From a virus: 64,000 nucleotides of DNA. Position numbers and translations under genes: made by a program. Where the stretch lies: positions 124,001-188,000 of IMG/VR virus record IMGVR_UViG_3300017917_000952. One strand, written 5' to 3'. The notes under the pieces are model-generated. The model saw only the letters and a list, made by a program, of their open reading frames with translations. It made no database searches and had not been told where the DNA came from. Position 1 is the first letter of the stretch; the number at the start of each line of letters is the position of its first letter. This document shows positions 1 to 64,000 of this stretch, piece by piece.

Positions 1-235
1 CGATATTGATATTAGTTTCGAAGAAGCAAACTTTATTAAAGAAACGTTTACAGAAAAACACGACATTCGAGAGATTAGTCTAATCCAAGATAAAACTAAT
101 TTAGACGGTACTGTTGACGATAACCCTGATGCTAAGTTTGAAAGTGTTGACCAGATTGTAACAGAACAACTAGTTAATATCGACAGCAAAGAATTTGATA
201 AGAACACCCTGCTAGAAATCTATAATAATCTATGA
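1..235 (+). CDS. gp47: gp47-like recombination nuclease subunit, C-terminal end (partial)
   Basis: An open frame entering from the left edge (reading frame starts at base 2) encodes about 77 residues ending in LLEIYNNL. The stop codon overlaps the ATG of the next gene (ATGA). The next gene is clearly gp46, and in T4 and its marine relatives gene 47 lies directly upstream of 46, so this is inferred to be the C-terminus of the SbcD/Mre11-like nuclease subunit. gp47 works with gp46 to resect double-strand ends for recombination-dependent replication. The catalytic phosphoesterase motifs would lie outside the window, so the assignment rests on context and acidic character rather than motifs. Confidence 0.7.
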   Translation, partial: DIDISFEEANFIKETFTEKHDIREISLIQDKTNLDGTVDDNPDAKFESVDQIVTEQLVNIDSKEFDKNTLLEIYNNL

Positions 236-2013
236 GTTTTAAATTAAAAAATCTTACCGTTAAAAATTTCATGAGCGTGGGCAACCAGACCCAGGCTGTA
301 GATTTTGATAAAGAACACCTAACTCTTGTATTAGGTGCTAACCTCGACCTCGGTGGAGACGACACAGGTAGTCGTAATGGCACGGGTAAGACTACAATTA
401 TCAATGCATTAAGTTATGCACTCTACGGACAGGCGCTGACTAACATTCGTAAAGAAAATCTTATCAATAAAATTAACGGTAAGAACATGTTAGTCACTGT
501 TGAGTTTGAAAAAGGCGGCAACAAATATAAGATCGAACGAGGCCGTAAGCCCAATGTACTTAAACTCTACGTCAATGATCAGGCTGTAGAAAGTAAAGAC
601 GAAGACGAAAGTCAAGGCGACAGTAGAGAAACACAAAAATCAATTGAAGAAATGCTTGAAATGAGTCATACCATGTTCAAGCATCTTGTTGCACTTAACA
701 CTTACACAGAACCGTTCCTGAGTATGAGGGCGGCAGATCAGCGCGAAGTAATCGAACAACTGTTAGGCATCACCTTACTGAGCGTAAAAGCAGAAGCACT
801 CAAGCAGGCTGTTAAAGAAACTAAAGATGCTATACAAGCAGAAGAAGTTAAAATTACAGCCATTAAAACTGCAAATGAAAATGTGCAAAAGAGCATTGAC
901 AGTCTACAACTTAAAAGCAGTGCGTGGGATAATAAACATCAACAAGAGTTAGAAAATCTCGGGCGGGCTATTCTTAATTTAGAAGCAGTAGACATCGAAG
1001 CGGAACTAACTGCTCATACAAATTTAAAAGCATGGGAAGAACTCGATACTAAACTTAGAAGTCTGAATAAACAACGGGCTACTCTAGAATCTGCTGTTAC
1101 TCAGGCCCAAAAGACACTGGATAAGTATGCTCGCGAAGTAGAAACACTGTCTAATAAGACATGCCCTGCTTGTGAACAAGAACTTCATGACCATAAACAC
1201 GAAGAAATGACTGCTGCCGCTGCATTACATCTTGCAGAAGCTCAGACTTACTTTGACAAAGTATCAGGCGATCTTAAAAAGATCTTGCTAGAAATAGGCA
1301 CAGGCGATATGCCTCGCAAGCCTACGACTTTCTATGAAACCGAAGCAGAAGCATTAGGTCATAAAAATAATCTAGATAATTTAGAAAAGTCCTTGATGGG
1401 TAAAGCAGAAGAAAAGAATCCCTATGCTGAACAGATTGAAGATTTAAAGAAAACTGCCATTCAAGAAATTGATTGGACTATTATCAATACTCTAACAAAG
1501 TATCGAGACCATCAAGAATTCTTACTGAAGTTGTTAACAAACAAAGATAGTTTTATCCGTAAGAAGATCATTGACCAAAACTTAACTTACCTAAACAAGC
1601 GACTAACTTATTATATCGATAAATTGGGTCTACCACACACTGTTGTTTTCCAAAACGATTTGTCAGTTCAAATCACTCAATTAGGACAAGACTTAGACTT
1701 TGATAACTTATCGCGTGGTGAACGTAACCGACTAATCTTGAGCATGAGCTTTGCTTTCCGCGATGTATGGGAAGGCCTATATCAAAGCATTAACCTGCTG
1801 TTCATCGATGAACTTGTAGATGCTGGTATGGATAGTGCAGGTGTTGAAGCGGCATTAGCAGTACTAAAGAAGATGGCTCGTGAACGCAACAAGAACATTT
1901 ATCTGATCAGTCACAAGGACGAACTTGTAGGCCGCGTTAACAATGTGCTACGAGTAGTCAAAGAAAACGGTTTTACCAGTTATTCAAACGATGTAGACTA
2001 TGTCGAACAATAA
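232..2013 (+). CDS. gp46: gp46 recombination endonuclease ATPase subunit (SbcC/Rad50-like)
   Basis: A 593-aa SMC/Rad50-type ATPase (T4 gp46 is about 560 aa). Visible in order: N-terminal strand and Walker A with NGTGKTT (about residues 49-55), a long charged coiled-coil, a zinc-hook CPAC at residues 311-314 in the middle of the coil, a second coil, the ABC signature LSRGER (about 493-498), Walker B LLFIDE (about 523-528) and the H-loop ISHKDE (about 559). With gp47 it forms the head-and-hook complex that processes DNA ends. The start overlaps the upstream stop by 4 nt, suggesting translational coupling; the 3' end overlaps the next ORF by 14 nt. Confidence 0.96.
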   Translation: MSFKLKNLTVKNFMSVGNQTQAVDFDKEHLTLVLGANLDLGGDDTGSRNGTGKTTIINALSYALYGQALTNIRKENLINKINGKNMLVTVEFEKGGNKYKIERGRKPNVLKLYVNDQAVESKDEDESQGDSRETQKSIEEMLEMSHTMFKHLVALNTYTEPFLSMRAADQREVIEQLLGITLLSVKAEALKQAVKETKDAIQAEEVKITAIKTANENVQKSIDSLQLKSSAWDNKHQQELENLGRAILNLEAVDIEAELTAHTNLKAWEELDTKLRSLNKQRATLESAVTQAQKTLDKYAREVETLSNKTCPACEQELHDHKHEEMTAAAALHLAEAQTYFDKVSGDLKKILLEIGTGDMPRKPTTFYETEAEALGHKNNLDNLEKSLMGKAEEKNPYAEQIEDLKKTAIQEIDWTIINTLTKYRDHQEFLLKLLTNKDSFIRKKIIDQNLTYLNKRLTYYIDKLGLPHTVVFQNDLSVQITQLGQDLDFDNLSRGERNRLILSMSFAFRDVWEGLYQSINLLFIDELVDAGMDSAGVEAALAVLKKMARERNKNIYLISHKDELVGRVNNVLRVVKENGFTSYSNDVDYVEQ

Positions 2014-2302
2014 AAATTTGGCTCGATATCTAGAGCTTTACTCAGAATATGTTAAGGCAAGAGTAGGTGTGCATAACTACCATGTAAGGTTTACTGAATA
2101 TGTAGGTAGAGAATCCTACTACAGGTTAGGTGAATGCATACGCAAGTTGCCAAAGATCGAACAAGAACTACTTAAAACTGCAAGAGCGGCTATAAAAGAA
2201 CAAAAAGAACTAGATAAGGCTGCGAAACTTGCAGACAAGTTACAGCGTCGAAAGAAAAGATCACTAAAGAATGTGGACGTATCAAGGGGAAATAGTAAAT
2301 GA
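2000..2302 (+). CDS. conserved small basic protein, unknown function
   Basis: A 100-aa lysine/arginine-rich, probably helical protein that overlaps the end of gp46 by 14 nt and the next gene by 32 nt, so it belongs to the same translationally coupled cluster. The first half has aromatic residues (YLELYSEYVKARVG, YYRLGECIRKLP), the second half is a charged helix (KEQKELDKAAKLADKLQRR). No known domain is recognised. The tight packing behind gp46/gp47 suggests an early gene linked to recombination or replication, but this is only context. Confidence 0.75.
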   Translation: MSNNKNLARYLELYSEYVKARVGVHNYHVRFTEYVGRESYYRLGECIRKLPKIEQELLKTARAAIKEQKELDKAAKLADKLQRRKKRSLKNVDVSRGNSK

Positions 2303-2702
2303 ACTACCAGATGACTGTGTAGGATTTGTCTATCTCATTACGAACACAACAAATAATAAAAAATACATTGGCAAAAAACTAGCAAAATTTAGCAAAACAA
2401 CCTATAAAACAGTAAAATTAAAAAACGGCAACAAAAAGAAAAAGAAAATTCGTAGCAAAATTGACAGCGACTGGCAGGAATATTACGGGTCCAGTCCAAA
2501 TCTAACAGAAGATGTCAACACCTTAGGCAAAGAAAAATTCACAAGAGAAATACTTTACTATTGCAAATCTAAATCAGAATGCAGTTATATCGAAGCAAGA
2601 GAACAATTTACTCGTAAAGTTTTAGAATCTGACGAATATTATAACGGACATATACAAGTCCGTGTACATGGCTCCCATATCAAAGGCAAATTAAACGGTT
2701 AA
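2271..2702 (+). CDS. GIY-YIG superfamily endonuclease-like protein
   Basis: A 143-aa protein with the features of a compact GIY-YIG nuclease: VYLI followed 11 residues later by YIGKK, a downstream conserved Arg in FTREIL, and a Glu in IEAREQF that would be the metal ligand. A lysine-rich insertion (NGNKKKKKIRSK) lies between. DWQEYYGSS is typical of Seg-like or putative repair nucleases of T4-like phages. It overlaps the previous gene by 32 nt and is followed by the largest non-coding stretch of the window. It may be a free-standing homing-type endonuclease or a phage DNA-processing enzyme; the sequence cannot separate these. Confidence 0.8.
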   Translation: MWTYQGEIVNELPDDCVGFVYLITNTTNNKKYIGKKLAKFSKTTYKTVKLKNGNKKKKKIRSKIDSDWQEYYGSSPNLTEDVNTLGKEKFTREILYYCKSKSECSYIEAREQFTRKVLESDEYYNGHIQVRVHGSHIKGKLNG

Positions 2703-3126
2703 AGCTCAGCGCAGGCTAACTTCGTGCGCCCGAAATCCTTGGTGATGTCGCAGGGTAAGGAAATCTCTCGCCGTTCAAGAGTACTCAGCAAGTATCCTTA
2801 ACAGGACCACGATCGCGAAATGCCGCGGTTTTGCTGTTTGAATAGAGTGAAATAAGGCCCAAGGATGGAGAATTAACAATAACTCCACGGTTCTTATACA
2901 AGATAGCGTTTGTATAATGACCCGCCGTTGTGAAGACTGGGATGGAGGTACCGGACAACCGCCTCTGTTAAATACCCTAACGCTGTGTGACTGCGATACT
3001 CAGATAATGTCAAACTTTGCCCTTAACGGGCTTAGTGTGACCGTTCTATCTAGATAATATTTAAAACACTTCGTGTTGAAAAATGCTTCGAGTCGAAGAC
3101 GAAGAAGAACACGAACGCAGTTCGTG
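2703..3126 (+). ncRNA. non-coding stretch with many inverted repeats, candidate structured RNA
   Basis: About 420 bases with no credible ORF. Stems seen: GCGCA/TGCGC (2709-2713 with 2725-2729), TGGAG/CTCCA (2866-2870 with 2883-2887), an 8-bp TTATACAA/TTGTATAA (2894-2901 with 2910-2917), GAGGT/GCCTC (2945-2949 with 2961-2965, one wobble), GCCC/GGGC (3019-3031), AACAC/GTGTT (3065-3077), CTTCG/CGAAG (3086-3098) and a 7-bp CACGAAC/GTTCGTG (3110-3126). The base composition is visibly more GC-rich than neighbouring genes. A TATAAT sequence lies at 2913-2918 but has no good -35. It is not recognisably tRNA, tmRNA or RNase P RNA. Strand is inferred from the surrounding genes only. Confidence 0.4.
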
Positions 3127-3134
3127 TATAAATA
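3127..3134 (+). promoter_or_regulatory. T4-type late promoter, perfect TATAAATA
   Basis: Exact match to the T4 late consensus, directly abutting a 7-bp inverted repeat that ends at 3126. By T4 spacing the transcript would start near 3140, leaving a 19-nt leader for the gene at 3159. Confidence 0.8.
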
Positions 3135-3158
3135 ACACAACATATTTCTGGAAAAAAA

Positions 3159-4745
3159 ATGAATCTTTCCTCTTTATTATCGAAAATTGACTCTCTTGAG
3201 AATAGCCCAAGACAAAGTATCTTTGAGAGTATTGGCCAAGGAGATCAATATTTCCGTACATGGGAACGAGACATACATCCTGTACTATGTGAAGTAGCAA
3301 TGAGCCCTGAACAAATTCAACAACTATTCAAAGGAGTTGAAGCAGGTGCAGGAAGAAGTACCTTAGGTAAAGGCCTTGATGCAGTTAAAGGCGCTACAGA
3401 TAAAGTTAGCGATGCATGGTTTAACAAATTCGGTGGAATGCTACAGAACAGTACACCAGTACAGGCTTTCGATCAGAAATATGAAGATATTAAGAGCAAG
3501 ATTGCTGCAAAGCATCCAGACCTTGCAGCAAAATTAGCCAAGTACGGTGAATTTGCTAAAGAACATCCAAACTGGCACAAATTTCTATTAGCGATTGCAG
3601 GATCAGTTGCTTCTGCTGTTGGCGTTGCTGCCGCAGGAGGTGTTGGAGCAGGTGCTCTAGCAATAGGTACAGGTGTTGGTGTTGCAACAGGTATTCTTAA
3701 TATTGCAGATAGATTATTACAAGGACAAAAGGCGTCAACTGCTATCGGTCGTGGAGCAACTACTGGAGCAATAGCAGGCGTTACTGCCGGTGTACTTTCA
3801 AAAGTTGGATCATGGCTAGGCTCCATGAGAGAAAAATCTATTCCGTTCGGCCCAGAGGATGCGGGCCTAGAAAGAATCAGTTGGGATGCTAAAAAGACAT
3901 TAACTGCTCCGGGCATGGAGTGGACACAACGAACACAAGGATTCCAAGCATTAGTTAAAGCAGAAGACGCTTCCGCAATTCGTGCAGCAATGAATCAAAT
4001 CAGTACCAATCCAGGAACTGGTGGTTTTGAAGAGTTACAACGACTAGGAAGAATGGTTGCTAGTAAGGATTACATAGCCAACATGCAGACTGCGGTTGAC
4101 GGAGCATTTGCCGCAGCAAAGAATAACGACAGTTTATTGCAATTCATCAATACTGTTACTCAAGGAGCAGCAGCCGCTTCCGGTGGCGCCGCTAGTGCTG
4201 CGACAGCGTCTGGTGGTCAACAGCCTAAGCCGACAGCGGAGTCATTAAGCAGAACACAGGTTAACGAACTATTTGGCATTACTGGAAATAAAGTTGATGC
4301 TGCCAAATTACAAAAGGCTTGGGTAAAAGCAGGTAGTCCTACTGACAGCGAAGAAATTGCAAAAATACTTCAAGCGGCAGGAGTCGAATCTTCAGTAATT
4401 TCGAAAGCATTTACTGATATGTCGTTACCAGAACCTACAAGTACAGCAAGTGTAGCACCTGCTAAAGACAGTGCAGCCGCACCTGACAATGCAGCGCCCG
4501 TAGATGCTACTGCACCTACAGATACTAAACCTGCAACTGCTGAGCCGGCCGCTACTGCACCTGCTGCTCAACAAAGCAAAGTTGGTGTTGGACAAATTAA
4601 TAAAATTATCCCAACACTCCGTCTTCGAGATTTGAAGAGTGTACAAAAGACAGTAGATGCGGCTCTTGCTAAACGTACAACATCTACACAACCTACTAAC
4701 GAAAGTGTAGTGTTTTACAGCAAGTTTTTAGATAAAGAAATTTAA
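3159..4745 (+). CDS. late protein of unknown function; glycine/alanine-rich helices and a C-terminal module shared with the next gene
   Basis: A 528-aa protein behind a late promoter. A long Gly/Ala-rich hydrophobic tract (about residues 146-185) could form membrane-inserting helices; the C-terminal third is Ala/Pro/Thr-rich linker. Residues 471-505 (starting QQSKVGVGQINK) and the end (NES-VVFYSKFLDKEI) are nearly repeated at the C-terminus of the next gene product. An IFE tripeptide at residues 21-23 would fit the prohead-protease LxE/IxE rule. Late expression, a membrane-active-looking segment and position beside head genes suggest an internal head or ejected protein; this is inference and no family is recognised. 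Confidence 0.75.
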   Translation: MNLSSLLSKIDSLENSPRQSIFESIGQGDQYFRTWERDIHPVLCEVAMSPEQIQQLFKGVEAGAGRSTLGKGLDAVKGATDKVSDAWFNKFGGMLQNSTPVQAFDQKYEDIKSKIAAKHPDLAAKLAKYGEFAKEHPNWHKFLLAIAGSVASAVGVAAAGGVGAGALAIGTGVGVATGILNIADRLLQGQKASTAIGRGATTGAIAGVTAGVLSKVGSWLGSMREKSIPFGPEDAGLERISWDAKKTLTAPGMEWTQRTQGFQALVKAEDASAIRAAMNQISTNPGTGGFEELQRLGRMVASKDYIANMQTAVDGAFAAAKNNDSLLQFINTVTQGAAAASGGAASAATASGGQQPKPTAESLSRTQVNELFGITGNKVDAAKLQKAWVKAGSPTDSEEIAKILQAAGVESSVISKAFTDMSLPEPTSTASVAPAKDSAAAPDNAAPVDATAPTDTKPATAEPAATAPAAQQSKVGVGQINKIIPTLRLRDLKSVQKTVDAALAKRTTSTQPTNESVVFYSKFLDKEI

Positions 4746-4754
4746 GGAACAGAT

Positions 4755-5462
4755 ATGAAAATTAATGAACTGTTAGTTGAGAACGAACAACTTGACGAAC
4801 TAAATCTAAAAGGTCTTGGAACTGGCCTTGGTAAAGCAATCGGCGGCGCTGCTGGTGGAGTAGTTCAAGGAGCAAAAAATATCTGGTCCGGAATGAAACA
4901 AGGATATGCAGGCGCTCAACAAGCAATGGCTCCGGATGATGCAGGTACTACACCCGCAGCAACTAGCGGTACAGCACCTGCTGCAACTGCTCCTGCGGCT
5001 GCTCCGGCAGATACAACTGGTGGTTCTGGTGAAGTAGCAGCATCTAACATACTTGCAAGGGCAAAACAAGGTACAACACAAGATCCTAATGCTGCTCCTG
5101 CTGCGGCGCCTGCAACACCAGCACCTGCGGCTACTCAAGCACCTGCGGCTACTCAAGCAGGGCAAGAACCTGCTGCTGCTCCTGCTGCTGATCAGCAGAG
5201 CAAAGTTGGTGTTGGACAGATTAACAAATTAATTCCTACACTAAGAACAAGAGATCTTCAAAGTGTTAAGAAAACTGTAGATGCTACTATTGCTAAGAAA
5301 ACTGCTGCTAAACCTGCTGCACCTGCGGCCGCACCGGCAGCAAGTCCAAGCCAGGCTGAGATTGATGCCGACCGTGCAAGACTAATGGGTCCAGACAATG
5401 GTGGCGCAAACGAAAGTAAAGTAGTTAAGTTTAATAGTAAGTTCTTAGGAATGGATATTTAA
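4755..5462 (+). CDS. late protein of unknown function, paralogous C-terminal module, CTS-like N-terminus
   Basis: A 235-aa protein starting 9 nt after the previous gene, with a fair ribosome site (AAGGAACAG). The N-terminus, MKINELLVE, resembles the short capsid-targeting leaders of T4 internal proteins, with LVE at residues 7-9 matching the gp21 cleavage rule (L/I-x-E). A glycine-rich helix follows, then a very long Ala/Pro/Thr/Gln linker, then the module SKVGVGQINK...TVDATIAKK (residues 147-181) and an end KVVKFNSKFLGMDI shared with the upstream protein. Low complexity prevents a family call. A packaged internal head protein is the favoured but unproven reading. Confidence 0.75.
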   Translation: MKINELLVENEQLDELNLKGLGTGLGKAIGGAAGGVVQGAKNIWSGMKQGYAGAQQAMAPDDAGTTPAATSGTAPAATAPAAAPADTTGGSGEVAASNILARAKQGTTQDPNAAPAAAPATPAPAATQAPAATQAGQEPAAAPAADQQSKVGVGQINKLIPTLRTRDLQSVKKTVDATIAKKTAAKPAAPAAAPAASPSQAEIDADRARLMGPDNGGANESKVVKFNSKFLGMDI

Positions 5463-5683
5463 AAGAACGGTTGTCCGGTTTCTTTTGTAATCTCTAAATT
5501 ATTTTGGATAATTTTTCCTATAAGGACTCTATCTTCGTACGATAGAAGGTAGCCTTCGGCAATGCTAGTACCGCGCATGTGCCAACAAATTCTAAAAATT
5601 TCGTCTTTTAAGGCTTTTGACTCTTCTTCGTATTCTTTTACAACCTTGTCAATTTCTTCAAGGCTGAGAGACAAAAGCCTCAT
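5459..5683 (-). CDS. gp51: small baseplate-hub assembly protein, gp51-like
   Basis: A 74-aa protein (LEEIDKVVKEYEEESKALK, ICWHMRG, ending KETGQPFF). Marine T4-like phages have a similarly small protein directly downstream of gp26, annotated as the hub assembly catalyst gp51; the CWHMRG and TGxPFF patterns fit that group from memory. It overlaps the gp26 stop by 4 nt (ATGA). It is far shorter than T4 gp51, so equivalence is by position. Together with gp26 it may act as chaperone of the tape measure encoded just across the divergent promoter region. Confidence 0.65.
   Translation of the reverse strand: MRLLSLSLEEIDKVVKEYEEESKALKDEIFRICWHMRGTSIAEGYLLSYEDRVLIGKIIQNNLEITKETGQPFF
5461..5486. terminator. 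bidirectional hairpin terminator at convergent gene ends
   Basis: AAAAGAA CGG / TTGT loop / CCG, two bulged bases, TTCTTTT. A-rich and T-rich arms make it usable in both directions. It overlaps the last codons of the minus-strand gene ending at 5459 and the stop of the plus-strand gene ending at 5462. Confidence 0.55.
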
Positions 5684-6528
5684 ACGAAAAAATTTGATGG
5701 ATCAAACGTAACTGGTACTTCGATTGTATCGCCTAAGAATCCTTTATCCCGCATTTCGTCAGTAACTGCAACTCTCATAGGCTTGACATTGTTGTTTTCG
5801 CGCAGTGCGGTTAGATGATCTTCGATTTTTTTGTAAATTTCTTTATCGATATTATCAACAAATTCTTTGATATGTGCTGGATCGCTAGTGCTACCTACCG
5901 CACTTTCGACTCTATCTATACTATCGATAATAGTACCTAAAGTTACCTGTGTCATCTTATTGAAACTATCTTTGAACAATTCAATCTTTTGTTCATCGGT
6001 CATTGTTTTATCATTTACAACTTCCATAATTTTTTGTGTTTCAAATGCCTGTATTGCTGCATGAGCAATGTTCTTATATGTGAGTGGCTTAACAAATACA
6101 GTTAACTCGTCATTAATAGGAACAACCGGATCCCATCTAATTTGATGTTGAAGACCGTCCATAATAAGTCGCAGGTCGACTTGATATTCAAGTTCTAGAT
6201 CTCCAATTTTTACAGGAGTAGTCATCATTTCGCCATATGTTGCTAGGCGAATAGCAATAAGAATAATATCTAAATCAATGTTTGGGCAAGCCCACGCATT
6301 TTTAATATTTGGAATACAGTGTTGAATTACATCGACAACGGCCTGCCCATTCATTAATGCATCAGGAACTTTAAGTGCAAGTTCATCCTTAGCAGTCATA
6401 GAATAAACAGCATATTCTCCTGTTTCAGATATTTCTAAACTGCCTTCCGGCCAAAATTCTCCGTTACTGGGCAACCTAATATAGATTTTAGGCTGTCTCA
6501 TATACATGGCTAATGGGTTACTGGTCAT
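5680..6528 (-). CDS. gp26: gp26 baseplate hub subunit / tail assembly protein
   Basis: A 282-aa protein beginning MTSNPLAMYMRQPKIYIRLPSNG, then GEFWPEGSLEI and a body typical of the T4 baseplate (gp26) family, with ALKVPDALMNG and the PNIDLDIILIAIRLATYGE helix. T4 gp26 is about 208 aa; the longer form matches marine relatives. It takes part in assembly of the central baseplate hub. It is transcribed leftward from a perfect TATAAATA at 6574-6581 and is translationally coupled to the gp51-like gene. It lies head-to-head with the tape-measure gene, whose product it probably helps assemble. Confidence 0.85.
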   Translation of the reverse strand: MTSNPLAMYMRQPKIYIRLPSNGEFWPEGSLEISETGEYAVYSMTAKDELALKVPDALMNGQAVVDVIQHCIPNIKNAWACPNIDLDIILIAIRLATYGEMMTTPVKIGDLELEYQVDLRLIMDGLQHQIRWDPVVPINDELTVFVKPLTYKNIAHAAIQAFETQKIMEVVNDKTMTDEQKIELFKDSFNKMTQVTLGTIIDSIDRVESAVGSTSDPAHIKEFVDNIDKEIYKKIEDHLTALRENNNVKPMRVAVTDEMRDKGFLGDTIEVPVTFDPSNFFV

Positions 6529-6544
6529 AACGGTTTTGTCTCCG

Positions 6545-6552
6545 AATAAATA
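6545..6552 (+). promoter_or_regulatory. late promoter (AATAAATA) for the tape measure/head operon
   Basis: AATAAATA; expected start near 6558, leader about 48 nt to the ATG at 6606. It lies upstream of, and interlocked with, the opposing minus-strand promoter. Confidence 0.6.
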
Positions 6553-6573
6553 ATAGATAGAATTCTTTCTAAG

Positions 6574-6581
6574 TATTTATA
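6574..6581 (-). promoter_or_regulatory. late promoter (perfect TATAAATA, minus strand) for gp26
   Basis: Reverse complement of TATTTATA reads TATAAATA; expected start near 6568, giving a 40-nt leader to the gp26 ATG. A GGAG sits in the leader close to the start. Confidence 0.75.
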
Positions 6582-6605
6582 TACGCACAAAACTCCGGAA
6601 AAACA

Positions 6606-8894
6606 ATGGCAGACGAAGTAATTAGTGGTGGTCAACAGATAGCATCTGAAGCAACTTTACAGGCATTATTAAATGCCGTCAGTGGGTCGAGCGGTGCCAG
6701 CGCCGCCATGCAGGTACAAAAACTAGCCAATGCCTCCGGGGTAGCAGGTAAACAAGTTCAAGACTTTGGTGCAAACCTTGGAAATATTGTAGGTGCTGCA
6801 CAAAACTTAACTGGCGCATTTATACAGGGCACTGCAACATCTAGTCAGATGTTCGGTGCAATGGGCTCATTACCTGGCCCTATTGGATTAGTGTTCAAAG
6901 GTCTAAGTGCCCTTGCAGGATTCCAAGAACAGGCTATGGAATCTTATCGAACAATGTCGGGCGCCGGCGTTAGTTTTAGCGGTAGCCTATCCGATATGCG
7001 TGTAGCCGCTGCCCAAACTCACATGACGTTGCAACAGTTTGCGAACTTCATGAAAGTAAACGGAGAATCTCTTGCACGTCTAGGTGGCTCAACAAATGAC
7101 GGTGCAAAAGCATTTAGAATGTTAAGTGCAGAACTAATGTCAAGCCCTGCAGGTGTTAATTTAAAAGCATTGGGTTATACAACCGAAGAAGTTAACCAAG
7201 GCATGATGGATTATATCCAAATGACCGGCGGTAGAAGTCAAGAAGAGTTAAAAAATTCTAAGGCTTTACTTGCAAGTTCAACAGAGTACTTAACACAGTT
7301 AGACGGTCTTTCACAGTTAACGGGTAAATCGAGACAAGAACAAGAAAAGGCCTTAAAAGAAGCACAGCAAAATGCCGCGATTCAGCAGAAATTAGCAGGC
7401 ATGGATGAGAATCAAAAAGCGGCATACACTCGAGGCCTTGCTGAAATGAATGCTAAATTTGGCAAAGCAGGCGTAGAACTGTATCAAGCTCAGATGTTAG
7501 GTATTCCTCCACAAACAGAAGCCGCCCGTAACTTAGCAGCACTATCGCCTGAAGTTGCAAGAGCAAGTAAGGGAATGGCTGATGTAGCAAATCGAGGCGG
7601 CACGGCTGCTGAAACATTAAGATACTCTGCACAGGCTACACAGGGAGCAGTTGAAGCAAGTAAGAAATTCGGCGACGGTGTTAAGGCTGCGATGAGTTTT
7701 AGAACAGACGGTGCAGCACAAGCAATCAATTCTCTAGGTATGGCAGCGGTGCAGGCCGAAAAACAAGGTCGACAAACAACTGCTCAAGAATTAGAACTTC
7801 GCGAAAAAATTGCTAGAGAACAAAAGGCTCGTCAAGAATCGGAAGCAAAACAATTAATGGTTGCTGAACAGAACATTAAGTCGTTTAGTGTTGCCCTGTT
7901 AAGTTTTGTACAACCATTTGTAGCATTCTTAACTCCGATTATTGAAAAATTAAGTTTCTTAGCACCAGTTATCGGAACTGTTGCAGCGGCACTGGTAGCA
8001 TTGAAGGTAGCGGCAATGACCGTTGCTTCCGTAAGAACACTAAAGTCAACCGTCGGCGGCATGGTGGACACTATTACTGGTCGTGGAGGTCCTGGCGCAA
8101 ATGTTCCTAAAGGTCCAGTACCTACGCCTCCAGTACCATCTGCACCTGGCGGCGGCGCCGCAGGTAGCGGATTTGTTGGGTTTATTAAATCATTAGGTAG
8201 AGGTCTAGCAAGTCTAGCACCTATTGCTGTGCCTATGATTATTGGTGCCAGTGCTGTTGCAGCAACTATAGCAATAGTAGGCGTTGGCGTGGCGGCAGCA
8301 ATCGCAGTTATTGGAGTAAGTTTACCTATATTTGCAAAAGGCCTTGGTGAAATATCAAAAATTGACGGATTGAATCTAGCAAAGGTAGCACTAGGTATTG
8401 CGGCATTGGGCCCTGCTCTTGTGTTATTCACTGGGGGCAGTATTATTGCAGGACTCGGTGCAGTAGGTACAAAAATTACTAATTTCTTCTCAGGTGGTGG
8501 ACCGATTGCACAGATCAAAGAAGCCATTACTGAATTAAGTCCTTTATTACCTCAAATGCAAGGCTTAGGCCCTGCACTAAACAACTACGCTAGCGGTATT
8601 GTAGCGTTTGGTAAAGCAGTTAGTACTGTTGATATTGCTAAAGCAGAACGACTAAAAGAAGTAATGAAAGGACCAGGAGTTCTAGAAGGTATCGGTTCAG
8701 CAATCAAGGATGTTGGTGCTGCAACTGCGAAACTCGTTTCTGGACAGAGCGGAGGGCAAGAAAAAAGCAATTCAGAGCTTGCAGCCTTAAATAATGTTAT
8801 GAAAGAATTAGTAAAGTATTCTCGTGAAATTTCCGATTATACTAAACAAACGGTTGAAGCAACCAAAAAATTAAACGGAAATCACTTCGGATAA
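6606..8894 (+). CDS. tail tape measure protein (gp29 role)
   Basis: A 762-aa protein rich in Ala, Gln and Gly with long helical stretches and two hydrophobic zones: about residues 425-475 (FVQPFVAFLTPIIEKLSFL then VIGTVAAALVALK) and about 535-620. Such length, composition and membrane-like helices are typical of tape measure proteins, which set tail length and help DNA pass the membrane. It sits directly upstream of the portal and opposite gp26/gp51, the expected chaperones. A Pro/Gly-rich hinge (about residues 500-520) separates the hydrophobic zones. Identity with T4 gp29 cannot be shown by eye, so no symbol is given. Confidence 0.75.
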   Translation: MADEVISGGQQIASEATLQALLNAVSGSSGASAAMQVQKLANASGVAGKQVQDFGANLGNIVGAAQNLTGAFIQGTATSSQMFGAMGSLPGPIGLVFKGLSALAGFQEQAMESYRTMSGAGVSFSGSLSDMRVAAAQTHMTLQQFANFMKVNGESLARLGGSTNDGAKAFRMLSAELMSSPAGVNLKALGYTTEEVNQGMMDYIQMTGGRSQEELKNSKALLASSTEYLTQLDGLSQLTGKSRQEQEKALKEAQQNAAIQQKLAGMDENQKAAYTRGLAEMNAKFGKAGVELYQAQMLGIPPQTEAARNLAALSPEVARASKGMADVANRGGTAAETLRYSAQATQGAVEASKKFGDGVKAAMSFRTDGAAQAINSLGMAAVQAEKQGRQTTAQELELREKIAREQKARQESEAKQLMVAEQNIKSFSVALLSFVQPFVAFLTPIIEKLSFLAPVIGTVAAALVALKVAAMTVASVRTLKSTVGGMVDTITGRGGPGANVPKGPVPTPPVPSAPGGGAAGSGFVGFIKSLGRGLASLAPIAVPMIIGASAVAATIAIVGVGVAAAIAVIGVSLPIFAKGLGEISKIDGLNLAKVALGIAALGPALVLFTGGSIIAGLGAVGTKITNFFSGGGPIAQIKEAITELSPLLPQMQGLGPALNNYASGIVAFGKAVSTVDIAKAERLKEVMKGPGVLEGIGSAIKDVGAATAKLVSGQSGGQEKSNSELAALNNVMKELVKYSREISDYTKQTVEATKKLNGNHFG

Positions 8895-8898
8895 GATT

Positions 8899-10632
8899 AT
8901 GTCTTGGAAAAAATATTTTACACCCGTTGACACAAGTGGTAAACTTAGCCCTATTAGCGGTGCTATGAATATGGGGTCGGGTGCAAATCCTAGCCGTTCA
9001 AACTATTCTAGTTACTTACCCGACATTTACGCTGGACATCCTAACCGTCTAGAGCGTTATGGTCAATATGATACTATGGATACAGACAGCGAAGTTAACG
9101 CTGCCTTTGATATTCTTGCAGAATTCTGCACACAGGCCAATGAAGAAAACGGAACCCCGTTCCAAATTTTCTTCAAAGATCAAGCAACACAAACTGAAAT
9201 CAAGATCATTAAGAAGTATCTACAACAATGGACACGAATGAACAAGTTTCAAATTCGTATGTTCAAAATTGTTCGGAATGCATTTAAGTATGGTGACAGT
9301 TTCTTTGTCCGAGATCCGGAAACACAGAAGTGGTTGTATATTGATCCAGCAAAAGTAGATAAAATTATTGTTAATGAAAGTGAAGGCAAAAAGCCTGAAC
9401 AGTATTTCATTAGAGATTTTAATCCTAACTTAGAAGCACTGGCAACAACTGCGATTCAGCCAACAAACGTACATGGCGGCGGAAGCCAGTTCGGCGGAGC
9501 ATATAACTCTGGTCTAGGCGGCGCAGGTGGTAGCAGGGGTATGACTGGTAGTTATCCTACTGGCGCATCTGGTACAAGATTCAGTGAAAATCAAAATCAA
9601 TATGCTATTGATGCACGACATGTCATTCATATTAGCATGAGCGAAGGTTTAGACAACAATTTCCCATTTGGAAATAGTCTAATGGAAAGTATCTTTAAAG
9701 TTTTTAAACAAAAAGAACTATTAGAAGATGCTATCTTAATCTATAGAATACAACGTGCTCCTGAGCGCAGAGTATTTTATATTGACGTCGGTAATATGCC
9801 AAGCCACTTGGCTATGAGTTTTGTTGAGCGTGTAAAAAACGAAGTTAATCAACGCAGAATTCCTAGCGTAACAGGTGGAGCCCAGAGCGTCGTAGATGCT
9901 GCATATAACCCATTAAGCATTAACGAAGATTATTTCTTCCCACAAACCGCAGAAGGTCGAGGTAGTAAGGTTGAAATTCTGCAAGGCGGACAAAATCTAG
10001 GAGAGATCGATGATCTTAGATATTTTACTAATAAGTTGTTTCGTGCTTTACGCATACCTAGCAGTTATCTACCTACCGGCTCTGACGACGGAGGATCTAA
10101 CTTCAATGATGGTAGAGTTGGAACAGCCTACATTCAAGAACTTAGATTCAACAAATACTGCGAACGACTACAAAGTCTCCTAAACGAACCGTTCGATACT
10201 GAATTTAAGATGTATCTACATACCCAAGGTATTAATGTAGATAACAATGTTTTTGAAATTAAATTCAATCCTCCGCAAAATTTTGCCGCATATCGACAGG
10301 CAGAAATGGATACTGCTCGTGTTAATACATTTAATACCATGGTTGCAGTCCCGTTTGTAAGCAAGAGATTTGCTATGAAGCGTTTCTTAGGTATGACTAC
10401 AGAAGAAGTTGCAGAAAACGAACGTCTATGGCGCGAAGAAAACATTGATGAAGATCAATATCTAAGCGCAAGTAGTGAACTTCGAGGTGCTGGAATCACA
10501 GCAAACGGTATAGCATCTGACACATCAACGCTAAGTGGTGCAGCAACACCACCGCCCGAAGCAGTAGAAACACCTGCAGAAGGCGGAGCAGCCGCTCCTG
10601 CGGCCGGCGCAACACCACCGCCAGCGGCATAA
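8899..10632 (+). CDS. gp20: gp20 portal vertex protein
   Basis: A 577-aa protein (T4 gp20 is 524 aa) with portal hallmarks: YDTMDTDSEVNAAFDILAEFC near the start, FRIVRNAFKYGDSFF-type region, PFGNSLMESIFKVFKQKELLEDAILIYRIQRAPERR, and the C-terminal KFNPPQNFAAYRQAEM region. Twelve copies form the packaging channel at the unique head vertex and dock the gp17 motor. A glycine-rich loop (about residues 190-220, GGGSQFGGAYNSGLGG) looks like an insertion, and the C-terminus is an Ala/Pro-rich tail. The stop codon is overlapped by a late promoter for the next gene. Confidence 0.95.
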   Translation: MSWKKYFTPVDTSGKLSPISGAMNMGSGANPSRSNYSSYLPDIYAGHPNRLERYGQYDTMDTDSEVNAAFDILAEFCTQANEENGTPFQIFFKDQATQTEIKIIKKYLQQWTRMNKFQIRMFKIVRNAFKYGDSFFVRDPETQKWLYIDPAKVDKIIVNESEGKKPEQYFIRDFNPNLEALATTAIQPTNVHGGGSQFGGAYNSGLGGAGGSRGMTGSYPTGASGTRFSENQNQYAIDARHVIHISMSEGLDNNFPFGNSLMESIFKVFKQKELLEDAILIYRIQRAPERRVFYIDVGNMPSHLAMSFVERVKNEVNQRRIPSVTGGAQSVVDAAYNPLSINEDYFFPQTAEGRGSKVEILQGGQNLGEIDDLRYFTNKLFRALRIPSSYLPTGSDDGGSNFNDGRVGTAYIQELRFNKYCERLQSLLNEPFDTEFKMYLHTQGINVDNNVFEIKFNPPQNFAAYRQAEMDTARVNTFNTMVAVPFVSKRFAMKRFLGMTTEEVAENERLWREENIDEDQYLSASSELRGAGITANGIASDTSTLSGAATPPPEAVETPAEGGAAAPAAGATPPPAA

Positions 10633-10635
10633 ATA
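10628..10635 (+). promoter_or_regulatory. late promoter CATAAATA overlapping the gp20 stop codon
   Basis: The TAA stop of gp20 lies inside CATAAATA. T4 spacing puts the transcription start on base 10641, the A of the next ATG, so the transcript would be leaderless. Confidence 0.6.
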
Positions 10636-10640
10636 TTCAT

Positions 10641-10889
10641 ATGATACTAAGAGAATTCATATACTTTGATCGCGATCATGCTGATCCTCAAAAGGACAAT
10701 AGGTACATTAGTAAAAATGATACCAGTGTTCTTAAGAGTTCTGACCTACGTAAAACTCGTTTAACACTAAAAATGATTAACGAAATACGCAGAGCAGCCG
10801 AAGCACACGATAAAGAAAAGCGTGAAGAATTAGGCTTGGTACGAAAAATGTACGCTGCACCACCGCCTGAAGCGGCCGCAGCAGCATAA
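10641..10889 (+). CDS. prohead core-type small protein (gp67 position)
   Basis: An 82-aa charged helical protein (SSDLRKTRLTLKMINEIRRAAEAHDKEKREELG) ending in Pro/Ala repeats. It occupies the place of T4 gene 67 between the portal and the rest of the prohead genes, and marine T4-like phages have a similar conserved small protein here. Probable role: minor prohead core component; no catalytic motif. No Shine-Dalgarno is visible and the late promoter overlaps the end of gp20, so it may be made from a leaderless transcript as well as by read-through. Confidence 0.7.
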   Translation: MILREFIYFDRDHADPQKDNRYISKNDTSVLKSSDLRKTRLTLKMINEIRRAAEAHDKEKREELGLVRKMYAAPPPEAAAAA

Positions 10890-10925
10890 AAATTGTCAAA
10901 ACCAGAAGAAATTCTGCGTCTGCAC

Positions 10926-10949
10926 GGTCAAAAAGGTTCATTTTTGGCC
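10926..10949. other. hairpin in leader region upstream of prohead operon
   Basis: GGTCAAAAA, loop GGTTCA, TTTTTGGCC: nine pairs including one G-U. There is no T-run after it, so it is not a standard terminator; it could be a processing site or weak terminator. Confidence 0.4.
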
Positions 10950-10976
10950 TATTTCAAGCCGATATATTAACTGTGC

Positions 10977-10984
10977 TGTAAATA
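10977..10984 (+). promoter_or_regulatory. late promoter-like TGTAAATA
   Basis: Lies 41 nt upstream of the ATG at 11025, with a clear AGGAGAA ribosome site in the leader. Would serve the prohead core, protease, scaffold and capsid genes. Confidence 0.55.
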
Positions 10985-11024
10985 CATCAAGCCTTGCCGC
11001 TACCCTATTAGGAGAATTAAAAAC

Positions 11025-12071
11025 ATGTCTACAAAATTTGAACAATTGCTAGACTTATTAATCAACGAAGAACACGATAAAGCTCAAGAGCTTTTCCATG
11101 AAATCGTTGTTGAAAAGTCTCGTGAAATTTATGAAAACCTTATCGCCGAAGAAGAAGATGAGGAAATGGATGAAGCAGCCGACGACGAAGAAATGGACGA
11201 GTCTGCTGATGACGAAGAATTAGATGAATCTGCAGATGACGAAGAAATGGACGAGTCTGCTGATGACGAAGAATTAGATGAAGCCGAAGACGAAGAAGCC
11301 GACGAAAGTATGGATCTAGAAGATTCTTACATGATGGACGGCGACGACGAAATGGGCGGAGATGCCACAGACGACCTAGGCGGTGACATTGGTGCCGACA
11401 TGGGCGACGAAGAAGGTGGCGAAGGTTCTGAAGATCAAGCAATTTTTGATATCAAGAACGCCATTGAAGAACTAGAAGCCGCGTTTGCTCAACTAGAAAA
11501 AGCACAAGGTGGTGAAATGGATGCTGACTTCGGTGACGAAGAAGGCGGTGACGATATGGGCGACGAAGAGCCTGCAAAGATGGGCTTCCAAGAAGGTCGT
11601 CGTATTACACGCGAGTACACTGAAAAAGTTGGTAACGACTGGGAAAAGAACAGCCAGAAGACTCCAGGCCCAGTAGGTTCTGGTAAAGGTGAACTAGCAG
11701 GTCAAACTAGTGTTTCCGACACAAAGAGCCCAATTAGCTCTGGTAAGGGCAAGCCATCTACTGGCGCAACTGCTCATAACATCCTTGGCGATGCTAAAAC
11801 AGGTCAAGGTAAGAACACAGGCGATCGTCCTGACAGCCTAAACAAAGGTATCGCTCAAGTAAGCGGCGAGAAGTTTGCTAAGGGCATTCATAACGTTGAC
11901 GGTGCTAAGTCTGGTGTTAAGACACTAAGCAAAGTTGCTGGTGGTCACGGTGCTGAGAAGAAAGGTTCTGGTCCGGGCCCAGTAGGTGCTGGAACAGGCG
12001 ACAAAGCAGGTCAGACCAACGTTCACAACACACCTAGCCCGCTAAACGGTGCACCTAACCGTAACGCTTAA
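11025..12071 (+). CDS. acidic prohead core protein (gp68 position)
   Basis: A 348-aa very acidic protein. The N-terminus (FEQLLDLLINEEHDKAQEL) is helical and carries an INE site at 13-15 that fits prohead-protease cleavage. Residues about 50-90 are tandem acidic units of nine residues, ADDEEMDES / ADDEELDES alternating, and the region to about 185 is Asp/Glu/Gly-rich. The rest is a Gly/Lys/Ser/Thr-rich tail with GPVGSGKGELAGQTSV echoed later as GPVGAGTGDKAGQTNV. Position between the gp67-like gene and gp21 matches T4 gene 68. A scaffold/core role is inferred. Confidence 0.75.
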   Translation: MSTKFEQLLDLLINEEHDKAQELFHEIVVEKSREIYENLIAEEEDEEMDEAADDEEMDESADDEELDESADDEEMDESADDEELDEAEDEEADESMDLEDSYMMDGDDEMGGDATDDLGGDIGADMGDEEGGEGSEDQAIFDIKNAIEELEAAFAQLEKAQGGEMDADFGDEEGGDDMGDEEPAKMGFQEGRRITREYTEKVGNDWEKNSQKTPGPVGSGKGELAGQTSVSDTKSPISSGKGKPSTGATAHNILGDAKTGQGKNTGDRPDSLNKGIAQVSGEKFAKGIHNVDGAKSGVKTLSKVAGGHGAEKKGSGPGPVGAGTGDKAGQTNVHNTPSPLNGAPNRNA

Positions 12072-12084
12072 TTAGAGAACCTGG

Positions 12085-12717
12085 ATGAAACAGATTTCTT
12101 ACTTACGCGAACATTTAAGTTTTGATCAGGCTCAAGCGGTGCTTGAGTCTGACGACAAGGATGGTAAGAACCTTTATCTAAAGGGTATTGCTATTCAGGG
12201 TGGTATTCGCAACGCTAATCAGCGTGTCTATCCTGTAGACGAAATTGAACGTGCTGTGAAAACACTTAATGATCAAATTCAAAACGGATATAGCGTATTA
12301 GGAGAAGTCGACCATCCTGATGATTTAAAAGTTAATTTGGATCGTGTATCCCATATGATTACTCAGATGTGGATGGAGGGTCCAAATGGCTATGGAAAGA
12401 TGAAAATCCTTCCTACGCCAATGGGAAACTTAGTCCGCACCATGCTTGAAAGCGGTGTAAAACTTGGTGTTAGTTCTCGTGGTAGTGGCAATGTCAACGA
12501 CATGAACGGCCATGTATCCGATTTCGAGATTATCACGGTGGACATAGTAGCTCAACCCAGCGCACCTGGTGCCTATCCTACTCCTGTGTATGAACATTTA
12601 ATGAACACACGCGGGGGTATGAAGGCATACAGGGTCGCTACCGAAGTAAAAGAAGATCCAAAGGCCCAGAAATATCTTCAAGAAGCACTCTTGAATGTTA
12701 TTAAAGGTCTGAAATAA
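12085..12717 (+). CDS. gp21: gp21 prohead core protease
   Basis: A 210-aa protein, the same size as T4 gp21 (212 aa). Motifs of this serine protease family: GEVDHPDD with the catalytic His at residue 77, and GVSSRGSG with the nucleophilic Ser at about 131; the following FEIITVDIVAQPSAPGA block is also typical. It cleaves scaffold, core and capsid proteins after L/I-x-E during head maturation, and its own LRE at residues 7-9 is a possible self-cleavage point. It is placed between the core protein and gp22 genes. Confidence 0.95.
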   Translation: MKQISYLREHLSFDQAQAVLESDDKDGKNLYLKGIAIQGGIRNANQRVYPVDEIERAVKTLNDQIQNGYSVLGEVDHPDDLKVNLDRVSHMITQMWMEGPNGYGKMKILPTPMGNLVRTMLESGVKLGVSSRGSGNVNDMNGHVSDFEIITVDIVAQPSAPGAYPTPVYEHLMNTRGGMKAYRVATEVKEDPKAQKYLQEALLNVIKGLK

Positions 12718-12735
12718 GCCCGAGGAGAAAAATAA

Positions 12736-13824
12736 ATGGACGCATTCAAACAGTTAGTTGAGTCCGGCGTGATGACAGAGGAGACACGTACAGTTGTCGA
12801 GGCTGCTCTTGCTGCTAAGATTCAAGAAACTCGCGAACTTGTGACCGCTGAACTTCGTGAAGAATTTGCACAAAAATATCAACATGATAAAAGCATGATG
12901 GTTGAAGCAATCGACAAGATGTTAAGCGACCGCTTGACCGCAGAGATGTCCGAATTGTATGCTGACAAAAAATCTCTAGCAGAAGCAAAAGCACGTTATA
13001 CACAACGTATTAGTGAAGATGCTAAGAAGTTAGAGGGATTTGTTATCAATCAACTAGGCAGAGAGTTAGTTGAGTTCCAGGGCGATCGTAAGAAAGTCGC
13101 TGAGAACTTCCAAAAGTTAGAGCAATTTGTAGTACACGCTCTAGCAAAAGAAATCCAAGAATTTGCTACTGATAAGAAAGATCTAGCCGAAACCAAAGTT
13201 AAGTTAGTTCGTGAAGCAAAGAGCAAGTTTGAAGATATCAAGCAAAACTTCATTAAACACGCCGCTAAGGTTGTTGAAAGTACAGTCACTAACAAGTTGA
13301 CATCTGAAATCAAGCAATTGAAAGAAGACATCGACGGTGCCCGTAACAACGATTTTGGTCGCAGAATTTATGAAGCATTTGCACAAGAGTTTGCCGGTTC
13401 CTATCTAAATGAAAAATCCGAAACAAGTAAATTGTTAAAGATTATTCAGAAGAAAGACCAAGAACTTGCAGAAGCACAACAGGTCGTAGCAGAAAAGGCG
13501 AATCTAGTAGAATCTGTACAACGTGAAATTCGTATTACAAAAGATCTAATGGAACGCAAACAAGTTATGGCTGAGTTGCTAGCACCTTTAAGTGCTGACA
13601 AGAGAGAGGTTATGAAAGAACTTCTAGAGTCTACCCCGACTCAGAAACTTACAGAATCTTTTGACAAATACCTACCAGCAGTTATGGAAGGCCAGAAGAA
13701 GGCTCCTGCCAAAAAAGCAGCAGTCCTCACTGAAGGTGCAGAAGTAACAGGAAATAGAGAAATTAAGCCAGAGGTAGGCTTAGATAACATCTTAGATATC
13801 CGCAAGTTAGCGGGTCTAAAATAA
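12736..13824 (+). CDS. gp22: gp22 prohead scaffold protein
   Basis: A 362-aa, almost wholly alpha-helical, highly charged protein between gp21 and gp23, as in T4 (269 aa there). Many Lys/Glu heptads (KKVAENFQKLEQF, KKDLAETKVKLVREAKSKFEDIKQ) indicate coiled coils. LVE at 7-9 fits protease cleavage, and multiple LxE sites fit its destruction during maturation. The extreme C-terminus ILDIRKLAGLK is echoed at the end of two other late proteins (ending at 49935 and 53568). Strong GAGGAGAAA ribosome site, as expected for an abundant protein. Confidence 0.9.
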   Translation: MDAFKQLVESGVMTEETRTVVEAALAAKIQETRELVTAELREEFAQKYQHDKSMMVEAIDKMLSDRLTAEMSELYADKKSLAEAKARYTQRISEDAKKLEGFVINQLGRELVEFQGDRKKVAENFQKLEQFVVHALAKEIQEFATDKKDLAETKVKLVREAKSKFEDIKQNFIKHAAKVVESTVTNKLTSEIKQLKEDIDGARNNDFGRRIYEAFAQEFAGSYLNEKSETSKLLKIIQKKDQELAEAQQVVAEKANLVESVQREIRITKDLMERKQVMAELLAPLSADKREVMKELLESTPTQKLTESFDKYLPAVMEGQKKAPAKKAAVLTEGAEVTGNREIKPEVGLDNILDIRKLAGLK

Positions 13825-13847
13825 AAATATTCAAGGAGACAACGGAA

Positions 13848-15035
13848 ATGTCACAATTATTAAATGAAAGATGGTCCGAAACCAAGGACGCTCTGCTTGA
13901 AGGCCTACAAGGTACCCGTCGTTCTTCTATGGCAGTTTGCTTAGAGAACACACGTAAGTACTTGGCTGAAAGCGCAACTTCTGGCGCAACAAGTGCTGGA
14001 AATATCGCAACTCTAAACCGCGTTATTCTTCCAGTAATTCGTCGCGTTATGCCAACTGTTATTGCTAACGAAATCATCGGCGTTCAGCCTATGACCGGTC
14101 CAGTTGGTCAGATCCATACCCTACGTGTTCGTTATGCTGACTCTTCTAACGAAGTTACAGCAGGCGAAGAGGCACTAAGCCCATTCAAGATCGCTCAAGC
14201 GTATTCTGGTAACGACAATGCATCCACACCACGTGCGGCTGCTACTTCTACTCTAGAAGGTACACCAGGCAAGCGTATGAGCATTCAAATCTTGAAGGCA
14301 CCAGTCGAAGCCAAGAGCCGCAAACTAAGCGCTCGTTGGACATTCGAAGCCGCTCAAGACGCACAAGCACAACAAGGTATCGATATCGAAGCAGAAATCA
14401 TGGCTGCTCTAGCACAAGAAATTACTGCTGAAATCGACCAAGAAATCCTAGCAAGCCTACGTGGTCTAGCAAGTGTTGAAGAAACATATGACCAGGCTCT
14501 AGTATCCGGTACTGCTACATTCGTTGGTGACGAACATGCTGCTCTAGCAATTCAGATCAACCGTGTTGCAAACTTGATCGCTCAGCGTACACGTCGTGGT
14601 GCTGCTAACTGGGCAGTTGTATCTAACCAGGCTCTAACAATCCTTCAGTCTGCTACAACTAGCGCATTTGCACGTACTACAGAAGGTACATTCGAAGCAC
14701 CTACAAACACCAAGTTTGTTGGTACACTAAACGGTTCTATGCGTATCTATGTTGACGCATATCTACCAGACAGCGGTAGCCAGTCTATCGAAGACAACCA
14801 AGTTCTAGTTGGTTATAAGGGTTCTAGCGAAGCAGACGCTGCTGCGTTCTACTGCCCTTACATTCCTCTAATGAGCTCTGGTGTTGTTCTAGACCCAGCA
14901 ACATTCGAGCCAGTAGTTGGCTTCCTAACACGTTACGGCTATGTTGAGTTAACAAACACAGCATCCAGCCTTGGTAACGCTGCTGACTACCTAGGTAAGG
15001 TAAGCATCAACTCTACAAACACAAGTTTCAAGTAA
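13848..15035 (+). CDS. gp23: gp23 major capsid protein
   Basis: A 395-aa T4-type major head protein (T4: 521 aa). Recognisable blocks include LNRVILPVIRRVMPTVIANEIIGVQPMTGPVGQIHTLRVRY, EAKSRKLSARWTFEAAQDAQAQQGIDIEAE and YCPYIPLMSSGVVLDPATFEPVVGFLTRYG. LAE at residues 39-41 is a good match to the gp21 cleavage rule, predicting a mature N-terminus at Ser42 and a propeptide of 41 residues, shorter than in T4. Strong AAGGAGA ribosome site. A strong terminator follows. Codon choice (CTA, GGT, AAC) looks tuned for high expression. Confidence 0.98.
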   Translation: MSQLLNERWSETKDALLEGLQGTRRSSMAVCLENTRKYLAESATSGATSAGNIATLNRVILPVIRRVMPTVIANEIIGVQPMTGPVGQIHTLRVRYADSSNEVTAGEEALSPFKIAQAYSGNDNASTPRAAATSTLEGTPGKRMSIQILKAPVEAKSRKLSARWTFEAAQDAQAQQGIDIEAEIMAALAQEITAEIDQEILASLRGLASVEETYDQALVSGTATFVGDEHAALAIQINRVANLIAQRTRRGAANWAVVSNQALTILQSATTSAFARTTEGTFEAPTNTKFVGTLNGSMRIYVDAYLPDSGSQSIEDNQVLVGYKGSSEADAAAFYCPYIPLMSSGVVLDPATFEPVVGFLTRYGYVELTNTASSLGNAADYLGKVSINSTNTSFK

Positions 15036-15065
15036 TCAACTGCTTGAATTTGAAAGAGTACAAAG

Positions 15066-15087
15066 AACCCGCGCAAGCGGGTTTTTT
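15066..15087 (+). terminator. rho-independent terminator after gp23
   Basis: AACCCGC, loop GCAA, GCGGGTT followed by a T-run (15082-15087). Confidence 0.9.
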
Positions 15088-15095
15088 GTTAAATA
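15088..15095 (+). promoter_or_regulatory. late promoter-like GTTAAATA
   Basis: Immediately after the gp23 terminator; expected start near 15101, leader about 59 nt to the ATG at 15160, with an AAGGAG site just before it. Confidence 0.55.
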
Positions 15096-15159
15096 CTATT
15101 CTAAGTATTATGCAGTTCCATCTGCGTAGACCTAGAACGTCATATTAAGGAGAAACAAA

Positions 15160-15834
15160 ATGGGACGTCCAATTAAAAAGAAATTTTTCGGTAATACAAA
15201 CATTGCCATCGACGGCGAAGGTGTAGGCGGTGAAGCAGTTGCTACTATTGCTAAAAACAATACTGGTACACTATATACAACTAGCACAACTCTAAGCCTA
15301 ACATTTACTGCACCTCAGATCGCCGGCGGTCAAACTGCATTAGGCGAAGTAACAACTAACGAATTAGGTAACGTAGCAACAGTAACATTGTTAGACGGTG
15401 GTAGTGGTTATACCAGCACACCTACTGCAACTGTAACTAGTGGCACAACAGGTACTGTAGCGACATTTACAATCAGCATGTCTACTAACCGTCAAAACGC
15501 TATTAAGTTTGATAGTTTTGTTCCCGGCGGTAGCTCTGCTGTTGGCGCAGGTGACATTATCAGACAGTCTGGTTCTAGAGCATACCTAGTTAAAAACAGC
15601 CAAGGTACTGGTATTTGCCGTTTAGTAACTTCTAGCACACTAGCAGAAGGTCAAATGAACTTAGTTGCTACAGATACAAACGGTAGCACATACTATGTTC
15701 GTAAGTTAACTGCTCGCAAGGCTGTTCTTGTACAAAGCACAGCAAGCGGAAGTTTCGTATTTGCTAACGAATCTGTTGCAGGATGGACTTTAGGTTCTCC
15801 TTCTGCAGGTTATGTAAGTATTACAAACAACTAA
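15160..15834 (+). CDS. virion structural protein, capsid-proximal (unknown)
   Basis: A 224-aa Thr/Ser/Gly-rich protein starting MGRPIKKKFFGN, a start seen in structural proteins of marine T4-like phages. The middle is a beta-rich segment with GGSGYTSTPTATVTSGTTGT, a motif common in phage fibre and decoration proteins; the end (YYVRKLTARKAVLVQ) is beta-like. It has its own late promoter and terminator, right behind gp23, which suggests an abundant virion component such as a head decoration or whisker protein. Function is not established. Confidence 0.7.
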   Translation: MGRPIKKKFFGNTNIAIDGEGVGGEAVATIAKNNTGTLYTTSTTLSLTFTAPQIAGGQTALGEVTTNELGNVATVTLLDGGSGYTSTPTATVTSGTTGTVATFTISMSTNRQNAIKFDSFVPGGSSAVGAGDIIRQSGSRAYLVKNSQGTGICRLVTSSTLAEGQMNLVATDTNGSTYYVRKLTARKAVLVQSTASGSFVFANESVAGWTLGSPSAGYVSITNN

Positions 15835-15852
15835 TTAGATCTAATCTAATTC

Positions 15853-15877
15853 AAAGGACTCTTCGGAGTCCTTTTTT
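15853..15877 (+). terminator. rho-independent terminator
   Basis: AAAGGACTC, loop TTCG, GAGTCCTTT followed by a T-run to 15877. Confidence 0.92.
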
Positions 15878-15882
15878 ATTCT

Positions 15883-15890
15883 GGTAAATA
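15883..15890 (+). promoter_or_regulatory. late promoter GGTAAATA at the start codon
   Basis: The motif ends 4 nt before the ATG at 15895; T4 spacing puts the transcript start at 15896, on the start codon. Confidence 0.6.
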
Positions 15891-15894
15891 CAGG

Positions 15895-16401
15895 ATGAGC
15901 ACACAATGGCATTCTCCTACTCTAATAACACAGTACGCTGAAGATCCTTCACACATTGAATGGAACACCGACTTCGATACCGTGATAACCTTAAATGGCG
16001 GTCTTGCACTTTCTAAACCTTTGTTTCATATAGCTCGACAACCAAAGAATGATATTAAATCAAAGTCTTGGTTTTTAAGTGCAACAAATTTTAATTTTCA
16101 AAATCTCCCATCTATTGTAAACGGAATTTCTCTCAAAATAACTGCAACTAGACAAGGTCGTGTTACAGACGACACTGTTCAATTAGTGCATAACGGAGAA
16201 CTAATAGGAGAAAATAAGTGTTCAAGATCAGTTAACCCTGTAAATGTCTACGGCAGCGAATCAGATGCCTGGGGTGTTGAAAATTTAACAAGCATAATAC
16301 ATGATCCTTCATTTGGTATAGTAGTTAGATTTAAAAGTCATCCAGACTGGCCTCATTCTACCACTCCAATTTTAAGAGGCTTGGAACTTCAGATCTACTA
16401 A
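15895..16401 (+). CDS. virion structural protein, unknown
   Basis: A 168-aa beta-rich protein (TVITLNGGLALSKPLFHIARQ, ISLKITATRQGRVTDDTVQLVHNG, SFGIVVRFKSHPDWPHSTTPILRGLELQIY). The FGIV/VRFKSHPDWPH... end recalls small jelly-roll-like structural proteins found before the large fibre gene in marine T4-like phages. Expressed from its own terminator-promoter boundary, with no Shine-Dalgarno beyond AGG, so probably a leaderless transcript. Likely a fibre- or collar-associated protein; the exact role is unknown. Confidence 0.7.
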   Translation: MSTQWHSPTLITQYAEDPSHIEWNTDFDTVITLNGGLALSKPLFHIARQPKNDIKSKSWFLSATNFNFQNLPSIVNGISLKITATRQGRVTDDTVQLVHNGELIGENKCSRSVNPVNVYGSESDAWGVENLTSIIHDPSFGIVVRFKSHPDWPHSTTPILRGLELQIY

Positions 16402-16404
16402 ACG

Positions 16405-16412
16405 AATAAATA
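16405..16412 (+). promoter_or_regulatory. late promoter AATAAATA
   Basis: Expected start near 16418; short leader containing AAAGGAA before the ATG at 16433. Confidence 0.6.
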
Positions 16413-16432
16413 CCCTAAAGGAATCTAAAATA

Positions 16433-19400
16433 ATGGCGGGAAATAGACAATCAGGAACAAGGTCACTAGCCCCAAAGAGCGGGTCAGTTCAATCTCCTAA
16501 TTCATCTTTTATTTCACAAAATGATAACGGTGTAACGCTGGTATTATCATCGTCTACTAACATAGGCGGATTTTTAAGAGTTGTAAATGCAGGGACCGGT
16601 CTTTCCTTTGCTGTTATTAAGAATAACGCACAAAACGTTGGAAGTGTAAACAATCCTACAGGAAATGATCCACTTGCTCCTATAGATCAATCGTTGTTTA
16701 GTACTACGGCTCAGAGACAAACGGCAGGTGCATACTTTGCCGGTGGTGTCGGTATCGAAAAGGACTTAGCCGTAGGCGGATTTATCTACGGTCGTATTGC
16801 TGCTGCCAACACAGCAACCACGGCATCTAACATTGCTGTCTTAGAAACTAACGAAGATAAGAGATACTTCCCATTATTCACTGACGAAGATGGTATGATT
16901 GTGCAAGGCGCACAGATCTACGGTGATATTTTAAATCAAGACGGCAGCGAAGGTGGCCTGACCTATAACCCATACCTTGGTAAAATTACTACTGAGCGAG
17001 TTAAGATTAAATCTACAGATGATGCATCTAGTGTAGAAAGTGCTGCATTGTCTGTAGATGGTGGCGCCGGTGTTAAACTCAACTTAATGGTTGGACAAAA
17101 TATCATACCAGAAAGTGACGGTAGCGCAATTGGTACTGAAGAAGTTAGTTGGAGAGATGCATATCTAACTAATATCTATACAAAATTTTTAGGTAATACG
17201 AACAGCAACATCACACTAAGTCCAGCGGGCGGAGAAGGCATTGTTGAATTGTTCGGAGACATTCGCGTAAGAGGTAATAACCCAGTAGGTACTGCACCAG
17301 TTGTTACAAATACACTGTATGTAACCATGGACGGTAACGACACTAACGACGGCCGTGCAATGGATCCGAGCCGTGCTTGCCGTACAATTGGCGGTGCAAT
17401 GAACAGTCCGTACTATCAACCAGGCACACAGATTCTAGTAAGTCCTGGTCGTTATTTAGAAGACAACCCCTTAGTCATGAAGCCTTATACTTCGGTAAGA
17501 GGCAGCGATATTCGTACAACGTTTGTTGAACCAATTAACAAAACTCAAGACTTGTTCCATATGAATAGCGGTTGCTATTTAAACTATATGAACTTCTTGA
17601 ATGGCCGTAGCGGCAAGTTACCTGGCCAATACAACGAACGATTCAACAGAGGTGCGTTTGCAACAGCGTTCCCTCCTCAGACAGGTGATAACAGAATTGA
17701 CCTGTTCCAGAGTCCATATATTCAAAACTGTACTAACCAAAGCGGGCCATGGTTAATTGACGGTACAATGTTTGTACCTAACCAAACCGTTCAAGTACCT
17801 CAAGCAGTAGCAGTAGGATCTTGGGAAGCAAATACTACAACATTACTAGTTAATGTACAGCAAGGCGATATTGTAATTGGCCAGAGTATCAATCCAGGTA
17901 AACAAAATCCAGGATTCTTCAACGCAAGAACATTACTGCTAGCAAACAAGCCCTTCATTCAAAGTCAAACCGTTGCTTGGGTAAACACAAACTTCCCTGG
18001 CTTTGTTTATAATGAACAACTATGCTTTAGAGATGCCGGCATTTTAGTTGAAAACATGTCTTATGACATGGCCTTCGGCGGAAATGAGAAGAGTGTTGAA
18101 AGCGGGCTTTCATATTACAGAGGTGTAACTAGTGTTATTGCAGGACAAGAAACACAGACTGTAGGGGCAATCGAATACATTAAGTATCTATGCAGCCTAA
18201 TTGTCGAAAACAACACTTGCCCTGTCCTTACACCTCCGGCAAATATTCCTGTAAATTCTCAGGTCATTAACCTTAACTGCACAGGCGGTGCTATTGCATT
18301 AGATTCAATTGACAATTTATTTGACATCGTTATTGATATTATTAACAATGGTCCCGATGCTGCTCCTGATCTGTATATTGGTCCTGGACCTGACGCAGCC
18401 TTTGTCAGTGCAGAAATTTTAATGCAGGCAAACAGAAAGTTTATTCAAGAAATTACTCTTGATCATATTAACACTAACCTGTGTGTGCCTCCAAAGAGTT
18501 TACCTTATAACCAAATTAGATGCAAGAGAGATGCATTAATTATTCTTGACAGTGTTAGTTCAGACCTGTTATTTCCAACAACAGGAAACAGTCAGAGTAC
18601 CTTTGCAGGTATTCAGTATTTCTCCCAAGGCGGATACACCGGAAGTATACCGGCTGAAATTACTGCAACTATCGCAGCAATTACATACCTAAGAGATTTA
18701 AGTTTAGAAATTGTACAGAACATTACAGCAGAGATGGATGCAGTGTTAGGTATCTATCGATATACTGTTGGCGCACAAACTACTGCTAGTAACTATGCAA
18801 CAGCCTCCGAAGTGGCTACTCTAAAATCTGGATTTAATAACATCCTAACAATCTTAGGTGGTAAATCTACCGGATGGACTGACTTGATTGTACCAAACGG
18901 CGGTGAACCTAGTCCGTTTACTAGTGTAAAAAATGCCTACGATTTATTATTAGCAAATACCAGTTACATCCAAGGAGAAATTATTGGATTTGTAACTGCA
19001 AACTATCCAACACTGGTCTACGATCAGGCAAAATGCGAACGAGATGTAGAGTATATTCTACAGAGCCTTGCGTTTGATTTACTCTACGGAGGAAATCGTC
19101 AAAGCATTCAGGCAGGTCTAAGTTATTATTCTAATCTAACAGGCGTAACTGTTATACCAAATGAAACAACAGCAACAATAGATGCATTTACATTTATGAA
19201 AGATGTTGCAGTTGATCTTATTCAAGGTAACGCATACACACCAATTCAGACTAGAGTAAAACCAGTAACAGGATTACCGTTAAGTGATGCATCTGCTGCA
19301 ACAGAGATTACTAAGATCTTTAGCACAATCACAGATATTATCTTATCTGGTCCTAGTATTGCTGCTCCTCTTGAACCAATTAATTTAACTAGGTCCACTA

Positions 19401-21847
19401 GTACAACGGTAATCAATGCATTTGATATTATTAAAGCAAACAAGAATTTTATTGTTGCTGAAATGATTGCATATCTTGATAATACATATAATCCTGGAAG
19501 TTTTAACTACGACCAAGAATTGTGCTATCGAGATGTTGGCCTGATTATCGACGCAGTTAGCCAGGACATTCTATTAGGCGGAAATCAAAAGTCTCTCGAA
19601 GCAGGTCTAAGTTATTGGAGCGCCGGATACAATTACGTTTCTGGCCAAGTCTCTACAACAACGGCTGCAATTAACTATGTTCGCGATGTTGCGTTACAGG
19701 TAATTGCTAACACTACAGTAACTGGAATAACAAATACAGTTACAAAACAAGTAATTAATACCTTCTTCCAGTATGGCGGCGACTACATGCCGCAGGAAGC
19801 AGTGTCTAGAAACTTTAATATCATTACAGATATTATTGAGAACGGACCTGCGGTAGCACCTCCTATATATGCAGGCGGTGGTCTGTTTAGCCTAACAGGT
19901 CTGAATGGCAGTTCTGTAAAGATCGCACCAAAGGTAACTAGCGTTAACGAAGTCAGTACTGGTACATATTTGATCGGTTTGAACACAGCAACAATCGGAT
20001 TTGGAAAAAATGCAACATTGTATTTCGGAGAAACTGCGGTTTATCCGTTACAAGATGCACAAGTTTCTGCAAAGAGCTTAGAATACACAGGCAATGCAAC
20101 TACCTGGGATGAAAGAAAAGTAGATCCTAACGGTTCTATGGGCGGTAGTCTTGTTGACGGTGGAGTAATTAGTGATCGAAGCCCGATCCAGTCGTTTGTT
20201 TACGATGCGTTTACTCAACTTAACCAGGGCGGTGTTGGTATCAAAGTTACTAACAACGGCTACGCACAGTTAGTTTCTGTGTTTACAATTTTCTGTTCCG
20301 TGGGTGTTCAATGCGATAACGGAGGTATTGCTTCTATTACTAACTCTAACTGTAACTTCGGTGACATATCGTTGCTAGCAAAAGGCTACGGTAAGAGAGA
20401 GTTTAGCGGTACAGTATTCAATCCAAAGTTTAGAGCATATCCTTTCAGTCCTAACGGCCCGGGATTGCCTTACCTTGATCAATTCTATCCAGAGGGTTAC
20501 TGGCCTAACAATGGCGGTCGTGTTGAAGTGTTTGTCCCAGACACAGCAAACAGACCTCACATTGGCCTAGTAATGGAAGTTGAGCCCCCACTAGGCTATC
20601 TAAACGAACAAAGTTTACCAGGGTTCTTAAATGCTACACCTAGCACCAGCACACTAACAACTGGCACAATCAACCTAACAGGCATCAGTACAACTGATGT
20701 GTTTATTGGTAACGAATTAATTGTTAGAGATCAATTTGGTAGACAGTATGACGACAACGGCGTCTACTATGTTGCTACCGGTACTGTAGTTACAGATGTT
20801 AACTATAATTCAATTAGCCTCAGCAATGCACTAACTAGTGGCGGCGGGGATCCGACTAACCCGACATACTTTACACTATATTTCTGCGGAAATAGTTATT
20901 ACACAGTCCTTACTAGCGCAGTAGCAAACCAACCTTATGCTCCTAATACAAACATATTAGCAGCAAACAGTGATCCGTACTATCAAGGCCCACCAACAAG
21001 CCAGATTGCGGCTCACGTAACCGCACTTCAACATATGAGAAGTGTTGTTGATGCAGTTATTGATAATATACCTGTTACGCCTACCGCAGGAAATACTGCT
21101 ACGCAGGTTATTACTCCGTCTATCGTTGGCGGCGTACAAGCTCAGGCCTTTGTTGACTTACACATCGAATACATTATTGATATAGTCAATGCACCTAATT
21201 ACGCAGCAGCAACCGCAGTGGTTCCGCAAAGTCAAATACTAGAATCTGGTACTATACCCAATGGCGCGGGTAGTTGTATAATCTTGATTGAATCAAATAT
21301 AGAATTTATCGCACAAGAAGTTGCGGCCTATGTTGATTTTTGGTTATCGGGCGGCATAGGCAGTTACGATAAAACAAAATGTATTAGAGACATTAAACTA
21401 ATCTTACGACAACTAATTTATGATCTACAAAGTGGCGGAAACTATAATAGCATTTACTCTGGTCTAAGTTACTGGAGTCGTCCAGGCACACATCACATTG
21501 TTGAACTAGGCGAAGCGGTTGCAAGACCTGAATACTTCCCAGACGGTGCTATTATTAATTTCTATCAAAGAAGTTATATCAGTGCCAGCGGATACCTATT
21601 TGAATATGTAGGAGCAGGTACTAACTATGGCGCATTACCTCAACGTGGCGTAGCAGATCCTGTACAGAGTAAAGAAACAGTTCAGTTAAACGCAGGTAAG
21701 GTATTCTTTACCAGCACCGACCAGAACGGTGACTTTAGAATTGGTCCAGGATTAGTAATTAGTCAGGCAACGGGTGTTCTAAGCGGTAGAACATTCGTTC
21801 AAAGTTTATACGCAAATATGACTCCATTCATATTAGCAATTGAATAA
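16433..21847 (+). CDS. 1804-aa fibre-like structural protein with beta-helix domain and repeated helical units
   Basis: Very large virion protein. N-terminal fibre modules with AGGVGIEKDLAVGG and DGGAGVKLNLMVG (about residues 98-225); then a beta-helix-type domain (YVTMDGNDTNDGRAMDPSRAC, about 300-390). After that come at least five diverged copies of a unit of roughly 100 residues with Cys-x-Arg-Asp at residues 531, 697, 868, 1031 and 1650 (LAN..FI, then CxRD, GGN..S...GLSYW). A second beta-helix-like stretch lies between copies 4 and 5. The end, DQNGDFRIGPGLVISQATG, is typical of marine phage fibres. Probably a long tail fibre or whisker; the receptor is unknown. Confidence 0.8.
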   Translation: MAGNRQSGTRSLAPKSGSVQSPNSSFISQNDNGVTLVLSSSTNIGGFLRVVNAGTGLSFAVIKNNAQNVGSVNNPTGNDPLAPIDQSLFSTTAQRQTAGAYFAGGVGIEKDLAVGGFIYGRIAAANTATTASNIAVLETNEDKRYFPLFTDEDGMIVQGAQIYGDILNQDGSEGGLTYNPYLGKITTERVKIKSTDDASSVESAALSVDGGAGVKLNLMVGQNIIPESDGSAIGTEEVSWRDAYLTNIYTKFLGNTNSNITLSPAGGEGIVELFGDIRVRGNNPVGTAPVVTNTLYVTMDGNDTNDGRAMDPSRACRTIGGAMNSPYYQPGTQILVSPGRYLEDNPLVMKPYTSVRGSDIRTTFVEPINKTQDLFHMNSGCYLNYMNFLNGRSGKLPGQYNERFNRGAFATAFPPQTGDNRIDLFQSPYIQNCTNQSGPWLIDGTMFVPNQTVQVPQAVAVGSWEANTTTLLVNVQQGDIVIGQSINPGKQNPGFFNARTLLLANKPFIQSQTVAWVNTNFPGFVYNEQLCFRDAGILVENMSYDMAFGGNEKSVESGLSYYRGVTSVIAGQETQTVGAIEYIKYLCSLIVENNTCPVLTPPANIPVNSQVINLNCTGGAIALDSIDNLFDIVIDIINNGPDAAPDLYIGPGPDAAFVSAEILMQANRKFIQEITLDHINTNLCVPPKSLPYNQIRCKRDALIILDSVSSDLLFPTTGNSQSTFAGIQYFSQGGYTGSIPAEITATIAAITYLRDLSLEIVQNITAEMDAVLGIYRYTVGAQTTASNYATASEVATLKSGFNNILTILGGKSTGWTDLIVPNGGEPSPFTSVKNAYDLLLANTSYIQGEIIGFVTANYPTLVYDQAKCERDVEYILQSLAFDLLYGGNRQSIQAGLSYYSNLTGVTVIPNETTATIDAFTFMKDVAVDLIQGNAYTPIQTRVKPVTGLPLSDASAATEITKIFSTITDIILSGPSIAAPLEPINLTRSTSTTVINAFDIIKANKNFIVAEMIAYLDNTYNPGSFNYDQELCYRDVGLIIDAVSQDILLGGNQKSLEAGLSYWSAGYNYVSGQVSTTTAAINYVRDVALQVIANTTVTGITNTVTKQVINTFFQYGGDYMPQEAVSRNFNIITDIIENGPAVAPPIYAGGGLFSLTGLNGSSVKIAPKVTSVNEVSTGTYLIGLNTATIGFGKNATLYFGETAVYPLQDAQVSAKSLEYTGNATTWDERKVDPNGSMGGSLVDGGVISDRSPIQSFVYDAFTQLNQGGVGIKVTNNGYAQLVSVFTIFCSVGVQCDNGGIASITNSNCNFGDISLLAKGYGKREFSGTVFNPKFRAYPFSPNGPGLPYLDQFYPEGYWPNNGGRVEVFVPDTANRPHIGLVMEVEPPLGYLNEQSLPGFLNATPSTSTLTTGTINLTGISTTDVFIGNELIVRDQFGRQYDDNGVYYVATGTVVTDVNYNSISLSNALTSGGGDPTNPTYFTLYFCGNSYYTVLTSAVANQPYAPNTNILAANSDPYYQGPPTSQIAAHVTALQHMRSVVDAVIDNIPVTPTAGNTATQVITPSIVGGVQAQAFVDLHIEYIIDIVNAPNYAAATAVVPQSQILESGTIPNGAGSCIILIESNIEFIAQEVAAYVDFWLSGGIGSYDKTKCIRDIKLILRQLIYDLQSGGNYNSIYSGLSYWSRPGTHHIVELGEAVARPEYFPDGAIINFYQRSYISASGYLFEYVGAGTNYGALPQRGVADPVQSKETVQLNAGKVFFTSTDQNGDFRIGPGLVISQATGVLSGRTFVQSLYANMTPFILAIE

Positions 21848-21858
21848 AGAGAGATGAT

Positions 21859-22242
21859 ATGGCACAGTTACCATTAAACAAATTTTTAACAAAGACTGCG
21901 GTACTTACAACAAATACCACAGCAACGGTCTATACCAGTCCGATCGGTGTAACTTCTATTGTGTTAATGGCACAAGTTTCAAACTTAGATACAAGCACAC
22001 ACTATCTAACTTTCGAACACTTCCGTTATAAAACTGTATTGCCTGATGCTCAAGGCTTCGGCGGTCAAACAGGAAACACTCCTAGTACATTGATCAAAGA
22101 CTATGCGATTCCTGCTAATGATGCTGGATCGCCAATCTTTGGAAAATTAATTGTTGAAGAATTAGATAGTATACGAGCACACGCCGATACAACAGGAACA
22201 CTTCAGTTAGTATTAAGCATTCTGCAGACAGCAAATAGTTAA
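21859..22242 (+). CDS. small structural protein in fibre cluster
   Basis: A 127-aa beta-rich protein (TKTAVLTTNTTATVYTSPIGVTSIVLMAQVSNLDTSTHYLTFEH) with no signal or membrane segment, 11 nt after the 1804-aa gene with GAGAGATG before the start. Its place among fibre genes and Thr/Ser-rich strands suggest a virion component attached to the fibre. No family is recognised. Confidence 0.7.
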   Translation: MAQLPLNKFLTKTAVLTTNTTATVYTSPIGVTSIVLMAQVSNLDTSTHYLTFEHFRYKTVLPDAQGFGGQTGNTPSTLIKDYAIPANDAGSPIFGKLIVEELDSIRAHADTTGTLQLVLSILQTANS

Positions 22243-22254
22243 TAGGACATAGCA

Positions 22255-23325
22255 ATGCCAAGTTTATTAAGCGGATCAAAATTAAGAACAGGAGGTAGCG
22301 GGGAGTTTATCAAACTTCAAAACGCTATGCCTCAACTTCCGCAAAGTCCTACAACTAGTACCGGCTATACTGTAGTAACTAACGATAAATTAGTGACAAC
22401 ATACGCCAGCAGTTTAGGTAATGTTGAGTTTAATGGCGGCCAGATTTATAGCAATATAAACACTCAGACCTTAACTATAATAGGTACAGGAACAACTGCG
22501 GTTGTTATTAAGGCAAACAGTCCAGTATCGAGCACTAGTACCTTACGTGTACAAGGTGGTGCAGGAATAGACGGAGACCTATTTGTAGGCGGATACTTTG
22601 ATGCTAGTACATCTACCTTCCTAACTTTAAAAGTTAATAGTACACTAACTTCTACTGATCCGTTTACAGGAGCATTCCAAGTAGTTGGAGGTGCTGGTAT
22701 CGGAGAAAACTTAAACGTCTTTGGCAGATTAGGTGTGTTAAGCACCGCATCTTTTAGCACAGATGTTATAGTTAACAGAAAGTTAGACGTAGTCAGTACA
22801 GCAACATTCGATAGTGATATAAATGTACTAAAAACTACAACGACTAAAAATCTTATTTCGTTAAACACCGCAACATTCAACACAGATGTAAACGTTATTA
22901 ATTCTGTTAATATTACAGGCGAATTAAATGTAACAGGTAACGATGCTGTTAATTTAAGTCCGTCTGCTGCCAACGTTAATATACAGCCTTCGATTGGGGG
23001 CTCTATTACAATACAACCTAGTGTAGCAGGCACCATGGATAACATGATCATCGGCCAGTCTAACGCACAGGATGGATATTTTCAGACTGTAGATGCCGGT
23101 GATTTGACCGTAACAAATACTGCATGGGTCGGCGGTAGTGTGTATAGTCAGGACGGCATTGCCTACTACAATAATTTATTGTACACACCAAAAGTTACAA
23201 TATCAACAACACCGCCGGCCTCACCTAGACTTGGTGATTTTTGGATTGACCCGACTTACGGAGTTGAGTGCCAATATATCGATGACGGTGGCAATTTTAT
23301 TTGGGTACAATTTACAGGATTCTAA
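22255..23325 (+). CDS. modular fibre protein with GGAGI/VGG repeats
   Basis: A 356-aa protein. It has two clear fibre modules, TLRVQGGAGIDGDLFVGGYF and FQVVGGAGIGENLNVFG, followed by short repeating strands (FSTDVIVNRKLDVVSTATFDSDINVLKT) like a trimeric beta-spiral, and a C-terminal PPASPRLGDFWIDPTYG...GNFIWVQF segment that matches the small W-D/W module seen in other tail proteins here. It is followed 3 nt later by the next fibre gene, so the block is one operon. Confidence 0.75.
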   Translation: MPSLLSGSKLRTGGSGEFIKLQNAMPQLPQSPTTSTGYTVVTNDKLVTTYASSLGNVEFNGGQIYSNINTQTLTIIGTGTTAVVIKANSPVSSTSTLRVQGGAGIDGDLFVGGYFDASTSTFLTLKVNSTLTSTDPFTGAFQVVGGAGIGENLNVFGRLGVLSTASFSTDVIVNRKLDVVSTATFDSDINVLKTTTTKNLISLNTATFNTDVNVINSVNITGELNVTGNDAVNLSPSAANVNIQPSIGGSITIQPSVAGTMDNMIIGQSNAQDGYFQTVDAGDLTVTNTAWVGGSVYSQDGIAYYNNLLYTPKVTISTTPPASPRLGDFWIDPTYGVECQYIDDGGNFIWVQFTGF

Positions 23326-23328
23326 ACT

Positions 23329-24471
23329 ATGGCATTATTAAACTTTCCTACAAGTCCTTCAGTAAATGATACCTATGTTATAGGAAACATAACTTATCAA
23401 TGGACCGGCAGTGCATGGATACGACTAACCAGTAGCACTAGCTCGCCTATTATTATTAACACAATTAGCCAAAGTTTATCAACTGTAACCGGCAGTGTAG
23501 TAATTACAGGCGGTCTAGGAGTTGGCGGATCTGTTAATATTGGCTCAACAAGTACAATTGCCGGCGCTGAAATTATTACAACATCTACATTAGATACCTT
23601 TGTTAAACAAACAGTAGTCTACGCAGGAACCGATACGGCAGTCGGCGCAGTAACTACTTCCGGATTTCAGTATGTAACAATTTGGAACACTAGCACATTA
23701 CAGACTGTAACAGACAGGGGTAATTCTACAACCAATGCTATACAAGTTTTAAATCCTTCAAATGCAATAAGCACAGGCTCGGGTGCTCTAGTCATCAACG
23801 GTGGTGTAGGCATAGGTCAAGATTTATGGATCGGCGGAACTATTTACAGCGCCGGTGTTCCTGTTATTACAACTAGTTCTTTAATTAGTGATATTCTTGC
23901 AGGACCTGACATTAAGGTCGAATCAACATCATCGTACTTAATTACTGGAACAACGTCGATCTTAATCTCTAATACCAGTACACTACAAACTGTAACCACT
24001 AGAGGAAACACTACAGATCAGCAGGTAATCTTCTCTAATGCCACAGAATCTACGTCTAGCACTACAGGAGCGGTTATAATTAGTGGCGGACTAGGAGTAG
24101 CAAAACGCATAAATTCTGAAAGTTTACAGATTGCAGATACAATCATGGATTCTGCGAAAATTTTGGTAAATACTACAGATACGATAGTAGTCGACTCATA
24201 CCCGGTAACACAGTATAGGTCGGCAAAATACTTAATTCAGATAACAGAGGGGACTGGATCTGGGGCAAGTTTTGAAACTATTGAGATTTTATTGTTAGTA
24301 GATAATGATCAAACGGTATATGCAACCGAATACGCTGTGTTAACTTCACATGGTGACCTTGGAGAATTTGCCGCAGACGTTCAAGGAGATGATATGGTTA
24401 GACTGTATTTTACTGCACATTACGCTACTAGCAAAGAGGTAAAGATATTTAGGACTGGGATGACCGTCTAA
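23329..24471 (+). CDS. modular fibre protein with shared C-terminal beta domain
   Basis: A 380-aa protein. The start (FPTSPSVNDTYVIGNITYQWTGSAWIRL) is a W-type small module; GALVINGGVGIGQDLWIGG and GAVIISGGLGVAKRI are fibre repeats. The last about 95 residues (from YRSAKYLIQI through VYATEYAVLTSHGDLG) are clearly homologous to the C-terminus of the next protein, so the two share a terminal domain. Probably a receptor-facing or trimerising cap; unknown. Confidence 0.75.
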   Translation: MALLNFPTSPSVNDTYVIGNITYQWTGSAWIRLTSSTSSPIIINTISQSLSTVTGSVVITGGLGVGGSVNIGSTSTIAGAEIITTSTLDTFVKQTVVYAGTDTAVGAVTTSGFQYVTIWNTSTLQTVTDRGNSTTNAIQVLNPSNAISTGSGALVINGGVGIGQDLWIGGTIYSAGVPVITTSSLISDILAGPDIKVESTSSYLITGTTSILISNTSTLQTVTTRGNTTDQQVIFSNATESTSSTTGAVIISGGLGVAKRINSESLQIADTIMDSAKILVNTTDTIVVDSYPVTQYRSAKYLIQITEGTGSGASFETIEILLLVDNDQTVYATEYAVLTSHGDLGEFAADVQGDDMVRLYFTAHYATSKEVKIFRTGMTV

Positions 24472-24487
24472 TTTAGGAAACACTAAC

Positions 24488-27313
24488 ATGGCAATTACAG
24501 CAATAAGTAAAGACTTCGTAGTCAAATCCGGTGCGCTCGTTCAGGGAACGCAGGCGGTAACATCGTCAACAGGCCAGACGGCAACGCTTCAAGTTAATGG
24601 CGGAGTTGCAATTGCCAAGAACTTAATCGTAGGCACAACTGCTTCTATTTGGGGCGCACAAACAAACTACGGTCCCCTAACAGTTAACGGGCTAACTTCG
24701 CTTGCAGGATTAACCGCAGGTACTTCGACATTAACTTCTTTGCAGGTTACTGGACCAAGTTTATTTCAAGGCCAGACACTATTCACAGGCGCAGTAAACA
24801 CATTTAGCGGTTCGCTATTCATTACTGGTACAAACATTTTAACTGTTGACACAGGTGCAACGAACTTAGGTGGAACCTTAAACGTTGCAGGTGTAACTAG
24901 CATTACAAATAATACAGCAGCCGATTCTGCTGGTAATACTGGTGCTCTTGTAGTAACTGGTGGCATTTTAACACAGAACAATTTAGTTGTCGAAAGTACT
25001 GCATACAACACTACAACTAATACCGCAAACGCTTTATATGTAGCAGGCGGTATCTATGCAGATGGTGGATTAACTGTTGGCTCAAACGGTCCTGTACTGT
25101 TCAAAGGACCAGTTACATTTAGCGGTACATCGACGTATGTATTCTCTACGCAAACAGTTTATACAGACAACATCTTAAACTTACACGTTCCACCAGGCGG
25201 CATTGATAATCAATGGACCTTAGATGACGGTAAAGATATCGGCTTTAGATTCCACTATTATACAAACAGCACAGATACAAACGCTGCTCTTGTTCTAGCC
25301 AACGATAGTAAGTACCTAGAATGGTACGCAGCAGGTGCAGAAGGTACTAGCACATTTGCAGGAAGTAGTTACGGTACGTTTAAAACTGGCAATATGATTG
25401 CCGGTCGCGGAATGCGAATCGGATCGTTTGCTAGCACTACAGCCAGCGTAGCAGGTGAAAAACTTACAGTATTTGGCGGCATTTACTCAGATAGTATTGT
25501 AACTGCAACAACATTCGTTGGCGCACTATCTGGAACTGCTACATTTGCAACTAACATTATTGGCGGCGCAGCAGGCAGTTTACCTTATCAAAGTGCTCCT
25601 AATACAACTGCTCTATTACCAATTGGTACAAACGGATACATCTTAACAGTATCCGGTGGAAACCCTGCATGGGCGCCAGTTAGTGGGTTAAGTGCTGGTA
25701 ACGCTACAACTGCAAGTAACCTTGCAGGCGGTCTAGCAGATCAAATTCCTTATCAAAGTGCTCCTGGTCAAACAGTATTCAGTAGTGCATTAAGATTTAA
25801 TGGAACAACATTTACCACTACAAACGTAATTGTTAGCGGTACAGGTAATGCTACTGGATATAACAACGGTACAGGCGCATTGCAGGTAGCAGGTGGTGCT
25901 GCAATTAATAACGACTTGTGGGTTGGCGGCGATATTAACTTACAAGGTAACTTGTACTTAAAAGGCGCTGGTCTAGACCAAATCACAGGTAGTACAGGTA
26001 CATTCGACTTCATAAGCATTGAAGGTACTGGCACAAGTTTAACAGTATTTGATGGTGTTAGAATTGGTGGTGTAACAACTGTTACAAACACAACCGCAGT
26101 AAGCTCTACTAACACCGGTGCTCTACAAGTTCGTGGCGGCGTAGGTATTGCTGGCGGATTATTTGTTGGCGGTGCAATTACAGGTTCTTCTGCAACAATT
26201 ACCGGCAATCAGTCGATTGGTGGTAATTTAACAGTCACTGGTTACGAAACTATTAACGGTGGCGCTACAATCAGTGCGCTAACAGTAACTAATGCTGCAA
26301 CTGTTGGTACAAGTTTAGCAGTTACTGGATTCAGCAGTCTAAATGGCGGTGCAACAGCCAGCGCATTGACAGTAACTAATGCTGCAACAGTTGGCACAAG
26401 CCTAGCAGTAACTGGTTTCTCAAGTCTAAATGGCGGTGCAGTAATTAGTGCCGCAACAGTCACAAATAACTTAGCAGTTGGTGGCAACGAAACTATCACA
26501 GGTTATCTAACAGTTAACGGTGGTGGTACAATTAGCGCTCTAACCGTAACCAACGCAGTCACAGTTGGTACAAGTTTAGGAGTAACAGGATTTAGTAGCC
26601 TAAGTGGTGGTGCAACAATCAGTGCTGCTACAGTTACAAATAATTTAACAGTGGGCGGCAACGTTGCGGTTACGGGCTACAGTACTGTCGGTCTATTAAC
26701 TGCAACTGTATTCACTGCAACTAGTGCCAACATTATTGGCAACGAAACTGTAGGCGGTAACTTACAGGTAACTGGATTATTCACAGCAACTGGCGCATCT
26801 ACATTCGGTAACACTGTAAGTATTTCCGGTATTACCAGTATTACTAACGCAACTGACAGCAATGCTGTAAACAACGGCGCATTAGTAGTCAGCGGCGGCG
26901 TTGGTATTGCTAAGAGTCTAGTGGTAGGTGAAGACATTACCGTTGGAACTGCTACAACTCAAACAGTATTCAACAGTTTCTACAGCAATAACACCTTATA
27001 CGGTAACTATACCAGTGCTCATATTGTAACTAACAGTTTAATCAGTCTAGATACATGGAGTGCAACCGCTTACAGAACTGCAAAATACCTAGTTCAAGTT
27101 GTCGATGGTACTAAGATCCACGTACAAGAAATGTTAGTATTCCACGATGGAACTACAGTTTACATGACAGAATATGCTGTTGCAACAAGCCAGGGTGAAC
27201 TAGGAACATTTGACGCTACTCTAAGCGGTGGAACAATAACAGTTAAGTTCCAAGCAAACTATACACCTACACAGATGACTATCAAAGTAAGTAGGCAGAC
27301 AATTACATTATAA
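24488..27313 (+). CDS. 941-aa modular fibre protein with tandem 29-aa repeats
   Basis: Long Thr/Gly/Ala-rich fibre protein. Repeated GALxVxGGxxI...LxVGG modules occur about six times. About residues 225-300 hold a globular block (DNILNLHVPPGG, WTLDDGKDIGFRFHYY, KYLEWYAAG) that recurs in the 2520-aa protein. About residues 596-740 are five tandem units of 29 residues beginning SALTVTNAATVGTSLAVTGF. The C-terminal domain (YRTAKYLVQVVDG, VYMTEYAVATSQGELG) matches the preceding protein. It ends at a strong terminator. Probably part of the distal tail-fibre array. Confidence 0.78.
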   Translation: MAITAISKDFVVKSGALVQGTQAVTSSTGQTATLQVNGGVAIAKNLIVGTTASIWGAQTNYGPLTVNGLTSLAGLTAGTSTLTSLQVTGPSLFQGQTLFTGAVNTFSGSLFITGTNILTVDTGATNLGGTLNVAGVTSITNNTAADSAGNTGALVVTGGILTQNNLVVESTAYNTTTNTANALYVAGGIYADGGLTVGSNGPVLFKGPVTFSGTSTYVFSTQTVYTDNILNLHVPPGGIDNQWTLDDGKDIGFRFHYYTNSTDTNAALVLANDSKYLEWYAAGAEGTSTFAGSSYGTFKTGNMIAGRGMRIGSFASTTASVAGEKLTVFGGIYSDSIVTATTFVGALSGTATFATNIIGGAAGSLPYQSAPNTTALLPIGTNGYILTVSGGNPAWAPVSGLSAGNATTASNLAGGLADQIPYQSAPGQTVFSSALRFNGTTFTTTNVIVSGTGNATGYNNGTGALQVAGGAAINNDLWVGGDINLQGNLYLKGAGLDQITGSTGTFDFISIEGTGTSLTVFDGVRIGGVTTVTNTTAVSSTNTGALQVRGGVGIAGGLFVGGAITGSSATITGNQSIGGNLTVTGYETINGGATISALTVTNAATVGTSLAVTGFSSLNGGATASALTVTNAATVGTSLAVTGFSSLNGGAVISAATVTNNLAVGGNETITGYLTVNGGGTISALTVTNAVTVGTSLGVTGFSSLSGGATISAATVTNNLTVGGNVAVTGYSTVGLLTATVFTATSANIIGNETVGGNLQVTGLFTATGASTFGNTVSISGITSITNATDSNAVNNGALVVSGGVGIAKSLVVGEDITVGTATTQTVFNSFYSNNTLYGNYTSAHIVTNSLISLDTWSATAYRTAKYLVQVVDGTKIHVQEMLVFHDGTTVYMTEYAVATSQGELGTFDATLSGGTITVKFQANYTPTQMTIKVSRQTITL
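26273..26707 (+). repeat. five tandem 87-bp coding repeats
   Basis: Units begin near 26273, 26360, 26447, 26534 and 26621; units 1 and 2 differ mostly at third codon positions, and units alternate between SALTV and SAATV types. A substrate for copy-number change. Confidence 0.85.
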
Positions 27314-27326
27314 ATGTAACACACTA

Positions 27327-27353
27327 AAAATAGGGCTCATTGAGCCCTATTTT
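27327..27353 (+). terminator. rho-independent terminator after fibre operon
   Basis: AAAATAGGGCTC, loop ATT, GAGCCCTATTTT: twelve perfect pairs, then GTTTTGT. The A-rich 5' arm makes it possibly bidirectional. Confidence 0.92.
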
Positions 27354-27381
27354 GTTTTGTAAATCTGATTTTTCCTTTTTA

Positions 27382-27389
27382 TATAAATA
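27382..27389 (+). promoter_or_regulatory. late promoter, perfect TATAAATA
   Basis: Expected start near 27395; leader about 37 nt to the ATG at 27432 with GGAAAGGGAAACTAAAAGG as ribosome-binding region. Confidence 0.8.
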
Positions 27390-27431
27390 ACACTATTATA
27401 GCCATTTTGGTGGAAAGGGAAACTAAAAGGC

Positions 27432-27812
27432 ATGCCTATAAACGCCGACTTTAAAGTCAAGCACGGCCTTGTGGTCAATACCACAGCGACGTTCTTGTCA
27501 ACAGTAACTTCAACTAGCACTACAACAGGTGGTGTAATTCTATCCGGCGGTGTTGGCATTGCCAAAGATGTTTACATCGGTGGAACTGTAAACATCCTCA
27601 ACACTACCTCAGCAACAAATACAACAACTGGCGCACTACAGGTCGTAGGTGGCGTTGGTATTCAGGGCGATCTTTATGCCCGCAACATTTATATGAACGG
27701 TACTTTAGTAGGTACCTTTGGCGGCGGTGGTGGTGGCGGATACCCCTATATTGATTTAGGCTATGTTTGGGACACACCAGTAGCAGGATCAGTGGATCTA
27801 GGCTCGTTGTAA
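27432..27812 (+). CDS. short fibre-module protein
   Basis: A 126-aa protein: MPINADFKVKHGLVVNTTATFLST start, then GGVILSGGVGIAKDVYIGG and GALQVVGGVGIQGDLYARN modules, a run of glycines, and YPYIDLGYVWDTPVAGSVDLGSL at the end. It looks like the N-terminal part of a fibre made as a separate chain, possibly an adaptor for the 2520-aa protein, which starts 24 nt later and has no promoter of its own. Confidence 0.72.
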   Translation: MPINADFKVKHGLVVNTTATFLSTVTSTSTTTGGVILSGGVGIAKDVYIGGTVNILNTTSATNTTTGALQVVGGVGIQGDLYARNIYMNGTLVGTFGGGGGGGYPYIDLGYVWDTPVAGSVDLGSL

Positions 27813-27835
27813 ATTAACATGTAAGAGAAACAATA

Positions 27836-30800
27836 ATGACATCTGTATTACAATTTAGAAGAGGAAACACAGCACAGAACGATGCGTTCACAGGTGCTGT
27901 AGCAGAAATTAGTATCGATACAAGTACTAATACCTTACGTGTTCATAACGCAGTTACACCGGGCGGTACATTTATTATGCCAACACTGCGTTTAACCAAC
28001 GCAGAAAGATTAACAACAACTGCACAAGTAGGTCAATTTATATACGTCACTGATAACGTATCGGCGGGAGTTGCGCCAACATGGGTAGGCGATGGAGTAA
28101 CAGCAGGTGGCGTAGTTGCAGCGGGCGGTGTTGTATCAGCCGCATCTACAGCAAGTAATTTATCAGCAGGTACCGCTGGTCAGATTCCTTATCAAACAGG
28201 ACCCGGTGCAACCAGTTTCTTTGGTCCGGGATCTGCTGGACAGTTTTTACTAAGCAACGGAACAAGTGCGCCTGCATTTACAAATACCTTAACATATTCT
28301 AACGGTAGCATTAGAGTCGACGGTACTGCTAATGCTACTTCAACTAGTACCGGTGCGTTAATTGTTGCAGGCGGCATCGGTGTTGCGGGCGATGTGTATG
28401 TCGGCGGTAAAATTGTTTCTCAACAATTAGAAATTCAACTTACTACTGTAACTACAACATTAATTCAAACCGACGATGTCATTAAAACATCCAACACAAC
28501 CGCGGCACATAACGCTACTACTGGTGCCCTACAAATTGCCGGTGGCATAGGTGTCGGCGGAAGTATTTTTGTTGCAGGTAATGTAACCGCTACTACATTC
28601 TTTGGAAACTTAACTGGTACAGCCAGCACCGCAACTGCTGCGGCAACTGCTTACTCGACAATTGGCACACATACTGCTGGTACAGGTCTAAGTGGTACTA
28701 CTTTCAACGGCAGTGCAAACGTTACCTGGACATTGAACACTGCTACACTAATGCAGACAGCCGTTAACCTAAACGGCGGCGCAGCAGGTAGTTTACCATA
28801 TCAAAGCGCAGCAGGCGCAACAACATTCCTAGGAATCGGTACTAGCGGATTTGTATTAACCAGTAACGGCAGTGCTCCTACATGGACAGCATTGAGCGGA
28901 CTTAGTGCAGGTCTTGCCACAACGGCAAGCAACATTGCAGGTGGATTAGCAGATCAAATTCCTTATCAAAGTGCTCCTGGACAAACAACATTTAACGCAG
29001 CACTTCGTTTCAACGGAACAACATTTACCACAACAAATATTGTCGTAAGCGGTACAACAAATTCATTATCTAATACCAGCACACAGGGCGCACTATTAGT
29101 CACTGGCGGTGCTGCAATCGCTAAAGACTTATTTGTAGGTGGTGATATTAACCTACAGGGTAACCTGTACCTAAAGGGCGCCGGCCTTGACCAGATTACA
29201 GGTAGTACAGGTACATTTGATTACGTAAGCATTGAAGGTACCGGTACTGGATTAACCGTTGCTGACGGAGTATCTATTGGCGGCGACACATTAATTACAA
29301 AGACTACCGCAGCAAGTTCTACTAACACGGGTGCGTTACAAGTCCGGGGCGGCGTTGGTATTGCTGGCGGCCTTGTTGTTGCTACTGTTGTAACTGCAAC
29401 TAACTTCTCTGGTTCTTTAAGCGGTGGTACAGGCGGGGCGATTGTATATCAAAGTGCTGCAAATACTACAGCATTCTTAAGTACATCCACGACTGGTAAC
29501 TTCCTACAAGGTAACTTTAACGGTGCTCCTACTTGGACTAGCACAGGTAGCATGTATGTAGGTAGTTCCGTATTTGCAGAAGATATTCGTGGCGGGACAA
29601 ACGGACAAATTGTTTATCAAATCTCAGCAGGTAATACTGGTTTTGTCGGTCCTGGCACAACAGGTAACCTCTTCATTAGTGGCGGTGGAGGAACTCCAAG
29701 TTTCTTAGCAACAGGTGCCGCAGGTACTTTCTTAGGCAGTGCAGGTTCTGGTTCTGCTCCGGTATGGACTACAACTGCAACGATGTATGTACAAAACTCT
29801 AACGTAAGTACAAATCTACGTGGTGGAGTTGCAGGACAATTACACTATCAAACAGCCGCAGATACAAGTGGTTACATCACAACCGCTACAACAGGTAACT
29901 TCTTACAGGCCAACTTCAACGGTGCACCTACATGGACTAGCACAAGTAGTATGTATGTTAACCGTGCAACATTGGCAGACAGTGCTACAACAGCAACAAG
30001 TGCGGGTACTGCTTATGCAACTATCGGTACACTAACTGCCGGTACAGGTCTAACAGGTACTGCGTTCAATGGTAGTGCAAACCAAACTTGGACATTGAAC
30101 ACTGCTACCTATATGGCCAGTGCCGTAACTGCTAACAACTTAGCAGCAGGCGCAGCAGGTAGTCTGCCTTACCAGACATCTGCTGGCGCAACTACTTTCC
30201 TCGGTATCGGTACTAGCGGATATGTATTAACCAGTAACGGTACTGCTCCTACATGGAGTGCATTAAGCGGATTAAGTGCCGGTAACGCAACTACAGCAAC
30301 AAACTTAGCCAACGGTCTTGCAGGGCAGATTCCTTATCAATCTGGAGCAGGTTCGACAACATTCTTAGGAACTGCAACAACAGGTAACTTCTTACAAGCC
30401 AACTTTAATGGCGCACCGCTATGGACATCTAGCGGTACCATGTATGTTAACAGTGCGGTATTTGCAGAAGATCTGTATGGAGGAAGCTCTGGACAGTTAG
30501 TCTATCAAAGCAATCTTAACACAACTGCTTTTGTAACTACAGCAACCGCAGGCAACTTCTTACAGGCAAATGGTACTAATGCACCAACTTGGACAACAAC
30601 AGCATCTATGCATGTCGGTGCTGCGGTTACTGCAAGTAAGATTGTTGGTGGCACAGACGGACAGTTAGTCTATCAAATTTCTACAGGCGTAACAGGATTT
30701 GCTGGACCGGGCACTGCTGGACAATTATTAGTCAGCGGCGGTACTAGCGCACCAACATACACAAATACTAGCAGCATCTATATTCAAGACGCTAACGTAA

Positions 30801-33800
30801 GCACAAACCTACGTGGTGGTGTTGCAGGCCAAGTACATTACCAGACTGGTGCTAACACAAGCGGTTATATTTCAACTGCTACAACAGGTAACTTTCTACA
30901 GGCCAACTTCAATGGTGCTCCTACTTGGACCACAACTGCTAACATCTATGTAGCCAATGCTGCGGTTAGCACAAACCTACGCGGTGGTACACCATATCAG
31001 ATTCCTTATCAAACTGCTGCGAACACAACAGCATTTGCTAACTCAGGTACAAGCGGTCAATTCTGGCAAGCAACAACCAATGGCGCACCCGTATGGACCT
31101 CAACAGGCAGCATGTATGTTAATCGTGCTGTAAATGCCGATAATGCTACATTGGCTATCTCTGCCCAAGTTGCAGACGAAGTAAAAACTTTATCTAGAAG
31201 CGACAACGTTAATCGTTATCCTACTTTTGTGTTTGGTAACAATCCCTCGCTATCTCCAGAAGGACTTTACACAACTGGCAGTTTCTACGTTAATGCTCAG
31301 TCTGGTCTTGTAAATTTAAACAGCCTGTCCGTTAACAATACAGCCTATAGCACATCATCCGGTGTTAGTAACGCATTATACGTTGCCGGCGGCGCATTTA
31401 TTAACGGCGGCCTAACCGTTGCAACAGATGCTCCTGTACTATTCAAGGGCCCTGTGACCTTTGCCGGTACTGCGACATACGCATACAGTACCAACACTGT
31501 ATATACTGACAACATCTTAAACTTACACACACCCCCAGGTGGTGTAGGAACTGCATGGACCTTAGATGACGGTAAAGACATTGGGTTTGTTTTCCACTAC
31601 TATAAGAGCGTTGACAAAAACGGATTCTTAGGATTAGGTAACGACTCTGGTTACTTAGAATGGTATGAAAACGGCACAGAAAGCGGCGGTATATTTACAG
31701 GTACAAACTACGGTACATTTAAGACTGCTGCGATCAAACTGGTAGGTGGTACTGCTAATGCAGGAAACACATCTACCGGCGACCTAACTGTTCTAGGTGG
31801 CGTTGGTGTCGGCGGTAGCGTTTATGTCGGCGGCAACATTACTGTAGCGGGAACAATTAACGCAAGTATTACAGGTATTTCTACAACAGCAACAAACTTA
31901 GCAGGTGGACTGGCGGGCCAGTTACCGTATCAAAGTGCCGCAGGTGTTACATCGTTCATTACTACGGCTACTACCGGTAACTTCCTACAGGCCAACTTCA
32001 ATGGTGCTCCTACTTGGACATCGACGGCTAACATCTACGTTAATCGTGCAACACTGGCAGACAGTGCTACTGCTGCAACAACAGCAACAAGTGCGGGTAC
32101 TGCTTATGCAACAATTGGTACATTAACTGCCGGTACAGGCCTAACAGGTACTGCATTCAACGGTAGCGCAAACCAAACCTGGACATTGAACACAGCCACT
32201 TATATGGGCAGTGCTGTAACTGCTAATAACTTAGCAGGCGGAACACCGTATCAAATACCATATCAAAGTGCGGCTAACACCACACTGTTTGCAAGTTCGG
32301 GAACAACCGGCCAGTTCTGGCAAGCAACAACCAATGGTGCACCTGTATGGACAACAACGGCTAACATCTACGTTCAAAATTCTGTTCTCTCTACGCACCA
32401 ACGAGGCGGTGTAGGCGGCCAGTTACAGTATCAAAGTGCAGTTGACACTACAGCATTTGTAAGCACTGCAACCACTGGTAACTTCTTACAAGCAAACTTC
32501 AACGGCGCACCTACATGGACCACAACTGCTAACATCTATGTGGCTAACGCCGTAGTCAGTACAAATATTCGAGGCGGCACCAATTGGCAAATTCCGTATC
32601 AGAGTGCTGCAAATACTACTGCGTTTGCTAACTCAGGTACTAGTGGTCAGTTCTGGCAAGCAACAACCAACGGCGCACCTGTATGGACATCGACAGGCAG
32701 TATGTATGTTGGTCGTGCTGTAATTGCCGACAGTGCAAGTGGCGGTAGTGCTCAGGTCAATACTGTAGCACAGCCAACAAACTTTGATTATTTCTTAACA
32801 TTTGTTGATGCAAACAATGCAAGTGCAGCGGCAGAATTTGTCTACACAACTAGCAGCATCTATGTAAACCCAAGTGCTGGTAACCTACGTGTATCTGGTA
32901 TTGTTACTGCAACAACATTTGTCGGTAACGTAACAGGTAACTTAACAGGTACAGCAAGTAACGCAACAACAGCAACTAGTGCCGCTACTGCTTACGCAAC
33001 TATCGGTACACATACCGCCGGCACAGGCCTAAGTGGAACCACATTCAATGGAAGTGCAAACGTAACCTGGACCTTGAACACTGCTACCTATATGGCCAGT
33101 GCCGTAACTGCTAACAACCTAGCAGGTGGTAGTGCAGGTCAATTTGCGTTCCAGACAGGCGCTGGCGCTACATCTTTTGCATCAACTGGCAGTATGTATG
33201 TTGGTCGTGCTGTAATTGCCGACAGTGCAAGTGGTGGTAGTGCTCAGGTCAATACTGTTGCACAACCTCTAAGTGCTGATTACTTCTTAACTTTTGTTGA
33301 TACAAATAACGCAAGTGCAGCAGCAGAAAGTGTTTATACAACCAGTAGCATCTACGTAAATCCAAGCGCCGGTAACCTACGTGTATCTGGTATTGTTACT
33401 GCAACAACATTTGTTGGAAACTTAACAGGCAATGTAACAGGTAACTTAACTGGTACTGCTAGCACTGCAACTGCCGCAGGTACTGCCTATGCAACCATTG
33501 CGGCACACACCGCTGGCGCAGGTCTAAGCGGATCTACATTCAACGGTAGTACTGCGGTAACATGGACTTTAAACACAGCCACTTACATGGCTAGTGCTGT
33601 AACTGCTAATAACTTAGCAGCAGGCGCAGCAGGAAGTCTACCGTATCAAAGTGCGGCAGGTACAACTACTTTCTTAGGTATTGGTACCAGCGGATTTGTA
33701 TTAACCAGTAACGGTAGTGCTCCTACATGGACAGCACTAAGTGGCCTGAGTGCAGGAACAGCAACTACAGCAACAAATGCCGACAATGTAAGAACTGTTC

Positions 33801-35398
33801 AACAACCTGTTAGTGCAACTTACTACCCTGCGTTTGTTGATTCTAACAACAGTACAGCAGCATATGAAGCACTATACACAACTAGCTCGTTTAGAATTAA
33901 TGCATCAAGCGGTCTAGTAAGTATTGCAAACACACTAACCGCAATACCTAATACTAATCTAACTATTAGAGCACCGGATTATACGAATACATTCGGTGAC
34001 GGTCAGTACTTATACTTAATGGCTGGTCAAGGAAGTACTGCGAACGGAATTGGTAACGGCGGTAACACATATCTACAAGGCGGCCTTGGCGGAACGTCAA
34101 GTGGTGCAGGTGGATCAGTAAACATCTCCGGTGGACTATCATATGGTGGCATCGGCGGCGCTGTTAACATTCAATCCGGTACCGGCCCGTATGCGTCTGG
34201 TGCGATCAACATCACAGTTCCGAGCAATAACTCTGGTTCAACTCAGCCTGGCGGCGCTGTGACTCTGCAAAGTGGTAGTGCTGCAAGCGGTTCGACTAAC
34301 CTCGCCGGTGGTAATATTATTCTTTCTGGCGGATTAGGTACAGGAAATGCCGGAGGCGGTAAACTAGTATTCCATACATATTCTCCAGTAGCATCAGGTA
34401 CAGGTAACGGAACTTTTGTAGGATCGATGTTTGAAGTTAGTAACACCGGTGCTGTTGCGTTCGGTGGTTCAAGCAATTACGGGTCTTCAGGACAAATTTT
34501 ACAAAGTAACGGTAATGCATCGCCTACTTGGGTTAATGCAAGCAGTGTTACTGCCGGTGCCGCAACTCAAGTACGAACAACAGCACAGCCAGTTAGCGGA
34601 ACTTACTACCCGGCCTTTGTTGATAGTAACAATGCGAGCGCGACAGCAGAAACTGTTTATACAACCAGCTCGTTTGCAATTAATCCGGGCACTGGATTAG
34701 TGTCGATTACTAATACTACATCGGCGGTAAACACAGCAGGCTCACATCTAACACTAGCACAGCCAGGTACATCTGGCCAGACTATTATCGGATTCACGTT
34801 TAATGGTGCTCCTAGGGCAAGTATTAGAGCAGATTCTACCAACATGGTGTTTAACACCCAGGGCGGGGATTACTACTTTAATAATGATTTTGGTTCTAGT
34901 AGTGTTATCTTTAGAGCAGTTGGCACAACATTTATAACTGGATCTGCAAGTGGTTCTCAAATTCCTTCTTTAGGAGTAGGAACTGCACCTAGCGGAACAG
35001 CAGGTGAAATTCGTGCAACAAACGAAATTACTGCATACTATTCTGATCGTAGATTAAAAGAAAATGTACAAGTAATCGATAATGCTGTAACAAAAGTTCT
35101 ATCTCTAAATGGTATTACATACACACCGAACGATCTTGCTGCGAGTTTTGGCTACGATAAGAATGTTAAACTTGTCGGTCTATTTGCAGACGAAGTTGAA
35201 GCAGTACTACCAGAAGCAACTAGACCGGCACCGTTTGACCAAGACGAACACGGCAATAGCAAATCCGGTGAAAACTATAAGACTATTCAGTATGAAAAGT
35301 TAGTTCCGTTGTTAATTGAAGCAATTAAAGAACAAGAACGCACTATTCAGTCTCTAAAATCTGAGCTAGATGATATCAAAAAACAATTGGGTAAATAA
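27836..35398 (+). CDS. 2520-aa giant tail fibre protein with C-terminal S74 intramolecular chaperone
   Basis: The largest gene of the window. N-terminus (VLQFRRGNTAQNDAFTGAVAEISIDT) is a common fibre start. The body is dozens of short modules: AGSLPYQSAAGATTFLGIGTSG-type, TGNFLQANFNGAPTW-type, and GALxVxGG types. It holds the WTLDDGKDIGF block shared with the 941-aa fibre. The last 118 residues are a peptidase_S74 (endosialidase-type) chaperone: SDRRLKENV with Ser2403, then VGLFADEVEAVLPEA, YEKLVPLLIEAIKEQ and a coiled-coil end. In this family the domain drives trimerisation and then cleaves itself off before the Ser. Confidence 0.92.
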   Translation: MTSVLQFRRGNTAQNDAFTGAVAEISIDTSTNTLRVHNAVTPGGTFIMPTLRLTNAERLTTTAQVGQFIYVTDNVSAGVAPTWVGDGVTAGGVVAAGGVVSAASTASNLSAGTAGQIPYQTGPGATSFFGPGSAGQFLLSNGTSAPAFTNTLTYSNGSIRVDGTANATSTSTGALIVAGGIGVAGDVYVGGKIVSQQLEIQLTTVTTTLIQTDDVIKTSNTTAAHNATTGALQIAGGIGVGGSIFVAGNVTATTFFGNLTGTASTATAAATAYSTIGTHTAGTGLSGTTFNGSANVTWTLNTATLMQTAVNLNGGAAGSLPYQSAAGATTFLGIGTSGFVLTSNGSAPTWTALSGLSAGLATTASNIAGGLADQIPYQSAPGQTTFNAALRFNGTTFTTTNIVVSGTTNSLSNTSTQGALLVTGGAAIAKDLFVGGDINLQGNLYLKGAGLDQITGSTGTFDYVSIEGTGTGLTVADGVSIGGDTLITKTTAASSTNTGALQVRGGVGIAGGLVVATVVTATNFSGSLSGGTGGAIVYQSAANTTAFLSTSTTGNFLQGNFNGAPTWTSTGSMYVGSSVFAEDIRGGTNGQIVYQISAGNTGFVGPGTTGNLFISGGGGTPSFLATGAAGTFLGSAGSGSAPVWTTTATMYVQNSNVSTNLRGGVAGQLHYQTAADTSGYITTATTGNFLQANFNGAPTWTSTSSMYVNRATLADSATTATSAGTAYATIGTLTAGTGLTGTAFNGSANQTWTLNTATYMASAVTANNLAAGAAGSLPYQTSAGATTFLGIGTSGYVLTSNGTAPTWSALSGLSAGNATTATNLANGLAGQIPYQSGAGSTTFLGTATTGNFLQANFNGAPLWTSSGTMYVNSAVFAEDLYGGSSGQLVYQSNLNTTAFVTTATAGNFLQANGTNAPTWTTTASMHVGAAVTASKIVGGTDGQLVYQISTGVTGFAGPGTAGQLLVSGGTSAPTYTNTSSIYIQDANVSTNLRGGVAGQVHYQTGANTSGYISTATTGNFLQANFNGAPTWTTTANIYVANAAVSTNLRGGTPYQIPYQTAANTTAFANSGTSGQFWQATTNGAPVWTSTGSMYVNRAVNADNATLAISAQVADEVKTLSRSDNVNRYPTFVFGNNPSLSPEGLYTTGSFYVNAQSGLVNLNSLSVNNTAYSTSSGVSNALYVAGGAFINGGLTVATDAPVLFKGPVTFAGTATYAYSTNTVYTDNILNLHTPPGGVGTAWTLDDGKDIGFVFHYYKSVDKNGFLGLGNDSGYLEWYENGTESGGIFTGTNYGTFKTAAIKLVGGTANAGNTSTGDLTVLGGVGVGGSVYVGGNITVAGTINASITGISTTATNLAGGLAGQLPYQSAAGVTSFITTATTGNFLQANFNGAPTWTSTANIYVNRATLADSATAATTATSAGTAYATIGTLTAGTGLTGTAFNGSANQTWTLNTATYMGSAVTANNLAGGTPYQIPYQSAANTTLFASSGTTGQFWQATTNGAPVWTTTANIYVQNSVLSTHQRGGVGGQLQYQSAVDTTAFVSTATTGNFLQANFNGAPTWTTTANIYVANAVVSTNIRGGTNWQIPYQSAANTTAFANSGTSGQFWQATTNGAPVWTSTGSMYVGRAVIADSASGGSAQVNTVAQPTNFDYFLTFVDANNASAAAEFVYTTSSIYVNPSAGNLRVSGIVTATTFVGNVTGNLTGTASNATTATSAATAYATIGTHTAGTGLSGTTFNGSANVTWTLNTATYMASAVTANNLAGGSAGQFAFQTGAGATSFASTGSMYVGRAVIADSASGGSAQVNTVAQPLSADYFLTFVDTNNASAAAESVYTTSSIYVNPSAGNLRVSGIVTATTFVGNLTGNVTGNLTGTASTATAAGTAYATIAAHTAGAGLSGSTFNGSTAVTWTLNTATYMASAVTANNLAAGAAGSLPYQSAAGTTTFLGIGTSGFVLTSNGSAPTWTALSGLSAGTATTATNADNVRTVQQPVSATYYPAFVDSNNSTAAYEALYTTSSFRINASSGLVSIANTLTAIPNTNLTIRAPDYTNTFGDGQYLYLMAGQGSTANGIGNGGNTYLQGGLGGTSSGAGGSVNISGGLSYGGIGGAVNIQSGTGPYASGAINITVPSNNSGSTQPGGAVTLQSGSAASGSTNLAGGNIILSGGLGTGNAGGGKLVFHTYSPVASGTGNGTFVGSMFEVSNTGAVAFGGSSNYGSSGQILQSNGNASPTWVNASSVTAGAATQVRTTAQPVSGTYYPAFVDSNNASATAETVYTTSSFAINPGTGLVSITNTTSAVNTAGSHLTLAQPGTSGQTIIGFTFNGAPRASIRADSTNMVFNTQGGDYYFNNDFGSSSVIFRAVGTTFITGSASGSQIPSLGVGTAPSGTAGEIRATNEITAYYSDRRLKENVQVIDNAVTKVLSLNGITYTPNDLAASFGYDKNVKLVGLFADEVEAVLPEATRPAPFDQDEHGNSKSGENYKTIQYEKLVPLLIEAIKEQERTIQSLKSELDDIKKQLGK
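29440..33780 (+). repeat. dispersed in-frame repeats within the giant fibre gene
   Basis: Near-identical DNA segments recur. The GNFLQANFNGAPTW block lies near 29490, 29890, 30380, 30880, 31975 and 32475; the GTLTAGTGLTGTAFNGSANQTW block near 30025 and 32115; the GRAVIADSASGGSAQVNTV block near 32710 and 33200. Spacing is irregular, so it is a shuffled rather than simple tandem array. Confidence 0.85.
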
Positions 35399-35435
35399 CA
35401 CAGCGTCAATATTAGATATGTGTGTTTTACAGGCC

Positions 35436-35443
35436 AATAAATA
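35436..35443 (+). promoter_or_regulatory. late promoter AATAAATA
   Basis: Expected start near 35449, which would fall inside the AAGGAG (35446-35451) ahead of the GTG at 35459. Confidence 0.55.
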
Positions 35444-35458
35444 TCAAGGAGATTAACG

Positions 35459-35659
35459 GTGCCGTCAGTTTTACCAGCAACAGGATCAGCAATAACAATG
35501 GGTAGAGTGTATACTGCTTATACAAACGCTACCCCTACTGCTGGTACCAACGTTAGGCTAAGTGCAACGTTGGGTGCGAACTATGGTGGTAAAGTTGCCG
35601 GCGCACAAATTAGTTTCTCCTCGACGTTTGGTGGTAAGACAGCACCATACACATACTAA
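35459..35659 (+). CDS. small Ala/Thr/Gly-rich protein, GTG start
   Basis: A 66-aa product (VLPATGSAITMGRVYTAYTNATPTAGTNVRLSATLG) with a GTG start 8 nt after an AAGGAG site and behind a late promoter. The composition resembles the neighbouring fibre proteins. GSAITMGRVYTAY-type short proteins occur near fibres of marine phages, but no function can be named. The alternative ATG at residue 14 lacks a ribosome site. Confidence 0.65.
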   Translation: MPSVLPATGSAITMGRVYTAYTNATPTAGTNVRLSATLGANYGGKVAGAQISFSSTFGGKTAPYTY

Positions 35660-35671
35660 TATAGGTTTGAA

Positions 35672-36142
35672 ATGAGTTTAGACATTGAACGATTGATTTC
35701 TCTAGCAGAATCATCTCAAGTAAGCAAATGGGAATTAGATAACATAGTTTGGAACGAACGAACTTCTAACCCCGATGTCTTACTTAAATTTTTAAAACGC
35801 ATCCAGTATCTACAATCATTAAGTACATTGGATAACAGCGAACAAGAAGAACTTCGAATTCTTAAAGAACTTGCGTCAGAAATGGATCAGGGCGACTGCG
35901 AAGATTTATTCATTACTGAAGACGAACCTGCAAAACATAGATTTATCGAAAACCTAGCACGTCAGGGCGCATTAGAAACACTGTGTAACAATGCAATTAG
36001 TATTGATACTATGGAAAAGATGTGTAAATTAAGCCCTAATGACTTTATACTTACAGCAAAGCGTAGCCAAGATCTTATCAATTCTATTCAAGAACTGGTG
36101 ATCCAAGGCGAAACATTAAGTAACGACGTAGCAGGCGCATGA
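35672..36142 (+). CDS. conserved helical protein, unknown
   Basis: A 156-aa acidic, helical protein (MSLDIERLISLAESSQVSKWELDNIVWNE; DQGDCEDLFITEDEPAKHRFIENLARQGALETL). It starts 13 nt after the small fibre-region gene and overlaps the glycosyltransferase-like gene by 4 nt (ATGA), so the two are coupled. No motif of a known enzyme is visible. Could be a tail-assembly helper or a partner of the glycosyltransferase; unknown. Confidence 0.7.
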   Translation: MSLDIERLISLAESSQVSKWELDNIVWNERTSNPDVLLKFLKRIQYLQSLSTLDNSEQEELRILKELASEMDQGDCEDLFITEDEPAKHRFIENLARQGALETLCNNAISIDTMEKMCKLSPNDFILTAKRSQDLINSIQELVIQGETLSNDVAGA

Positions 36143-36792
36143 GTAAAAGTGTATTTGCCTCCAGCCAGTGGAGCCTAAAAAAATCTAAACTGGCAGTTTT
36201 AGTTCCCTGTAGAGATATGTTGCATACAGCATTTGCACAATGTCTCGGCGAACTGATTAAACTAAACACCCAAAATAATATTGACACGCACGTAGTCTAC
36301 GATGCAAGTACTATCTTGCTCACGCAGCGAGAGCGTCTTGCACTAGAAGCAAAGAATATCGGTGCAGAATATATGCTATGGTTGGATAGCGATATGGCAT
36401 TCCCGTCAACAACTGCTCTAAGACTTTTGGGGCATAAAAAATCTGTAGTTGCTGCAAACTATGTGCGCCGCCAGCCTCCATTCAAAGGAGTAGCCTACGA
36501 AAAAATCGGCGACTGGCAGAATCCTTTGCCCTACGAACCACAAGATGATCTAGTAGAAGTTGAAGGCATTGGCATGGGCTGTATGCTGGTTAAGACTAGC
36601 ATACTAGATGAAATTTCTAGACCTTATTTTGAATTTGGTTGGACACCCGAAAGCGATGATTGGTTGGGCGAAGACATGCACTTCTGTCAAAAGATTGCCG
36701 AAGCAGGGCACAAGATCTATGTTGATACTACCCTGAGCATGGAAACACGGCACATGGGTACTTGGGCATTTGGCCCAGACTTAATCAAGTAA
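36139..36792 (+). CDS. GT-A-type glycosyltransferase-like protein
   Basis: A 217-aa protein with the nucleotide-sugar transferase pattern: KLAVLVPCRDMLHTAF at the start (strand and first loop), YMLWLDSDMAFP carrying the DSD (DxD) metal/nucleotide-sugar motif at about residues 92-94, VVAANYVRR, and a C-terminal GEDMHFCQKIAEAGHKIYVDT block typical of GT2-like enzymes. Lies between fibre genes and neck genes, so it could glycosylate virion proteins or host surface sugars. Its 3' end overlaps a convergent Nudix gene by 12 nt. Confidence 0.82.
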   Translation: MSKSVFASSQWSLKKSKLAVLVPCRDMLHTAFAQCLGELIKLNTQNNIDTHVVYDASTILLTQRERLALEAKNIGAEYMLWLDSDMAFPSTTALRLLGHKKSVVAANYVRRQPPFKGVAYEKIGDWQNPLPYEPQDDLVEVEGIGMGCMLVKTSILDEISRPYFEFGWTPESDDWLGEDMHFCQKIAEAGHKIYVDTTLSMETRHMGTWAFGPDLIK

Positions 36793-37230
36793 TTCTAAAA
36801 TTAATTCTAACTTGCCTCGGATAACTTTGTTACCGAGGCTTGTTCTTAGGCCCTGATGTAATGGCTTTGGCCAATTATCATAACTACACCAAGCATATCC
36901 GCAGTGCTCGTCATTTAACTTAGGGACAAATTCGTTCTCAACAATTACAACATAGGTGTTGTATTGAAAATTTTGATCGTTGCTGGTAAACAATTCAAGA
37001 GGAACTGTTTTCTTTACTCCAGGAATTTTGCCAACTTCTTCGTCGGCTTCTCTTTTAAGAGTTTCAAACGGAGTATGGTCTGAAGGTTCTTTTTTACCGC
37101 CAACTAATCCCCAGGTACCTGATGTCCTGCCCTGTGTTCTAAGCAAAAACAAAAAGCGTTTTGTGTCCTTAGCAAGAATAAGGCCACCGCTGGCAATGAC
37201 CTGTTTTGGGTTTAAAGAATGATTCTCCAT
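36781..37230 (-). CDS. Nudix hydrolase
   Basis: A 149-aa Nudix-fold protein: N-terminal ASGGLILAKDTKRFLFLLR, then GTWGLVGGKKEPSD-HTPFETLKREADEEVG. The READEEVG helix is the catalytic core of the Nudix box, but compared with the textbook spacing there is one extra residue and Asp where Glu is usual before it. Nudix enzymes hydrolyse nucleoside diphosphates linked to other groups (dNTP cleaning, NAD or RNA-cap turnover); the substrate here is unknown. It overlaps the gp15 end by 19 nt, so it is the last gene of the minus-strand gp14-gp15 unit. Confidence 0.88.
   Translation of the reverse strand: MENHSLNPKQVIASGGLILAKDTKRFLFLLRTQGRTSGTWGLVGGKKEPSDHTPFETLKREADEEVGKIPGVKKTVPLELFTSNDQNFQYNTYVVIVENEFVPKLNDEHCGYAWCSYDNWPKPLHQGLRTSLGNKVIRGKLELILELLD
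36814..36846 (+). terminator. strong hairpin inside the convergent Nudix gene, probable terminator of the glycosyltransferase transcript
   Basis: GCCTCGG, one bulged A, TAAC, loop TTT, GTTA, CCGAGGC then TTGTTCTT: eleven pairs. On the other strand it encodes part of the Nudix protein C-terminus. Confidence 0.5.
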
Positions 37231-38588
37231 GCGTCTTTATCGTAAATGCCTTCAAAACTCTTGCTCCAAGTTTCTCCATCCCATTTATACTGAACTCCTG
37301 TATAAATGTTAGTTATATAAGTCACCGTAGAGACCCCTTGAGAATTGAAGACCACAGACCATTGTAATCCGTCCCACTCGATAATATCGTTAGCATTTGC
37401 ACTAAAGTCGCTAAGGTTTCCATTTAACCATGCTCTCGGACCATCACCGAAGGTTGCACGTATATTTTCTAAGATAAGATACCTTGTGCCCGGCGCGGGA
37501 GACTCAGGGTTAAATGTTTCAGGATTAATAATTGCATCTACAGTACCACGTCCTGATATAATTGTGTTAGTCGGAATAGTATCAGGATCAACGTTTAACA
37601 CCATTCTACGTTCGTCGAACGGATCGAGGCTAATATAGGCAACAATTTCATTACCGTCTGCCTTCATTAAACGTAGTTGAGATAAGTTGGCTCTAAACTG
37701 GCCAGGATATAAATCTAATAACTTTCTCCATGTAACAGTGTAGTCGGGCATCTCATCTAAATTAGCATCAGTCGCAATATGATTTGTAACAATACTAGCA
37801 ACGTTATCTAATACCATTAGTTCATAGTTGCCGGGAGTAACCACTACTTTGGCTGCATGATCGCCTAGTCCTGAATATACTGCTTCGATACTTTCGTATT
37901 CTGAAGAGATAGTTCCCGGTTCGTTATTAAAGACATTGGCAATAATTTTTGTAATGACACCCATCTTCTTAACTTTAGCAGGCGGTGTGATCCAGATAGG
38001 TGTTTCAAAGGTAAGTGTTAGGATATCGATGTCTTGATTAGCACCTTGAGGAACTTGTCGACTGGTCCAGTTAGTTTGTTTTAGATACAACACAGTTAGA
38101 CTAGTCCAATCGACATAGTTGTCTGTAGTCTGTAATTCCATAGCAGGATTAAAGAAGTAGCTCAATTGCTCAAATATTTGCAACTTCATATCTGTGTTAG
38201 TGGTCCATATATCTGCGTTGAACGTTAATTTATAAGGCGCAGGCATAATACGTTCTACAGTATATCCTAAACCTTGAGTGTTTACATATTCACCGGACTG
38301 GTCGTCGTAGACACGCTCTCTAATCTGTACCTTACTAACAAATGTTGGATCTTGTAATCTTGCCTGCTCATAGTCAAGTCCTTTAATATAGCAGGCAATA
38401 AACGGAGCACTAGGTATAGTATTCTCGCTGTTCTTCTTTAGAATAGCAGAGGCCTGTCTGTTAGGATCGCCGTACATAACAGGTACCTGCTTAATTTTTC
38501 CAGAGCCATCCTTGTAACTAAAGTTACTCATAACTCTCATAAACTGAGTTAGATATCGTCTTATTTGACCGTCGTAGAACCAATCCAT
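37212..38588 (-). CDS. gp15: gp15 tail sheath stabiliser / tail completion protein
   Basis: A 458-aa protein whose first about 260 residues match the T4 gp15 plan (T4: 272 aa): start MDWFYDGQIRRYLTQFMRVMSNF, VPVMYGDPNRQ, MPAPYKLTFNADIWTTNTDMKLQIFEQLSYFFNP and the DILTLTFETPIWITPPAK end of the core. It caps the tail and joins sheath to neck. The additional about 190 residues carry two W-type small modules (DIIEWDGLQWSVVF and YKWDGETWSKSF). Starts 1 nt after gp14 in the same leftward unit. Confidence 0.88.
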   Translation of the reverse strand: MDWFYDGQIRRYLTQFMRVMSNFSYKDGSGKIKQVPVMYGDPNRQASAILKKNSENTIPSAPFIACYIKGLDYEQARLQDPTFVSKVQIRERVYDDQSGEYVNTQGLGYTVERIMPAPYKLTFNADIWTTNTDMKLQIFEQLSYFFNPAMELQTTDNYVDWTSLTVLYLKQTNWTSRQVPQGANQDIDILTLTFETPIWITPPAKVKKMGVITKIIANVFNNEPGTISSEYESIEAVYSGLGDHAAKVVVTPGNYELMVLDNVASIVTNHIATDANLDEMPDYTVTWRKLLDLYPGQFRANLSQLRLMKADGNEIVAYISLDPFDERRMVLNVDPDTIPTNTIISGRGTVDAIINPETFNPESPAPGTRYLILENIRATFGDGPRAWLNGNLSDFSANANDIIEWDGLQWSVVFNSQGVSTVTYITNIYTGVQYKWDGETWSKSFEGIYDKDAWRIIL

Positions 38589-38589
38589 A

Positions 38590-39804
38590 TTAATTATCCG
38601 CCCTTGGTTTTAGTGCCTTGCTTAGTGCCTGTCGTTCAGGAACAACCTTACCTGAAATAGTTCCAGTATTTGTATTGTTAACAAATCCTGCTTTTTGTGT
38701 TTGCCTAATCGCAGCGCCTTCGAATGCCGTGCCTGGTGCAACATCTTGAGCACCAAACTGGTTCATAGTCATTCTGACACCTTGCTCGTGCATTACCCAA
38801 CGCTTGCCGTCATATTTGAACAATGCATTTGGCAGATAATCTGTTCTTAAATAATATTGACCTTTAGCAGGATTACTAGGAAACTGAATTCCGGAACCAA
38901 ATGGCGCACCATTAGGTGGAACACCATCACCGCCACCTAATCCAACATATATCTTTTTGGTAGGCGTATTCAATACAAAACTTGCATCTACTTTAGCATC
39001 AACATCAATACTAGCATCGAGGTCCATGTTATCAGTTGCAGCAATATCAACTAGGCCGCGATCATCTGTAGGAATAACAAATAAGTGTTTGTCAGTATAA
39101 CCGCTTAATGGTGCATCTGCTTGTGCTTGCTCAATAATTTGATTGTTAATATCGATACTCTTCTGATAAGTAGACAATAGATCCCGTAGAGTACTTCCGT
39201 CGCCCGCACCGCTGTCGGCATCAAGAATCTGTGCAAATTCCTGTGTATCAACTAGAGGTTGACACTTAGCACGTAGTAAGTGAGGATACCATGTTTGACT
39301 AAAACCGTTAGCGGGTCTGCTCACATCAGTTACAACATAAAATCTTTTCAATGCGACCTGTGCATCATCTAAGGCATACTCGTCCTTTAGATGCGGTAAC
39401 TCAAATACATCGCCAGGCATAATTTTACGGCCGATAGTATCTACACAATTTCTTAAATGAAAATGCACCATGATGTTGTCATTATTAAGAAATAAACCAA
39501 ACTGACTTAGGTTAAAATCTAAGTCCTGCATTTGATAGATACCTCTTAAAACATACACATCTGGTTCATAAATTCTATCTCTGTTCTCCATAAACAATAA
39601 GTCCTGAATACCTACTTCGGGTATAGGGTTAGTGCTGTTATTAGGAGTGCTAGGAGTGCTTTCTCCTTCAGCAGGCGCTGTAGTACCTGCATATTTGTGA
39701 ATAAAGATATCAGTTCCGCCGACCTGAAATTCTTCGTTAATTACACGGTCGAGAAACTTGAAATCATTGCCCTTTTCGGGACGGTAAAGAGAAAGTCTTG
39801 GCAT
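38590..39804 (-). CDS. gp14: gp14 neck protein
   Basis: A 404-aa protein (T4 gp14 is 256 aa) with features of the T4 neck family: LDRVINEEFQVGGTDIFIHKY, the GIQDLLFMENRDRIYEPDVYVLRGIYQ block and MPGDVFELPHLKDEYA followed by KRFYVVTDV. It forms the collar with gp13 beneath the portal after packaging. The C-terminal half includes a GQYYLRTDYLPNALFKYDGKRWVMHEQG module found in other tail proteins here. Divergent from gp13 with a 29-bp gap holding both late promoters. Confidence 0.88.
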   Translation of the reverse strand: MPRLSLYRPEKGNDFKFLDRVINEEFQVGGTDIFIHKYAGTTAPAEGESTPSTPNNSTNPIPEVGIQDLLFMENRDRIYEPDVYVLRGIYQMQDLDFNLSQFGLFLNNDNIMVHFHLRNCVDTIGRKIMPGDVFELPHLKDEYALDDAQVALKRFYVVTDVSRPANGFSQTWYPHLLRAKCQPLVDTQEFAQILDADSGAGDGSTLRDLLSTYQKSIDINNQIIEQAQADAPLSGYTDKHLFVIPTDDRGLVDIAATDNMDLDASIDVDAKVDASFVLNTPTKKIYVGLGGGDGVPPNGAPFGSGIQFPSNPAKGQYYLRTDYLPNALFKYDGKRWVMHEQGVRMTMNQFGAQDVAPGTAFEGAAIRQTQKAGFVNNTNTGTISGKVVPERQALSKALKPRADN

Positions 39805-39811
39805 AGTCTTG

Positions 39812-39819
39812 TATTTATT
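39812..39819 (-). promoter_or_regulatory. late promoter AATAAATA (minus strand) for gp14
   Basis: Reverse complement of TATTTATT. Expected start at 39806, two nt before the gp14 ATG (39804), so nearly leaderless. Confidence 0.65.
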
Positions 39820-39820
39820 C

Positions 39821-39828
39821 GCTAAATA
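39821..39828 (+). promoter_or_regulatory. late promoter GCTAAATA for gp13
   Basis: T4 spacing puts the transcript start on 39834, the A of the gp13 ATG. No Shine-Dalgarno is present. Confidence 0.6.
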
Positions 39829-39833
39829 GTGTT

Positions 39834-40592
39834 ATGACTGAGAACGAACTAGAACGCCAACGAGTTATTGACTATTGCAGAACTATGCTAGGTGATGGCA
39901 TGGTTGATGTTGAGCTCGACCCTGCACATTACAACACTGCTATAGACAGAGCATTAGCAAAGTTTAGACAGCGTAGCAGCAACGCAGTAGAAGAAAGTTT
40001 CGGCTTTTTAACTATACAAGTTGACATAAACGAGTACGTTCTTCCAAAAGAAGTCATGAATGTGCGCCAACTTTTCCGTAGAAGTATTGGTAGCAGAAGC
40101 GGCGGCGGAGAAGGCGGTACGCTATTTGAACCGTTTAATCTAGCATATTCCAACACCTATTTGCTGGCCAGTTCTAACATGGGCGGCCTTGCAACTTATT
40201 ATGCTTTTGCAAGTTATCAAAAGCAGGTAGGAAAGATGTTCGGTAGCGATATTAATTTTACATTCAATAAAACTACAAAGGTCTTAACAATAATGCAGCG
40301 CCCCCGCGCTGAAGAAGAACTGTTGTTATGGATGTATAATCACAGGCCCGACTTTAATCTTTTACAAGATCCTCAAGCAGGGCAATGGTTAAAAGACTAC
40401 AGTCTTGCAACCTGCAAGTTAATGCTAGGCGAAGCCCGCGAAAAGTTCAACAGTATTTCTAGCCCACAAGGCAGTACAAGTCTAAACGGTGCAGCACTCA
40501 AGGGAGAAGGCAAGGCCGAGCTCGAAGCACTAGAACAAGAATTGATCAACTACAAAGACGGCGGAACCCCACTTACTTTTGTAATTGGATAA
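39834..40592 (+). CDS. gp13: gp13 neck protein
   Basis: A 252-aa protein (T4: 309 aa) of the head-completion/neck family: RVIDYCRTMLGDGMVDVELDPAHYNTAIDRALAKFRQRSSNAVEES, the VLPKEVMNVRQLFRR block and LLLWMYNHRPDFNLLQDPQAGQWLKDYSLATCKLMLGEAR. It seals the filled head together with gp14. The gene is divergent from gp14, with both reading frames starting almost at their promoters. Confidence 0.92.
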   Translation: MTENELERQRVIDYCRTMLGDGMVDVELDPAHYNTAIDRALAKFRQRSSNAVEESFGFLTIQVDINEYVLPKEVMNVRQLFRRSIGSRSGGGEGGTLFEPFNLAYSNTYLLASSNMGGLATYYAFASYQKQVGKMFGSDINFTFNKTTKVLTIMQRPRAEEELLLWMYNHRPDFNLLQDPQAGQWLKDYSLATCKLMLGEAREKFNSISSPQGSTSLNGAALKGEGKAELEALEQELINYKDGGTPLTFVIG

Positions 40593-40594
40593 CA

Positions 40595-41338
40595 ATGACA
40601 AATTTTAAAGAAGACAGTGTCGTACTTGATACGATTAATCCAACTGAGCCAACGTCTTCAACGTTATCAAACGGGCAGGTTATAGATCACAAGTGGTATC
40701 TAAAGGGCGGCGGCAACGATCACTATCCGTATTTTTTAAAAGCAATAGCCGGCACAGGAAAATCTCAGTATAACAGATGTTTTGAGTGGTGTAGCGGCCA
40801 TGGCATTATAGGTTGGGAAATCCTTACAAGAAATCTGTGCAATGAATTGACATTTTCAGATTGCTACGACCTAGCAATAGATACCTGTTTAAAAAATGCA
40901 GTAAAACTAGGGTACCAAAATGTAGTTAGAGGATATGTAACTCCTACAATTACAGGAATTCCTAAAACAGAAAAATGGGACTTAGTTGTAGGTAACCCTC
41001 CTAATTCTGGTGATGCTACTGGGTTCTTAAAGCAACAAGACACAGCAGGACAGCCTCAAGAATTAGTAAATCTAGCAATAAGGATTACTGTAGACCAAGA
41101 CTGGGAAGCACATAAAGATTTTTTTAAAAATATAAGCGACTATATAACAGATGATGCAGATATATTTTTATCCATGCATGACACTATGTTCTTGATGATG
41201 GAAGAAGAAATTTATGGCCCAGAGGGGTTTTATGTAGTATCTATAACTGATTTAAAATCCGACGATGGTGTGTATGTTACGGACCCGGGTTTAAAAATCG
41301 TCCACTTTAAGAAAAAAATCTTGACACCCTCAGTCTAA
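40595..41338 (+). CDS. SAM-dependent methyltransferase-like protein
   Basis: A 247-aa class-I methyltransferase: motif I FEWCSGHGIIGWEI (about residues 64-77) and motif IV WDLVVGNPPN (about 128-137), the NPPx type used by enzymes that methylate planar amino groups (N6-adenine, N4-cytosine or protein Gln as in PrmC). No separate target-recognition domain is visible, which makes a protein or small-substrate target plausible. It starts 3 nt after gp13, so it is transcribed with late neck genes, unusual for a DNA methylase needed early. Confidence 0.8.
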   Translation: MTNFKEDSVVLDTINPTEPTSSTLSNGQVIDHKWYLKGGGNDHYPYFLKAIAGTGKSQYNRCFEWCSGHGIIGWEILTRNLCNELTFSDCYDLAIDTCLKNAVKLGYQNVVRGYVTPTITGIPKTEKWDLVVGNPPNSGDATGFLKQQDTAGQPQELVNLAIRITVDQDWEAHKDFFKNISDYITDDADIFLSMHDTMFLMMEEEIYGPEGFYVVSITDLKSDDGVYVTDPGLKIVHFKKKILTPSV

Positions 41339-41349
41339 GATAATAAATT
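41321..41349 (+). promoter_or_regulatory. sigma70-type promoter for the dNMP kinase gene
   Basis: Perfect -35 TTGACA (41321-41326), 17-nt spacer, -10 TAAATT (41344-41349). It lies across the end of the methyltransferase gene; ATG at 41373 with AGGGGATG as ribosome site. Confidence 0.7.
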
Positions 41350-41372
41350 ATAGTATCACGCTAGGGGATGCT

Positions 41373-42044
41373 ATGATTATTGGTTTCGTTGGTTTTATCG
41401 GCAGCGGCAAAGACACAGCCGCAGATTATTTGGTTAATTTTCACGGATTTCGACGAGACAGTTTTGCTAACACACTTAAAGACGCGGTTGCAGCCGTATT
41501 TGGTTGGGACCGCGTTCTCTTGGAAGGGCGCACAAAAGAAGCGCGAGAGTGGAGAGAACAAGTAGACGAGTGGTGGGCAAACAGGCTAGGAATTCCAGAA
41601 CTAACTCCTCGCTGGATTTTACAACGTTGGGGTACCGAAGTTTGTCGTAAGGGCTTTCACGACGATATCTGGATTGCCAGTGTAGAAAATAAGATGCGAA
41701 AAACAACTGACAACATTGTTATCAGTGATGTTCGCTTTCCTAACGAGATTCGTGCGATTCATAATGCAGGCGGGCTTGTTGTTCGTATTAAGCGAGGCCC
41801 TGAACCAGAATGGTATGAAGATGCTGTTAACATGAATGCTGGACGATCAAACATGAGTTGGTTGATGAGTAAAACAAGGATGGAAAGCCTAGGAATTCAT
41901 GCTAGTGAAACAGCATGGGTTGGTGGCGATATTGATCATGTTATCACCAATGACAGTTCTATTGACGATCTGTTCACTCAGATTAGAAATCTGTTACCTA
42001 ACGAGTTACCGTTTGAACAACAGGTAGTGCTCGATCTAATTTAA
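41373..42044 (+). CDS. gp1: gp1-like deoxynucleoside monophosphate kinase
   Basis: A 223-aa P-loop kinase (T4 gp1 is 241 aa). Walker A variant GFIGSGKDTAADYL at residues 7-20, the DSFANTLKDAVAAVFGWDR block, RWILQRWGTEVCRKGFHDDIW and ISDVRFPNEI match T4-type dNMP kinases. These phosphorylate dNMPs (including modified ones in T4) to feed phage DNA synthesis. It has its own early-type promoter inside a late gene neighbourhood. Convergent with the HNH gene, the coding ends overlapping by 4 nt. Confidence 0.93.
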   Translation: MIIGFVGFIGSGKDTAADYLVNFHGFRRDSFANTLKDAVAAVFGWDRVLLEGRTKEAREWREQVDEWWANRLGIPELTPRWILQRWGTEVCRKGFHDDIWIASVENKMRKTTDNIVISDVRFPNEIRAIHNAGGLVVRIKRGPEPEWYEDAVNMNAGRSNMSWLMSKTRMESLGIHASETAWVGGDIDHVITNDSSIDDLFTQIRNLLPNELPFEQQVVLDLI

Positions 42045-42376
42045 AAATCAGGGCGCAGGTCGCCCTGTTTCCATTTTATACCTTCCCGTTGTAGAGTACG
42101 TTGGCAGTTTGCACAGACTGTTTTGAGATTTGTAAAGCGACAATTCGTTAAATTACCGTCTACGTGATAGACGTTGAACACTTCTTCATGCGGCGATTTC
42201 GCTCCGCACTTGTCGCAAATTTTCTTTTTTACATAACCTCTCAATGCCCAAAGAGGTTGCCCTTCTTCCCTATTTCTTGAGCAGTGGTCGCAGACAGACC
42301 TGTAGAACGGCTTGCCTTCTTTGTAGTAATTAATAGCCACTGGTCTTTTTTGACATTTTTTACATAGTTTACGCAT
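42041..42376 (-). CDS. HNH endonuclease-like zinc protein
   Basis: About 111 aa from the preferred start (MRKLCKKCQKRPVAINYY). Two Cys pairs (CKKC, CDHC) then CDKCGAKS and an HNH-type core VYHVDGNLTNCRFTNLKTVCANCQ with the metal-binding YHVDGN and N residues. Similar small HNH proteins occur in many marine T4-like phages as homing or packaging-linked nucleases. The frame is open to 42451, but that longer start would overlap the gp18 late promoter and adds only a basic tail, so the internal Met is favoured. Confidence 0.8.
   Translation of the reverse strand: MRKLCKKCQKRPVAINYYKEGKPFYRSVCDHCSRNREEGQPLWALRGYVKKKICDKCGAKSPHEEVFNVYHVDGNLTNCRFTNLKTVCANCQRTLQREGIKWKQGDLRPDF
42043..42070. terminator. 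bidirectional hairpin terminator between gp1-like and HNH genes
   Basis: CAGGGCG, loop CAGGT, CGCCCTG (42049-42067). The minus-strand reading is followed by ATTTTT, a good terminator for the HNH gene, whose last codons form the stem; the plus strand has only TTT. Confidence 0.6.
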
Positions 42377-42437
42377 TACCCCGCCCTTTTTCTGCCCTTT
42401 TACCCTTGTATTTAACCGGTACTTTTTACCACTTGTT

Positions 42438-42445
42438 GCTAAATA
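42438..42445 (+). promoter_or_regulatory. late promoter GCTAAATA for gp18
   Basis: Expected start near 42451; leader about 25 nt containing AAGGAG ahead of the ATG at 42476. Confidence 0.6.
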
Positions 42446-42475
42446 TATCAAAGTGAATCCTTTAAGGAGTTTAAT

Positions 42476-45451
42476 ATGGCAACATTACAATCACCAGGCG
42501 TAAGCGTATCAGTTATAGATGAGAGTTTCTATACACCCGCAGGCGCCGGTACAGTTCCGATGATCTTCGTAGCAACTGGTCAAGATAAACCAAATGCATC
42601 CGGAACTGGCATAGCGCAGGGAACAACAGCAGCGAACGCTGGTAAAGTTTGGGTAATTACAAGTCAACGTGACTTGTCCGATACATTCGGTGTACCTTAC
42701 TTTGAAACAGATTCAAGTGGCAACCCTGTACACGGCGGAGAACTAAACGAATACGGTCTACAAGCCGCATACAGCGCACTTGGAGTTAGTTCCAAGGCTT
42801 ACATCGTTAGAGCAGACATTAACACTTCTGAACTAGCACCTAACCCTTCTATTCCTGGCGGTACTCCTGTTAACGGAACATACTGGGTAGTTACTTCAAA
42901 CACAGATTTCGGTATCAACGAGTGGAACGCAAGCACTAAGCGTTTCGTTACTAAGACTCCTTTAATCATTGATAACACAAACGTTGAGCTAGATTTTGAT
43001 CACCAGGCTGTTAGCCCAGCAGGTACAATAGGTCTACCAAGAACAGCGTTTGGAACTGTTGGCGACTACGCAGTTTTAGTAACCAGCGACAACGGTACCC
43101 AACACCCAGAAGGTGTATACTTCAAGTCTCCTACAAATGGATGGGTAGATGTGTTAGACGGATTTGACGGAGGTAAGGTTGTTAGACTAAGCGAACACTT
43201 TAATTATCCTAACTACACAAACGCAGGTCCTGGCGCACTAAATGCACCTACAGGCAGCGTTTGGATCAAGACTACTGCACCGGGCATGGGCGCAAACTGG
43301 GACATTAGAAAGTACAATGCAAGCACAGACAACTGGGATCGTGTAAGTGCTCCTCTATATCCAAGCACACAGGCTGCACTAGCAGACCTAGACGGTGTAG
43401 GTGGTGGATCAAACATTCCATTAGGATCTGTATTTGTACAGTACGATCCACAAGAAACAAACATGGCAGATTTCAGAAAGTGGATTCGTTATAAGTCCGG
43501 TCCTACTTCTGTATCAGTCGAAAGCGACTTCGTAGCCTCAGGAAACTGGGCATTTGACCTTGTAGAAACTGACGAATTTGGTAACAAGAGTTCCACTGCC
43601 ACATTCTCTGGTGTTGCATCTCCTGTTGTTTTAGTACAGAAAATTGCTGAAGCAATTAACAGTAACCTAAACCTAAAGTACACTAAGGCAAGCCATAACA
43701 CTGTTACAAACAAACTAACTATTACACATAGTTTAGGTGGCGACATTCTATTTGCAAATACCGTTGGTCAGCCTTTAGTTGATATCGGATTTGTAGGTGG
43801 CAACGTTCCTGAAATCGAAGGCAACATTGCAAACCTATATACCTACAGCGGCGCATATTGGGACGTCCTTGCTTCTAACTGGAAACCTCTAGTCTACGAA
43901 GCACAGGAAACTGCACCAACTACAGCACCAGATGATGGCCAACTATGGTTCGACAGTGACCTATCCGCAGACATCATGTACAATGATGGGCTACAGTGGG
44001 TTGGTTACCTAAACGCATTCCCAGGATCCGATCCAAAAGGTCCTACAATCAGCGCAACCAAGCCAACTACACAACAAGACGGTGTTACACCTTTAGTTGA
44101 CGGTGATATTTGGATTGACACTAGCGATCCAGACAAGTACGGTAGAAACATTTATGTTTACAATAGCGGTGCTTGGGAAATGGCTGACGTAACCGATCAA
44201 TCTAGCCCAGACGGTTGGGTATTTGAAGACGCACGTTGGTCCGTCAACGGTGAAACTGACCTAAGAGCAGATATCGAGGACCTATTACTAAGTGACTATG
44301 TTGATCCTGATTGTCCAGATCCACGCCTATATCCACGTGGCACACGACTATTCAACACACGCCGTAGCGGTAACAACGTCAAGCGTTATTTTGCAAACTA
44401 CATCGATCCAGATGTAGAAAATACACGTTATAATGACGAAGGTATGGCCGGTTACTTCCTAGGTCGCTGGGTAAGTGCAAGTCCAAATGCACCAGACGGT
44501 GCAGGCCAGTTTGGTCGTCTTGCACAGCGTAGTGTAGTTGTTAAGGCTCTAAAAGAAGAAATTGCAAGCAATACTACAATTAGAGATACTGATACACTAG
44601 TATTCAACTTGATTACTACCCCAGGTTACCCTGAAGTAATTCAGAACATGGTTGCATTTAACATTGACCGAGGCTTAACAGCGTTTGTCATTGGTGATAC
44701 ACCATTCCGTCTACCAGCAACTGGAACAGCATTAACAAACTACGGTATGAACACCGCAGGTGTTGTTGACAACAACGACGAAGGTGCTGTTACATACGAT
44801 ACTAGCCTAGCAATGTACTACCCAAGCGGTTATACAAATGACAACCTAGGCAATGCTATTGTTGTTCCGCCAAGTCACGTTATGCTACGTACATATCTAA
44901 ACAGCGACAACAAGAGCTATCTATGGTTTGCACCAGCAGGTACACGTCGAGGTGTTGCTGACAACGTAAGTAGTGTAGGTTACATTACTGGCGAGGGCGA
45001 ATTCCAGACTGCAAGTCTACACCAAGGACTACGCGATGTTTGTGCAGGTGTTAAGATTAACCCAATCGCAACAATTCCAGGTGTTGGCATTGTTACCATG
45101 GGTCAGTACACTCGTGCAAGCGTAGCCAGCGCATTAGATCGAGTTAACGTAAGTCGTTTAATTGCTCACCTACGTAGACAACTTTCTATCCTTGCTAAAC
45201 CATACTTGTTTGAACCAAACGATTCTCAAACAAGACAAGAAATCAAGGCAGCATGTGATGCTCTAATGACAGAATTAGTAAGTCAACGTGCTCTATACGA
45301 CTTCTTGGTTGTCTGTGACGGAACAAACAACACACCGGCAAGAATTGATCGTAGCGAACTATGGGTTGATATCGCTATCGAACCAGTGAAGGCTGTAGAG
45401 TTTATCTACATTCCTTTACGTATATTGAACACCGGTGAAATATCCGCATAA
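42476..45451 (+). CDS. gp18: gp18 tail sheath protein
   Basis: A 991-aa contractile sheath protein (T4 gp18 is 659 aa). N-terminal SPGVSVSVIDESFYTPAGAG and C-terminal NVSRLIAHLRRQLSILAKPYLFEPNDSQTR plus IAIEPVKAVEFIYIPLRI are the conserved inter-subunit arms and core. The middle (about residues 120-580) contains extra domains, including several W-type beta modules (GSVWIKTTAPG, DGQLWFDSDLSADIMYNDGLQWVGYL, DGDIWIDTSDPDKYGRNIYVYNSGAW). These probably decorate the sheath surface. A 14-nt gap separates it from gp19. Confidence 0.95.
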   Translation: MATLQSPGVSVSVIDESFYTPAGAGTVPMIFVATGQDKPNASGTGIAQGTTAANAGKVWVITSQRDLSDTFGVPYFETDSSGNPVHGGELNEYGLQAAYSALGVSSKAYIVRADINTSELAPNPSIPGGTPVNGTYWVVTSNTDFGINEWNASTKRFVTKTPLIIDNTNVELDFDHQAVSPAGTIGLPRTAFGTVGDYAVLVTSDNGTQHPEGVYFKSPTNGWVDVLDGFDGGKVVRLSEHFNYPNYTNAGPGALNAPTGSVWIKTTAPGMGANWDIRKYNASTDNWDRVSAPLYPSTQAALADLDGVGGGSNIPLGSVFVQYDPQETNMADFRKWIRYKSGPTSVSVESDFVASGNWAFDLVETDEFGNKSSTATFSGVASPVVLVQKIAEAINSNLNLKYTKASHNTVTNKLTITHSLGGDILFANTVGQPLVDIGFVGGNVPEIEGNIANLYTYSGAYWDVLASNWKPLVYEAQETAPTTAPDDGQLWFDSDLSADIMYNDGLQWVGYLNAFPGSDPKGPTISATKPTTQQDGVTPLVDGDIWIDTSDPDKYGRNIYVYNSGAWEMADVTDQSSPDGWVFEDARWSVNGETDLRADIEDLLLSDYVDPDCPDPRLYPRGTRLFNTRRSGNNVKRYFANYIDPDVENTRYNDEGMAGYFLGRWVSASPNAPDGAGQFGRLAQRSVVVKALKEEIASNTTIRDTDTLVFNLITTPGYPEVIQNMVAFNIDRGLTAFVIGDTPFRLPATGTALTNYGMNTAGVVDNNDEGAVTYDTSLAMYYPSGYTNDNLGNAIVVPPSHVMLRTYLNSDNKSYLWFAPAGTRRGVADNVSSVGYITGEGEFQTASLHQGLRDVCAGVKINPIATIPGVGIVTMGQYTRASVASALDRVNVSRLIAHLRRQLSILAKPYLFEPNDSQTRQEIKAACDALMTELVSQRALYDFLVVCDGTNNTPARIDRSELWVDIAIEPVKAVEFIYIPLRILNTGEISA

Positions 45452-45465
45452 TTAAGGAGCATTAA

Positions 45466-46104
45466 ATGCCAATCGCAAGTTTATCAAGATTCTCTGTGCC
45501 GTTAGCCACAGATCAAAGCGCAAGTAACCAAGGCTTACTAATGCCTAAGTTACCGTACCGCTTCCGTGTAACACTAGTTGATTTCGGCGTAGGCGGGGCT
45601 CCTGCCACCGAATTGACTAAACAGGTTGTAACAGTAGATCGACCAAAACCAAGTTTTGAAGAAATCTCTTTACACGTTTATAACAGCGTCGTAAAACTAG
45701 CAGGTAAGCCTAAGTGGGAAGACATCAAGTTGAAACTACGTGATGATATGACCAACCTTGTTACTAACAAGGTAGGCGAACAGATGCAGAAGCAGTTCGA
45801 CTTCTTCGAACAGAGTTCTGCTGCATCTGGTCTAGACTATAAGTTTACAACTTATATCGAACTACTAGACGGCGGTAACGGCGGCTATGCTCCAGTTCCT
45901 TTAGAAACATTCGAACTACAAGGTTGCTGGATCAAGGCTGTAAGTTATGACGGCGGTGACTATGCCAAGAGCAACGAAGCACTAGGTATCGAACTAACAC
46001 TATGTTACGATAACGCTCTACAGACAGTGGGAATTAACGGTGGCCTAATCGGTATCGGTAGCCCAGTTGGTAGAACAGTTGGTACAACCGCAATCGGTAG
46101 TTAA
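45466..46104 (+). CDS. gp19: gp19 tail tube protein
   Basis: A 212-aa tube protein (T4: 163 aa): LMPKLPYRFRVTLVDFGVGG, PSFEEISLHVYNSVVKLAGKPKWEDIKLKLRDD, and FELQGCWIKAVSYDGGDYAKSNEALGIELTLCYDNA are the standard blocks. Hexamer rings of it form the tube inside the sheath. Strong AAGGAG ribosome site. Ends 18 nt before a strong terminator, so gp18-gp19 form one highly expressed late unit. Confidence 0.95.
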   Translation: MPIASLSRFSVPLATDQSASNQGLLMPKLPYRFRVTLVDFGVGGAPATELTKQVVTVDRPKPSFEEISLHVYNSVVKLAGKPKWEDIKLKLRDDMTNLVTNKVGEQMQKQFDFFEQSSAASGLDYKFTTYIELLDGGNGGYAPVPLETFELQGCWIKAVSYDGGDYAKSNEALGIELTLCYDNALQTVGINGGLIGIGSPVGRTVGTTAIGS

Positions 46105-46122
46105 TCCAACACTAACACAAAG

Positions 46123-46149
46123 AAAGCCCGGCAAACACCGGGCTTTTTT
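46123..46149 (+). terminator. rho-independent terminator after gp19
   Basis: AAAGCCCGG, loop CAAACA, CCGGGCTTT and a T-run to 46149. Confidence 0.95.
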
Positions 46150-46153
46150 ATTG

Positions 46154-46161
46154 GATAAATA
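46154..46161 (+). promoter_or_regulatory. late promoter GATAAATA at start codon
   Basis: T4 spacing puts the start on 46167, the A of the next ATG; no Shine-Dalgarno. Confidence 0.65.
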
Positions 46162-46166
46162 ATTTC

Positions 46167-47198
46167 ATGTCAGACGCATTTAATAATTTCTTGAGTGGTG
46201 GCCCTACTACCTCAACTGAAAAACGAACATATAAAAGTTACGCTCATGCGACTAACTTTTATGCTCAAGGTAGAGCCCTCACGAAAGTACCTAAATTAGG
46301 GTTTATATATTTTATATCCTTTAATTTAGCACAAGAAGTAGGAGTAAAATTTGCAGATCACGTTAGAAAAGATTTGGGGTTCCTTGCTAAGAAAGTTGAT
46401 CTTCCTAAGTTTAAGATTACTACACAAACCGTTAATCAGTACAACAGAAAAACCAACGTCCAGACAAAACTAGCATATGACCCGATTAGTATCGACTTTC
46501 ATGATGATACTAGCGAGATAACTTCAGCATTATGGAGAGCCTACTACGACTTTTATTATGCTGACGGTCGACAACCCGACGGACAATTTAGTACAGCATT
46601 TTCGGGCGATACTAAACTTGATTCTACAAACAATTCGTATGGTTACAGCAAAGGTAGTGGCCCAACTTCTTTCTTTAGTTCTATAGATATTTTTGTATTA
46701 AATCAAGGCAGATTTAGTCAATACAGTATTTCTAATCCGTTAATTACTTCTTGGGACCACGATACATTAGAGCAGTCTAACGGTACAAAAGTTCTTCAAA
46801 ACAAGATGTCTTTAACCTACGACAGTGTTGTGTATTCACAGGGATTCATTAGGGGTAGCGAGAATCAAGCAGTTACTGGATCGTTCGAAGCCGTCTGGTA
46901 CGATAAGGATGCTAACCTACCTTTCGGTTATAACGATCCTCTAAAACAGGTAATCAAACCATTTGTACCACAATACCCTACACCGTCCCCGCCGGGTCTG
47001 TCACAGAGCCAACTTGACAAACTATCAACTCAGGTCCCAACATATAGACCACCGAGACCAATTGGCGCAGGAACATTTGGCCTTTCGTCTATTAGACCAC
47101 CTAAGCCATTTAGCATTGATGTATGGTACGGTTATGGCGGATTACACGGCCGAGCAACTGTAAATGCGGGGCCTGTAAGACTTGTATTAAAGAAATAA
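46167..47198 (+). CDS. tube-fold tail/baseplate protein (possible gp54-type tube initiator)
   Basis: A 343-aa protein. The segment PKLGFIYFISFNLAQ, then KVDLPKFKITTQTVNQYNRKTNVQTKLAYDPISIDFHDDTSE and LWRAYYDFYYAD follows the tail-tube pattern (LP plus NRK...K..YDPI...F.DD) found in gp19-, gp48- and gp54-like proteins. A Pro-rich linker and a beta-like tail (IDVWYGYGGLHGRATVN) follow. It lies directly after gp19 with its own promoter. Tube initiator or baseplate subunit is a reasonable inference; gp54 identity is not proven. Confidence 0.7.
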   Translation: MSDAFNNFLSGGPTTSTEKRTYKSYAHATNFYAQGRALTKVPKLGFIYFISFNLAQEVGVKFADHVRKDLGFLAKKVDLPKFKITTQTVNQYNRKTNVQTKLAYDPISIDFHDDTSEITSALWRAYYDFYYADGRQPDGQFSTAFSGDTKLDSTNNSYGYSKGSGPTSFFSSIDIFVLNQGRFSQYSISNPLITSWDHDTLEQSNGTKVLQNKMSLTYDSVVYSQGFIRGSENQAVTGSFEAVWYDKDANLPFGYNDPLKQVIKPFVPQYPTPSPPGLSQSQLDKLSTQVPTYRPPRPIGAGTFGLSSIRPPKPFSIDVWYGYGGLHGRATVNAGPVRLVLKK

Positions 47199-47199
47199 A

Positions 47200-47556
47200 A
47201 TGTACAATAACATTCCATCACCTTCGAAGTCTCCAGCGGCTGTTGCCTATTCGAATTCTTATGAAAGGCCTACTGAGCTTGAAACAAATACCTTTAACAT
47301 AATGAAGGGATTTTTTGAAGCAAGGGGCTTTGACAAACTATCAGCCGAAAGCATTGCTGTAACATTCATTAAACAGGCACAAATGGATAGTTACAATCCT
47401 TTAGAAATTATAGATACATTAAAAACATTTGATGCTCCTAAACTAAATTCTGTTGTAACAGAAGTATTAAATTACAACAGATTCAAAAGCAGTTATTTAG
47501 GAAGCACAAAAGGTCTTCAACCCTTCGAACCAGTATCAAGAAATATAGTGGTATGA
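47200..47556 (+). CDS. conserved small late protein, unknown
   Basis: A 118-aa protein (TELETNTFNIMKGFFEARGFDKLSAESIAVTFIKQAQMDSYNPLEIIDTLKTFDAPKLNSVVTEVLNYNR) of mainly helical character. It follows the tube-fold gene by 1 nt and overlaps gp4 by 4 nt, so it sits in a late tail/head-completion operon. Similar small proteins are found in this position in marine T4-like phages; the role is unknown, perhaps a virion or assembly factor. Confidence 0.72.
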   Translation: MYNNIPSPSKSPAAVAYSNSYERPTELETNTFNIMKGFFEARGFDKLSAESIAVTFIKQAQMDSYNPLEIIDTLKTFDAPKLNSVVTEVLNYNRFKSSYLGSTKGLQPFEPVSRNIVV

Positions 47557-47996
47557 GTTTAAAATACGCTAAGGGCGTGTATCAATTGCGCCACCCCGAA
47601 AAATATATAGGAACAAAACAGCCTATCTATCGCAGCGGATGGGAACACACATTTATGATGTTCTGCGATAACAATCCCGGTATACAGGAATGGGCTAGTG
47701 AGCCGGTCAAAATACCTTACAGAGATCCGCTAACAGGACGACAGACAGTATATGTTCCTGATTTCTTAATTAAGTACATTGATCGCAATCAAAAAGCACA
47801 TGTTGAAATGGTTGAAATTAAACCGGCAAAACAACAGATCCTAGAAAAAGTTGGTAAAAATCCCTATGATCAAGCACAGTACGTAAAGAACATGGCCAAA
47901 TGGGAAAGTGCAACGGCTTGGTGTAGAAGCAGAGGTATTCGCTTTCGTGTAATTAATGAGTCTGATATTTTCCAGAATCAAGGTAAAAAGCGATAA
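47553..47996 (+). CDS. gp4: gp4 head completion protein
   Basis: A 147-aa protein, the size of T4 gp4 (150 aa). Family blocks: GVYQLRHPEKYIGTKQPIYRSGWEHTFMMFCDNNPGIQEWASEPVKIPY, then VPDFLIKYID and VEMVEIKPAKQ. The E...PDF...EIKP arrangement matches the restriction-endonuclease-like (TnsA/PD-ExK) fold attributed to this family; the catalytic set D-E-K is visible. It completes heads before tails attach, possibly trimming DNA ends. Overlaps the previous gene by ATGA. Confidence 0.92.
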   Translation: MSLKYAKGVYQLRHPEKYIGTKQPIYRSGWEHTFMMFCDNNPGIQEWASEPVKIPYRDPLTGRQTVYVPDFLIKYIDRNQKAHVEMVEIKPAKQQILEKVGKNPYDQAQYVKNMAKWESATAWCRSRGIRFRVINESDIFQNQGKKR

Positions 47997-48004
47997 GTAA
48001 AGTT

Positions 48005-48481
48005 ATGACTAAAAAGTTAGAAGAAGTTTTTAACCTGCCACAAGAACCCGTAATCGAGCCTTCTGTTGAAGATACTACTGCACCTATTCCTGTAATAGAC
48101 CTTCAAGAAAAACTAGAAGAATTTGATAAGATTGCAGCAGCACTACCTAAGGTAAAGGGGTTAGGGGATCTAGCCGATGCAGAGTTAGATGCACTAGCAG
48201 CGAAAGCAGAAGAAGCCTATGACAACTTAATGGATTTAGGCATGAACGTAGATGCACGATATGGTGCAAGAATGTTCGAAGTTGCAGCACAGATGATGAA
48301 TGCCGCAATTGTTGCTAAAACTAATAAGATTGATAAAAAGTTAAAAATGGTCGATCTGCAATTAAAGAAACTAGCCATTGATAAGAAAAACGGCGGATCT
48401 AACGAAACTGTTGAGGGTGAAGGTTATATCCTAACAGATAGGAATAGCATCCTAGAAAAACTAAAGAATTTGAATAAATAA
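48005..48481 (+). CDS. gp16: gp16 small terminase subunit
   Basis: A 158-aa protein (T4: 164 aa): a variable Pro/Glu-rich N-terminus, then two long helices EAYDNLMDLGMNVDARYGARMFEVAAQMMNAAIVAKTNKIDKKLKMVDLQLKKLAIDKK, the classic oligomerising core of T4 gp16, and ILTDRNSILEKLKNLNK at the end. It recognises DNA and stimulates gp17 during packaging. Unlike T4, two other late genes separate it from gp17. Confidence 0.92.
   Translation: MTKKLEEVFNLPQEPVIEPSVEDTTAPIPVIDLQEKLEEFDKIAAALPKVKGLGDLADAELDALAAKAEEAYDNLMDLGMNVDARYGARMFEVAAQMMNAAIVAKTNKIDKKLKMVDLQLKKLAIDKKNGGSNETVEGEGYILTDRNSILEKLKNLNK
48473..48480 (+). promoter_or_regulatory. late promoter AATAAATA inside the gp16 end
   Basis: Lies in the last codons of gp16 (48473-48480). 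Expected start 48486, two nt before the ATG at 48488; no Shine-Dalgarno. Confidence 0.6.
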
Positions 48482-48487
48482 TACACT

Positions 48488-49081
48488 ATGAAAAACTTCA
48501 AAGAATACCTTCAAGAAAGTGCTCAGCAGAAAAAATACGAATTTCGTGTTAAGGTTGCTGGTGACTTTACTACCGAGCAAGAGACAAAGTTAAAGTCTAT
48601 GCTTGAGCGTTTTCAAGTTAACGCATTTAAAAAAGTAGGAGTTACTCCTATTCAAGCACTTCCATTAGACTTTCCGCAAGTTAAAAATTGTGAAGTTAAC
48701 ATCTACGAAGTTACATTAGATTATCCTACTACACAGCAGGAACTAACAGAATACTTAACATCTGGTCTAGAAGTCAGCAAGCAACGTTTAGTTGTTCGTC
48801 GACCAGGTGAACCGAGTGAAGAATACCAACACGAAGAACCAAAGCGTGAAGGTGCTCTATTAAACGATCCGGATTATAAAGAAGCAGGTAACCCTCAATT
48901 TGAAGATTACTTTGGCGACAAATATAACAGCGGCTTTGTGAAAGAACTTAACGATCTATTAAAACTAGAGCGTAAGGCACGTGGCGAAGAAATTCCTACA
49001 GAAAGTGCTGCTAAGTTCAATACAGATAGTCCGGCTAACACAACTAGCCCAATGCAGGCTGCTAAGGATCCAAGGAAATAA
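48488..49081 (+). CDS. probable internal head protein with CTS-like leader, unknown
   Basis: A 197-aa protein starting MKNFKEYLQESA, closely similar to the capsid-targeting leader of T4 internal proteins (MKTYQEFIAEA); LQE at 8-10 fits cleavage by gp21. The next about 95 residues look like a small alpha/beta domain (YEFRVKVAGDFTTEQETKLKSMLERFQVN, VKNCEVNIYEVTLDYPTTQQELTEYL). The tail (GALLNDPDYKEAGNPQFEDYFGDKYNSG) is charged. It is inserted between the two terminase subunits. Packaging into the head is an inference from the leader. Confidence 0.75.
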   Translation: MKNFKEYLQESAQQKKYEFRVKVAGDFTTEQETKLKSMLERFQVNAFKKVGVTPIQALPLDFPQVKNCEVNIYEVTLDYPTTQQELTEYLTSGLEVSKQRLVVRRPGEPSEEYQHEEPKREGALLNDPDYKEAGNPQFEDYFGDKYNSGFVKELNDLLKLERKARGEEIPTESAAKFNTDSPANTTSPMQAAKDPRK

Positions 49082-49083
49082 TT

Positions 49084-49935
49084 ATGCAAATGATCGACGT
49101 ATTAAAGCGTTTAGCCCAACTAGATGCTAAGAACCCAAATGTAATTAAAGAAGGCGCACAGGTACAAGAGTGCGGTCCAATGGGAATGATGGACAGTATG
49201 CCTGGTATGGGAATGGACAAGCCTTCTGTTCCTGCAAACTTCAGTATTAATGCTTCTGCTGCATCAGGCAATGAAGTTGCAGACATGATGTCGCAGATTC
49301 TTACCCTAGCAGGTATGAAGTCCGTTAGCGCAGACGACCTAGGCAATGAACCTCAAGGCGCATTAGTAACAGCAGAACCTACAATGGCTGTTGGTCCTAT
49401 GGCTGCTGAGCCAATGCCAAGTGCTGCCGATAGTATGCGTAGTGTTCTAGATAAACTAAATCCAGAAGCCGGTGATGATGAAAAAGAATTAGGTCCTTTC
49501 CAGGGCGACAGCGGCGACGATGTTTCAAAAGATCACGGCGACGTAGATAATGACGGCGACCATGACATGGACGACCACGAAGCAGAAAAGAAAGAGAAGG
49601 TAGACGAGTTCGATAACGAACCTGCTGACCCTAACGAAAAAACTTCTGCTGATGCAAATAGATTTGCACACCAAGAAAATCAACCAGGTAGCGGCAATAC
49701 CAGTGATGGTGAAAAACGTCAAAACAATTTACCAACAGCAACGTTTGAAAACTTAATGAACGAATACAAAAAGTTTATTGGCGAATCTGAAGGTGACGAG
49801 GAAGTTGAAGAAGCAAAGAAAGAGGAAGAACTAGATGAAGGTACTTGCTCTACATGCCACAAAGATCCTTGTGCTTGCGACGACAAAGTTGACGAAGGAA
49901 CATTAGATATCCTTAAGTTAGCAGGTCTAAAGTAA
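49084..49935 (+). CDS. acidic late protein with gp22-like C-terminal tail
   Basis: A 283-aa protein. N-terminus MQMIDVLKRLAQLDAKNP, IKE at 21-23 (possible protease site), Met/Gly-rich stretch (GPMGMMDSMPGMGMDKP), a strongly acidic section with DKDHGDVDNDGDHDMDDHEAEKK-type Asp/His repeats, a CSTCHKDPCACDD cluster that could bind a metal, and the end LDILKLAGLK, nearly the same as the end of the gp22 scaffold. Likely a prohead core or packaged protein. It begins 2 nt after the previous stop and ends at a strong terminator. Confidence 0.75.
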   Translation: MQMIDVLKRLAQLDAKNPNVIKEGAQVQECGPMGMMDSMPGMGMDKPSVPANFSINASAASGNEVADMMSQILTLAGMKSVSADDLGNEPQGALVTAEPTMAVGPMAAEPMPSAADSMRSVLDKLNPEAGDDEKELGPFQGDSGDDVSKDHGDVDNDGDHDMDDHEAEKKEKVDEFDNEPADPNEKTSADANRFAHQENQPGSGNTSDGEKRQNNLPTATFENLMNEYKKFIGESEGDEEVEEAKKEEELDEGTCSTCHKDPCACDDKVDEGTLDILKLAGLK

Positions 49936-49949
49936 GTTACTTTAACCAT

Positions 49950-49976
49950 AATAGCCCCTTCGGGGGCTATTCTTTT
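49950..49976 (+). terminator. rho-independent terminator before gp17
   Basis: AATAGCCCC, loop TTCG, GGGGCTATT followed by CTTTT. Confidence 0.92.
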
Positions 49977-49977
49977 C

Positions 49978-49985
49978 AGTAAATA
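49978..49985 (+). promoter_or_regulatory. late promoter AGTAAATA at the gp17 start
   Basis: T4 spacing puts the transcript start exactly on the A of the gp17 ATG (49991). Confidence 0.6.
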
Positions 49986-49990
49986 CGGAT

Positions 49991-51568
49991 ATGGCAGCAG
50001 ATAATAAACTAGTAAAGACCGCGCACCAAACGCAGAGATTTACAGAAGAAGATATCGAAAACCTGATGAAGTGTCAGGATCTTCAAACAGGTGCGACCTA
50101 CTTCCTTGAAAACTTTTTCTATATTCAGCACCCTACTAAGGGTAAGATGAAGTATCAGGCTTTTGAATATCAAAAGGAACTATTAAACAGTTATAACTCA
50201 CATCGCTTTAGCGTTAACATGCTAGGTCGACAGATGGGTAAAACTACTACTGCGGTGGGGTTTTTGTTATGGTACGGAATGTTTGTACCTAACAGTACTA
50301 TTCTTATTGCCGCGCACAAATATACAGGCGCACAAGAAATTATGCAGCGTTTACGTTATGCATATGAAATGTGTCCTGATATGATTAGGGCCGGGGTCGT
50401 AAGTTATAACAAGCAGAGTATCGAATTTGAAAACGGCAGTCGTATAGTTGCACAAACAACTACAGAAACAACAGGTCGTGGTATGTCTATATCACTACTA
50501 TACCTAGACGAATTTGCATTCGTTGAACCTAATATTGCAACTGAGTTCTGGACTTCTATTTCGCCTACTCTAGCAACTGGTGGTAAAGCCATTATCACTT
50601 CTACACCAAACAGCGACGAAGACCAGTTTGCCTTAATTTGGAAAGAAGCAAACAAGCGTTTAGACGAGTTCGGCAACAGTACAGAATTAGGAAAGAACGG
50701 TTTCTTCCCGTATATGGCTGTGTGGAGCCAGCACCCTGAGCGTGATGAAAAGTGGGCCAATGAAGAACGTAGTCGTGTAGGCGAAGAAAGATTCCGTCGT
50801 GAACACGAATGTGAATTCTTGGTATTTGACGAAACGTTAATTAGTAGTTTAAAACTTGCCGATCTTGAAGGTACTGAGCCTATTATTAAAATGGGTCAAT
50901 GCCGCTGGTATAAAAAGATTAATCCGAAGTATACCTATATTGTTGCACTAGATCCTAGTTTAGGTACAGGCGGCGACCCTGCAGGTATACAGATCATTGA
51001 ATTGCCTAGTTTTACACAAGTAGGAGAATGGCATCATAACCTAACACCGATACAGGGACAGATACGTATCTTAAGAGATATCTGCCAATACATTTCTGAT
51101 GAAGTTACAAAGCGAGGCGCAACACCTAGCCTGTATTATAGCATAGAAAACAACAGTGTGGGCGAAGCAGGTCTAGTAGTTATTAACGAAGTGGGCGAAG
51201 AAACTATACCAGGTTTGTTCCTAAGCGAACCCATACGTAAAGGACATGTACGCCGCTATAGAAAAGGATTTTACTCAACACATACGGCAAAAATATCTGC
51301 ATGTGCTAAGTTAAAACACTTAATCGAAAGCAATCGTATGCAGATTAACTCTAAAGCACTGATTTCCGAACTAAAGGCCTACATTGCTAAAGGGCTAGGG
51401 TTTGAAGCAAAAACAGGGCAGCACGACGACCTTGTAAGTGCTATGCTTCTAGCAATACGTATGGCTATGGTACTACAGGACTGGGATCCTGCTGTTTATG
51501 ACAAAATGCGCGAAGAACGCGAGGACGAATGGGTTATGCCCATGCCAGTGTATGTGAGCTCGTTTTAA
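49991..51568 (+). CDS. gp17: gp17 large terminase subunit
   Basis: A 525-aa packaging ATPase-nuclease (T4: 610 aa). Walker A GRQMGKTT at 79-86, Walker B LLYLDEFAFVEP with Asp173-Glu174, coupling motif TSTPN at about 203-207. Nuclease domain: VALDPSLGTGGDPAG with Asp321 and Asp329, YYSIENNSVGEAG, and the last acidic HDDLVSAMLLA near 475. It pumps DNA through the portal and makes headful cuts. The start is fixed by the conserved N-terminal helix and a promoter that would give a leaderless transcript. Confidence 0.97.
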   Translation: MAADNKLVKTAHQTQRFTEEDIENLMKCQDLQTGATYFLENFFYIQHPTKGKMKYQAFEYQKELLNSYNSHRFSVNMLGRQMGKTTTAVGFLLWYGMFVPNSTILIAAHKYTGAQEIMQRLRYAYEMCPDMIRAGVVSYNKQSIEFENGSRIVAQTTTETTGRGMSISLLYLDEFAFVEPNIATEFWTSISPTLATGGKAIITSTPNSDEDQFALIWKEANKRLDEFGNSTELGKNGFFPYMAVWSQHPERDEKWANEERSRVGEERFRREHECEFLVFDETLISSLKLADLEGTEPIIKMGQCRWYKKINPKYTYIVALDPSLGTGGDPAGIQIIELPSFTQVGEWHHNLTPIQGQIRILRDICQYISDEVTKRGATPSLYYSIENNSVGEAGLVVINEVGEETIPGLFLSEPIRKGHVRRYRKGFYSTHTAKISACAKLKHLIESNRMQINSKALISELKAYIAKGLGFEAKTGQHDDLVSAMLLAIRMAMVLQDWDPAVYDKMREEREDEWVMPMPVYVSSF

Positions 51569-51575
51569 CTAAATA
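51568..51575 (+). promoter_or_regulatory. late promoter ACTAAATA
   Basis: Directly after the gp17 stop. Expected start 51581, two nt ahead of the ATG at 51583; no Shine-Dalgarno. Confidence 0.6.
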
Positions 51576-51582
51576 ACATATT

Positions 51583-53568
51583 ATGCAACCAATTCAAATA
51601 ATCAGCCAAGACCTGTTCGACAAAGTACGTAGCCGTTTCCAAAACTTAGAAATGGGCGACGAAACAGGAGCAGTTACTATTGACCCTGCCCTAGCACGTT
51701 TCTTTGATTTTGATTTTGTTATCGAAGGTAACAACCTAGGCCGTGTTAGTATCAGTTTAAACGAATTGGGCGCATTAAAAGTTTACTACAGTCAAGGCAT
51801 TACTGAGAATCAGGATGATCCTGCTAAACAGAGTTGGTATAAGTTTCTAAAAGAAATGCGATTCTTTGCTATGCGTAGACTATTAAGATTTGACACTAGA
51901 GATATTAGTAAAACAAATCTTGACAAAAACGATTTTCAACATTTAGCCGCAACGCAGGCGCCTAAGGAACAAGATATGCCAGAAACTATGAACGAATCTA
52001 TGTGGAACCATAAAAGCACAAAGAAAACTAGCCGCGCTGTGCGAGGAACAACAGAAGTTATTGTTCGACACAGTAAAGCAGTTGATGAAATGTACCCTGG
52101 CGCACGTAGTCAACGTAAAAATATCAAGGCAATTTTTATTCAAAACAAGGACGGCGAGCGTTTTAAGTATCCGTTTATTCATCCAGCAGGTGCGTTCGCA
52201 ATGGCACAGCACGTTGACCATGGCGGTGTACCACATGACGCAGCAGGCAAAGCAATTATTAGAATGAGTGAGCAGATTGCTCAACTACAAGAATTTCAAC
52301 GTAAAGTAAGTCGCTCCACCCTGCACGACGATGCCACAGGAATTACAGAGAAGGCCGTAGGCCGTTTACAACAACTAAAAGCACAGGTGGAAGCATTAGG
52401 CAAGCGTCATCACTATGAATGCTGGATGGAAGAATTTGGCGGCCAAGAGGCAGCAGGTGATGACATTATGGAATTAGATGCTGTTACAATGGAACAGTAT
52501 AAGCAAGCATTTACACAAACTAGTTTCCAAGAAGAACTAGCAGGGTACTTCCCGTTATTACACAAGATCATGAGTGAGACAAACACAGTTGATCTTGAAG
52601 ATTACGTTAGCGAAGAAGGCGAAGACGATACTGTTAAAGACGATACCGATTTTAAAGAAGATGCGTTTAATGCATTTGAACAATGGGCAGAAGCAGTTGA
52701 GCAAGGCAAACTTGCCGACGATGAAATCCAATCACTTAAACAGGCAATTCAAGATACACAACAATTAGATCTAGGACCCGACGGACAAACTGCATTCCAA
52801 TTCTTTAGTCAGTTTGGTTTAGATGATGAAGACTTAGAAAACAAATTTAAAGCAGCGGCAGAATTAGACCCTAAAACAGATCCACTTGAAGTATTCCAAT
52901 TATGGGCTCAAGAAAACTATCCTGAAATTCTAGTTGCACTAGGTGTTAGCGGTACAGCAGAACAACCTCCTGCTGCACCCGCTGAACCACCAGCACCCGA
53001 GGCTGGCGCAGCACCTGCACCAGAACAACCTACAGCAGAAAACGAAGAAGAAAAGGGCATGGAAAAAGTAATGCCTACTCGTGAAGGCATTGTTAAAGAA
53101 GTTGCTAAAATTGTCAAGAGTTTCTATAACGCAGATAATCCTAACGTAGGACCATTCCGCGGTGGCGAAGGCATAGCCCTTGACTGCAAAAAACAAGTTG
53201 CTGAAAAATTTGGCGACGAGGCTGGCGAGTTTGCAGAGCAGATTGCCGGTAAGTTTATTGAAAAATTAACAATGGAATGGCAACAGAAACACGGCAATGT
53301 CGGCGATGACGGATTAGCAAGATTGAAAGAACTTGTTCAAAACATTAAAGGCAAAGTAGAGAGCATCGGGGACGTAGGCGGCCATCCTGGTAAAAATATT
53401 ATGCCTGCTCAAGATGAAGGCATTGAAGATCGCTTAAAAGACCTAGATCCGAAAAATCCAGTTAATATTCCTGCATATCAACGTAAGGCTGCGGCCCAAG
53501 GCGGCAATCGACCAAAAGAATCTGCAGAAATGGAAAGCATTTTGAAACTAGCAGGTTTGGCAAAATAA
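51583..53568 (+). CDS. 661-aa late virion-type protein with gp22-like C-terminal tail
   Basis: Large unknown protein. Residues 1-140 start with a compact alpha/beta domain (FDKVRSRFQNLEMGDETGAVTIDPALARFFDFDFVIEGNNLGRVSISLNELGALKVYYSQ); residues about 145-240 include a globular block (TTEVIVRHSKAVDEMYPGARSQRKNIKAIFIQNKDGERFKYP) ending HPAGAFAMAQHVDHGG. Long helices, a Pro/Ala linker (about 465-490) and a second helical domain follow. The end SILKLAGLAK copies the gp22 scaffold tail. It probably belongs to the head (core or ejected protein). Similar proteins occur in marine T4-like phages; function unknown. Confidence 0.78.
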   Translation: MQPIQIISQDLFDKVRSRFQNLEMGDETGAVTIDPALARFFDFDFVIEGNNLGRVSISLNELGALKVYYSQGITENQDDPAKQSWYKFLKEMRFFAMRRLLRFDTRDISKTNLDKNDFQHLAATQAPKEQDMPETMNESMWNHKSTKKTSRAVRGTTEVIVRHSKAVDEMYPGARSQRKNIKAIFIQNKDGERFKYPFIHPAGAFAMAQHVDHGGVPHDAAGKAIIRMSEQIAQLQEFQRKVSRSTLHDDATGITEKAVGRLQQLKAQVEALGKRHHYECWMEEFGGQEAAGDDIMELDAVTMEQYKQAFTQTSFQEELAGYFPLLHKIMSETNTVDLEDYVSEEGEDDTVKDDTDFKEDAFNAFEQWAEAVEQGKLADDEIQSLKQAIQDTQQLDLGPDGQTAFQFFSQFGLDDEDLENKFKAAAELDPKTDPLEVFQLWAQENYPEILVALGVSGTAEQPPAAPAEPPAPEAGAAPAPEQPTAENEEEKGMEKVMPTREGIVKEVAKIVKSFYNADNPNVGPFRGGEGIALDCKKQVAEKFGDEAGEFAEQIAGKFIEKLTMEWQQKHGNVGDDGLARLKELVQNIKGKVESIGDVGGHPGKNIMPAQDEGIEDRLKDLDPKNPVNIPAYQRKAAAQGGNRPKESAEMESILKLAGLAK

Positions 53569-53606
53569 ATCACTTTATCGCAGCCAGATAGGTTGCAATG
53601 ATAAAT

Positions 53607-53646
53607 AAAAGTGCGTAACATAACGTTATGCACTTTTTCTTTTTTA
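53607..53646 (+). terminator. rho-independent terminator upstream of gp32
   Basis: AAAAGTGC, inner palindrome ATAACGTTAT, GCACTTTT, then TCTTTTTT. Separates the late unit ending at 53568 from the replication/recombination genes. Confidence 0.88.
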
Positions 53647-53700
53647 GTCAGTGGGCTTTAAAAGAATGGCACATAAAACATTTTATTAAGGAAAAACATT

Positions 53701-54687
53701 ATGGCAACTCTAGCAGAAATTCGCGCAAAACTTCAACAAGCATCTCAAAATAACACCGGTGGCGCAACTGGTGGAGACAACGCAATTTACCCCCATTGGA
53801 ACATTCAAGAAGGCACTAGTGCTACTGTACGATTCCTTCCCGATGGCGATCCTAACAACACCTTTTTCTGGATTGAACGTGCAATGATCAAATTGCCTTT
53901 CGCCGGTATCAAAGGTGAAACTAACAGCAAACCAACAACTGTTCAAGTTCCTTGTATGGAAATGTGGGGAGAGTCTTGCCCAATTCTAACAGAAGTTCGT
54001 CCTTGGTTCAAGGATAAGAGTCTCGAAGAAATGGGTCGTAAGTACTGGAAGAAGAAGTCTTATCTGTTCCAGGGCTTTGTTGTTGATAGCAAATTGTCCG
54101 AAGACAAAACTCCTGAGAATCCTATCCGCCGATTCATTATCGGTAGCCAGATTTTTAACATTGTTAAGAATGCGCTGATGGATAGTGAGATCGAAGAACT
54201 GCCTACCGACTATGTCCGTGGTCTTGATTTCAAGATTACCAAGACTAGCAAAGGTGGCTATGCTGACTATTCTACATCTAATTGGGCTCGTCGCGAACGT
54301 GCTCTTAGCGATGCAGAAAAGGCTGCAATTGACCAATACGGTCTGTTTAAGTTGAGCGACTTCCTGCCGAAGAAGCCAACTGAAGTTGAACTCAAGGTTA
54401 TCAAGGAAATGTTCGAAGCGTCTGTTGACGGCGAAGCATTTGACATGGAACGTTGGGGTCAATACTACAAGCCTGCAGGTATGTCTAGTAATACTGCTGG
54501 TTCTGCTCCTGCACGCCAGGCAGCACCTGCTCCGGTTGCACAGAAACCTGCGGTAGAGGAAGACGATCCCCCTTTTGAAACAGCGGCACCTGCCGCAACC
54601 CCAGTAGCCGCTCCTGCCGCATCTGGTGATGCAGGTAGTCGTGCCGCAGACATTATCGCGATGATTCGTAATCGTCAAAAGCAATAA
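53701..54687 (+). CDS. gp32: gp32 single-stranded DNA-binding protein
   Basis: A 328-aa protein (T4: 301 aa). N-terminal basic motif (EIRAKLQQASQNN), OB-fold blocks WNIQEGTSATVRFLPDGDPNNTFFWIER, PWFKDKSLEEMGRKYWKKKSYLFQGFVV and FIIGSQIFNIVKNAL, then an Ala/Pro-rich linker and acidic C-terminus with DDPPFE and the basic last helix. In the zinc region only Cys85 and Cys93 are seen (PCMEMWGESCP) and the CxxC pair of T4 is absent, so the T4 zinc site is probably not kept. It coats ssDNA and organises UvsX/UvsY. Confidence 0.95.
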   Translation: MATLAEIRAKLQQASQNNTGGATGGDNAIYPHWNIQEGTSATVRFLPDGDPNNTFFWIERAMIKLPFAGIKGETNSKPTTVQVPCMEMWGESCPILTEVRPWFKDKSLEEMGRKYWKKKSYLFQGFVVDSKLSEDKTPENPIRRFIIGSQIFNIVKNALMDSEIEELPTDYVRGLDFKITKTSKGGYADYSTSNWARRERALSDAEKAAIDQYGLFKLSDFLPKKPTEVELKVIKEMFEASVDGEAFDMERWGQYYKPAGMSSNTAGSAPARQAAPAPVAQKPAVEEDDPPFETAAPAATPVAAPAASGDAGSRAADIIAMIRNRQKQ

Positions 54688-54704
54688 TTTAAAGGGGAAA
54701 AATA

Positions 54705-55763
54705 ATGGCAAAGGCCTTTGATATTTCAAAGTTTCGTAAAACTTTGACTAAGTCTATTGATGGACTTGGACTAGGATTTAACGATCCTACAGACTGGGTG
54801 TCAACAGGTAACTATGCCCTTAACTATCTTATCAGCGGTGACTTCTTCAAAGGAGTACCGCTAGGTAAGGTAACTGTATTTGCCGGAGAATCCGGAGCAG
54901 GTAAATCATATATCTGCTCCGGAAACATCATCCGTCATGCACAGGAACAGGGCATTTATGTTATTCTAGTTGACTCAGAAAACGCTCTCGATGAAACTTG
55001 GTTACACGCACTAGGCGTGGATACAAGTGAACAAAAACTTCTTAAACTCAATATGGCAATGATCGATGACGTTGCTAAAACTATCAGCGAGTTTATGAAA
55101 GAATACAAATCTATGCCAGAGGACGAGCGTCCAAAGGTATTGTTTGTTATCGACTCTTTGGGTATGCTTTTGACTCCAACTGATCTAAATCAGTTTGAAG
55201 CAGGCGACCTAAAAGGTGACATGGGTCGTAAACCCAAGGCACTGACAGCACTTGTTCGTAACTGTGTTAATATGTTTGGTTCATGGAATGTTGGATTAGT
55301 TTGTACTAATCACACATACGCAAGCCAGGACATGTTTGATCCAGATGATAAGATCAGTGGTGGTCAAGGCTTTATCTACGCAAGTTCCATTGTTGTCGCT
55401 ATGAAAAAACTCAAACTTAAAGAGGATGAGGATGGCAACAAGGTTAGTGATGTTCTTGGTATTCGTTCTGCCTGCAAGGTTATGAAAACACGTTATGCCA
55501 AGCCATTCGAAAGCGTTCAGGTTAAGATTCCTTACTCAACTGGCATGGCTCCTACCTCCGGACTTGTTGACTTATTTGAGAAGATGGGTGTATTATCTAA
55601 AGTAGGTAATAAACTTGCTTATACAGATAAGGAAAGTGGAGAAATTGTAGCCGAGTTCCGCAAGAACTGGACTGAAGATAAACTAATGCTAATTATGAAG
55701 CAATGGGACGAATCAACAGTACAACCAACGGCTGTAGACGAACCCGCTGAGTCAGAGGAATAA
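54705..55763 (+). CDS. uvsX: UvsX recombinase (RecA family)
   Basis: A 352-aa RecA-fold protein (T4 UvsX 391 aa): Walker A GESGAGKS (61-68), VDSENALDE (about residues 82-90), Walker B VLFVIDSLGMLLTP, and the DNA loop region GDLKGDMGRKPKALTALVRNCVN and CTNHTYASQDMFDPDDKISGGQGF. It catalyses strand exchange for recombination-dependent replication and repair. It lies 17 nt after gp32, with GGGG ribosome site, and is followed by an acidic small gene and uvsY, the standard T4-like order in marine phages. Confidence 0.97.
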   Translation: MAKAFDISKFRKTLTKSIDGLGLGFNDPTDWVSTGNYALNYLISGDFFKGVPLGKVTVFAGESGAGKSYICSGNIIRHAQEQGIYVILVDSENALDETWLHALGVDTSEQKLLKLNMAMIDDVAKTISEFMKEYKSMPEDERPKVLFVIDSLGMLLTPTDLNQFEAGDLKGDMGRKPKALTALVRNCVNMFGSWNVGLVCTNHTYASQDMFDPDDKISGGQGFIYASSIVVAMKKLKLKEDEDGNKVSDVLGIRSACKVMKTRYAKPFESVQVKIPYSTGMAPTSGLVDLFEKMGVLSKVGNKLAYTDKESGEIVAEFRKNWTEDKLMLIMKQWDESTVQPTAVDEPAESEE

Positions 55764-55764
55764 A

Positions 55765-56019
55765 ATGGAAGAAGATCTAATCATTGAAATTTGGGATGTT
55801 TTCAAAGAATACATCTCCGACAAAAACAAAGAAACAGCCGCAAATCACTTTGTCGATATGCTTATCGGCAAAGATGTAGAAATCAGTGTGCTCAAAGGCA
55901 TGATGGGGTATGATCCTCATCTTGACGATGCAATCACTCTTGCTACACAAGATGAATTCGAAGAGGATGACGAATCCTACGACGAAGACGGCTGGGACTA
56001 TGACGAAGACGAGGAATAA
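55765..56019 (+). CDS. small acidic protein between uvsX and uvsY, unknown
   Basis: An 84-aa protein: helical N-terminal part (IIEIWDVFKEYISDKNKETAANHFVDMLIGKDVEISVLKGMMGYDPHLDDAI) and an extremely acidic tail (EEDDESYDEDGWDYDEDEE). Starts 1 nt after uvsX and 3 nt precede uvsY. Well conserved in this place in marine T4-like phages. The acidic tail could mimic DNA or contact gp32/UvsX; function unproven. Confidence 0.8.
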   Translation: MEEDLIIEIWDVFKEYISDKNKETAANHFVDMLIGKDVEISVLKGMMGYDPHLDDAITLATQDEFEEDDESYDEDGWDYDEDEE

Positions 56020-56022
56020 CTC

Positions 56023-56478
56023 ATGTCCTGGTATGCTAAAGTCTCTAAGGACATAGCACACCTTCCCGGTTGTTTAGATCACTTTTACACAGAGTTAGAA
56101 TCAGCAAGATCAGAGGTCAAAATCTACGGAAACGTAGAGAAGGCCTCTGCCTTGCTTCCTGGCATTGTAGAGCATAGATTTAATCAACTCCAGGAAATTG
56201 AGGCTATCCTAGAATATCTCAACATTGAACTGAGAAGAATCAAATCTAAGGCATTTAAAAAATACTTAGAAAATTATCAACGGGCATTGAGCAGTCGAGA
56301 TTGTGAAAAATACGTTGAAGGAGAGGCAGATGTTGTTGATATGGAAAAAATTATCAACGAATTTGCTATGTTGCGTAACCAATGGTTAGGAATCATTAAA
56401 GGTTTGGATATCAAGCAGTGGCAATTGAGTAACATCATCAAATTAAGAGCCGCCGGTCTTGAAGATATTTCACTTTGA
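56023..56478 (+). CDS. uvsY: UvsY recombination mediator
   Basis: A 151-aa protein (T4 UvsY 137 aa), mainly helical: FYTELESARSEVKIYGNVEKASALLPGIVEHRFNQLQEIEAILEYLNIELRRIKSKAFKKYLENYQRALSSRD, GEADVVDMEKIINE and LGIIKGLDIKQWQLSNIIKLRAAGLED. This is the marine UvsY pattern. UvsY loads UvsX onto gp32-coated ssDNA. Position two genes behind uvsX supports it. The last codons contain the promoter of the next gene. Confidence 0.88.
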   Translation: MSWYAKVSKDIAHLPGCLDHFYTELESARSEVKIYGNVEKASALLPGIVEHRFNQLQEIEAILEYLNIELRRIKSKAFKKYLENYQRALSSRDCEKYVEGEADVVDMEKIINEFAMLRNQWLGIIKGLDIKQWQLSNIIKLRAAGLEDISL

Positions 56479-56487
56479 GTGTATAAT
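56459..56487 (+). promoter_or_regulatory. sigma70-type promoter in the uvsY 3' end
   Basis: TTGAAG (56459-56464), 17-nt spacer, perfect TATAAT (56482-56487). The expected start is 56494-56495, on the ATG of the next gene, so this transcript would also be leaderless. Confidence 0.65.
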
Positions 56488-56493
56488 ATTGCT

Positions 56494-57666
56494 ATGAACA
56501 TCGAAGACCTCATCTCTGAACTGGTATTTGCTAGAATTAGTCTGCAAACCTACGACACCAATTTGGTTTATAGTTTTTATGACCAAATTTCTCGAGGAAG
56601 CGGCCTGACAGAAAAGCAAAGTGTTTTGGCAGTTAGAATTTTAAAGCGTTACAGTCAGCAGTTGAGTCAATTTTTGAACAAAGATGTGTCGTCGTTTCTT
56701 CAAAGTCCGGCATTTCGCTTGCCTATCCGTAAAATAAGCAATGATAGAAGACTAACCATTGCTACCCATAGTACCATGGGTCGGGTAATTAAGGCAGTTT
56801 TTCCATATAACGAAAAAACTGTGGAAAATATCCGAAAAAATCGTGACTCGCTTGGACAAGCACAATGGGACAAAGACGAAAAATGCTGGTTTTTCAGTTT
56901 AAATGAAAATTCGCTCCAATTTTTGTCAACACTGGAACAGTTCGAATACGACGAGACCGTGGAATTGTTCATTAATCAAATCAAGGACATACATAATGAC
57001 ATTGAAAATTATGTCCCGATGTTAATTGTTGAAGATTTGAAGCCAAAACTTAAAAATTGTGACAAAAATATGCCTGATTTGAACCAAAACGACTTCATTT
57101 CTGCAATTTTTGAAGCCAGAAAAAGAGGTGTGTGTACTTGGGACGATACTATCAATAGATTCATTGATAGTGACGAAGTCGATCCTATTACACGAGAGTT
57201 CTTAAAAACCGATCCAGGCGAAAAATTCGGTGTGGACAGCGAAATTCACCAAATTTTTAGCCTATCTACAGTTGTTGCAAACCTACTGCCTGTAATGGTA
57301 GTGATCCCCGGTGGTGACGAGTTAGATAAAATGACACTGGCCCGAGATTTTTTTAAAGATTTGGGAATTGAAAATGAAGAAATGAGTGTAATGTTTAGAT
57401 TGCCCTCAAATACTCACGGATTGTTCAATGAGTATGTAAAACTTAATGAACTAAATTCACCTATCTCAGAAAAAACTAAGGTTGTCTTTGTCAGCAGTAA
57501 AATTCCTAAACCAATTTTTAAGTCAAAAATAAAATTCAACTGCATTTTGAATCTTGGGTATAGCAATGTTCACTATACTATGCAGAATTTTTTAAAAAAT
57601 CACGAAAATGCTATAATGTATAGTAAAGCAAAAGAAATAAAAAATTTAAAATATGGCTTCCTGTAA
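56494..57666 (+). CDS. unknown protein with a HARP-like segment, encoded before UvsW
   Basis: About 390 aa from the ATG (an in-frame GTG at 56479 overlaps the -10 box and is less likely). Residues about 90-140 read VIKAVFPYNEKTVENIRKNRDSLGQAQWDKDEKCWFFSLNENSLQFL, resembling the HARP annealing domain of SMARCAL1-like proteins (short helix, then WDxxxKxWxFxL). The C-terminal third has alternating strands (VVANLLPVMVVIPGG, KVVFVSSKIPK, FNCILNLGYSNVH) like a degenerate nucleotide-binding or SF2-like fold without Walker motifs. It overlaps uvsW by 14 nt. A DNA-binding partner of UvsW is an inference; otherwise unknown. Confidence 0.7.
   Translation: MNIEDLISELVFARISLQTYDTNLVYSFYDQISRGSGLTEKQSVLAVRILKRYSQQLSQFLNKDVSSFLQSPAFRLPIRKISNDRRLTIATHSTMGRVIKAVFPYNEKTVENIRKNRDSLGQAQWDKDEKCWFFSLNENSLQFLSTLEQFEYDETVELFINQIKDIHNDIENYVPMLIVEDLKPKLKNCDKNMPDLNQNDFISAIFEARKRGVCTWDDTINRFIDSDEVDPITREFLKTDPGEKFGVDSEIHQIFSLSTVVANLLPVMVVIPGGDELDKMTLARDFFKDLGIENEEMSVMFRLPSNTHGLFNEYVKLNELNSPISEKTKVVFVSSKIPKPIFKSKIKFNCILNLGYSNVHYTMQNFLKNHENAIMYSKAKEIKNLKYGFL
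57609..57617 (+). promoter_or_regulatory. extended -10 promoter upstream of uvsW
   Basis: TGCTATAAT (TGn extended -10) inside the end of the preceding gene; no good -35 is needed for this class. ATG of uvsW at 57653. Confidence 0.5.
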
Positions 57667-59113
57667 AATTATTATTAAAGACGAAGTCAATGTTAAGATA
57701 GAAAATTTAGATCTTGACACGAGAAAGGCATTAGTCCGTAAATTTAAGTACGAAGACCCTACTGCACGGTATCGTCCGGCCTACAAACTGGGGCGTTGGG
57801 ACGGTACTGTGAGTTTTTTCGGTCTTGGAGGAACAACTTATCTGTCAATGTTGCCTCAGGTATTAGAATATCTCGAGGCAGCAAATTATTACATTGAACT
57901 TGAAGATCATAGGAATCCTACAGACCTAAAATTTGAGGAAATTTCTGAAGATTTTTGGGGTGAAAAATGCTGGCCCGAAGGACACAGGTTTGCAGGAGAA
58001 CCTATTAGACTGCGTGATGATCAAGTTGAAGTTATCAATAAATTTTTAGAGAATCCGCAGTGCATACAAGAAATTGCAACTGGTTTTGGTAAGACCATTA
58101 CCACCGCAACTTTGGCAAAAATTTGTGAAAAATATGGTAGAACAGTCACTATTGTCCCGAACAAGTCACTTGTCGAGCAAACAGAAGAAGATTTTATTAA
58201 CGTTGGCCTTGACGTCGGAGTTTACTACGGCGACAGAAAAGATCTTAATAAAACACATACTATCTGCACTTGGCAAAGTTTGAATATTTTAGACAAAAAA
58301 TCCAAGGAAATTAGCGACGAAGAACTGCTAACATTAGCCGAGTTACTAGAAGGTGTGCAGACTGTTATGGTTGACGAAGTACACATGGCTAAGGCAGAAG
58401 TTCTTAAAAACCTATTAACAAGAAATTTAGCAAATGCACCCATTCGTTGGGGGCTTACTGGCACTGTACCTAAGGCAGATCACGAATTTCAAAGTATTCG
58501 TGCCGCACTTGGAGAAGTAGTTCATCAAGTTAAGGCACATGAATTACAAGAGAAAGGCGTTCTCAGTAATTGCCACGTACAGGTCATACAGACCGCAGAG
58601 TGGAAAGAGTTTGGCGGGTATGCCGAAGAGCTAAAATACCTGGTTACAAACGAAGAACGCATGAGTTACATTGCAAATCTAATTACAGGCATTGCCGAAT
58701 CTGGCAACACGCTGGTGTTAGTTGACCGAATTGAAAGCGGAAAATTTTTAACCGACAGACTCACTGATAGCGTATTCATATCAGGTGCTGTAAAAACCAA
58801 AGACAGAAAGGAAGAATACCGTGAAGTGGCAACTGCTGATAACAAGATTATTGTGGCGACTTATGGTGTGGCCGCTGTGGGTATTAATATTCCTCGTATT
58901 TTTAATTTGGTTCTTTTGGAGCCCGGAAAGAGCTTTGTCCGCGTTATACAATCAATTGGGCGTGGCATTAGAAAAGCAGAAGACAAAGACTTCGTCCAGA
59001 TTTGGGATGTCACAGCGGCAACCAAGTACGCTAAACGGCACCTTACGGAAAGGAAGAAGTTTTATAAAGAAGCCAAGTATCCGTTTACGATTGAGAAAGT
59101 GAAATACCAATAA
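57653..59113 (+). CDS. uvsW: UvsW recombination helicase (SF2)
   Basis: A 486-aa SF2 helicase (T4 UvsW about 500 aa): N-terminal small domain (KYEDPTARYRPAYKLGRWDGTVSFFGLGGTTYL), Walker A ATGFGKT (142-148), DEVH box (241-244), LTGTVP (268-273), and motif VI QSIGRGIRK (433-441). UvsW reverses stalled forks, migrates branches and unwinds R-loops, shutting down origin initiation late in infection. The start overlaps the HARP-like gene, so the two are co-translated, and its stop overlaps the ATG of the next gene by one base. Confidence 0.96.
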   Translation: MASCKIIIKDEVNVKIENLDLDTRKALVRKFKYEDPTARYRPAYKLGRWDGTVSFFGLGGTTYLSMLPQVLEYLEAANYYIELEDHRNPTDLKFEEISEDFWGEKCWPEGHRFAGEPIRLRDDQVEVINKFLENPQCIQEIATGFGKTITTATLAKICEKYGRTVTIVPNKSLVEQTEEDFINVGLDVGVYYGDRKDLNKTHTICTWQSLNILDKKSKEISDEELLTLAELLEGVQTVMVDEVHMAKAEVLKNLLTRNLANAPIRWGLTGTVPKADHEFQSIRAALGEVVHQVKAHELQEKGVLSNCHVQVIQTAEWKEFGGYAEELKYLVTNEERMSYIANLITGIAESGNTLVLVDRIESGKFLTDRLTDSVFISGAVKTKDRKEEYREVATADNKIIVATYGVAAVGINIPRIFNLVLLEPGKSFVRVIQSIGRGIRKAEDKDFVQIWDVTAATKYAKRHLTERKKFYKEAKYPFTIEKVKYQ

Positions 59114-59616
59114 TGCAAATTTTAACCCTAGAAAACAAAACATTTTATCTTAATGATCTACCCGAAGAGATTGAAGACGATCTTCGGTTCTCAGTATTAG
59201 ATAATTCAGACAGCAGCAATCCTGATCATTTTTTCATTCCGTTAATTTTCTTAGAAAGTTTTACAGGTCCTGCGGTTGTACTTAAGGTAGGACCACATGA
59301 AGTAACAATGCCTCTGGATTGGTGTACTATCGTTGGCGACCCAGAAGGGCCCGACATGGAAATACTACCGTTAACGAGCCTCAACGATAGAGGATTTAAA
59401 ACATTTTGTTTTAATCCTATTAGCGGGTTCAGACCGGAATTTTTAGAAATTGACATCATAGATGTTTACCAAGATGTGAAATGGTATTTTCCTAAGATGA
59501 AGCCGGGTCAATTGCTATGTACACCTTTACATGCAGGCGAAAAACCACTGTGTGCATATTTTGTTAAAGAAGTAAGTCGTCAAAGCGAACTGGTAGATTA
59601 TACTAAGTGTTGGTAA
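59113..59616 (+). CDS. conserved protein downstream of uvsW, unknown
   Basis: A 167-aa beta-rich acidic protein (LENKTFYLNDLPEEIEDDLRFSVLDNSD; GPAVVLKVGPHEVTMPLDWCTIVGDPEGPDMEILPLTSLNDRGFKTFCFNPISGFRPEFLEIDII; KMKPGQLLCTPLHAGEKPLCAYFVKEVSRQ). The start overlaps the uvsW stop by 1 nt. Typical of the conserved unknowns beside uvsW in marine T4-like phages. The LDW..VGD motif may be a small binding fold; no function can be assigned. Confidence 0.75.
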   Translation: MQILTLENKTFYLNDLPEEIEDDLRFSVLDNSDSSNPDHFFIPLIFLESFTGPAVVLKVGPHEVTMPLDWCTIVGDPEGPDMEILPLTSLNDRGFKTFCFNPISGFRPEFLEIDIIDVYQDVKWYFPKMKPGQLLCTPLHAGEKPLCAYFVKEVSRQSELVDYTKCW

Positions 59617-59617
59617 T

Positions 59618-59884
59618 ATGGAATCTCGATTTGAGCCAGGTCAGCGGTACGTTTACGAACATGTAGACGGAGTTACCTATGCAAGAAAATCAGGTGATCC
59701 TGTTAGTTCAAGATTTGAAATCGGGAGGACATGGGAAAGAGTCAGCCACGACGCAGAGTTAAAAAGGCAGGACTTGTGGAAAAATATCTATAAGGCTGCT
59801 GAAGATAATCCTGCCTTGCAAAAAGCAATTGATGAATGTATATTACTATATTACCTGAGTAAAAAAGATGGCAGCGAAACTTGA
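59618..59884 (+). CDS. small conserved protein, unknown
   Basis: An 88-aa protein: RFEPGQRYVYEHVDGVTYARKSGDP, RFEIGRTWER then a helical tail (AELKRQDLWKNIYKAAEDNPALQKAIDECILLYYLSKKDG). YVYEHVDGVTYAR is a recurring motif of small marine T4-like phage proteins. It is 1 nt after the previous gene and overlaps the following by 17 nt. Confidence 0.72.
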   Translation: MESRFEPGQRYVYEHVDGVTYARKSGDPVSSRFEIGRTWERVSHDAELKRQDLWKNIYKAAEDNPALQKAIDECILLYYLSKKDGSET

Positions 59885-60329
59885 TATTAAGAGAGAATTA
59901 AATGCAGTAGATCGTAAAATTTACGACTTCTATGAAAACCTTACGGATGAAGAAAAGAAAGCATTTAGTCCTTATGTTTTGATGCGGTATACTAGTAATG
60001 TACAAGGTGACCGAGATATTCAAGAATGGTTCCTTGAGATGACCAATGAATGTGTCAATAAAAATCATTGGGATCTAAGTAAGAATCATAAAGCACTTTT
60101 GTGGAAACTATTTGCAGCCACAGGTGCTGGTGTAAACTGTTATCATCCTTACATTGCAGCAGGCAAAAAAGAAAAAGCAAATAAGATAGAAAAATTGCTG
60201 GCAGAAATTTATCCCGCAAGGAAGATGGAAGATATTAAACTGTTAGCATCTATGATGACCGAAAAAGACAAACAGGAATTGTTTGACAAAATGGGTTTTG
60301 ATAAAAAGCAACGGAAAGAATACGAGTGA
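59868..60329 (+). CDS. conserved helical protein, unknown
   Basis: A 153-aa basic helical protein: VDRKIYDFYENLTDEEKKAFSPYVLMRYTSNVQGDRDIQEWFLEMTNECVNKNHWDLSKNHKALLWKLFAATGAG, then a Lys-rich tail. The pattern is that of a protein family conserved in marine T4-like phages, and resemblance to the clamp loader small subunit gp62 was considered but not convincing. It overlaps its neighbours (17 nt upstream, GTGA downstream), so it belongs to a coupled early/middle operon. Confidence 0.72.
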   Translation: MAAKLDIKRELNAVDRKIYDFYENLTDEEKKAFSPYVLMRYTSNVQGDRDIQEWFLEMTNECVNKNHWDLSKNHKALLWKLFAATGAGVNCYHPYIAAGKKEKANKIEKLLAEIYPARKMEDIKLLASMMTEKDKQELFDKMGFDKKQRKEYE

Positions 60330-61021
60330 TAGACCTAGTGGCACAACCTTATAAATGCAATCACTGTAGCAAGAGTTTTATGCAGGAGAAAACTCTTGTT
60401 GCTCATATGTGTGAAAGAAAAAGGCGTGCTCTACAAAAAGATGAGAAACGTGTTCAAGCAGGTTTTATGGCATTCAATCGCTGGTGGCAATTAGCACAAG
60501 GCGCAAAGAAACTAAAAACCTATGATGAATTTTGCGATACATCTTACTACAACGCCTTTGTAAAATTTGGAAGTTTTATTAACAATGTCAATCCTATATA
60601 CCCGGAAAAATTTATTGACTTTGTTATTAAGAGCGGAGTTAAATTAGATCATTGGTGCAGGGACGAGCTCTACGACCAATACTTAATCGAAATGATTAAG
60701 GTAGAGCCAGTTGAAAGTGCAATGCAGCGTTCTATACAGACTATGATGGAATGGGCAGACGAGCATAATGCAGATTTTGCACATTACTTTCTATATGTAA
60801 GTTTGAATAGAGCAGTGCGTGATATCAGGAACGGAAATGTGAGTCCTTGGATCATTTTAAATACAGTATCAGGAAAAGAAATGATACAAAAAATGAGTGA
60901 CGAACAATTAGATATGATCTCACCTACATTTGATGTAGCGTTCTGGCTTAAGAAGTTTCGTGATGTTCCTGCTGATGTTGCACTTGTAAAAGAAATTTGT
61001 AACGGAGCAGGAATTAAATGA
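60326..61021 (+). CDS. N-terminal zinc-finger protein, conserved unknown, GTG start
   Basis: A 231-aa protein with one C2HC/C2H2-type finger CNHCSKSFMQEKTLVAHMC (residues about 10-28), then a helical body (FMAFNRWWQLAQGAKKLKTYDEFCDTSYYNAFVKFGSFIN; DHWCRDELYDQYLIEMIKVEPVESAM). The GTG at 60326 overlaps the preceding stop (GTGA); another GTG at 60338 is possible. The finger suggests nucleic-acid binding, and its place among recombination genes suits a DNA or RNA role. No known family is named. Confidence 0.75.
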   Translation: MIDLVAQPYKCNHCSKSFMQEKTLVAHMCERKRRALQKDEKRVQAGFMAFNRWWQLAQGAKKLKTYDEFCDTSYYNAFVKFGSFINNVNPIYPEKFIDFVIKSGVKLDHWCRDELYDQYLIEMIKVEPVESAMQRSIQTMMEWADEHNADFAHYFLYVSLNRAVRDIRNGNVSPWIILNTVSGKEMIQKMSDEQLDMISPTFDVAFWLKKFRDVPADVALVKEICNGAGIK

Positions 61022-61404
61022 GTAAAGATGCACTAAGAAAATTCTGTGAAATGCATCAAGTGCGTGTAATTGACACGAATAAAAGAGCACATAGATATCA
61101 CAAAATCAATGTGAAATATTTTAATGATTCTAATGATTATAATAGAATCTATGAAGATGTAGTACGCACGGAAACTGAACCATTATATACTGTAGAGATT
61201 GCAGAAAGCGAACTAGAAAAAATTGCCGATTTTGAACAACAGGTTTTTAATAACATGAAACAAACAGGCCATTACAGAATGTTCGAAATTTTAATGGAAC
61301 AGAAAGAAGAAGAACAAAGATTGCGAAATAAGTATCCTGCTGTTAAGAAGGCATACGAGCATTACAGCCTGATGTTAAAATTGGCGGAGAGCGGAGAATT
61401 ATGA
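61018..61404 (+). CDS. small helical protein, unknown
   Basis: A 128-aa charged protein: basic N-terminus (LRKFCEMHQVRVIDTNKRAHRYHKINVKYFNDSNDYNRIYED), acidic/helical C-terminal half (ESELEKIADFEQQVFNNMKQTGHYRMFEILMEQKEEEQRLRNKYPAVKKAYEHYSLMLKLAESG). Overlaps the previous stop by ATGA and the next start by ATGA, so translation is coupled. No motif recognised. Confidence 0.7.
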   Translation: MSKDALRKFCEMHQVRVIDTNKRAHRYHKINVKYFNDSNDYNRIYEDVVRTETEPLYTVEIAESELEKIADFEQQVFNNMKQTGHYRMFEILMEQKEEEQRLRNKYPAVKKAYEHYSLMLKLAESGEL

Positions 61405-61589
61405 AAGCAGTAACAGTTGGTTCGCGTTGGTGGGCCGGTGATAATAAAAGATTTGTTGTTATAAATGTAATCACTATAGAAGGACATACGTGGGTTCATT
61501 ATAGAGATGACAAAAATAAAGAAAGCCCTAGGGAATATAGTTGTTACCTAGAAAGTTTCTTATCAAGATTTAGTGAGTTACCAGAATGA
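61401..61589 (+). CDS. very small beta-type protein, unknown
   Basis: A 62-aa protein: VGSRWWAGDNKRFVVINVITIEGHTWVHYRDDKNKESPREYSCYLESFLSRFSELPE. The strand pattern with GSRW, FVVINV and HTWVHY looks like a small SH3-like barrel (similar short phage proteins bind nucleic acid or other proteins). ATGA overlaps on both sides support a real gene. Confidence 0.65.
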   Translation: MKAVTVGSRWWAGDNKRFVVINVITIEGHTWVHYRDDKNKESPREYSCYLESFLSRFSELPE

Positions 61590-61945
61590 CAAGATTAAAC
61601 GGGTTTGTAGAAAAAGGTTGGGGGCATGAATTTATTTTTGCCACCAACGATAAGTATTGTGGAAAACTTTTAAAGTTTAACAAAGATGCAAAATTCAGTA
61701 TGCACTTTCATGCTGTTAAAGATGAAACATGGTTTGTATTGAATGGTCGGTTCATTGTTAAGTACATTGACACAGTAGACGCAACTCAAAAAGAAGTTGA
61801 ACTAAAACAAGGCGATGTATGGCATAACCCGCCGCTGTTTCCTCATCAGGTAATCTGCTTAGAAGAAGGCACACTCATTGAAGTCAGTACGCCGGACAGT
61901 ATTGCAGACAATTATCGAGTTGCCAAGGGAGACAGCCAGAAATGA
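61586..61945 (+). CDS. cupin protein (mannose-6-phosphate isomerase-like)
   Basis: A 119-aa single-domain cupin: KGWGHEFIFATNDKYCGKLLKFNKDAKFSMHFHAVKDETWFVLNGRF has the HxH...E metal-binding motif 1 (HFH, then ET), followed by GDVWHNPPLFPHQVI (motif 2 with the third His). This is the fold of type-II phosphomannose isomerases and sugar epimerases. It starts the sugar operon (ATGA overlap with the next gene) and could isomerise a sugar phosphate feeding the heptose enzymes downstream; the substrate is inferred. Confidence 0.85.
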   Translation: MTRLNGFVEKGWGHEFIFATNDKYCGKLLKFNKDAKFSMHFHAVKDETWFVLNGRFIVKYIDTVDATQKEVELKQGDVWHNPPLFPHQVICLEEGTLIEVSTPDSIADNYRVAKGDSQK

Positions 61946-62715
61946 AAATCTTAATTACAGGTCATAAAGGCTTTATTGGAAAAAATCTAGTAACACACCT
62001 GCAGGACCATGAGTTAAGTTTCTATGAACCGGGAGATAATCTACCGTCAGTTAATGGACTAGACTGGGTAATTCACCTCGGTGCAATTACATCAACTACA
62101 GAGACAAATGTAGAACGTGTAATGGAAGCCAATTATGATTTCAGTCGCTGGTTAGTAAATGAATGCCTAAAACACGGTGTTAACTTTCAGTACTCAAGTT
62201 CTGCAAGTATCTATGGGCTTAAAACAGAATTCAATGAAAGCAGTCCTGCTGATCCTAGAAGTCCTTATGCCTGGAGTAAATTTCTATTTGACAGATATAT
62301 AACATATCTAGCAGGAAACTGGCCAATTAAGGTACAGGGGTTTAGATATTTTAACGTCTACGGTCCGGGTGAAGATCACAAAGGTGACCAAGCAAGTCCT
62401 TACTTCAAATTTGAGAAGCAGGCTAAAGAAACAGGTGTAATTAAACTGTTTGAAGGTAGTGAAGAATTTAAACGCGACTTTATTCCTGTCGAGACAGTTT
62501 GTAAAATTCACAAGCACTTCCTTAGTGTACCTGATACAGGGATATGGAATGTAGGTACTGGCCGAGCAACTTCTTTTGCTGATGTAGCAAGAATGATTGC
62601 TGACAAGTACGGCGCTAGGATTGAATATATTCCAATGCCTGAAAATTTAAAACATCAATATCAAACATACACCTGTGCTGATACTAAGTTACTGAAAAGT
62701 TATTACAACATATGA
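61942..62715 (+). CDS. hldD-like: HldD-like ADP-heptose epimerase (NAD-dependent epimerase/dehydratase)
   Basis: A 257-aa SDR-type epimerase: TGHKGFIGKN Rossmann glycine motif at residues 6-15, Ser-rich SSSASIYG, YAWSK (the YxxxK catalytic pair), YFNVYGPGEDHKGDQASPYFKFEKQ and LFEGSEEFKRDFIPVE. The KGDQAS...FEGS...KRDF signature is that of HldD/RfaD, converting ADP-D-glycero-D-manno-heptose to the L-glycero form for lipopolysaccharide core. It is shorter than E. coli HldD (310 aa). Coupled by ATGA overlaps on both sides. Confidence 0.88.
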   Translation: MKILITGHKGFIGKNLVTHLQDHELSFYEPGDNLPSVNGLDWVIHLGAITSTTETNVERVMEANYDFSRWLVNECLKHGVNFQYSSSASIYGLKTEFNESSPADPRSPYAWSKFLFDRYITYLAGNWPIKVQGFRYFNVYGPGEDHKGDQASPYFKFEKQAKETGVIKLFEGSEEFKRDFIPVETVCKIHKHFLSVPDTGIWNVGTGRATSFADVARMIADKYGARIEYIPMPENLKHQYQTYTCADTKLLKSYYNI

Positions 62716-63104
62716 AGATATTTGTAAACGGCACATTTGATATTTTGCATAGAGGACATCTTGAAATGTTAAGGTATGCAAAAAGTCTCGGTGACGAATT
62801 GATGGTATGTATTGATAGCGACCATAGAGTAAAAGAATTAAAAGGTGATAGTCGTCCTATCAATAATCAAGAAGATAGAAAATTTATGTTAGACAGCCTC
62901 AAGTGGGTTGACCGTTGCTGGATTTTTAGTGACGAGGAAGAACTAGAAAAAATTATTGAGCTCTATCAACCTGACATTATGGTTAAAGGTAGCGACTATA
63001 AAGGTAAGCCTATTGTAGGCGAACAGTATTGTAAAGAAATTAGATTTTATGACCACACAGGACATTCAACAACGAGACTCATTCAACGTATTACTGATCG
63101 GTGA
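62712..63104 (+). CDS. HldE-type nucleotidyltransferase (heptose-1-phosphate adenylyltransferase-like)
   Basis: A 130-aa cytidylyltransferase-fold protein: MKIFVNGTFDILHRGHLEMLRYAKSLGDEL with the GxFDxxHxGH motif, VCIDSDHRVKELKGDSRPINNQEDR, and YQPDIMVKGSDYKGKPIVGEQ. This corresponds to the C-terminal half of HldE. The end GHSTTRLIQRI matches the family C-terminus. In bacteria it is fused behind the kinase; here it is separate and encoded before the kinase. Its last 56 bases overlap the kinase start in another frame. Confidence 0.88.
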   Translation: MKIFVNGTFDILHRGHLEMLRYAKSLGDELMVCIDSDHRVKELKGDSRPINNQEDRKFMLDSLKWVDRCWIFSDEEELEKIIELYQPDIMVKGSDYKGKPIVGEQYCKEIRFYDHTGHSTTRLIQRITDR

Positions 63105-63846
63105 TAGTTGCATTGACGAATATAAAATCGGAACAGTTGATAGACTAAGTCCCGAAGCACCTGTTCCGGTTATTAAGATCACTGATGTCGAAACTGTACC
63201 GGGCATGTCTGCTAACGTAAAGAAGAATTTAGAAAATATAGGGGTCTATGCCGACTTTGTAACTAACGACGAAGTGATAACAAAGACTAGATACATCGAT
63301 AAACGTTCTGGCCAACACATGCTCAGAGTTGACGACGAGCCTAAGATTGTTCCATGGTCTGGCCACACTCCTTTCCCTATCGAGTCGTATGATGCTGTAA
63401 TAGTGTCCGACTATAACAAAGGGTTCTTAACCTATGAGCAGATTGCAAATATAATTTCCGCTGCTAGAGGCCCAGTCTTTATCGATACAAAGAAATCACA
63501 ACTTGCAGACATTAGTGCGCCTAACGTCTACATAAAAATTAATGATTCGGAATATAAAAATTCTAGAAGTCTGCCCTCTAACTTAATTGTTACATTAGGT
63601 GATAGAGGTGCATGGTATAAGAATCCAAGAACGGAGATGTTGTTTCCAACCAAACAGGTTGAAGTAGTTGATGTCTGCGGTTGCGGAGATACATTTTTGT
63701 CTGCTTTGGCCGTCCAATACCTATATACAAAGAACATAGAACAAAGTATAATGTTTGCTAACACCGCGGCAGGAATTACAGTACAGCATCGCGGAAACTA
63801 CGCACCAACTTACGACGAGATTCGAAATGCCGGACATCGATATTGA
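63049..63846 (+). CDS. HldE-type kinase (PfkB family, heptose-7-phosphate kinase-like)
   Basis: A 265-aa PfkB-family kinase: GDSCIDEYKIGTVDRLSPEAPVPV matches the HldE N-terminal signature (SPEAPVPV), GMSANVKKNLENIG, RYIDKRSGQHMLRVDDE, VSDYNKGFL, FIDTKKSQ, and the nucleotide-binding CGCGDTFLSALA. The usual GAGD is GCGD here. About 50 residues shorter than the bacterial kinase domain. Expected reaction: ATP-dependent phosphorylation of D-glycero-beta-D-manno-heptose 7-phosphate at C1. No other start downstream keeps the first strand, so the 56-nt overlap with the transferase is real. Confidence 0.88.
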   Translation: MTTQDIQQRDSFNVLLIGDSCIDEYKIGTVDRLSPEAPVPVIKITDVETVPGMSANVKKNLENIGVYADFVTNDEVITKTRYIDKRSGQHMLRVDDEPKIVPWSGHTPFPIESYDAVIVSDYNKGFLTYEQIANIISAARGPVFIDTKKSQLADISAPNVYIKINDSEYKNSRSLPSNLIVTLGDRGAWYKNPRTEMLFPTKQVEVVDVCGCGDTFLSALAVQYLYTKNIEQSIMFANTAAGITVQHRGNYAPTYDEIRNAGHRY

Positions 63847-64000
63847 TTTTGCTGATAGAACTAAAGTTTTGGACATCATAAAACATGTTCCTGCATCAAT
63901 TATTGAAAAAGATGTCAGCAAAAAACATAACACAGGCGTTTATTGTAGTAGTATCCCAGTAAATCCGCTAACCGGTACGGCAAGTATTGATTATCGAGAA
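63827..64000 (+). CDS. partial protein starting with a DnaE-like PDIDIDF motif
   Basis: 58 codons to the window edge starting at an ATG inside the end of the kinase gene (20-nt overlap). MPDIDIDFADR at the very N-terminus resembles the catalytic-aspartate motif of bacterial replicative polymerases of the DnaE/PolC C-family (PDxDxDF). It continues KVLDIIKHVPASIIEKDVSKKHNTGVYCSSIPVNPLTGTASIDYRE. The N-terminal domains of a polymerase would be missing, so this is more likely a derived small protein of unknown role in marine T4-like phages than an active polymerase. Confidence 0.55.
   Translation, partial: MPDIDIDFADRTKVLDIIKHVPASIIEKDVSKKHNTGVYCSSIPVNPLTGTASIDYRE

What the first reader, a model, noticed from the sequence alone, without database searches (positions are those of the whole stretch)
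2703..3126. Structured, ORF-free 420-base region between a GIY-YIG gene and a late promoter
In a genome with coding density near 100 percent this is the only long gap. It has at least eight inverted repeats, more GC than the genes around it and no match to tRNA, tmRNA or RNase P RNA by eye. A box resembling -10 (TATAAT, 2913-2918) lies within it. Candidates: a phage small RNA, a replication or recombination site, a cis element controlling the downstream late genes, or a self-splicing or homing relic linked to the GIY-YIG gene.
Basis: partly seen in the sequence, partly recalled or inferred. Interest (0 to 1): 0.7.

Follow-up and report, generated by a model that had tools for sequence, protein, structure and literature searches.

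The report
Phage structured RNA with twin heptamers
The gap holds a large, intricately folded RNA of a T4-like freshwater virus, known so far only as a 141-base fragment of unknown function; it carries two copies of a short word that always change together, and relatives sit in genomic islands of methane-eating bacteria.

Summary
The gap is real (2703-3158, 456 nt; the largest in the window) and is an RNA gene. Its first 136 nt match Rfam RF01718, Polynucleobacter-1 (74.2 bits, cut-off 37), a 2010 motif of unknown function. That model covers only the 5' third. From 140 viral homologues I defined a ~360-nt core (2703-3060) plus three 3' hairpins: ~14 helices, three pseudoknots, massive compensatory change (53 of 72 pairs; covariation 0.417 against at most 0.09 for slid controls) and G-U excess on the + strand. 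The RNA follows a SegE-type GIY-YIG gene (99/104 loci). It is not a leader of the late genes: a late promoter lies between RNA and gene, and 37/107 loci have no co-directional gene there. Two single-stranded modules carry an identical but variable heptamer (3002-3008, 3052-3058): identical in 136/138 RNAs, about 28 changes at one position alone, all in both copies. No partner was found inside the RNA, in its flanks, in the phage genome or in the GIY-YIG protein. The same RNA lies in Methylococcales chromosomes, in tRNA/integrase islands, usually beside a gene for a small basic protein with a T4-like capsid-targeting N-terminus. Best reading: a trans-acting ncRNA showing the same word twice to one partner. 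Partner and function are untested.

The parts
2271..2702 (+). SegE-type GIY-YIG nuclease gene, immediately upstream
   Evidence: PF19835 SegE_GIY-YIG E=1e-33, phrog_447; upstream of the RNA in 99 of 104 independently found loci
2703..3060 (+). Conserved core of the RNA (~360 nt)
   Evidence: nhmmer profile matches 140 distinct full-length homologues; covariation
2704..2839 (+). 5' domain = Rfam RF01718 Polynucleobacter-1
   Evidence: cmscan 74.2 bits, gathering cut-off 37, full model 1-141
2704..2729 (+). Pseudoknot 1: P1 2709-2713/2725-2729 with 2704-2707/2714-2717
   Evidence: P1 99.1% of cells paired, all 5 pairs with change on both sides; 2704-2707/2714-2717 88.5%
2786..2836 (+). P4 2786-2791/2831-2836 and P6 2811-2816/2825-2830
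   Evidence: 99.5% and 99.7% of cells paired, 9 of 12 pairs with change on both sides
2889..2986 (+). P8 hairpin 2889-2922; its loop 2903-2909 pairs with 2980-2986 (pseudoknot 2)
   Evidence: loop-distal helix 98.0% paired, 7 of 7 pairs with change on both sides (helix 11)
2927..2978 (+). Pseudoknot 3: P9 2927-2931/2955-2959 crossed by P10 2938-2942/2974-2978 and P11 2945-2949/2961-2965
   Evidence: 98.1, 92.6 and 100% of cells paired, change on both sides in all three (helices 12-14)
2987..3008 (+). Module 1 (GUGAC ... ACUC + heptamer); heptamer AGATAAT at 3002-3008
   Evidence: heptamer identical to module 2 in 136 of 138 RNAs
3015..3035 (+). P12 hairpin between the two modules
   Evidence: 90.3% of cells paired; change on both sides in 2 of 8 pairs (helix 15)
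3037..3058 (+). Module 2 (GUGAC ... AUCU + heptamer); heptamer AGATAAT at 3052-3058
   Evidence: as module 1
3065..3127 (+). Three 3' hairpins (3065-3077, 3084-3106, 3109-3127); the last is probably the 3' end or terminator
   Evidence: sequence; equivalent hairpins follow module 2 in the homologues printed, also where the next gene is convergent
3127..3134 (+). T4-type late promoter TATAAATA of the downstream gene
   Evidence: NATAAATA-like box between RNA and gene in 50 of 70 co-directional loci, 0 of 37 others
3159..4745 (+). Downstream gene (528 aa), no family match; N-terminus MNLSSLLSKIDSLENSPRQSIFE resembles capsid-targeting sequences of T4 internal proteins
   Evidence: no match; downstream neighbours in 47 of 70 loci match a strict CTS-like pattern, against 7 of 181 ORFs in this phage; this gene itself misses the strict pattern

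Best explanation
The region is a gene for a trans-acting, highly structured noncoding RNA (~360-nt core plus 3' hairpins) of a T4-like phage, read from the + strand as the tail of the gp46/GIY-YIG transcript or from a promoter of its own. Rfam's Polynucleobacter-1 motif is its 5' domain. Shown: conservation, fold, strand, independence from any downstream gene, and the twin heptamers. Inferred: the pseudoknotted scaffold holds two single-stranded copies of one 7-nt word about 50 nt apart, and each copy contacts the same sequence-specific partner in trans (a phage or host nucleic acid, or a dimeric protein), so that a change in one copy must be matched in the other. Also inferred: integrative islands of Methylococcales carry the same RNA with a small capsid-targeted basic protein to interact with such phages, as a satellite or an interference element.
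For: RF01718 match. 140 full-length homologues in IMG/VR, found through the neighbouring protein and independently through an RNA-sequence pattern. 53 of 72 pairs with two-sided changes; covariation 0.417 against 0.172 shuffled and at most 0.09 slid. G-U 987 against A-C 133. Downstream promoter and loci without a downstream gene. Heptamer identity 136/138 against 27.6 expected by random pairing; 28, 7, 13 and 15 inferred changes at four positions, with 0, 0, 0 and 1 mismatched tips; no other column covaries with them in a Watson-Crick manner. The identity also holds in divergent copies: AGTTGAA twice in L146, ACAGAAA twice in L263. Bacterial copies: 5 of 301 (RF01718) and 7 of 301 (3' model) Methylococcales genomes, against none but the centre itself in 369 genomes of the class; tRNA and integrase beside the RNA in L211 and L264; CTS-like divergent gene in L209, L224-L227 and L263.
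Against: No transcript data. No trans partner was found: own-heptamer complements or copies are not enriched in flanks, the own genome has no striking target, and GIY-YIG residues do not follow the heptamer. Inferred changes are counted on a tree of the RNA itself, which recombination would inflate, and whole-block exchange between phages could produce simultaneous switches. The bacterial copies come mostly from MAG contigs, L225 and L227 are near-identical, and L226 is divergent or decayed.
Confidence: 0.5

Rival explanations
1. The two heptamers are cut sites of one sequence-specific ribonuclease, which releases the ~50-nt P12 hairpin segment; the heptamer follows the enzyme's specificity, much as repeats of type III antitoxin RNAs share one cut site.
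For: Identical words flank one hairpin at fixed spacing and change together; no partner inside the RNA.
Against: The three bases before each copy differ constantly (CUC against UCU); no candidate enzyme found; the adjacent GIY-YIG protein does not track the heptamer.
Confidence: 0.13
2. The RNA is packaged into virions with capsid-targeted basic proteins and delivered with the DNA to the next cell.
For: Genes beside the RNA encode CTS-like proteins in phages (47 of 70 by a strict pattern) and in bacterial islands (6 of 6 copies with enough upstream sequence); T4 internal proteins share only their CTS and are injected (PMC3012670).
Against: 37 of 107 phage loci have no co-directional gene there; L228 has a tRNA instead; RNA-protein binding and packaging untested.
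Confidence: 0.12
3. Cis-regulatory leader of the downstream gene (the 'cis-reg: y' assignment of the 2010 motif paper).
For: In 70 of 107 loci a co-directional gene follows; PMC2864571 lists it as probably cis-regulatory.
Against: That paper infers cis-regulation from position upstream of genes; here a late promoter lies after the RNA in 50 of 70 loci and 37 of 107 loci lack the gene.
Confidence: 0.06
4. A DNA site (replication origin, packaging or recombination site) that happens to form hairpins; islands carry it to be replicated or packaged by a helper phage.
For: Shared by phages and integrative islands; direct repeats of the heptamer.
Against: G-U over A-C excess of 987 to 133 and interlocked pseudoknots show selection on + strand RNA; no IS110-type transposase for a bridge-RNA reading.
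Confidence: 0.08
5. Homing or self-splicing relic linked to the GIY-YIG gene.
For: Adjacent to GIY-YIG in 99 of 104 loci.
Against: No intron family over Rfam cut-offs in the window; no interrupted gene; present without GIY-YIG in islands; absent beside GIY-YIG relatives of seven cultured phages.
Confidence: 0.02

Closest known systems
Polynucleobacter-1 RNA (Rfam RF01718; Weinberg et al. 2010, PMC2864571)
   Same: The 5' 136 nt match the whole model above its cut-off; freshwater origin.
   Different: The full RNA is about 2.5 times longer, with further pseudoknots and twin heptamers that match no Rfam family; most copies found here are in T4-like phages, others in Methylococcales islands; not a leader.
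GOLLD and ROOL RNAs
   Same: Large ornate RNAs with multiple pseudoknots, encoded in phages and prophages, function unknown (PMC12286853).
   Different: Shorter (~360 nt against 659-800+), no Rfam hit to either, followed by internal-protein-like genes rather than tRNA arrays; oligomerisation untested.
ncRNAs of phage ICP1 and its satellite PLE (PMC7567579)
   Same: Abundant phage ncRNA and a satellite ncRNA in one phage-satellite pair.
   Different: Here phages and islands share the same RNA family; no sequence relation was tested.
T4 internal proteins with capsid-targeting sequence (PMC3012670)
   Same: Neighbouring genes begin with MK.Y.II.E-like N-termini and vary strongly after that.
   Different: They are neighbours, not the RNA; encapsidation untested.

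Membership tests
Polynucleobacter-1 RNA (RF01718) | covariance-model score at or above the gathering cut-off over the full model | tested here: met
   74.2 bits against 37, positions 1-141 of 141; 14 of 20 related loci also above it
Polynucleobacter-1 RNA (RF01718) | cis-regulatory position upstream of genes (assignment 'y' in the 2010 table) | tested here: not met
   promoter after the RNA and loci without a downstream gene
GOLLD / ROOL large phage RNAs | match to the Rfam models of these families | tested here: not met
   no such match in permissive scans of the window stretch and six homologous loci
GOLLD / ROOL large phage RNAs | homo-oligomeric RNA cage | not testable with these tools
   needs native gel or cryo-EM
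tmRNA / tRNA | ARAGORN or Rfam match | tested here: not met
Group I / group II intron | Rfam intron match and interrupted exon | tested here: not met
   no intron match in the window; the neighbouring reading frames are complete
IS110 bridge RNA | IS110 transposase in the same element | tested here: not met
   PF02371 absent from the 206,751-base virus record; controls ring
Phage satellite (for the bacterial islands) | integrase and attachment at a tRNA gene | tested here: met
   L211 and L264: RNA, integrase, tRNA-Leu; L228: tRNA-Cys beside the RNA; shown for part of the copies only
Phage satellite (for the bacterial islands) | induction and packaging by a helper phage | not testable with these tools
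   needs infection experiments

The most novel reading that the evidence does not exclude
A phage RNA class that presents the same variable 7-nt word twice as a specificity code, recognised by a trans partner, and that integrative islands of methanotrophs have copied together with capsid-targeted proteins to parasitise or block T4-like phages: an RNA-based recognition system in phage-satellite conflict with no described counterpart.
Probability: 0.25. Interest if true: 0.9.

Novelty: new variant of a known kind. Interest (0 to 1): 0.68.

Why it matters
It turns a 141-base orphan motif into a full phage RNA gene with a defined fold, a wide freshwater distribution and bacterial counterparts in mobile islands. 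The twin heptamers are a testable coupling: about sixty inferred changes in the two copies with almost no intermediates point to an unknown partner that can be sought directly. The pairing of the RNA with capsid-targeted proteins in phages and islands suggests a role in phage-satellite conflict, in bacteria that consume methane.

Tried and rejected
Single-sequence folding (z -1.6): not decisive. Match in cultured phages: none by blastn, apart from a chance-level Dickeya hit; cultured relatives have the GIY-YIG gene but no RNA. Heptamer as a target in flanks: first count showed an excess downstream that came from module 2 inside the RNA; corrected, no enrichment. Complement of the modules in the own genome: nothing beyond scattered matches. 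Heptamer as promoter -10 box: variants such as GGATGAA and ACAGAAA do not fit, and the spacing to TGTGAC is 11 nt. CsrA-type GGA sites: variants AGATAAT and GAATAAT break the motif. GIY-YIG as the partner: no residue tracks position 1 of the heptamer, and proteins 97.8% identical go with different heptamers. IS110 bridge RNA: no transposase. pmoC in this phage: no match, though the control did not ring either. Relatives of the bacterial CTS-like protein in IMG/VR: none by this search.

Full report
Observation. The gap at 2703-3158 is the largest in the window. It lies between a SegE-type GIY-YIG gene (PF19835), itself downstream of a gp46/SbcC-like gene, and a 528-aa gene with its own late promoter TATAAATA at 3127-3134. 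The window is bases 124001-188000 of a 206,751-base virus record.

Identity. cmscan gives one Rfam match in the whole window: RF01718, Polynucleobacter-1, at 2704-2839 (74.2 bits, cut-off 37). The only paper in the library that names it (PMC2864571) lists it as probably an RNA, probably cis-regulatory, from Burkholderiales and fresh water or estuary.

Extent. IMG/VR relatives of the GIY-YIG protein mostly carry the same noncoding sequence directly downstream. A profile then gave 140 distinct full-length copies, mean identity 68%. The GIY-YIG gene lies upstream in 99 of 104 pattern-found loci, mostly within about 110 nt. The 3' 210 nt match no Rfam family in a permissive scan of six homologous loci. 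A second set of loci (L010, L025, L073 and others) matches only the 3' domain.

Structure. Ranking all column pairs by background-corrected covariation puts Watson-Crick pairs at the top. Stems derived from it form ~14 helices with three pseudoknots. Counted on a separately made MAFFT alignment of 65 sequences: 72 pairs, 90.1% of cells paired, 53 pairs with changes on both sides, covariation score 0.417, against 0.172 for shuffles and at most 0.09 for slid versions; the 3' domain alone behaves alike. The structure was derived from an overlapping set, so the slid control is favourable to it; the number of two-sided changes is nevertheless far beyond chance. G-U cells are 987 and A-C cells 133: the + strand is the RNA.

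Twin heptamers. Two modules, GUGAC-N5-N-A-CUC-heptamer and GUGAC-N5-N-A-UCU-heptamer, lie 51 alignment columns apart (50 nt in the window). The strongest non-Watson-Crick couplings in the RNA are between equivalent heptamer positions of the two modules. The heptamers are identical in 136 of the 138 RNAs that have both, with ten types; random pairing gives 27.6 on average, 41 at most. One of the two exceptions (L146) is an alignment slip: its sequence has AGTTGAA in both modules. On a tree built without these columns, positions 1, 2, 5 and 7 changed about 28, 7, 13 and 15 times with 0, 0, 0 and 1 mismatched tips. The bases before the heptamer stay different (CUC, UCU), so gene conversion of the module does not explain it. 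No other column pairs with the heptamer, so the partner is in trans or a protein. It was not found.

Not a leader. Of 107 loci with enough downstream sequence, 70 have a co-directional gene within 330 nt, and 50 of these have a late promoter box after the RNA; 37 have no such gene and none of them has the box.

Neighbours. The co-directional genes vary in sequence but usually start like MKVYEIISE or MKINELLVE, which resembles the capsid-targeting sequence of T4 internal proteins. The comparison with T4's own CTS letters is from memory; PMC3012670 states that internal proteins share only a conserved CTS and act against host restriction. A strict pattern is met by 47 of 70 neighbours and by 7 of 181 ORFs of this phage. 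The window's own neighbour misses the strict pattern.

Bacterial copies. One genome-collection scan found the RNA in Methylococcales contigs. RF01718 rings in 5 of 301 genomes of that order and the 3' model R1 in 7 of 301; in 369 genomes of the class only the centre genome itself rings. Contexts: L211, RNA - integrase - tRNA-Leu; L264, RNA 3' end - MazEF-like pair - integrase - tRNA-Leu; L228, tRNA-Cys - RNA - NYN-domain gene. In L209, L224, L225, L226, L227 and L263 a divergent gene upstream encodes a small basic protein with a CTS-like N-terminus; L225 and L227 are near-identical and so are not independent. Defence-type genes lie nearby: CAP12/TIR and MmeI in L227, a type I restriction fragment in L209. 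A related CTS-like protein without a detected RNA lies in tRNA-linked islands L239 and L240, the latter with a type I-like restriction operon judged from ORF sequences. L224, L226 and L227 lie on contigs of 48-229 kb with chromosomal genes, which argues against misbinned phage contigs for those copies.

Mechanism. Shown: a conserved, + strand, pseudoknotted RNA independent of a downstream gene, with two coupled identical words, shared by T4-like phages and bacterial islands. Inferred: the two words contact one partner in trans, and the islands use the RNA against or with such phages. Satellite biology of the ICP1/PLE kind (PMC7567579) is an analogy, not evidence.

Novelty. Membership in RF01718 is met; its cis-regulatory assignment is not. 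The full fold, the twin heptamers and the phage/island distribution are not described in the papers I could search, which exclude most subscription journals.

Noticed in passing
window 3159-5462: The 528-aa and 235-aa genes downstream share a C-terminal motif (KVGVGQINK(I/L)IPTLR.RDL.SV.KTVDA) and have CTS-like N-termini: probably related internal virion proteins.
   Followed up: partly
window 2271-2702: Relatives of this SegE-like GIY-YIG protein are named 'NAD synthetase' in PHROG 447 and in many phage records; this looks like a propagated misannotation.
   Followed up: no
L010, L011, L025, L073, L074, L076, L079, L081: RNAs with the 3' domain but a 5' domain that the Polynucleobacter-1 profile does not recognise: a second 5' type.
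   Followed up: partly
L239 6521-6901, L240 7368-7619: CTS-like basic proteins in tRNA-linked islands of one Methylococcales genome, without a detected RNA; L240 also has an integrase and a type I-like restriction operon.
   Followed up: partly
L227 10391-10744 and L209 1524-1934: Small proteins with repeated HR..GPA / GPA..Y.DG motifs near the bacterial RNA; no Pfam match.
   Followed up: no
L227 11874-18661: CAP12/TIR effector (PDC-S35), MmeI-type IIG enzyme and DEAD-box helicase next to the RNA island: likely defence cargo.
   Followed up: partly
L209 12-85: Group II intron fragment (RF00029, 50.5 bits) on the same contig as a bacterial copy of the RNA.
   Followed up: no
window 2943-2966 and homologues: Alignment columns 235/257 and 236/258 beside pseudoknot 3 covary without Watson-Crick pairing: possible tertiary contacts.
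   Followed up: no

Follow-up and report, generated by a model that had tools for sequence, protein, structure and literature searches.

Late promoter boxes set at the start codon point to leaderless late mRNAs in a T4-related jumbo phage

Late transcription in bacteriophage T4 is a textbook system, and the late mRNAs of this phage have leaders with Shine-Dalgarno (SD) sequences. In the structure of the gp55 open complex the A's at -12, -9 and -8 are flipped (PMC7892883), which places TATAAATA at -13 to -6 and the transcription start (+1) six bases past its last A. In studies of cyanophages, late genes have been described as preceded by NATAAATA late boxes (PMC2984593). For cellular bacteria, a box placed some 10 bases ahead of the start codon is an accepted computational predictor of leaderless genes (PMC3160421), and the transcripts measured in L. 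cremoris lack leaders of 4-14 nt (PMC10986495). For the Thermus phage phiYS40, leaderless middle and late mRNAs are reported (PMC3594737), as are a rise in IF2 and a decrease in IF3. A literature search of partial coverage did not turn up any account of late genes being leaderless in T4-like phages.

The DNA analysed here, referred to as the window, is a stretch of 64,000 bases (bases 124,001-188,000) of a virus record with a total length of 206,751 bases; coordinates preceded by G000 count along the full record, all others along the window. The record is that of a T4-related jumbo phage. The window contains a T4-type late cluster, including the genes for the portal (gp20), prohead protease, gp23 capsid, gp13, terminase, sheath, tail tube, gp32 and UvsX. 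The large terminase (gp17) is no more than 54% identical to that of any phage in the annotated collection, the top match being Pseudomonas phage PA5oct; this is also the closest cultured relative, and the 'marine' label that the original prediction had attached to the group could not be established. Of the gene names proposed earlier, gp14 for the minus-strand gene at 39804 is a name by synteny only, its PHROG match being a virion structural protein that has no name. Shortly upstream of the window, at G000 122273-123115, the record encodes a gp55 homologue (phrog_12791, E 1.8e-86; phrog_234, E 1.9e-26); aligned to T4 gp55, it retains Y97 and T99, and H95 is replaced by F. Translation-side causes were also sought, but neither a tRNA gene, initiator included, nor a phage S21 or IF3 gene was found in the 207-kb record.

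Eight genes of the window, all starting with ATG, are preceded by a TAAATA box at a gap of 4, 5 or 7, the gap being the number of bases between the last A of the box and the ATG (Table 1). The boxes and the overlap of two of them with the ends of upstream genes are as originally described. The claim that such spacing is beyond chance also held, since a box at gap 4-8 precedes 8 of the 56 ORFs in the window, as compared with a mean of 0.54 and a maximum of 4 in 2000 shuffles of the upstream 30-mers. Elsewhere in the window TAAATA is depleted, with 33 occurrences found against 71 expected. The case is weakest for the gene at 15895, whose gap is 4. The original prediction was confined to these eight genes, but the pattern is larger, comprising 21 of 213 genes in the whole genome (mean 2.0 and maximum 6 in 500 shuffles) and extending to about 150 related contigs. 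Short-gap genes that could be identified encode the terminase, gp13, a second tail-tube-fold protein, a gp25-like baseplate wedge protein, a peptide deformylase (G000 64407-64901) and a Dps/ferritin-like protein (G000 72872-73318). Besides the latter two, the non-structural short-gap genes include those for an Asp/Asn beta-hydroxylase-like protein (G000 7970-8569) and an AMP-binding enzyme (G000 98-1477).

Table 1. Late boxes, contrasting long-gap boxes and terminator-like hairpins in the window
Feature	Position	Strand	Gap	Gene	Remarks
TAAATA late box	10630-10635	+	5	82-aa gene, 10641-10889	overlaps portal (gp20) stop codon, 10630-10632
TAAATA late box	15885-15890	+	4	168-aa gene, 15895-16401	terminator hairpin just upstream
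TAAATA late box	39812-39817	-	7	38590-39804 (gp14 by synteny)	CT before ATG
TAAATA late box	39823-39828	+	5	gp13, 39834-40592	back to back with minus-strand box
TAAATA late box	46156-46161	+	5	tail-tube-fold protein, 46167-47198	
TAAATA late box	48475-48480	+	7	48488-49081	CT before ATG; overlaps stop of gene ending at 48481
TAAATA late box	49980-49985	+	5	large terminase gp17, 49991-51568	
TAAATA late box	51570-51575	+	7	virion protein, 51583-53568	TT before ATG
Contrast: TAAATA box with SD AAGGAG	42440-42475	+	30	tail sheath, 42476-45451	
Contrast: TAAATA box with SD	16407-16432	+	20	16433-21847	
Contrast: TAAATA box with SD AAGGAG	35438-35458	+	15	35459-35659	GTG start
Terminator-like hairpin and T run	46126-46149	+			-12.6 kcal/mol, z -2.65; ends a few bases short of the 46156 box
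Terminator hairpin and T-rich tail	49950-49977	+			-14.6 kcal/mol, z -4.1; ends a few bases before the gp17 box
TAAATA box overlapping foot of hairpin	53602-53607	+			between the 51583 gene and gp32
13-bp terminator hairpin	53607-53637				

The spacing was then compared in a close set of 80 viral contigs retrieved with gp17 and in a distant set of about 73 further viral contigs, few contigs being common to both. The close set has 154 genes at gap 5 and 242 at gaps 4-8, only 5 at gaps 9-16 and a broad second mode from 17; the distant set has 109, 155 and 6, respectively, with the same second mode, although counts across relatives are not independent owing to common ancestry. The random box-to-ATG distances in relatives that would have spoken against the original prediction were therefore not seen; instead there is a sharp peak at gap 5, and gaps 9-16 are nearly absent. 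By orthologue family, gap 5 is found in 18 of 19 gp13 genes, 51 of 57 members of the 46167 family and 62 of 74 gp17 genes, while the sheath gene has a gap of 29-34 in every relative where a box was found. The short-gap genes form 43 BLAST families, six of them with at least 17 members, and at gaps 3-8 in the close set 284 of 294 start codons are ATG. Among composition-matched control hexamers, clear enrichment was obtained for ATAAAT alone, which overlaps the TAAATA box. The variant box TAAGTA also peaks at gap 5 (25 genes in the close set, 15 in the distant one), and in parts of the clade (contigs L189, L190, L183, L197, L173 and L181) it stands five bases before gp17. An apparent excess of GTG starts at offsets 3 and 5 was discarded, as its source is the hairpin that follows the box near 53602 and not true GTG starts.

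With +1 six bases past the last A of the box, a gap of 5 sets the RNA start on the A of the ATG. As originally worked out, this T4 rule puts +1 on that A in four of the eight genes, on the T of the ATG at 15895, and two bases upstream in the remaining three. In T4 itself a purine occupies the predicted +1 offset in 12 of the 14 promoters that were looked at. The base just before the ATG in the close set is a pyrimidine in 152 of 154 genes at gap 5, 27 of 27 at gap 6, 42 of 43 at gap 7 and 7 of 7 at gap 8, against 58% of genes without a box. The base one position further upstream is likewise a pyrimidine at gap 7 (34 of 35). The distant set shows the same preference at gap 5 (109 of 109), which is weaker at gaps 7-8. 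In nearly all of these genes, therefore, the A of the ATG is the first good initiating purine from offset 5 onward. It is likely, on these grounds, that the gap-7 genes 39804 (minus strand), 48488 and 51583 are leaderless as well, which revises the earlier placement of their +1 two bases upstream of the ATG; a start at the A of offset 4, giving a 3-nt leader, is a possible alternative at this gap. In the sequence logo the first TA of the T4 octamer is not conserved in the boxes of the clade, for which reason the exact pattern TATAAATANNNNNATG gave zero matches; the TAAATA core matches exactly and has the spacing expected of such a box, about one helical turn before +1. Given these two non-conserved bases, the T4 +1 rule might shift slightly. 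With regard to the -35 region, the gap-5 logo shows upstream only a T-richness that comes from terminators, and the long-gap logo shows little.

The two kinds of box placement differ in their SD sequences, called at an anti-SD pairing of -4.5 kcal/mol or better. Short-gap genes have an SD in only 3.3% and 3.2% of cases in the two sets of relatives, long-gap genes in 73% in each set, and genes without a box in about 45%. None of the eight window genes has an SD, their best anti-SD duplexes ranging from 0 to -3.1 kcal/mol, and the long-leader genes named in the original prediction do carry one. Two orthologue families change mode between relatives, and the SD is gained or lost in step: in the 48488 family it is present in 0 of 49 short-gap and 46 of 62 long-gap members, and in the 51583 family in 3 of 91 and 11 of 15, respectively. 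Fisher values obtained in the analysis are uncorrected for relatedness. Along the window, SDs are located at the capsid (13848), sheath (42476), tube (45466) and gp32 (53701) genes, and short gaps at the neck (39834), second tube-fold (46167) and terminase (49991) genes.

Terminator hairpins lie directly 5' of the boxes of gp17, 46167 and 15895. Upstream transcripts should stop there, and these three genes must be read from their own boxes. A stretch of 29 bp separates the start codons of gp14 and gp13 and holds two late boxes placed back to back; boxes diverging at such a distance leave no room for leaders. In this genome and its relatives 17 such divergent pairs, 28-30 bp apart, were found. 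Another pair of this record lies at G000 194161-194192, and in it and the gp14/gp13 pair the start codons are 29-30 bp apart. The box before gp32 has another arrangement, since it overlaps the foot of a terminator hairpin (Table 1). A transcript beginning at the predicted +1 (53613) would be without part of the 5' arm, and this terminator may therefore stop upstream RNA and spare the RNA started at 53613. Similar arrangements of box and hairpin recur in relatives with altered stems.

Several other explanations of these data were considered. The boxes could be late promoters and most of the protein could still be made by coupling from longer read-through RNA, with the very short transcripts being minor. 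Upstream stop codons within about 15 bases of the ATG at 10641, 48488 and 51583 are in line with this, and coupling may add to the expression of these three genes, which lie directly behind another gene. Coupling cannot serve the genes with terminators right before their boxes (15895, 46167 and 49991) or the divergent gp13 and gp14, however, and read-through leaves both the fixed five-base spacing and the pyrimidine before the ATG unexplained, which makes it unlikely as the main route. Since TAAATA is A/U-rich and adjoins the start codon, it could instead be a translation enhancer and no promoter at all. This is very unlikely, because SD-led genes of these genomes have the same motif 17-40 bases upstream, as in T4, because it stands directly behind terminators, where a promoter is needed, and because the phage encodes its own gp55 homologue.

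A different concern is that the start codons were miscalled and the true starts lie downstream, with an SD and ordinary leaders; the starts were indeed chosen by ORF rules, and the N-terminus of gp17 differs among relatives. Against this, predicted starts align at codon 0 in most relatives (83 of 111 in the 48488 family and 89 of 117 in the 51583 family), and where the gp17 start is 3-4 codons earlier, as in some relatives, the gap to the box is still 5. A count of ATGs after boxes that makes no use of ORFs also peaks at offset 5, with 214 cases, far more than at most other offsets, so that miscalling is hardly credible. The spacing could finally reflect chance or simple inheritance among close relatives, whose common ancestry has been noted above. 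The probability of this appears negligible: the spacing is kept although the five bases that make it up differ in sequence, several unrelated gene families share it, shuffles never reach the observed count, and the gp17 proteins that have it diverge to about 52-55% identity.

These data are very probably best explained by gp55-type late promoters that yield leaderless mRNAs for a subset of the late genes. The leaderless reading of the original prediction is thus supported by the gap-5 peak in relatives and by the absence of SDs in the short-gap mode only, and further by the pyrimidine before the ATG, the joint swaps of mode and SD, the terminators, the divergent promoters and the encoded gp55 homologue. 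According to this reading of the sequence, a T4-type gp55-dependent promoter would start RNA on the A of the ATG or no more than about 3 bases upstream, and the resulting leaderless late mRNAs would be translated by SD-independent initiation at the 5'-terminal AUG. Two late modes would then operate side by side, one with the box on the start codon and no SD, serving the terminase, gp13, the gp25-like baseplate wedge protein and others, and one with the box at least 17 bases upstream and an SD, serving the sheath and others. The division between SD-like sequences, which are present at the sheath, tail tube, capsid and gp32 genes, and short gaps, which are present at the neck, terminase and second tube-fold genes, possibly represents a copy-number pattern; it fits a dosage rationale, in which low-copy proteins may be leaderless and high-copy ones SD-led. 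A wider proposal can be made only tentatively and is rather doubtful: in a large, almost wholly uncultured T4-like clade, the promoter-ATG distance would pick leaderless or SD-led expression gene by gene, and a change in late initiation favouring leaderless mRNAs would set virion protein dosage. A clade in which late promoters are fused to start codons would offer a natural experiment in leaderless translation, where the same gene changes mode between relatives, the SD appears or vanishes, and predicted leaders of about 4-11 nt are avoided. It would also provide a sequence rule for start-codon calling in these phages and suggest how a phage could adjust the dosage of its proteins.

Among cultured phages, no box at gap 4-8 was found in the late regions of T4, Phosso, Atu_ph07, a Vibrio jumbo phage, SE_PL and Syn9. 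PA5oct (Arenbergviridae), the nearest cultured relative, has a 54% identical gp17 and the same late gene order, but three quarter-genome pieces with 177 ORFs gave one box at gap 4-8, at a gap-5 structural gene (144985); its boxes are otherwise mostly 16-40 bases upstream and, unlike those of the present phage, form no peak at gaps 4-8. In the gp17 tree the trait extends across a large clade to which PA5oct belongs, whose own sub-group is mostly without it, and searches from three other branches again gave PA5oct-type phages as the nearest cultured relatives. Mapping of the gp17 trait on the FastTree tree required up to 15 changes, which is an overestimate since automatic start choice mislabels some rows, for example contig L015.

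The present system has in common with T4 late promoters the TAAATA core of TATAAATA, a sigma factor of the gp55 family and the location of boxes upstream of late structural genes. It differs in that the first TA of the T4 octamer is not conserved and in the distance, since the T4 late region examined has its boxes 9-46 bases from the gene, in most cases with an intervening SD, and has none at gap 4-8. phiYS40 is likewise reported to be a phage with leaderless middle and late mRNAs, which are here predicted from sequence; its host differs, and its infection reportedly raises IF2 and lowers IF3. No IF3 gene is present in the record of the present phage. The absence of 4-14 nt leaders in L. cremoris matches the gap in the distribution found in this clade. 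Leaderless genes of cellular bacteria resemble the short-gap genes in that a box lies some 10 bases ahead of the start codon and an SD is absent, but theirs are host promoters, whereas here the phage late box takes that place.
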